Shown in pieces: positions 1 through 25,331 of a DNA stretch of 25,331 nt. Where the stretch lies: contig KL197729.1 in assembly GCA_000697665.1 (NCBI GenBank), positions 670,053 to 695,383 of the forward strand. The letters are read 5' to 3'. Made by a program: the position numbers and the translations under genes. Positions within the stretch are counted from its first letter, which is position 1. Each line of letters begins with the position of its first letter. The notes under the pieces were generated by a model. That model was not told the DNA's origin. It was given only the letters and a program-made list of their open reading frames with translations, and did not search any database. The stretch comes from Jaapia argillacea MUCL 33604. Taxonomy: Eukaryota; Basidiomycota; Agaricomycetes; Jaapiales; Jaapiaceae.

Positions 1-191
1 CACTACAAGCTTTGAAGTGCGCATATCGGAGGGACTTGTTCTTTCATGATATTGGGCCATCCGCCCTGACCGAGGAGGATGCTGAACGAGATGAGGAGAT
101 ACCCGAGGGTGTTGAAGGAAGTGTAAACGAGAAGGACACAGTGGTATCAATTGAGTTAGAGCTTGATTCAGATGCTGAGGAGGAGGGGTAG
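1..191 (+). pseudogene. hAT transposase, C-terminal tail only (partial at window edge)
   Basis: Open from the window edge to a TAG at 189-191. It encodes the last part of the dimerisation segment (ALKCAYRRDLFF) followed by an acidic tail rich in Glu and Asp. It is identical in protein sequence to the end of the transposase at 13928-14118 on the other strand. The catalytic parts would lie upstream of the window, so it cannot be told whether this copy is intact. Confidence 0.85.
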
Positions 192-408
192 TGTACATAG
201 GTATCAAAAGGAATGAAGGGTCTCTTGTTCGTGTGTATGCTTGCTTGAGACTAACCTGTTGCACTGGGCCCAGGCTCAAGCCCGAGCCTGACCCGACCAA
301 GCCCAAGCCTGAATGTGGGGCTCGGCCTCACTTTTCCATAGGCCTTGACCCTCCGAAGCCAAGCCTAAGCCCGGGCTTTTGAGCCAAGCCTGAGCCTGCA
401 CAACACTA
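1..408 (+). mobile_element. 3' end of a hAT transposon (copy B), continuing left of the window
   Basis: This stretch is the reverse complement of 13711-14118 (paired positions sum to 14119), and I found a single mismatch: G at 324 against T at 13795. It holds the last codons of the transposase (stop at 189-191), a subterminal region of GGGCTTGG-type repeats, and the terminal ACAACACTA ending at 408. The next eight bases (409-416, GCCTCATC) do not belong to this insertion; they match, in reverse complement, the bases after the far end of the other hAT copy. Near-identity indicates a recent insertion or recent exchange. The 5' part of this copy lies outside the window. Confidence 0.93.
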
Positions 409-416
409 GCCTCATC

Positions 417-776
417 CTTGCCAATGGATCTCGGTTGAAACTCTCCGCAATTATCGATCTCTCCCTTTCGCATGCCGAGTTGGCCTTTCTCTCCGCATGC
501 GAGACCGCTACCGGTTCCGAAGATCTTTCCGAGGAGGCTGTTCACCTGGCGGCGGGGATGTTGTTGGCCGGTTATCGTGGGGTCATTGCGACGATGTGGA
601 CGATTGGAGACACGGATGCTCCTCGCATTGCAGATGGTGTTTATTCTCACATCTTGAAGGCAGGAAAACCAGACTATACCCAAGCCGCGTTTGCCTTGCA
701 TCAGGCTGTGCAGCGACTCCGTTTGCAAGGGGCGTCCTTCCTCTCTTGGGTTCCATACATCCATATTGGGTTCTAA
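417..776 (+). pseudogene. Distal C-terminal part of the split TPR-CHAT gene, with the catalytic Cys
   Basis: This is 120 codons including the stop, in the frame that begins LANGSRLKLSA. It contains the CHAT catalytic-cysteine motif LSACETATGS (Cys codon 498-500), then the segment around GYRGVIATMW, and ends WVPYIHIGF followed by TAA, typical of fungal TPR-CHAT C-termini. CHAT is a caspase-like peptidase fold using a His-Cys dyad; the matching His lies in the other half at complement 19462-19464. No start codon belongs here: the fragment is the continuation of the exon that stops at 19420, separated by a hAT insertion and an inversion. As it stands it should not be translated as part of a CHAT protein. 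An ATG at 435 exists but is internal to the domain. Confidence 0.93.
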
Positions 777-1407
777 CGGCAGCTTGAATTGAAGTTGGGA
801 TTGTCAATTGCCCTGACAACGGTGTCTGTTTGGTGTGGTTGTTGGTAAGGCCCACAAAGTACGATGTCACTAGTGCTCCTCATGTGAACTGGACTTTTTT
901 CGGGTCGTAGCGTGGATGTACATACGTCTACTGTAGTATCCCTCTTGGAAAGTTCGTCAATCTGTGTGTAAATCAAGCTGAATGAACTGTCATGATTTGA
1001 CTGGAGTTTTGGTTCGGTCGAGTTGGGAGTGACTGAGGTGGTTCACGATCTTTAACAATACTCCCTTGGCGCTACACTGTTTCATTGGATGTAGGTTGAC
1101 AATCGGTTGACAAACGAACTCATCGAAACGAGTATCGTCACAGGCTGCGCTCGTCTACCGAGTATGGTGAAAGGCACAACGAGGTTTTCAGGAGGCTCCG
1201 AACCCTTTATAAGTGGGATCCTCGGAGGGAAAGCAGAGTCGGGCATTCAACGGAATCTGACTATGGTGTTACTGCGATGGGGGCACTCTGACTTTAGTCC
1301 CATCCAGCCAATACTCCCGGAGGGCATGATGAATGAACGAACGAGACAGGTTCAATCGCTGCTGCTCCAGAACCCAATCGACCAACAACGAGCCTACCCA
1401 TCCTCAC
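777..1407. other. Downstream flank of the CHAT C-terminus, no gene recognised
   Basis: Ordinary mixed sequence that would be the 3' flank of the TPR-CHAT gene in the ancestral order. The only sizeable open frame (1107-1508, plus) has no recognisable features and overlaps an exon better supported on the minus strand. No repeat, tRNA or terminator was recognised. Confidence 0.4.
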
Positions 1408-2534
1408 CAGTCCACTGCATACATGAGCGTCAAAAGCACCACGTTGAGGTCATAACCACGATTTACGGCCCATTTTTGGGTGCCGCGATTTGTGAAGATA
1501 GGCGTTAGATGCGGAGGGGAAGGGATTGCGATAGTTTGTATGCAACTTGAGAGCAATGAATGGATTTCGTCGATGTAGTTGGAGGGCGGTGAGGACTCTC
1601 TAGGGTTGCGGATGAGCACCTAGTCGGGGAAGGTCATGTTGAGGAGAATGTGGCGAAAGGATCGGGGAAACTGAACTAACCGTAAATTGTTGCCCGATGT
1701 TGGTTTGCGTATCCCTCGAGGAATCCTACAAAAACCCGGTGAGTAACAACGCCCACTTTCTCAAAACACCAACCGAAAGCCTTAACTCAAAATCGGAATG
1801 GAAGGGAGGGGAAAAGGAACAGAGACGCACTTCATCCATTTCAAAAGGTTCCCAGATCACAAACACATGTCGCAACCCTCCAGTACCACTCCCATCTACA
1901 CCCAACCTCTTCGCATAAGCGTTACCCTTCGCCAACTCCACTTTCTTCTCACCATCCTTGGATCATGACGCCCAAATCGCCTGGAGCGAAATTCTCCGAC
2001 TCCGACTCGGCGAGAACGACGGCGTCATATTCGGAACGTACGATAGACCGATTGATGGAGGTAGCAGTTCGGTCGGTAAGAGTGTGAATTCGTGATACCC
2101 AGAAGCTATCGAGGGCGATACACGTCAATATTTATGGGAGTTGGCGAGTTATAAGGTCCTAACCTTCTTGAAGAACCCTACCGTCTTCGCTCTCCAAAAG
2201 CTCTCGATCACATAGTAAAACAGACCCCCCCCCATCTTCTACGCCTCAGTCAGTCAATCAATCAATCAAAAAGTCAAGATCGCCTCCCTCCTGCTCACCT
2301 GAACCCAAAGCCCTTCTGAATAATCCCACTCACAGCCTGACTCAAAAAATTGATGCTGCTCGTTTTTGAACGGTTAAGAACGGCGACCATGTTGAAGAGG
2401 TTATGTTTGTTCCGTGGGAAGGCGTCTAGGTATGAACGACGGAGGAGCTAGATATATGCGCACGACGTTAGCGATTAAAAAGGAAGAAAGGAGGGGCACT
2501 CACAACTTCCGGCGACTCGCCCCATTTCTCGGAC
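1408..2534 (-). pseudogene. Unidentified multi-exon host gene, 3' part, probably frameshifted
   Basis: On the minus strand a chain of short exons with plausible splice signals can be read: about 2534-2504, 2425-2299, 2238-2164, about 2100-1831, 1725-1681 and 1619-1408. Introns include 1726-1830 and 1620-1680. The peptides look like normal protein, for example AFPRNKHNLFNMVAVLNRSK, YDAVVLAESESENFAPGDLG, LRHVFVIWEPFEM and TQKWAVNRGYDLNVVLLTL. I do not recognise the family. One apparent frameshift lies near 1968, between the segments ending DLGVMI and beginning KDGEKKVELAK. The 31-nt exon at 2504-2534 and the donor GTTAGG at 2163 are weak. The gene may be a decayed remnant or a live gene whose exons I have placed imperfectly. 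Confidence 0.4.
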
Positions 2535-4025
2535 CTACACTCACATCCATTATCAGCTCAAACCTCACCCCAGAGACACGGAACCAAAAGAATAAATATC
2601 ACCTAGAACCCTTCCTCAATCGTTCCACCAAGGTATCACACCACCTCCCTCTTTCTATCACTAGCATTAAGACGACATGTCAGAGAACGAGGTTCGGAAG
2701 CGAGCGTGCGGACGTTCATGGCGTAAACGGCGAAGGAGCCTATCGTCTAACGCAATTGAAGTTGAGGGGGGTTGTGGTGAGGAGGGTAAACGACGAACCG
2801 GAAAGGGTTTACTTCTCCCTCTCGTGCAACCCATCCGTTCAACCACACCGCAGTAATTCCACTCCAGACCTTCCCAACCTAATTATTCCTGATTTCTTGG
2901 CCTAATTCCTCACACAAGATAACGCGACGAGCCAGTAGGGAAGGGTAAGCAGGCAAATTCTGAGTTAGTTTGGTTACGGTTGTGCGAGGGTTGCTTGAGA
3001 AATGACAAACTGCGCTCCTTGGAGGCTTATTGCTGGGCGGTAGAGGTGCAGGGGTGAGCGAAGGAGAAATGAGTGGGGAAGGGGACAGACCTAGTAGTTC
3101 ATGTTCCGTTAACGAGTGACTTGAATCAATAATGTTGTTCTCGGGACTAGGTAGCTTTTGATCGACTCCAAGATCGGATCTACCACTTGCTCGTCAACAG
3201 CGCGACCTCGAGATTCTGTCCCTGTTCAAACTAAACTCGCCATAAAAACATCTGCAAAGGGAATCGAAAGCAGAGCGAACGTACCGGATGACTTCGAAAC
3301 GGACCTTCTGTTGTCCAGCGCAGAGTCGCACCATGTCCTGGCACATAGCGCCAACTGCATCGTTCGGCAGGGAGTGCCCACCTCGAGATGTACCCCACCC
3401 CTCGGATTCACCTCACTCGATAATGAATAGAGGTATAATCGAAGAGTGAAGAGCACGGAGATTGGAAGAGAGAGAGACGTAGAGGGTTGCTGGGTGTGGA
3501 CGAGCGATTCGACGAGCTACGGTTACAGGTCAACTCGTCAGCTGTGATTCTAAATGCAAAGAGCCGAACGCCAGCTTACCTCGCACCAGAAGTTAGGAAT
3601 TGGGGACTGAGAGATGGACTTGAAGCATCGATTGTCTCATGCCCAGCCAACCTAACCGGCCCCTGTAAGTCACACACGCTCGACCCAACCTACACACTCC
3701 TTGTCTACATCTCACCCCAACACGTCGCGTCCACAAGCGTCCCGTGCAATCAACAAACTCACGTGCAGACTAGCGCTGACTTGTATACTACTGGTCGACT
3801 CGAGCCTCTCCCAACCACCGACCGCAATCTACCTCAATGTGCATTCGTTGTGAGCCCTTTCCTCTGCTGTCGTTGGCCGTGGTCAGGGTCTTCGTCTGAG
3901 CCGTACGTGGACCCGACCTTGGAGACCACGGAAGCGAGGGCTGAGGCTCCCTAGCCACGGCCGACCGCTCAGCGCTCATCACCATCCGTCGACGCGTTTA
4001 ACCTCACACTCTACCTTCTATGTAG
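2535..4025 (-). other. Exon-like fragments of unknown gene(s), structure unresolved
   Basis: Isolated minus-strand stretches read like protein: near 3660-3583 (LAGHETIDASSPSLSPQFL, followed by GTAAGC), near 3400-3290 (LPNDAVGAMCQDMVRLCAGQ, followed by GTACGT) and near 3215-3118 (VVDPILESIKSYLVPRTTLL). They may be upstream exons of the gene ending at 1408, but I could not join them in frame. The third is faintly like the segment of dynamin-family GTPases after the DxxG motif; I do not rely on this. The rest shows nothing I can support. Confidence 0.25.
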
Positions 4026-4269
4026 ATCAGCCCGCACCCTCCGCCCCAGCTTACACAGTAAGTCTCGTTACCCATCCCGACGGTTTACATCCGAGTTACT
4101 TCAGAGAGCCACGTGCGATCGTCGACTGCAAGTCCACCGGAGTCGCTACGCTCGTGGCGGCGGGTTCATGGAAGACATTTCATTGTTCGAGGCCACGGAG
4201 GTTACGTGCAGGCGCTGCAGCTTCGTGGCTGCTTTCACACCGGCAACGTTGGGGTTTCTCGTGCGCCCG
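4026..4269 (+). other. Possible plus-strand exon pair with a CxxC motif
   Basis: A candidate acceptor TATGTAG before 4026, donor GTAAGT at 4058, acceptor CTTCAG ending 4104 and donor GTATGT at 4270 define two exons (4026-4057 and 4105-4269). The second is exactly 55 codons and includes FMEDISLFEATEVTCRRC. No family is recognised, and neither a start nor a stop could be connected. Minus-strand fragments nearby compete with it, so the strand is uncertain. Confidence 0.2.
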
Positions 4270-4425
4270 GTATGTTTTGTTTGCATCAAACTCTTCAAAC
4301 CTAAGGCAGTCTCTGTTGGGCTGAAACGTTACGCGTTGGGTCCAAAGGTGAATCAGCAATCAGGGAGTCGTCAGACGTCTTTGCTTTCTGTCCCCACTCT
4401 TGTCGACGCGATATGGCTACCTTCA

Positions 4426-5371
4426 TCACAGCTTCTCCCTCTTCTGAATCGCTTCGATACACGCATATAACTTATCTAGCAATAAACTCCACTTGCATTT
4501 ACCCCGCCGCCTCCATCCATCGTGACCCTCTGCTTCACCCCCCCATCCAACGTCGCAACCACCAAAACCCTCCAGCATAGACGGAACCAAAGGATTTCGT
4601 AGAAACCCCCTCCCAACAAGGACCACACCCGCTTTACCCTGCTCCAATCAACAACATCCAACGCTCAAACCGCAGTCGCCGTGTGAAACTCCACTCTCAT
4701 CAACCTCCATTCGTCTCGACCTTCTGATTCACTCTCCTATCCTCGCACCCGCCTTACTCTACTCCAACGTCTCCACCACCTTTCCATTAACATACCCACC
4801 CACAGATTCAACGAGCAATTTTGACCACAAGCTTGGCGGCTGCTGAGAACGTTGAAGCGTCTGGCCCCCGAGGATTGGTCGGCGTTCAGGTTTGGTTGAG
4901 CTGGGGTGCCACCAACGACCGAGACATCGATGAGGTCAACGCCATGATCAGAGAGCATCCCACAAAGGCCCCTCGTGAAGTTAGTCTTCAAGCCTAATCA
5001 TTTGGTGAAACCCTACAAAGCACAACATTAAGCTCCTTTAGTCTGTGGTCGACGGTTCGCCTTTCGAAATGAAAACTTACCGCGAGAACGACGGCACGTA
5101 CACGATCAACGGCTTCCAAAACCAACCTCATCCTTCCCTCAAACGTCCCTCCATACCCATCCGTGCGCGATTAACGTTCGGGCTCAAGAACGAACTGCAT
5201 AGGCTCCCTAAATTGAAACCCCAACCTAAGCAAAAGGACCAAAAAGAACTGGAAGCTCAATCTCGACTTACCCAACCCACAATTGATCTCAACAACGTCA
5301 AACCCAGCCTTGACCCGTCGAGCAGCATCCTCAAAAGCATTCACAACCTGATCAATCGCCTCCATCGTCAT
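4426..5371 (-). pseudogene. NADH:flavin oxidoreductase / old yellow enzyme (YqjM-like), degenerate
   Basis: This is the remnant of an FMN-dependent ene-reductase. In order on the minus strand: 5371-5272 encodes a helix and strand like MTMEAIDQVVNAFEDAARR...FDVVEINCG, matching the family stretch before the active-site barrel strand. An intron follows (5271-5208, GTAAGT to TTTAG). 5207-5081 encodes SSFLSPNVNR, then after a one-base frame break DGYGGTFEGRMRLVLEAVD, the well-known DxYGGS-type motif. Next come HGVDLIDVS (near 4930) and LLVESVGG in another frame (near 4820), and finally LEQGKAGVVLVGRGFLRNP (4647-4590), the phosphate-binding C-terminal strand. At least two or three frame breaks and a missing N-terminal third (no substrate-binding start of the barrel upstream) indicate a pseudogene. 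The order and spacing of motifs agree with the family; activity is unlikely. Confidence 0.75.
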
Positions 5372-5853
5372 CTCCGTATGCAAAATGCGACAGTGATAAC
5401 CACGAGGAGAGTCTTGGTTGGTGTTGTTGGAATTGTTCATCGAGTCGGAGGCATAGTCGGAGTCGGATTCGTCGCGGGAATGTTTTGTCGAATCGGAGCC
5501 ATCGAACTCGGATCCGTCGTTGGGATGTTTCGTCGAGTCGGAGCCAGCGTCGGACTGTTTACTAGAACATTTGTCGAGTCGGAGCCAGAATCTGATGCGT
5601 GACCGGAACGGTGACTCAGTCGAGTCCGAGTCCGAGCTAGCGTCGCTGCTACCACGTTCCGTCAACCCACCCTTGTTCAGTCCACCCATAGGTTGAGCAA
5701 TAATACCCCACCAAACTCTCATTCCCGACCGAAACCCAACACCAAGCCCCACCCATCCCAACCTGTCTCGCCTTCCTCACCGTCCTCACCGTCCAAGCAG
5801 GGTACGGCTCCCTCCCTGACCTCACCCTCCCTTTAGCAGCAGCAGAAACATGA
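5372..5853 (-). repeat. Ser/Asp-rich low-complexity stretch upstream of the old-yellow-enzyme remnant
   Basis: Between about 5430 and 5640 the plus strand repeats variants of GTCGAGTCGGAGCC. On the minus strand this is an open frame with many Ser-Asp-Ser and Ser-Thr-Lys-His units (for example GSDSTKHSRDESDSDYASDS). It runs in frame into the oxidoreductase exon through GYHCRILHTE. It could be an expanded microsatellite within an intron or a disordered extension. No known domain was recognised. Confidence 0.5.
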
Positions 5854-7343
5854 TTAAGGCTCGAACCAGTCATCATACTCGGTTGAACACCCACAGAACC
5901 CGACGGCAAAAACTCCCACAGATGTAGCCGGTCGAACCGAGGGCGAAACAGACGTAGTACGCATATGCACCGATAACCCAGTATTAGAAGCCGTAGCCGG
6001 ACGATTGAGATTAGGATTCCAGTTCGATTTACCCGGAGCCGGGCGATCCGAGCTGGTAGTTGGAGTAGAGCTCCGAAGTAGCCGTCGCTGTCGACAGGGA
6101 CGAAATAGCAGAAAATGACCCTTGACAGAAGAAGTGATGGATGAAGGTTTCGAGGTTGATCCAGAGTAAGACGTCGAGGGATTTGAAGAAGGGTTGGATG
6201 GGTTAGAAGAAGTCGATGCGGCCAAGGGAGGAAGGAAGGCGATAAATGAGGTCCAGAATGCAAGTGTAAGATCCTCAAAAGGGCTTGTGTATGCTACAAC
6301 CAAAAACGCATCAATCACGAATCCAATCGCAAGCACGAAGAGAAGACATGAAAACGTACCGCACTCATCCAAAAAATCCAACACGATCCAGATAGCATCT
6401 TCCTCCTTCTCCTTCTTCCCGCTATCCTTCTTCCCCCCCCCCCGTCCTTATCCTTCCTACCCTCCCCATCATTCCCTTTCTCGTTCTCACCACCCACACC
6501 TCCCAACCCACTCCCTTCGAACAAACTAGGCAAACTGCCTCTCCTAGCCCACAAATCCCCCCAGCCTGTAGATATCCCTCCCCCCGCACTCCTAAACGAA
6601 TACGTCTGAGGCGAACTAACAAACCTGCTCGTAAACAAATCCGGTGGCGGTGACAAGGGCGAGGCAGGCACCAACAATACCCCGCCTCCACCCGTCCCAA
6701 CTCTCCCACCATTACTCCAGGTATGATTTCCACCGCCACCACCACCACCATGTCCCAAGGAGAAATGTATGTTTCGTCCTACTGGGCGTCCTTAGGTGAA
6801 TTTCGCACATGTAATCGAATGTTCCGATTTCGCCGAGTTGTCTGGGGTTGAAAGGAGGGTAGTAGAGGTCGATGAGGGGGAGGAAACTGCTGCTTTTGAG
6901 AGATGTTCGGAGCCGCAGAGGGCGTGAAGGGTCGAGAGGGGCCACGACTGGCCTGAGGCGGGGTCCTGGAGAGAAGGTGAGGTGGACGCTTAGACCGCGA
7001 AGAGGGAAGGGTTGAAACGGTAGCCAACAACTACCAGGAGGAAAACTAGAGCCAACAGGCTCGAAAAAATAAAATACACCAAGTGGAAAGACGTACCTGC
7101 CGGTCCTTACAAATTCGCAAGACACACCCAAAACCACGCACATCTCCCTCCACTCAACCTTGTTGTTCTTCTTTGTCGGTAAAGAAGGGGAACCCCAAAC
7201 TGGGATTGTAGGCGGGGGATCTGAAGGGGGAGAGAATCGGGTTTTGACGTTGTTAGGCTGTTGGAGGAGAATGTCATTCTTGATGGGCTACATTGCCTGT
7301 CAATCAAAACGCGAAAGATCGATAACGGCGCGGGTATGCGCAC
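5854..7343 (-). CDS. Unidentified multi-exon protein, Ser/Pro/Gly-rich
   Basis: Exon-like sequence on the minus strand begins after a possible acceptor (CAATGTAG) near 7290 and reads IKNDILLQQPNNVKTRFSPP through VEWREMCVVLGVSCEFVRTG to a donor GTACGT near 7098. Later stretches are Pro/Ser-rich (near 7020-6880), then Gly-rich with LFEGSGLGGVGG and a Lys/Glu/Asp-rich linker (6758-6430), then KEKEEDAIWIVLDFLDEC. An intron near 6355-6295 (GTACGT to TTGTAG) follows, then AYTSPFEDLTLAFWTSFIAF and a Ser/Thr/Pro-rich C-terminus ending DDWFEP at 5854. Much of the protein would be disordered. I do not recognise the family, and the middle exon boundaries (7100-6760) are unresolved. It may be intact or decayed. 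Confidence 0.35.
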
Positions 7344-7396
7344 TGGATCCTTGAGACACTGAGCGTCCTAACCCTCCCCTCGAAATATGGCTCAAC

Positions 7397-7663
7397 CTAC
7401 TCCACAACAATGCCCTCATCGACCTTGACGATCTCACCGACAGGACGCCCTTCCAACGGAGGAGCGGAGGATGGGTACTTAGAATGAGGACAGATCCTTG
7501 ATGGCCCATCGACTAAGTACCGTAGTTTGACAATCTTGGGCGATTCATGATCACCGGTTCTCAACATCGATACACAGTGGATTCTTACCAGCGACGATGA
7601 ACTCGGAGAATCCACGTACGAGGAGATAAGGTTCGGATCGATGCGAAGACGACGAAACTTCAA
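7397..7663 (-). CDS. Hypothetical small ORF or exon, 88 codons
   Basis: Open from an ATG at 7663 to a TAG at 7397, encoding IVKLRYLVDGPSRICPHSKY and a C-terminus VGEIVKVDEGIVVE. No domain is recognised. Its 5' third overlaps a sequence block that recurs twice near 24260 and 24490 on the other strand. In the block the sequence GCTGGTAAGAAT resembles a splice donor, but the frame is already open through it. It could be an exon of a larger gene or a repeat-derived frame. Confidence 0.3.
   Translation of the reverse strand: MKFRRLRIDPNLISSYVDSPSSSSLVRIHCVSMLRTGDHESPKIVKLRYLVDGPSRICPHSKYPSSAPPLEGRPVGEIVKVDEGIVVE
7582..7650 (-). repeat. Dispersed ~68-nt block, copy C
   Basis: Read on the minus strand, GCATCGATCCGAACCTTATC through GCTGGTAAGAATC matches blocks at about 24488-24557 and 24260-24320 on the plus strand. 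All three end in GCTGGTAAGAAT. The opposite strand of the block also conserves a peptide (ILTSDDELG here; ILTSNDELG and ILTSNNKLG in the others). Which strand codes is unclear. Confidence 0.5.
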
Positions 7664-9370
7664 CTTGGGCTAGTGTTGCTGCTAAGTTAAGCTAACTGGC
7701 TGCGAAGTTTTTTGATCGACACTTACCGGCAAGATAACTCACTGCAAAGTTGCTGCGAAGACTTACCTGCACTTACCAGTTGTGCAGCGGATCTATCCGT
7801 GCACATGGAGATACCGTGTATGGAAATATGGCTTCGCCTGTTGTAGCCGACCGTCGAGAGCTTTGAACGAATGTCTGAGTAGAAATACCAAATTATATTA
7901 CTATCTGTTACTACAGCTCGGGTACTGTATCATTGAGGATCTGCACAAGTTTGTCGAGCTGCCCTTGGACAAGCAACTCTCGTATCTGCTCTCGAGAAGG
8001 CTCCAGATTCTTTGCAAGCTCATCTGGGGTATCAACATCACTGCGTGAAACGCAGTTCTGTTCGAAGTTCGACCAGATGAGCTGGTCTCATCTGGAAAGA
8101 GCTGTTCGGATACTCTGATTAGATCTCCTGTGCGTATCTTGGGCCAGCTACAACTAGTCGACTGATCGCGTCTACTCCAAATGATAACCGATGACCTTTT
8201 ACTGAGGTGCGACCAGCTCTGCGCAGCTCACCTACTCAGGAGCATGATCTCGTCGTCTCTTCTTCCCCGCCACTACCCGAGTCTGACTTTGAAAATGATA
8301 TGTAATGGCCTTGCAACTTCAACTGCTCGTCACCCCCAACCACCAACACCACCCTCTGCCCTGCCCCCTCACACTACACTCCACCAGCTCGAGAATGATT
8401 AGGCTGGGGCTTCTTGGTCCCCCTTTGGTACCGTATTACGTTCTGTGGATTGTGTCGCTGCCACGTCAGCAGCCATAACGTGTACCGCACGAGCCCGCCA
8501 CTTGCTCTTCATGTAGACGTGATCTTCTGCCTCCTACCCTTCGCGGCAACTTGATCCTCGACTCCGTGACTTCCCGTCGGGCCTTGGGCGTGGCCATCGC
8601 CCTCCCCAGGTTGTCGGCTAATCCCCATTCTCGTGGTCTGCGTCATCTACCTCATCAAACAGCTCTCGTCGAATCTTGATCTCACCGAACAGCTCGCTTT
8701 GACTCATCGATGGTACATGCGAGTTTCAAAATCCCTGCATTCGAAAAGGAGTCAACATCCTCACTGGTCCGTCTTTTCTGGTCTCCTCAACTTCACTCCT
8801 CTCCCCTAAACTCTGGATAGAGGTTGATTGATCCCCCGGACCTCAGCATCCCTGGTCTTCCTCCCCTGGTTCAACTACCACCACGTATTTTCAAGTGCTC
8901 TGTCTCTGTCCCAGCCTCCTGCAGTGTTCCGCATTCGTCTCGGTCCCTACGCCAACGATGTGTATCGGCGACGATTCCTTTCGGAGAGCAAAGCATCATT
9001 CTTGGTCAATGGTTATCCACGTCCCTCGACACTGCTCCTCTGTCAGGCCCACAGGATAATGTCCTACCTTGTCCATGTATACCTGTTGTTGATCCGGTTG
9101 GTGTTTACGAGTGTCTCCCCCGGTCATGTTTACCTTACTGTAGTACTGCTGTCGTCGTGTAGATGATACAATATCATGAGTTTATCCATCATTCATTTGG
9201 GTTTATGCACTGTTTGCCAAGCTAGCTTCCAGTCGGAGCCATTAATTACTCAGATTGCAGATCTGACCAGGTTACCTAAACTCAGCTGGTCAAAGGTTGA
9301 GCAGCTGCGAGCAACGGGTGCGTTACACAGCTGATCTCATCTGCTCGCACAGTTTGATTAGCTGGGCTGA
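7664..9370. other. Mostly non-coding stretch between gene remnants
   Basis: The only protein-like frame is short, complement 7911-8042, encoding PDELAKNLEPSREQIRELL and ending in TAG; it may be the last exon of a lost gene. From 8240 to 9165 the plus strand is C/T-rich with overlapping open frames in different phases and no codon pattern I trust. Between 8060 and 8230, and between 9270 and 9420, AGCTGATC, CTGCTCG and GACCAG-type words recur, as in subterminal regions of hAT elements. They may be the two ends of the internally deleted hAT represented by 9371-9877; no terminal repeat pair was established. Confidence 0.35.
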
Positions 9371-9877
9371 TCACGCTCCGACCAGGTTGCCAAATCCCAC
9401 CTGCTCACACCTTGAGCAGCGGGCGTCTTCACGCAGTGCATGATAGTCGACCAGAAAGTCGAGCTTCTCGTGACGGAAGGTATACTTGAGGATTTGCAAG
9501 ATCTCGAGCATCAGAGGCGAGAGTTTGCAGCGACGAGCCGTAATTGTTTCCTTGCTGGACGAGAACACCTGTTCACACGGAACAGCTGTGGCTTGAACGG
9601 GAAGGACATCGAGGGCCACTCGGTAGAGCAGCGGAAATTCTGATGCATGTCCCTAAAATGTTACGATAGTCAATGTGAATTCGCAACGGCGAGTGTTGAC
9701 ATGGGACAAGAAACGAGAACTAAGACAAGAAGTACACACCTGCCACCATACAACAAGATCAAGATCCTGAGCCTCCTCTAGCCCTTGGACTGGGAGAGAT
9801 TCAACATACTTATTCAACTCCTGCTCAACTGCAAGACAATCTCTCTCGTCTGCAGCCAGGCCCCGGGCTACTCCCAT
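9371..9877 (-). pseudogene. Second hAT transposase, C-terminal dimerisation fragment
   Basis: Two exons can be joined on the minus strand: 9877-9740 (ending LDLVVWWQ) and 9652-9371, separated by an 87-nt intron (9739-9653, GTGTGT to TTTTAG). The second exon reads FPLLYRVALDVLPVQATAVP, then CEQVFSSSKETITARRCKLS and ILQILKY, the conserved hAT C-terminal dimerisation region. It is clearly a different family from the hAT at 13711-19419, whose corresponding stretch reads SSERAFSSAGITITKHRN. The DDE catalytic parts are absent: upstream the sequence changes character near 9890 and then becomes the 3' end of the P-like gene. This is therefore a truncated relic, possibly from an internally deleted element. 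Confidence 0.8.
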
Positions 9878-10093
9878 GTATGGTTGTCCGTTGGATGCCC
9901 CTCAAAACAGCCTCAAAAATGCGAAGTTTTGGGTCAGGAAAATGCAAAGTCAGACAAGGCCATCACAAATGTCACGTTTTGTCACGAAAAATGTCACGAA
10001 AAAAATAATAATTAAGGCGTCGCCCCCCAGCTTCTAAAGTGAACGCAAAGGATACAGGACTTATACGAGTCCAATAGGCTGATATGAATATAA

Positions 10094-13000
10094 TCAATCT
10101 CTCTTCATTTTACCCCCTGGAATCCTGATAATGAGTGCTTGTACCCGAGGTTTGTTGAACACTTGCCATCGAGAGATTGCCAACGTGCTCAGGATCATCT
10201 GGCCCGGCTGGCCATTGGCTTGTGTGAGCGCTCCAGGACCAAGGTGATACAGCATGTCCTGAGCAGATGTGTGTGTGTGAAGCTCTGCTGTTAGGTGACG
10301 ACATGTGAAGTTTGGTACAATGTCGTCGGAGTCGTCGGAGTCATCAGGAGCAGAGTACCCAGGGTGCTAAGTCAAGGTGAAGATGAAACAAATGGAATGG
10401 TAGATAGAAGCAAAAACATACCAGAACCAGCGGCAAGAAGACTCGAACTGAGAGGTATGATAATCCAACCACAGAAGTCGCAGAGGGAATTGAACCATGG
10501 TGACTGCTACTTCCTTTCTTGTAGATGTCGAGAACCTCTCTGATATACATGCGTGATTTATTCTTCACGATTACGAATGACCCACGTTGGAGTGGATTGA
10601 CGATGTTCACGTTTTTACTGACAACATTGGGCAACACTGGAAACAATCAATGTCTCCGTGGGACAATTCAGAGAGTGCGAAGATACGAACCTGCATCTGG
10701 AATAACATTAGCGAGCTGCTTCGCCATTGATTGCCAACGCAATTCCCGGGAAGTCTTTGGCTTCGTTGCACCAGGAGCAAGATCTTGAGCAATTCGCACA
10801 CGGTGCGACGCCTCGCGGATAGAGAGCTTTTCGGTACCAGTAGATTTACCTTCCTGGAGAACACGGCTAAGAGCGAACTTCATGTCAAGTTGGACGATGC
10901 GCTCCAAACGGGTGGCAGTGCCAGACTGATTGTGTTCTCGTGCTTTCACCATCAAGGCTGTTGAGATCTTCCTGCTGGTATCGAAAAGCTTGCTTTGAAG
11001 TAGAATGGAGCTGGGGATCGAGTAGGACTGAGAGGCTCTTGCACCAGAGATGTATCTAAGCATAGCGCTCGGTCCAGAGTCTGTGCTACCTCGGCTCGGC
11101 TGTCATCGTAGTCTTCTGCAAGAGCCGCATACCGTATGGTGTCGTGAGTGGTCACAACAACTGCATCTGTGTTGCCCATCTTCTCATCCCCAAGGTCGGC
11201 ATCATCCTCGGACTCCAAATCTTCACTTTCCAGATCAGTCTCTTCACCGTCGACAGTCACATTCTGCCGTGACTTGGCTCTCGGGGCGGCAACTGGTGCA
11301 AGAGAAAGCGGGAGTGGAGGAACCGGCATCTGGAGAATTTGCTTGCATATCTGGGATGCCTCTTTGAAGGCAAGTTCAACGAGCTTGTTGAGTTCACCAT
11401 CGGTAAGTCGCACGTAAGAACTCTGAAGCTCTTCTGCAGAGAGGGGAGAACCGTCGTAGTCAAGTAAGTAGCCAGATTTGGATGTTCGCTCTTTCTTGCC
11501 TTTGAAGCTACTGGAGATGAGAATACGCTGCCGAAGCATGACATGCTTCACCAGCTTCAACAGCTCTGCATACGTGAAGTTTGGCAGTAGCATTCGTGCT
11601 AAGCCAAAGAAGTGTTCGATGAGCTCAGTGCCGAGGAGCCAAGGACAGAAAGGTTGGTTAGGATAATATCGCGCATAAGCGAGAACAAGGAGGAGTAAGC
11701 TTTCGCAAAGTCGGTTGAAAATATTGAAACTGGCTGGCGAAATGAAAGATCGGGTGGTTGAATAGAGGTCTGGGAACACGAGCGACATGTTCTTGATATG
11801 GGTCCACCAAATATGGAGGAGGAACTGTGCTCGGAGAACGGCTAGAACTTGGTCGTGGGGGGACATTCATCGGTTAAGCCATGCATCAAACAGTTCTCCT
11901 GATTAATGGAGTAATCAGTGACGACGAAATGAGTACAAGGCTGGATCTTACCAAAGATGAAAAGATATACGAAAAGGCCAATACAATCATCCTTAACTTC
12001 CCTCTTTCCACTTTCCTCAGATGTGGCAGCAGTGAGAGCAACAGGGTGAAATATTCGCTGAGCAGCTCTGTCGTCCTGTTTGTCAACATCCTGAACACCT
12101 CAAAGGACGAGACCCGCCGTTCCTGTCTCGTAGAGGTTGACAAGAGACCGATTTACAAGATATCCCCGTCCCAAACTTGCCGTGTGGGTTCCGTGCTGGG
12201 GCTGGTTTCGAGAGGTCTTGCGAGCATGCTGGGGATCAGTGATCGAAATCAAGGGGCCAGTTTTCTCAAACACCAGGGCCTTGATGTTGATGCCGTATAG
12301 CTTATATTCGTAGTGTAAATGGGGGCACTCAGATGCAACATTATCCATGAGTGACTGTGCGGCAAGCTCTGAGGCCGCACCATCTGCAGCACATGAAATT
12401 ATCGCCATATTCAGCTCCGCGGCCATCTTCTGAAGCTTAAGGTAGTGCATGTGTATCAGATCTGCATTGTCCTTGCCATTTGTGGGGATCAGAGCGACCA
12501 CAAGGGGAGGAACTTGTGGTAATGGAATCTATCCACGAATCAGAATCTTATTGGTTAGGATCGTGGAAAGGGAAATACCTTTACGAGGATAGCTCACGGT
12601 TGAGTCGCCCAAGCATTTTCCTTGGTAACCACACCAATTATTCTCTTGATATCGTCGGCATTATCAACTTCGCAGTGGTTGAGCGGTAGGACAGACCCGA
12701 GAACATGGCTCCCGAAGTCAGTTGAGTAGGCCAATCGCTTGCGGACTTTCGTACAGTCGCCCCCAACACCAAAAGGTCCTGAATAACTGATCGAATCACC
12801 GAAATGTTTTGCTCGCGCCATGTTTTTGAAGATCAAGTATGGGTTCTGGAGGCAGTCATCAGAATTCGCTACTAATCGCCTGTGAAGATAAGTAGATTGA
12901 GAGAGCCGTTTACCCTAAATCCGTAACCACATACCTTAAGTGGCGAGGGGAGGGACCACCCATCACTTCAGTGACGATTGCATACTGCTGTGCAGAGTTG

Positions 13001-13710
13001 GATCCATATGATCGGAGGAGGGTCATGAAGTTCAGATAATTTTCAGGGTAACGCATGCCATGCTTCAGCTTCTTGTTAGGATCTGTAGTTCGCTTGATTT
13101 GTTTGGCCAAAACTTGGCAGACTTCAGAGAATGTATTGTTGTCAGAGAGCTTGCCGTTCTTCGCATACAGATAGAGGTGTAAGAAGCATCCAACGGAATC
13201 ATTTCGCTTGAGACTCTGGCATGCAGCAAAGAGCAGGGGATCGGATAGTTTTGCTTGGAGAGCTCTCCCTTCGACGCCGCGGAAAGTATGAGAGGAGTAT
13301 TTCTCACGCTTTGTCTGTATCGCTCGTTGTTCGTCCTCAGGCAATGTTGCCTCCTTTGTTTTCTGACTGTAGCCTTTATCAGCAATCAGATGCCTTTTCT
13401 ATCATCTGAGAACTCACCCTGCGTACTGTGGCCTTGAACGAATCGTCATCCCTGAGGTCTTGACATCGACGACACACGCCAGATTTCTCCGTGGTTGTCC
13501 CCTCGCACTTTGTGGATCACACCCAACCTCCAGCACAATCCACTTCCCATCGAGCCCATCCCTTCAAGTTCTTGTCCAGCCTTTTTCTCTCAGCGTCTGT
13601 CCATTCTCGCTCTTGAACCTGTCAATTTCCGTCCTCTGGAACCTCGCTCTTAACCACGACATCCACCGTTTCCTCAGTGCCTATTGCATCATTGTCAGAT
13701 TCAACACTGC
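10094..13710 (-). pseudogene. P-element/THAP9-like transposase relic with multiple TGA stops
   Basis: A long degenerate transposase-type gene. Readable exons on the minus strand include about 13344-12935, 12879-12579, 12528-11952 and 11898-10710, then pieces to 10094. Introns 12934-12880, 12578-12529 and 11951-11899 have good GT-AG signals. Motifs are GDCTKVRKRLAYSTDFGSHV, then CAADGAASE, then TDPQHARKTSRNQ, then LGTELIEHFFGLAR. Their order resembles the RNase H-fold of P-element/THAP9 transposases (Asp, a D-x-x-H-x-x-K-x-x-RN site, then Glu-x-x-FFG); this family call is inference. In-frame TGA codons occur after GNGWV-type sequence near 13520, near 13597, and at 12594-12596, 12100-12102 and 11867-11869. 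Frame breaks lie near 11020 and in a CA repeat near 10268. Its N-terminal frame runs straight into the hAT border at 13710, so it is interrupted there too. Confidence 0.75.
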
Positions 13711-13733
13711 TAGTGTTGTGCAGGCTCAGGCTT
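13711..13733 (+). repeat. Terminal inverted repeat of hAT copy A, 3' side
   Basis: TAGTGTTGTGCAGGCTCAGG followed by CTT. It pairs with 19397-19419 in reverse complement, with 9 exact terminal bases and 8 exact bases further in. The same terminus occurs at 386-408 in the other orientation. Confidence 0.85.
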
Positions 13734-13779
13734 GGCTCAAAAGCCCGGGCTTAGGCTTGGCTTCGGAGGGTCAAGGCCT

Positions 13780-13870
13780 ATGGAAAAGTGAGGCTGAGCC
13801 CCACATTCAGGCTTGGGCTTGGTCGGGTCAGGCTCGGGCTTGAGCCTGGGCCCAGTGCAACAGGTTAGTC
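13780..13870. repeat. hAT subterminal GGGCTT-repeat region, 3' side
   Basis: Multiple GGCTTGGGCTTGGTCGGG-type words (one at 13810-13827) interspersed with AGGCTCGGGCTTGAGCC. The same word occurs in the same orientation at 19342-19360 near the other end. hAT transposases typically bind short repeated subterminal motifs; that role here is inferred. Small open frames in this region (for example 13737-13928) only reflect the repeats. Confidence 0.6.
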
Positions 13871-13927
13871 TCAAGCAAGCATACACACGAACAAGAGACC
13901 CTTCATTCCTTTTGATACCTATGTACA

Positions 13928-16900
13928 CTACCCCTCCTCCTCAGCATCTGAATCAAGCTCTAACTCAATTGATACCACTGTGTCCTTCTCGTTTACACTT
14001 CCTTCAACACCCTCGGGTATCTCCTCATCTCGTTCAGCATCCTCCTCGGTCAGGGCGGATGGCCCAATATCATGAAAGAACAAGTCCCTCCGATATGCGC
14101 ACTTCAAAGCTTGTAGTGCCTCAACAATATCACCTTTGAGACGGTTTCGATGTTTTGTGATAGTGATGCCAGCACTCGAAAACGCTCGCTCGCTCGAGAC
14201 AGAGGTTGCCATGATGGCCAGGTAATCACAGGTGAGAGAGGCCCACGTTGGAAACCGATGTGCATTGAGCTGTAGTGTGGTTAGCGAATGACAATGTAAC
14301 AATGAAGGGCAATGATTCGCGTACCCCCCACCACTTGACGGTCGACATCCCCTCTGGAATATCTTCATCAAGCTCCAGATACTTCTGGTACTCCTTTTCC
14401 CAAGGTTCGAGAGCTTCAGTAGGTCCACAAGTGCGAGCTGTGGTGATTGGAGGAATGGGACCATCATCGTTGTTGTCAGTCGATAATGCTGCGAGAGCCG
14501 CAGAGTATCGCCGTTTGTTTGCTTTCTTGATTGTTGCAGCAACCGCACCACTGACGTTAACCCTTTCAAACCGCTTCTTGAACTAAGTATATGTCAGCCT
14601 CGTATATGGGCGGTGAAAAGGGGAACAACTTACGATGTTCTTCGATAGCTTCAAAACCTCATTGCAGAGAGTGTCGGACCAATGTTTGTCAAAATGATAC
14701 ATGCACTTGGAGGGCTCAAGCACTAAGAGAAAATTAATTAGAAAATATATAAATCAAAAGAATGGCACATACGGATAGAGAAAACATAGGCATCGTTGTC
14801 ACCCGTCTTGTCGTAGTACTCGGCGATTTTGTCCAGACCAGCCTGTATCGCATCATAAAATCTTGAATTGGGGCCAAGCTTCGCCTGAAACGTGGTCCAT
14901 GAAGCATGGAGGTCTTCAAGTGCCGGTAATCCAAGGTGGAGGGCTGGGTGTGTTTCTGATGAGAAAAGTTGCTGTGCTTGATCTGCAATCTATGTTGGAA
15001 CATTAGCGAATGTTCATGGTTGCGAAGGGAAAACACACAGCCAAGATTTGTTGGAACACCTTAACACACTTCCATTCATCCTCCGATGGTCGAAGACTAA
15101 GCAACTTTGCAGCTTTGGCTACGTTCTTCTCAACACGTGATATCTCAAGTAGGAATTGTTTGATGTGCTACAGAGTGAACATGAGGATGGGCAAGAAAGT
15201 GACAGGCAACAACAGACATACCAGTCGAAGACTGTATGCCCGATTGAGCATCATGTATGTTGACGACCAACAAACCTTCATATCAACGACGAGTGCCTTC
15301 ATATCCTTGGATAGGATGCCAGCCGCAGCTTGGATCACATGGAAGCGTTCTTTACGTTGACTCGAAGAACGTTCCTATAGAAAGATTCGTTAACGTCAAC
15401 ACGAGGGACTAATCAGAACTGACCTTGACAGAAATTGCTCTGACGAGGCCCACCTTGTCGCGGGTGTCTGCAGATGTATCAGGCATGTGGTCATCAGGTT
15501 TGTGTGGATTGTAGTGGGGAGATTTGCTTTGGGTAGCAATCACAGCTTGGGTTGCAAGATTGACAATGTGAGCGAGGCACCTACAGAATAAATGCATAAA
15601 TCAAAGGCCAGAATTGAAGGAGGGATGCACATACCCAATTCTCTGTGACCCGCCATCATATTCTACTCGATGATTTGTATGTATGTGCTTCGCAAGCTCA
15701 CCCATCATCGTGATGTTGGGGCTCGCATTGTCACATGTCACCATGAATATCTACCAGAGAATGTCAGTGAAATGTGGATAGAACATCGACAAAGCTCACC
15801 TTGTGGGATATACCAATCCGATCCGCAACCTTGTAGAGGGCTTGGCCAAGTCGTTTGCCGTTATGGGAGTTATTCATCCGTATGAACCCAATGAGAGCAC
15901 CTTTGAGTGACCACTCATTCGGAGACTTTTCCTCAATCCAATGTGCCGTAACCGCAAAATATCCGTCAACATTACTGGCTTGCCAAGCGTCGCAAGTCAG
16001 GGAGATCAAACCACGCACAAGAGGACTCTGCCAAAATGATCAGTCTTCGCTATCATGTGAAGCTGATGGAACTCACATTTAAATGTTGCTTCAAGTCAAT
16101 GAGATATTGGCTAAATAGCCTCAGTATCTCACATTGGGTTGCCTTCCAATGAGGGATTTTGATACCATTCTTGGCCCGAGATGCAAGGTTGATCATGGTG
16201 TGAAAGGCAGGGTGCTCAAGCGCACTAAGGGGCTGGAAGGAGACACGACTTAAGTTGTAATAAAGCAAGGGTAATAGAGTACAACCGACCTGGTCAGTCT
16301 CAACAAGCCACTGGATAGCAGCAGACTTGAACGCCTCATTGGAGTAGGGAATCACTCGTTCAGATGGGTCTTGGGCATGAACATGGCCGTTGAGTGTGGA
16401 TTGGGACTTCAAGGCAGCGTCCTTCAGATCTTTTTGCGCCTTCGCATCATTCGGAAGCATTGAGATAAAGTTATGTTGCGCTGCCCATGCAAGATAGTCA
16501 GCCTATCCACCAATCATTAGTGAAGCTTAAGGAAAACATCGCAAGCAAATTCCCTACCCTGTGTCTTGACTGCATATGGCGGCGTGCTGTTGTCACGTCG
16601 CTAACCATCGTAAATCCACCAGTAGATCTTTTTCTGCTCAAAAGACAACAGCCCATTAGAAAATTGAATAAATTGAGGAGGCGATCAACTTACTTGCAGA
16701 TGGTGCAATCACGGACAGACTGTGTCCTACCATCGACAGGTCGAGAATATGGAAGGCTAAAGAAATTCTTTACATCGGCAGTGCTATCTGCCTTTCCTTT
16801 CTCTTCAACTGGCACGGATATGTTGTTGAGGTCTTTGAGCATGCCGTTTTCGTCCGTGTCGGTGACCTCTGCAGGTAGACCTTCCCCAGCACCTTTCGCA

Positions 16901-17438
16901 AGTCAAATCAGGGTTGGACAGTGATGGTATGACAGACACGACTCACCCTTTGAGGCCTTCTTCTTCTTTGGACGGGGACGTTGAGGAGCTTGACATTCAT
17001 CGCCACCTTCGTTATCGCTCTCGGATGTGAGGACCCTTCGCCGCTTGCTCGCCTTCCCACCTACGCAAAATTTCAACCATACATTCGGATCGCAAAAAAG
17101 GACTGCTTACTATGGGCCTTCTGCCGCTTACTCAGTTCCTGTTCCTCATCTGACGAGACCGAGATTGGCGACGACGGAGATTTCGATCCTACACCAATCC
17201 AGTGTCAGTGATCCAGAAGAAAGGTGGTTGTTACGAAGAAGTCACCCTCAGCGACACCAGTGGCATTGTGATTAGCATCTTCACTATCGTCAACAACAGC
17301 ACGTACAACACCAACAATGGTTCCTCGCTCCGTGTTCTCTTTGCTGTTGAGGCGACGGCTCGGTTCCAGGACTCTTGCAGTTCGTCGAGGTTGAGGTTGT
17401 GAGTTGGACGCCGATGCTGATGTCGCTGGTTCACCCAT
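13928..17438 (-). CDS. hAT transposase, 16 exons, with a 2-nt frameshift
   Basis: Model exons: 17438-17246, 17188-17111, 17060-16947, 16892-16694, 16633-16558, 16502-16290, 16232-16077, 16027-15800, 15750-15635, 15580-15424, 15374-15222, 15167-15039, 14991-14773, 14722-14634, 14582-14325, 14269-13928. All introns are GT-AG, 47-60 nt. The product (905 aa after correcting one break) has a basic stretch RPKKKKASK, a BED-type zinc finger (CTICKK...RRHMQSRH), the catalytic core LTCDAWQ...GYFAVTAHW, then VTCDNASPNITMM, CLAHIVNLA, DMKVCWSSTYMMLNRA, and the dimerisation region YLAIMATSVSSERAFSSAG. A CTCT in place of CT near 14940 (exon 14991-14773) shifts the frame by two, so this copy probably makes no full transposase. 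The start at 17438 is a plausible ATG; an in-phase splice from the upstream gene is also possible. Confidence 0.88.
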
Positions 17439-17483
17439 TCCGTCAATGATTTATCAGTTTATTCATTCAAAAAACGAGGGATT

Positions 17484-18289
17484 CTACTCACCGGCACCGC
17501 CGCGTACGAGGAAACAGATGAACAAATGTGACATTGGGCCAAGACCCAGATCTCCTACCGCTTCGTGGAGTTTGAGGTTGCGGTTTGATAGCGTGAGGAT
17601 GTGTGAGTGCCAAGAGAAGGGTGGCAGGTGTTTCCGATGTTGAAGGGTGGCGAGTATTTCAAGGATAGTTGTATCCTTTGAGACCACTACATAAAGACAT
17701 TGAGTGAGCGAATGAGTGGTGTCCTGGAGTAGTATAGTACTCACATATAGCAGCTGTGTTACTTGAATACGGCGCCACTCCTTCGAAAGGACTCCAAGTC
17801 GGAGAAGATGTGCCCATGACAAAGATCGTGAATGGTTGATCGTTGAGCAAACGGGTGAACTTGGTGGGCTGTAAGTGCGAAATGTGCATGCGGTGGCGGA
17901 TCCATCGTCCATCCAAGGGGATGAGGTGATGGAACCGAAAGAACTCCAGATGGCGACTTGAACCTGAAACATTCTCAAGTTAGCTAACCTGCAAGTGGAA
18001 CTTGGAGTGAATACTCACAAACAAGAAGAATTGAGGCTAGAGCATAGCCATAGAGAGCAGTGAAGGTTAGGGCAAGAGCGCAGATGGTGGTCGCCGTTGA
18101 ATCGATCCCCGACACACACGAAGTGGTGAATACAGAAACAATTGTCAGACCAAATATTGCGAGGAGGGGGGCAGTAGCAGCGATAGGAAGGGATACAACA
18201 ACGCCCACGACGAGGGCCCAAGTCGTGGCATGATACGCTAACGAGCGCGTTGTACTCGGTGCCAAGTTCGGGCGAACTTGCCATCGCAT
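17484..18289 (-). CDS. Small integral-membrane protein carried inside the hAT element
   Basis: Three exons: 18289-18019, 17963-17745 and 17686-17484, with introns of 55 and 58 nt bearing GTGAGT donors and TTTCAG/ATGTAG acceptors. The first exon encodes two or three hydrophobic segments (ALVVGVVVSLPIAATAPLLA, and ICALALTFTALYGYALASIL). The remainder is soluble (RWIRHRMHISHLQPTKFTRL, VSKDTTILEILATLQHR) and ends after LVRGGAGE at TAG 17484-17486. No family is recognised. It lies between the hAT 5' end and the transposase on the same strand, and hAT elements do not normally encode such a protein. A GTGAGT donor at 17491 and an AACCAG acceptor before 17425 would splice it in frame (phase 1) to the transposase, skipping the TAG, so a fusion product is conceivable. 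The start could be at 18289, because an upstream in-frame stop is present. Confidence 0.6.
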
Positions 18290-19255
18290 TCTTGTGTGGT
18301 TCTACTGTCGCAAATCTATACAAAGAGGCATCAGTTACATTCAGAGAAATGAAACCATAAGGAGGTCGGACGTACACTGGCTGGGGAAATATGGGAGAGG
18401 GGGACCTAACACTCCATTAACCCCCCTGCGCGAGCCTGATTTTAAGTCAAAATTTGAGCCAACTCAGGGACGTTGGCCGAGACAAATTGCAATCAAAGTT
18501 GCAAATATCTCCACAAAAAAGGGAGGGGGTGGACTCATGAGGCGCTATCGTCTCAGCCAATGAGACAATCGACAGGAAATAGATGATCGAGGTTGCGATA
18601 TTGCAACTGATCATGCTCGTTGGGGATACCGGTACAAACATATCTGTTCTACCTGACTCGGAAACGGGAGATTGAGATCACCATTGTCAACGTCGAGGAG
18701 GTTGCAAAAAGGTAGAGTAGCATGTTAGCCTCTGAGGGGAGGGTGTCGCGGACTCGCAACGGCGCAGTCGCGGACCATGAATCACTTGCTTCTTGCCTGT
18801 AATCTCCGTGCACTCGTGGTCCGTGCACGTCTGGTCCGTGTGCAGAACCTACACTATATAAGATCCAAGCTCTCCATCTTCCAAAAACCATTTCCCCTTC
18901 ACCCCGTTCAGTCTATTGTACCTCAAACACACTGGAATACTAGTAAATACTTGTTGTGGATTGTTTCTTTGACTTCTGTCAACTACATTGATGTTTCCCT
19001 CATCGGGACTTTCTGACATGCAATTTCAAGTTGATTCTTATTCAATCATTGAGATTTGTTGTCTGAGCCACCATTCTGCACGCTTACTGACTCGAAACGG
19101 CCAAACAGCGCGCACCGCCAAGCGGGTATGTGGTTTGTCCACGGATAGTGAACCATATCTCTGTGTTATCTTAGCGACGTTGGAAACAAGCATTGTTAAA
19201 TGGGCGATCGATTAGAGTTCGGTTGCCACAACTGTACAGGTCTAAAACTCAAATT
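18290..19255. promoter_or_regulatory. 5' non-coding region of the hAT element with a TATA-like site
   Basis: No convincing gene. At 18852-18861 ACTATATAAG could serve as a TATA box on either strand. Next to it are two GGTCCGTG-containing direct repeats (about 18819-18845) and GTGCAC words. Minus-strand frames near 18720-18660 (MLLYLFATSSTLTMVIS) and 18610-18560 are hydrophobic and could be further exons of the membrane gene, but the joins are uncertain. The subterminal repeats follow from 19256. Confidence 0.35.
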
Positions 19256-19396
19256 CTACAGACCAAAGCCCCGGCCTTTTGGGTAGGCTCGGGCTTTCTT
19301 AATTGGGAAGCCGGGCCCTAACCTCGGGCTTTCTGTGGGTTGGGCTTGGGCTTGGTCGGGCTTTTTCAGGGCTGGCTTGGTTGGGCTCAGGCTCAA
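19256..19396. repeat. hAT subterminal GGGCTT-repeat region, 5' side
   Basis: Dense GGGCTT, GGCTCGGGCTT and GGGCTTGGGCTTGGTCGGG words (the last at 19342-19360). They mirror the composition, and partly the orientation, of the repeats at 13740-13860. Probable transposase-binding sites, by family analogy. Confidence 0.6.
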
Positions 19397-19419
19397 AAGC
19401 CTGACCTGGGACAACACTA
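19397..19419 (-). repeat. Terminal inverted repeat of hAT copy A, 5' side
   Basis: Read on the minus strand it starts TAGTGTTGTCCCAGGTCAGG. It is followed outward by GATGAGGC (19420-19427), the target duplication that is matched by 409-416 in reverse complement. Confidence 0.85.
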
Positions 19420-22400
19420 GATGAGGCCGCTGTTGGTGGGATGGGAAATGTCTTGCACTCCGTGACATGCAAAGTGCACCCAGTTGGAGTCGCCCATGTG
19501 GTGAATGACGTTCTCCACAGTGGCCGCATCATCTATTAGAGGCACAAAATGGATGCCTTCAGCATGATTCTCGATGAGCTTGAGCTCTTTCCCAGTCCCT
19601 GGAAGGGGCTTGTGGTGGGGTGCATTTGGCTGTGCGATGGCGAGGAGCTGGAAACAGTGTGGTGTGGTAACCTGGGGATTGTCAATGAGAGCACTTATTG
19701 TTGGTATATACGATGAGATGACAAAGTCAAAGATGCACTGGTTCCTGGGATCTGGGGTATCATAAACACCAGCAGCGTGGATGGGAAGGAATGCAAGCGG
19801 GCCAGTCGGGCACCACCAAACGCGGGAATGGTTACTGGGTAGAGACTGTAGGAAGTCAGATCCTCAGAACGGCACGAAAATTTGGAAATGAAAAACTTAC
19901 TGTCATGGCTAGCACGTCCAGGACAGGTTTGACCACATCCGACCAGAGTTGAGCGAGGATCATCTTGAACTTTGAATTGAAATCAAGTGCCAGTGGTTTC
20001 CTTCTGACCAGCCTCTCCAACTGCGATGGCAGACGACCAGGTTCAGAAAGTAACTTGTTGAGCTCATTCTGTAGTTCTTCGGCAGTGGTTTCGGTCAGAT
20101 TGGGGAGAGGAATGTGTAGCACGTTGTCCCAGCCAGGCTTCAAAACAAGGGCATCACATTGAGCATCGCTCATATTGAGGATGACAACCGGGCCCGAATG
20201 AGCTGCACCTTTGAGTTGCGAGAATGGCTTTGGCAACAAAAATCTGTCAAAACCTTGGATTCCATGGATCTCTCCCAAAATTGCTTCCCACTCTGCAGTG
20301 AGTCGACGATGTTCCTGAGCAACCGCTTCCAAGGAGCGCTGGTCGCCAGCCTCAGACGTATGCGATGGGGTGCTTGTCTGCCGAAGTTGATTCGAGACCT
20401 GAGTAAATCGAGTTGCCAGCTGGGGTTGGACCTGTCGGAGTTCATCAATTGGAGTGCGTAGCTGCAACAACTGACCCCAAACGACTGAACGTCCTTGTTC
20501 AAGCCATTCGACAGCAGTTTCGAATTGTCTGGCCTCGATCGCAGCTGATGCAGCATCTCTGGCTAGACTTCCTGCCTCTGTAAGTTCACGATGGCGTTCA
20601 CGCATTGGAAGCCCTAGCCATGCCAATTGGGGCAGGAGGGTTAGCAAAGTGGAATACGCCATTAATAGGGATGTGTGACAAGTTTTCTGGGCCCGTTGAG
20701 CCCATATGATTCCAGCTTTAAACCGAACTGATGGAGAGCCCACATTAGACTGAGCAGCAGTGGACAGTGTCTCAATGGCCAGTTCAAAAACAGCCTGGTC
20801 ACCGAGATGCTCAAAACGGTGGAGCAATGAGATGCCGAGGTTGTTCAGACAGTGTGACTTGTCAGGGTGGCCATCGGGAGTGAGTCGCACTGCATGCTGA
20901 AGTGTCGAGATTGAATTGTCGATATCGGTGATGCTTACTGAGATGCTCAAATCGGTGGAGCAATGAATTTCCAAGGTTGTTCAGACAGCGTGGCTTGTCG
21001 GGGTGGCTGTCAGGACTGAGTCGCACAGCATCCTCTGTCACTCTGATAGAATTGTCGATGTCGGTGACATTACTGAGACGCTCAAAATGGCGGACCAATG
21101 AATTTCCGAGGTTGCTCAGACAGCTTGGCTTGGCAGAATGGCCATCAGGAGTGAGTCGCACAGCATCCTCTGTGGCCCTGATTGAGTTGTCGATATCGGT
21201 GATGTTACCGACACACTCAAGTCGGCAGAGCAATGAATTTCCAAGGTTGTTCAGACGGCCTGGCTTGTCAGGGTGGCCATCAGGGGTGAGTCGCATGGCA
21301 TCCTCTATTGCACTGATTGAATTGTCGATGTCGGTGATGTTACCGAGACGCTCAAAACGGCAGAGCAATGAGGTGCCCAGGTTGTTTAGACAGCCTGGCT
21401 TGTCAGGGTGACCATCAGGAATGAGGTGCACAGCATCCGCTGTCACTCTGATTGAATTGTCGATGTCGGTGATGTTACCAACATGCTCAAAACGGTGGAG
21501 CAATGAGGTGCCAAGGGTGTTCAGACAGCGTGGCTTGTCAGGGTGGCTATCAGGAGTGAGTCGCATGGCATCCTCTTTCACCCTGATTGATTTGTCGATG
21601 TCGCTGATGTCACTGAGACGCTCAAAACAGCGGATTAATGAGGTGCCAAGGTCATTCAGACAGCCTGGCTTGTCAGGGTGGCCATCAGGAGTGAGTCGTA
21701 TGGCATCCTCTATCACCCCGATTGAATTGTTGATGTCGGTGATGTTATTGAGATGCTCAAAATGGCGGAGCAATGAATTTCCGAGGTTGTTCAGACGGTC
21801 TGACTTGGCAGGGTGGTCATCGGGAGTGAGTCGCACTGCATGCTGAAGTGTTGAGATTGAGTCGTCGATATCGGTAATGTTACTGACATGCTCAAAGCGG
21901 CGAAGCAATGAGGTGCCAAGGGTATTCAGAAAGCCTGGCCTGTCAGGGTGGCCATCAGGAGTGAGTTGCATAGCATTCTCTTTCACCCTGATTGAACTGT
22001 CGATGTTGGTGATGTCACCAAGACGCTCAAAACACCGGAGCAAGGAATTTCCAAGGTTGTTCAGACAGCGTGGCTTGTCAGGGTGGCCATCAGGAGTGAG
22101 TTGCACGGCATTCTCTATTGCTCCGATTGAACTGTCAATATCGGTGATGTTACCGAGACGCTCAAATTGGCGGAGCAATGAATTTCCAAGATTGTTCAGA
22201 CAGCCTGGCTTGTCAGGGTGGCCATCAGGAGTAAGTCGCACAGTATCCTCTGTGGCTCTGATTGAATTGTCGATGTCGGTGATGTTACCGAGACGCTCAA
22301 AACGGCGGAGCAATGAATTTCCGAGGTTGTTCAGACAGCCTGGCTTGTCAGAATGGCCATCAGGAGTGAGTTGCACAGCATTTTTTGTCATTTTGATTGA

Positions 22401-24169
22401 ATTGTCAATATCGGTGATGTTACCGAGACGCTCAAAACGGCAGAGCAATGAGGTGCCAAGATTGTTCAGACAGCCTGGCTTGTCAGGGTGGCCATCAGAA
22501 GTGCCTTGAATGGCATCCTCTATTGCACTGATTGAATTGTTGATGTCAGTGATGTTACCGAGATGCTCAAAACGGTAGAGCAATAAGGTGCCAAGGTTGT
22601 TCAGACAGCCTGGCTTGTCAGGGTGGCTATCAGGAGTGAGTCGCACGGCATGCTCTGTGGCTCCGATCGAATTGTCGATGTTGGTGATGTTACCAAGATG
22701 CTCAAAACGGTAGAGCAATGAGGTGCCGAGGTTGTCCAGACAGCCTGGCTTGTCAGGGTGGCCATCGGGGATGAGCTGCACAGCATCCTCTATCGCCCTA
22801 ATTGAATGGTTGATGTCGATGATTTTACCGAGATGCTCAAAACGGCGGAGCAATGAGGTGCCAAGATTGTTCAGACGGCGTGGCTCGTCAGGGTGGTCAT
22901 CAGGAGTGAGTCGCACAGCATCCTCTGTTACTCTGATTGAACTGTTGATGTCGGTGACGTTACTAAGACACTCAAAACGGTGGACCAATGAAGTGCTGAG
23001 GTTGTCCAGACAGCCTGGCTTGTCAGGGTGGCTGTCATCAGCGAGTCACATGGCATCCTGAAGCATCAAGATCGAATTGTCGATGTCATCAACTCCGCCG
23101 AGATGCTGGAAACGGTGCGCCAACGAAGTGCCAAGGTGGTTCAGATAGATGAACTTCTTGGGGCTGTCAGGGGCAGCTGTCTGTACAGCATCTGCATAAA
23201 CCGAGACTGCCCTGTTTAGGCTTTCCAGCGTATGACGGCTTTGGTTGTGCCTCAACCACAAACCACCCAACACATCCAGCTTTGCTGCTCTTTCCTCTGC
23301 ATCTGGTTCAGCCAGTATAATCTGGTAGAGGAAATCAAGGGCCTTGGGATTCGATCCCTCAATGGTCTCTGAGGAAGATATCCTCTCATCATCAGAGAGT
23401 GATGCTCGTGTATTCAAGTTGGATATATCTGCTGACACATTGATAAGGCAATTGACGGATGATCATTGAATAAATCTGTACCTGTGCTGGGTATACTATT
23501 TGCTGCAGTGGGTTCAGTATCCTTGCTGTTTGACAACAAAGGAGAACCCAGAGTGTCGGACCCACAGCTGACGGAAAAATCCAATGTGAGGTCAAAACCT
23601 GCAAGATCTCAAGTAACTTCTGCAGACAATTGGACGATTAGAATGTGACCCAAGGCAATCAGAAGTCCATAATACACACTCAATGTCTGGCCCTTGTCTG
23701 GAATATCTTGGTTGGTGAGTTCCACGGAGGCAAGCTGTGTGGTGATATGGTTCGCGTTGCCAACCATCACTGTGATTGAGAAAAGGGAAATATCATCTGG
23801 GTCGGGTCTACGGTGGTAATTCAGCATGTCGACCTGAACACTTCCAGCTGCGAGATAAGCAACATAACTCACATATCGACACAGCCTTGCACCCTCCACA
23901 CCTGATTGTCGGGTTCTCTCCCACCCGGCACTGTCTCATATATGACATTGCCATCCAGAGTGAGCTGGACAAACATCTGGGCATTTTCAAGAGGCGAATA
24001 ATGCCCGCCAGGCAACGACGTGATTGTAAAGTCTAGTGTATACGGGATCAGGACTTGAGACCGGACTCGGAGCTAGGAAGTCACCTGTAAGATGAATCAC
24101 CCTGCAGAAATGTCGCAAAATCAGTACTTGTATACTGATGCAGGAAGGCACGTACGGAAGAGGCTCCAT
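19420..24169 (-). pseudogene. TPR-CHAT gene, N-terminal and central part, broken by a hAT insertion
   Basis: Model exons: 24169-24152, 24072-23893, 23833-23680, 23598-23482, 23431-19901, 19845-19420; introns are 79, 59, 81, 50 and 55 nt and all phases agree. Joined to 417-776 it gives 1,594 codons, if one TGA and one extra base are corrected. The N-terminus is a beta-rich, C2-like segment (LENAQMFVQLTLDGNVIYET; SLFSITVMVGNANHITTQLA). The middle is a TPR array. The CHAT domain begins after 20700, with VVWGQLLQLRTPIDELR and WWCPTGPLAFLPIHAAGVY, and carries the catalytic His in VHFACHG (complement 19462-19464). Damage: TGA at 23046-23048 where the repeat consensus has CGA, an extra base near 20934, and the hAT at 19419. 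CHAT proteins are caspase-like peptidases; fungal TPR-CHAT roles, such as programmed death or allorecognition, are only inferred. Confidence 0.9.
20862..23045 (-). repeat. Tandem array of about sixteen 135-bp TPR-coding units
   Basis: The period is exactly 135 bp (for example CAGCCTGGCTTGTC at 22606 and 22741), that is 45 codons. The consensus peptide is about IDNSIRATEDAVRLTPDGHP followed by DKPGCLNNLGNSLLRRFERLG and NITD. It resembles kinesin-light-chain-type TPR helices. Units are very similar at DNA level, implying recent expansion or homogenisation by unequal exchange. More divergent units flank it at 23046-23300 and 20700-20860. Antisense open frames over the whole array are by-products. 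Confidence 0.93.
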
Positions 24170-24259
24170 GATAGTAGATGGGGATCAGGGCTGCAAGGGA
24201 GGGTTGGACTTTTCACCGACCAGCCGCATTACCACGCAGCGCCGCATGCATTTCATTCC

Positions 24260-24320
24260 CCTTTGCGTCTATCTGAACTTTATCTATGTCGATTTGCCAA
24301 GTTTGTTATTGCTGGTAAGA
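24260..24320 (+). repeat. Dispersed ~68-nt block, copy A (diverged)
   Basis: GCGTCTATCTGAACTTTATC through ATTGCTGGTAAGAATA. It is shorter than copies B and C by several bases in the middle and ends in the same GCTGGTAAGAAT. Confidence 0.45.
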
Positions 24321-24487
24321 ATAATAAATCTGAAGGGCCAATTGCATTGTCGCGATCGAGCGATGTGCGATTGCCACCCACAGCACGAGCACAAGTAGCG
24401 CTCATAGAACTTCATCGATTTGCTATGAATCATGGAAGACTCTGTTCAATCACATCATCGAAGCCTCGTTTCCCCAGCATGTTGTCT

Positions 24488-24557
24488 TGGCATCAATCTG
24501 AACCTTGTCTCCTAGTGCGCGTATTCTCCCGAGTTCGTCGTTGCTGGTAAGAATGAA
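24488..24557 (+). repeat. Dispersed ~68-nt block, copy B
   Basis: GCATCAATCTGAACCTTGTC through GTTGCTGGTAAGAATG. It matches complement 7582-7650 over its whole length, with a one-base gap and scattered substitutions. It also matches the more diverged 24260-24320 copy about 230 bp to its left in the same orientation. Confidence 0.5.
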
Positions 24558-24842
24558 GATACGAGTCGCGATGATCCAGAGTGACACGTCGTTGATGCTG
24601 GCCAACAAGCCTCTGAGCTTGAGGGACACCCATCCAACCGAAATCCTCAGTCGTGGATTGGGCGGACGCCCGTTCCCCATCGATTGGTTATCCTGATAGA
24701 CGCCCATTGGAACTAATACCGTTCTCATCTACCGCAGGTGTCCTCTCCCTTGTTTCAATCGAAATAGACAGGAACAACTGCCTCTCGTTCATATCGAACC
24801 CCTGGGAATTGCACACTGTTGAGTACTTTTATCCCCTATATA

Positions 24843-25331
24843 AGGGTATACCCGGGCTGTACAGATTGCCTATTTCACGGCCCACCCGGAGGCCACCCGG
24901 AGTACAGATGTAGTGTAGAATAGGGTGTACCCAGGTTACAGCCAGTCCCTAAAGCAGGGTATACCCAGTTGACTATGGAATACAAACTACACCTATCTGA
25001 GGGTGTAACCGGTCAGACATACTATACAGATATGACTTGGTCTAGGGCATACCTGGTCAGGTGAGTCATACAGACTGTACTGATGAAAGGGTATACCCGG
25101 TATACACCCAATACTGCTACCACCTAGGTCAGGGCATACCTGGTCAGGTGGGATATACACATTGTATTGATGGGAGGGCATACCCAGTGGGCCCCTAATA
25201 CTACTACCACCTGGATCAGGGCATACCTGGTCAGGTGAGATGTACAGACTGTACTGATAAAAGGGTAGACCTGGTGGGAAGCATCATACAGATTATATGT
25301 ACCCCAGGGTGTAACTGGTTATGTCGCCAAT
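24843..25331. repeat. 44-bp minisatellite built on GGGTATACCC, runs off the window
   Basis: The word AGGG(T/C)(A/G)TACC starts at 24843, 24922, 24956, 25000, 25044, 25088, 25131, 25175, 25218, 25262 and 25306. From 24956 the spacing is 43-44 bp at every step. A higher-order 87-bp unit is clear in 25044-25300, alternating CATACCTGGTCAGGTG with TATACCCGG-type halves and CTACCACCT. The core GGGTATACCC is a perfect palindrome. No open frame spans it. Confidence 0.85.

Follow-up and report, generated by a model that had tools for sequence, protein, structure and literature searches.

Transposable elements can invert chromosomal segments by more than one route, and the marks left behind differ. In the portion of the Galileo study available to us (PMC2775673), ectopic recombination is described as leaving opposed copies, exchanged target-site duplications and chimeric elements, and hybrid-element insertion as giving nearly the same result with copies that are identical. 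The accessible part of PMC8225341 separates NAHR, which creates no new duplication, from RET, in which a new duplication appears and the stretch between the elements is lost. CHAT proteases, according to the section of PMC10197012 that we drew on, are present in immune-like receptors of fungi and close to gasdermins.

Here we describe a locus of the fungus Jaapia argillacea MUCL 33604 at which a hAT element inserted recently in a CHAT gene; the gene is interrupted whether the deposited order reflects an inversion or an artefact. The window, by which we mean the whole stretch of 25,331 nucleotides that was analysed, covers positions 670053-695383 of contig KL197729.1 (C21), at the very end of this 695,383-base contig, and was compared with the 43.7 Mb of the genome in 95 contigs. 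Its final ~520 bases recur at both ends of C13, at the start of C85, on C12, C90 and C57, and once inside C34, and this repetition at the ends of other contigs makes the position look subtelomeric. Immediately to the left of position 1 the contig reads N, which leaves hAT copy A unreadable at its left end. The parts of the window are listed in Table 1.

Table 1 Features of the window, numbered from its first base.
Feature	Position	Strand	Remarks
hAT copy A, 3' end	1..408	+	TIR ...ACAACACTA terminates at 408; only this part readable
8-bp target-site copy GCCTCATC	409..416	+	Adjoins copy A 3' end; pairs with 19420-19427
CHAT domain, C-terminal half	417..776	+	Cys codon 498-500, then stop codon
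Segment almost certainly reversed relative to the ancestral order	409..13710		First 7 kb colinear, piecewise, with DNA downstream of CHAT genes on C81 and C34
Second repeated gene-like stretch, holding the other hAT junction	9856..13710	-	Relatives on C13 and C59; strand presumed from the longest open frames
8 bp AACACTGC	13703..13710	+	Adjoins the complete hAT at its 3' end; does not repeat the 5' flank
Complete hAT element, ~5.7 kb	13711..19419	-	9-bp TIRs TAGTGTTGT, perfect at both ends; C-terminal hAT dimerisation domain
Transposase exon	13931..14593	-	PF05699 Dimer_Tnp_hAT, E 2.3e-13
8-bp target-site copy, GCCTCATC on minus strand	19420..19427	-	At 5' end of the complete hAT
CHAT domain, N-terminal half	19420..19863	-	His codon 19462-19464
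Array of 135-bp units (45 codons, TPR-like)	20804..23094	-	Upstream of CHAT N-terminal half

The divided CHAT gene and its hAT element

Two parts of a CHAT domain lie 13.3 kb apart on opposite strands. The plus-strand frame at 369-773 corresponds to positions 159-288 of PF12770 (Pfam, E 2.7e-18) and the minus-strand frame at 19420-19863 to positions 25-164 (Pfam, E 2.1e-14), at 66.9 and 54.1 bits over a cut-off of 24 bits. These spans make the halves complementary, a few overlapping positions aside, and a whole-genome scan recovered both among the at least 50 CHAT matches listed. Joined, they form a single open frame of 267 codons in which the His codon precedes the Cys codon; we take these two putative residues to be the catalytic ones of the CHAT domain. 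The TPR-like array presumably forms part of the same gene. An earlier note, made from the letters of this DNA, had placed the CHAT halves on opposite strands, each touching a hAT terminus, with His and Cys in order, and had claimed that flipping the segment rejoins the frame without loss of a codon. The Pfam placement and the coordinates uphold the first of these points, both codons read as claimed in the sequence and its translation, and the rejoined frame is open throughout and aligns through to the paralogs described below.

The complete element is a member of the hAT superfamily, with an 8-bp duplication in the flipped order, short terminal inverted repeats and the dimerisation domain. Pfam returned no match for five further minus-strand frames within it (14737-15060, 15767-16039, 16056-16502, 17487-18014 and 18018-18416). 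Candidate motifs of a hAT RNase H-like core and of a BED zinc finger were read by eye, outside the Pfam matches, in exons that are short. The inverted arms at 1-410 and 13709-14118 are 99.756% identical by BLAST, which agrees with the earlier observation of a single difference between the ends 1-408 and 13711-14118; over these 408 bases copy A has G at 324 where the other arm has A. No N occurs at the join 13710-13711 or anywhere in the element up to 19420.

Across the assembly, termini of this subfamily are readable at 0 mismatches as three 3' ends and two 5' ends, the latter belonging to the window copy and to a copy on C27 (231196-237060). A third 5' terminus, on C58, was found with 3 mismatches; a backward control pattern gave 2 hits, which places the C58 hit, taken alone, at chance level. 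The C27 copy consists of ends of 303 bp and 372 bp with N between, the run of N measuring 5,190 against ~5,030 expected for the element interior, and differs from the complete window copy at 2 of 303 bases and from copy A at 3 of 303. At near identity, the interior of the element can be read once in the 43.7 Mb, in the window copy.

Target-site duplications and the ancestral order

The earlier note held that the 8-bp sequences at 409-416 (GCCTCATC) and 19420-19427 (GATGAGGC) are reverse complements, as can be read directly, and that flipping 409-13710 would give the hAT a perfect 8-bp target duplication. Read in the orientation of the element, the complete copy has the 5' flank GCCTCATC, which is alike in only 3/8 positions to the present 3' flank of that copy (GCAGTGTT), versus 8/8 to the flank of the copy A 3' end, also GCCTCATC, and the claim stands. 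A separate intact duplication beside 13711, which by the earlier note would have refuted inversion and misassembly alike, was absent when the two flanks of this copy were compared, the 3/8 just given.

Relatives of the element show how far such agreement can be relied upon. Five have both ends, and their flanks agree at 8/8 on C10, C13 and C4, at 6/8 on C58 (a score that rests on the 5' end from the 3-mismatch pattern hit) and at 3/8 in register on C27. The best score among 89 non-partner flank pairs was 5/8 (six 5' flanks by sixteen 3' flanks minus partners, with the 3' flank L046/L050/L052 left out), and the chance probability of an 8/8 flank match is 1.5e-5; a chance 8-bp match was rejected on these figures. 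The scores therefore indicate that the family makes 8-bp duplications, and that the true partner of the 5' end beside the CHAT N-terminal half is the 3' end now at 408. The C27 copy was considered as a second misjoin in view of its score in register, but its flanks, read by eye, agree at 7/8 with a 3-base offset and we take it as one insertion. Its misfit in register counts against tidy 8-bp duplications.

The order of the CHAT halves in other genes points the same way. At 11 of the 12 loci that match the C-terminal half from its start, a match to the N-terminal half lies beside it, arranged as in an intact gene, the gap between the two being 0 to 38 bases or the matches overlapping; the twelfth (C9:54144) is a fragment. 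The 12 are those whose match starts at one of the segment's first 24 bases, drawn from the 39 of 48 candidates that were scored, and the matches of a search with 417-1900 included the same 12; distant CHAT genes that have no match at the segment start, such as C5:1272221, were left out. At six of the 11 the half-matches share 7 or 8 bases, about as many as the duplication has, as at an empty site. An alignment over the joined site and 60 columns to each side of it shows no gap in the six close paralogs and a single 3-base gap in each of four more distant ones. Amino-acid identity of the joined 267-codon frame is 82-87% with the six closest paralogs, whose alignments start at residue 1 or 2, reach 267 and contain 0-3 gaps; with the four more distant ones it is 64-65%. 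Colinearity with C81 extends for ~3.1 kb on the side of the N-terminal half and piecewise to ~7450 of the window on the other. Given this order and colinearity, the DNA from 19420 onward and that from 409 onward were once neighbours and the hAT insertion came later. Together, the flank matches and the empty sites of the paralogs point to an ancestral order that is, almost certainly, the flipped one relative to the deposited order.

It could still be argued that the two CHAT pieces derive from different genes and were never joined, the 8-bp match being fortuitous. CHAT genes are numerous, with at least 50 listed, and a stray fragment makes up one of the 12 loci matching the C-terminal half. However, in addition to the low chance probability of the flank match, both pieces end at the same base of the domain and the joined open frame is unbroken through six paralogs, which contradict this reading; we consider it scarcely credible.

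The second junction is flanked by DNA whose relatives on C13 and C59 (69-71%) match up to ~13702 and then continue past the hAT junction. The C59 sequence beyond the homologous point matched only C59 and C13, so the far side of the 13710 junction is not readable. A search for GCAGTGTT adjoining a 5' terminus, as predicted for an exchanged second duplication, gave 0 matches with up to 2 mismatches, which accords with the readable assembly having no third 5' end.

Assembly switch or chromosomal inversion

The interpretation offered in the earlier note had two parts. Its hAT insertion and its 13.3-kb segment, flipped relative to the ancestor between opposed copies, are borne out by flanks and paralogs; its alternatives of inversion and misassembly come close to equal weight. 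We favour a hAT insertion in the CHAT exon with a second, opposed copy nearby, and give about an even chance that the deposited order is an assembly switch and not the order of the chromosome. Near the contig end a ~5.7-kb hAT inserted in the CHAT exon of what we read as a TPR-CHAT gene and duplicated 8 bp, and a second near-identical hAT in opposite orientation would lie 13.3 kb away in the other repeated gene-like stretch, where its 3' end is readable and the rest is presumed. Since both copies are near-identical over the part open to comparison, the assembler may then have placed the 13.3-kb segment in the wrong orientation, and the deposited order would represent a switch at these copies. 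Such an error in a block flanked by opposed copies would produce precisely the order that was deposited. The CHAT gene would in that case have one ordinary hAT insertion and no inversion.

An assembly switch agrees with the 8/8 match of the complete hAT flanks when flipped versus 3/8 at present, and with the contiguous empty site of the paralogs. Copy A breaks off at N after 408 bp, no interior is readable in the C27 copy, and a near-identical interior is readable once only; if N stands for gaps, assembly failed at the hAT repeat for both of these copies, out of three observed. In our judgement these symptoms make an artefact at least as likely as an inversion. However, N may mark something other than a gap, and the window copy is joined to both its flanks without N. 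In addition, read pairs exceeding the element length should have revealed a misoriented block of 13.3 kb, and such pairs probably existed, since the missing stretch of the C27 copy was bridged.

A real chromosomal inversion, all its forms taken together, comes close to an even chance. Its principal form is ectopic (homologous) recombination between opposed hAT copies, which would have flipped 409-13710, exchanged the duplications and split the CHAT gene onto two strands, after which excising the hAT would not be enough to restore the gene. We regard this as a serious possibility, appreciably short of even. Opposed near-identical copies are present at both breakpoints (1-410 and 13709-14118, 99.76% identical, with 408 bp of copy A readable), and no N interrupts 13711-19419. 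The 5' flank of copy B, the complete one, equals the flank of the copy A 3' end at 8/8, and flipping restores the empty site free of gaps. Exchanged duplications with no sequence lost or gained are the signature of Galileo 2z3 in the available portion of PMC2775673, and the expectation for NAHR in that of PMC8225341. On the other side, one exchanged duplication is observed and the position of the other reads N, the predicted GCAGTGTT beside a 5' terminus having had no match; chimerism, decisive in the Galileo case, has here to be judged from 408 bp and 1 difference; and the assembly symptoms count against recombination as well. RET-type transposition involving two elements at different sites is disfavoured by a CHAT frame that rejoins without loss of a codon, and at the readable breakpoint the copy A 3' end abuts the old duplication exactly, with neither the new duplication nor the loss that RET would leave.

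Hybrid-element insertion is a further route, absent from the earlier note. One element would suffice: its 5' end, in the CHAT gene, and the 3' end of the sister-chromatid copy would have transposed jointly to a site 13.3 kb away, inverting the segment and leaving a copy at both breakpoints. As such an origin might predict, 1 of 408 bases distinguishes copies A and B, against 2 (B) and 3 (A) of 303 for the C27 copy. The part of PMC2775673 available to us presents its outcome as strikingly like that of ectopic recombination except that the copies are identical, and maize hAT Ac/Ds inverts DNA through alternative transposition, as set out in the portion of PMC8225341 at hand. However, an unusual transposition is needed, and near identity over the 408 bp compared is also expected of two recent copies; we consider this route improbable. 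That two hAT copies inverted 13.3 kb of subtelomeric DNA and divided a TPR-CHAT gene between two strands, perhaps by hybrid-element transposition from one copy, is on the whole a conceivable history to which we give somewhat less than even weight.

A mixture of haplotypes, with both orders present in different nuclei and one kept by the assembler, is very unlikely. Outside the window, no second near-identical copy of the segment ends is readable (best 82% for 417-1900 and 71% for 12200-13710), and matches of 94-100% to 19420-25331 are confined to the last ~520 bases. The relative weight of switch and inversion rests on judgement rather than calculation, and on that judgement an assembly switch is a little likelier than a real inversion by recombination or by hybrid-element insertion.

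Significance and comparison with known systems

If real, the locus would be a clean example from nature of a gene split by a hAT-mediated inversion, its ancestral state plain from paralogs, and would show a multiplying gene family rearranged by transposons close to a chromosome end. If an artefact, it would indicate that target-site duplications and paralogous empty sites can reveal an orientation error without reads, and gene models near the contig end may be wrong. The interrupted CHAT gene is caspase-like and may have a role in self-recognition or cell death.

Compared with the fungal CHAT proteases in the accessible section of PMC10197012, the window gene likewise has a CHAT domain, here after TPR-like repeats, with His and Cys in the expected order. 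It differs in being split, and no gasdermin-like partner was recognised in the segment: there was no Pfam match in the ten frames compared out of 41 (at least 90 codons, 586-13398) and nothing in the PDB for two of these (one match at E 0.81 was disregarded). NCBIfam gave no match for five frames.

Among the papers listed by a literature search, no title reports a fungal hAT-mediated inversion by ectopic recombination, and we make no claim of a first case. The nearest likeness is to Galileo inversion 2z3 of Drosophila buzzatii, which, in the available portion of PMC2775673, shares opposed copies at both breakpoints, exchanged duplications and empty sites elsewhere. That inversion involves the P superfamily and 7-bp duplications, and both duplications, chimeric copies and non-inverted chromosomes were shown there, in contrast to one duplication and a single strain here. 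The maize Ac/Ds inversions, as described in the part of PMC8225341 at hand, share the hAT superfamily, 8-bp duplications and a position beside a gene. They carry new duplications and have lost the stretch between the elements, whereas here the old duplication has only been separated. The element itself resembles the hAT superfamily in its 8-bp duplications, short terminal inverted repeats and C-terminal dimerisation domain, and differs from it in no tested feature. Inversion and assembly switch are both known kinds of event, and the locus is a neat case of an ordinary kind.

Flanks of the hAT 3′ ends and a widely spaced relative

The sequences flanking the 3′ ends of the window's complete hAT element and of the copy on contig C27 are similar (GCAGTGTTG and GCACTGTTG), and in both copies they form an imperfect palindrome with the hAT terminal repeat CAACACTA. 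The C27 flank agrees with that copy's own 5′ duplication only when offset by 3 bases.

A relative on contig C4 has its 5′ and 3′ ends (L051 and L044 denote the two ends) separated by ~36 kb, with an exact 8-bp flank, ATGACCCA, common to both. Spot-sampling of the intervening stretch returned sequence in 13 of 19 small samples and N in the other six. This spread with matching flanks may represent a very large insert in the hAT, nested elements, or a gap.

Coordinates of the hAT ends and repeats
Feature	Contig	Position	Strand
hAT 3′-end flank	window	13700-13711	
hAT 3′-end flank	C27	231184-231196	
hAT relative, end L051	C4	1178211	same as L044
hAT relative, end L044	C4	1214049-1214469	same as L051
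TPR-like array, upstream of CHAT N-half	window	20804-23094	same as CHAT N-half
Nested repeat pieces	window	7671-9857	
Right-end repeat	window	24812-25331	

Other repeats in the window

Pieces with 87–96% identity to copies on C7, C8, C9, C19, C30 and C55 are additional repeats nested inside the 13.3-kb segment. The repeat at the window's right end has copies at both ends of C13 and at the start of C85, a placement suggesting that it is probably subtelomeric. Further copies lie on C12, C90 and C57, end position being established for C13 and C85, and one copy is internal, within C34.

The CHAT-TPR neighborhood

In the TPR-like array a 135-bp unit, equal to 45 codons, occurs 17 times, with 75–90% identity to the first unit. 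A Pfam scan of selected frames from the ~7 kb downstream of the window's CHAT gene matched no family; this region is piecewise colinear with units on C81 and C34. Among the CHAT matches listed, clustered CHAT-TPR genes occur on these two contigs, on C9 and on the window's own contig, C21.
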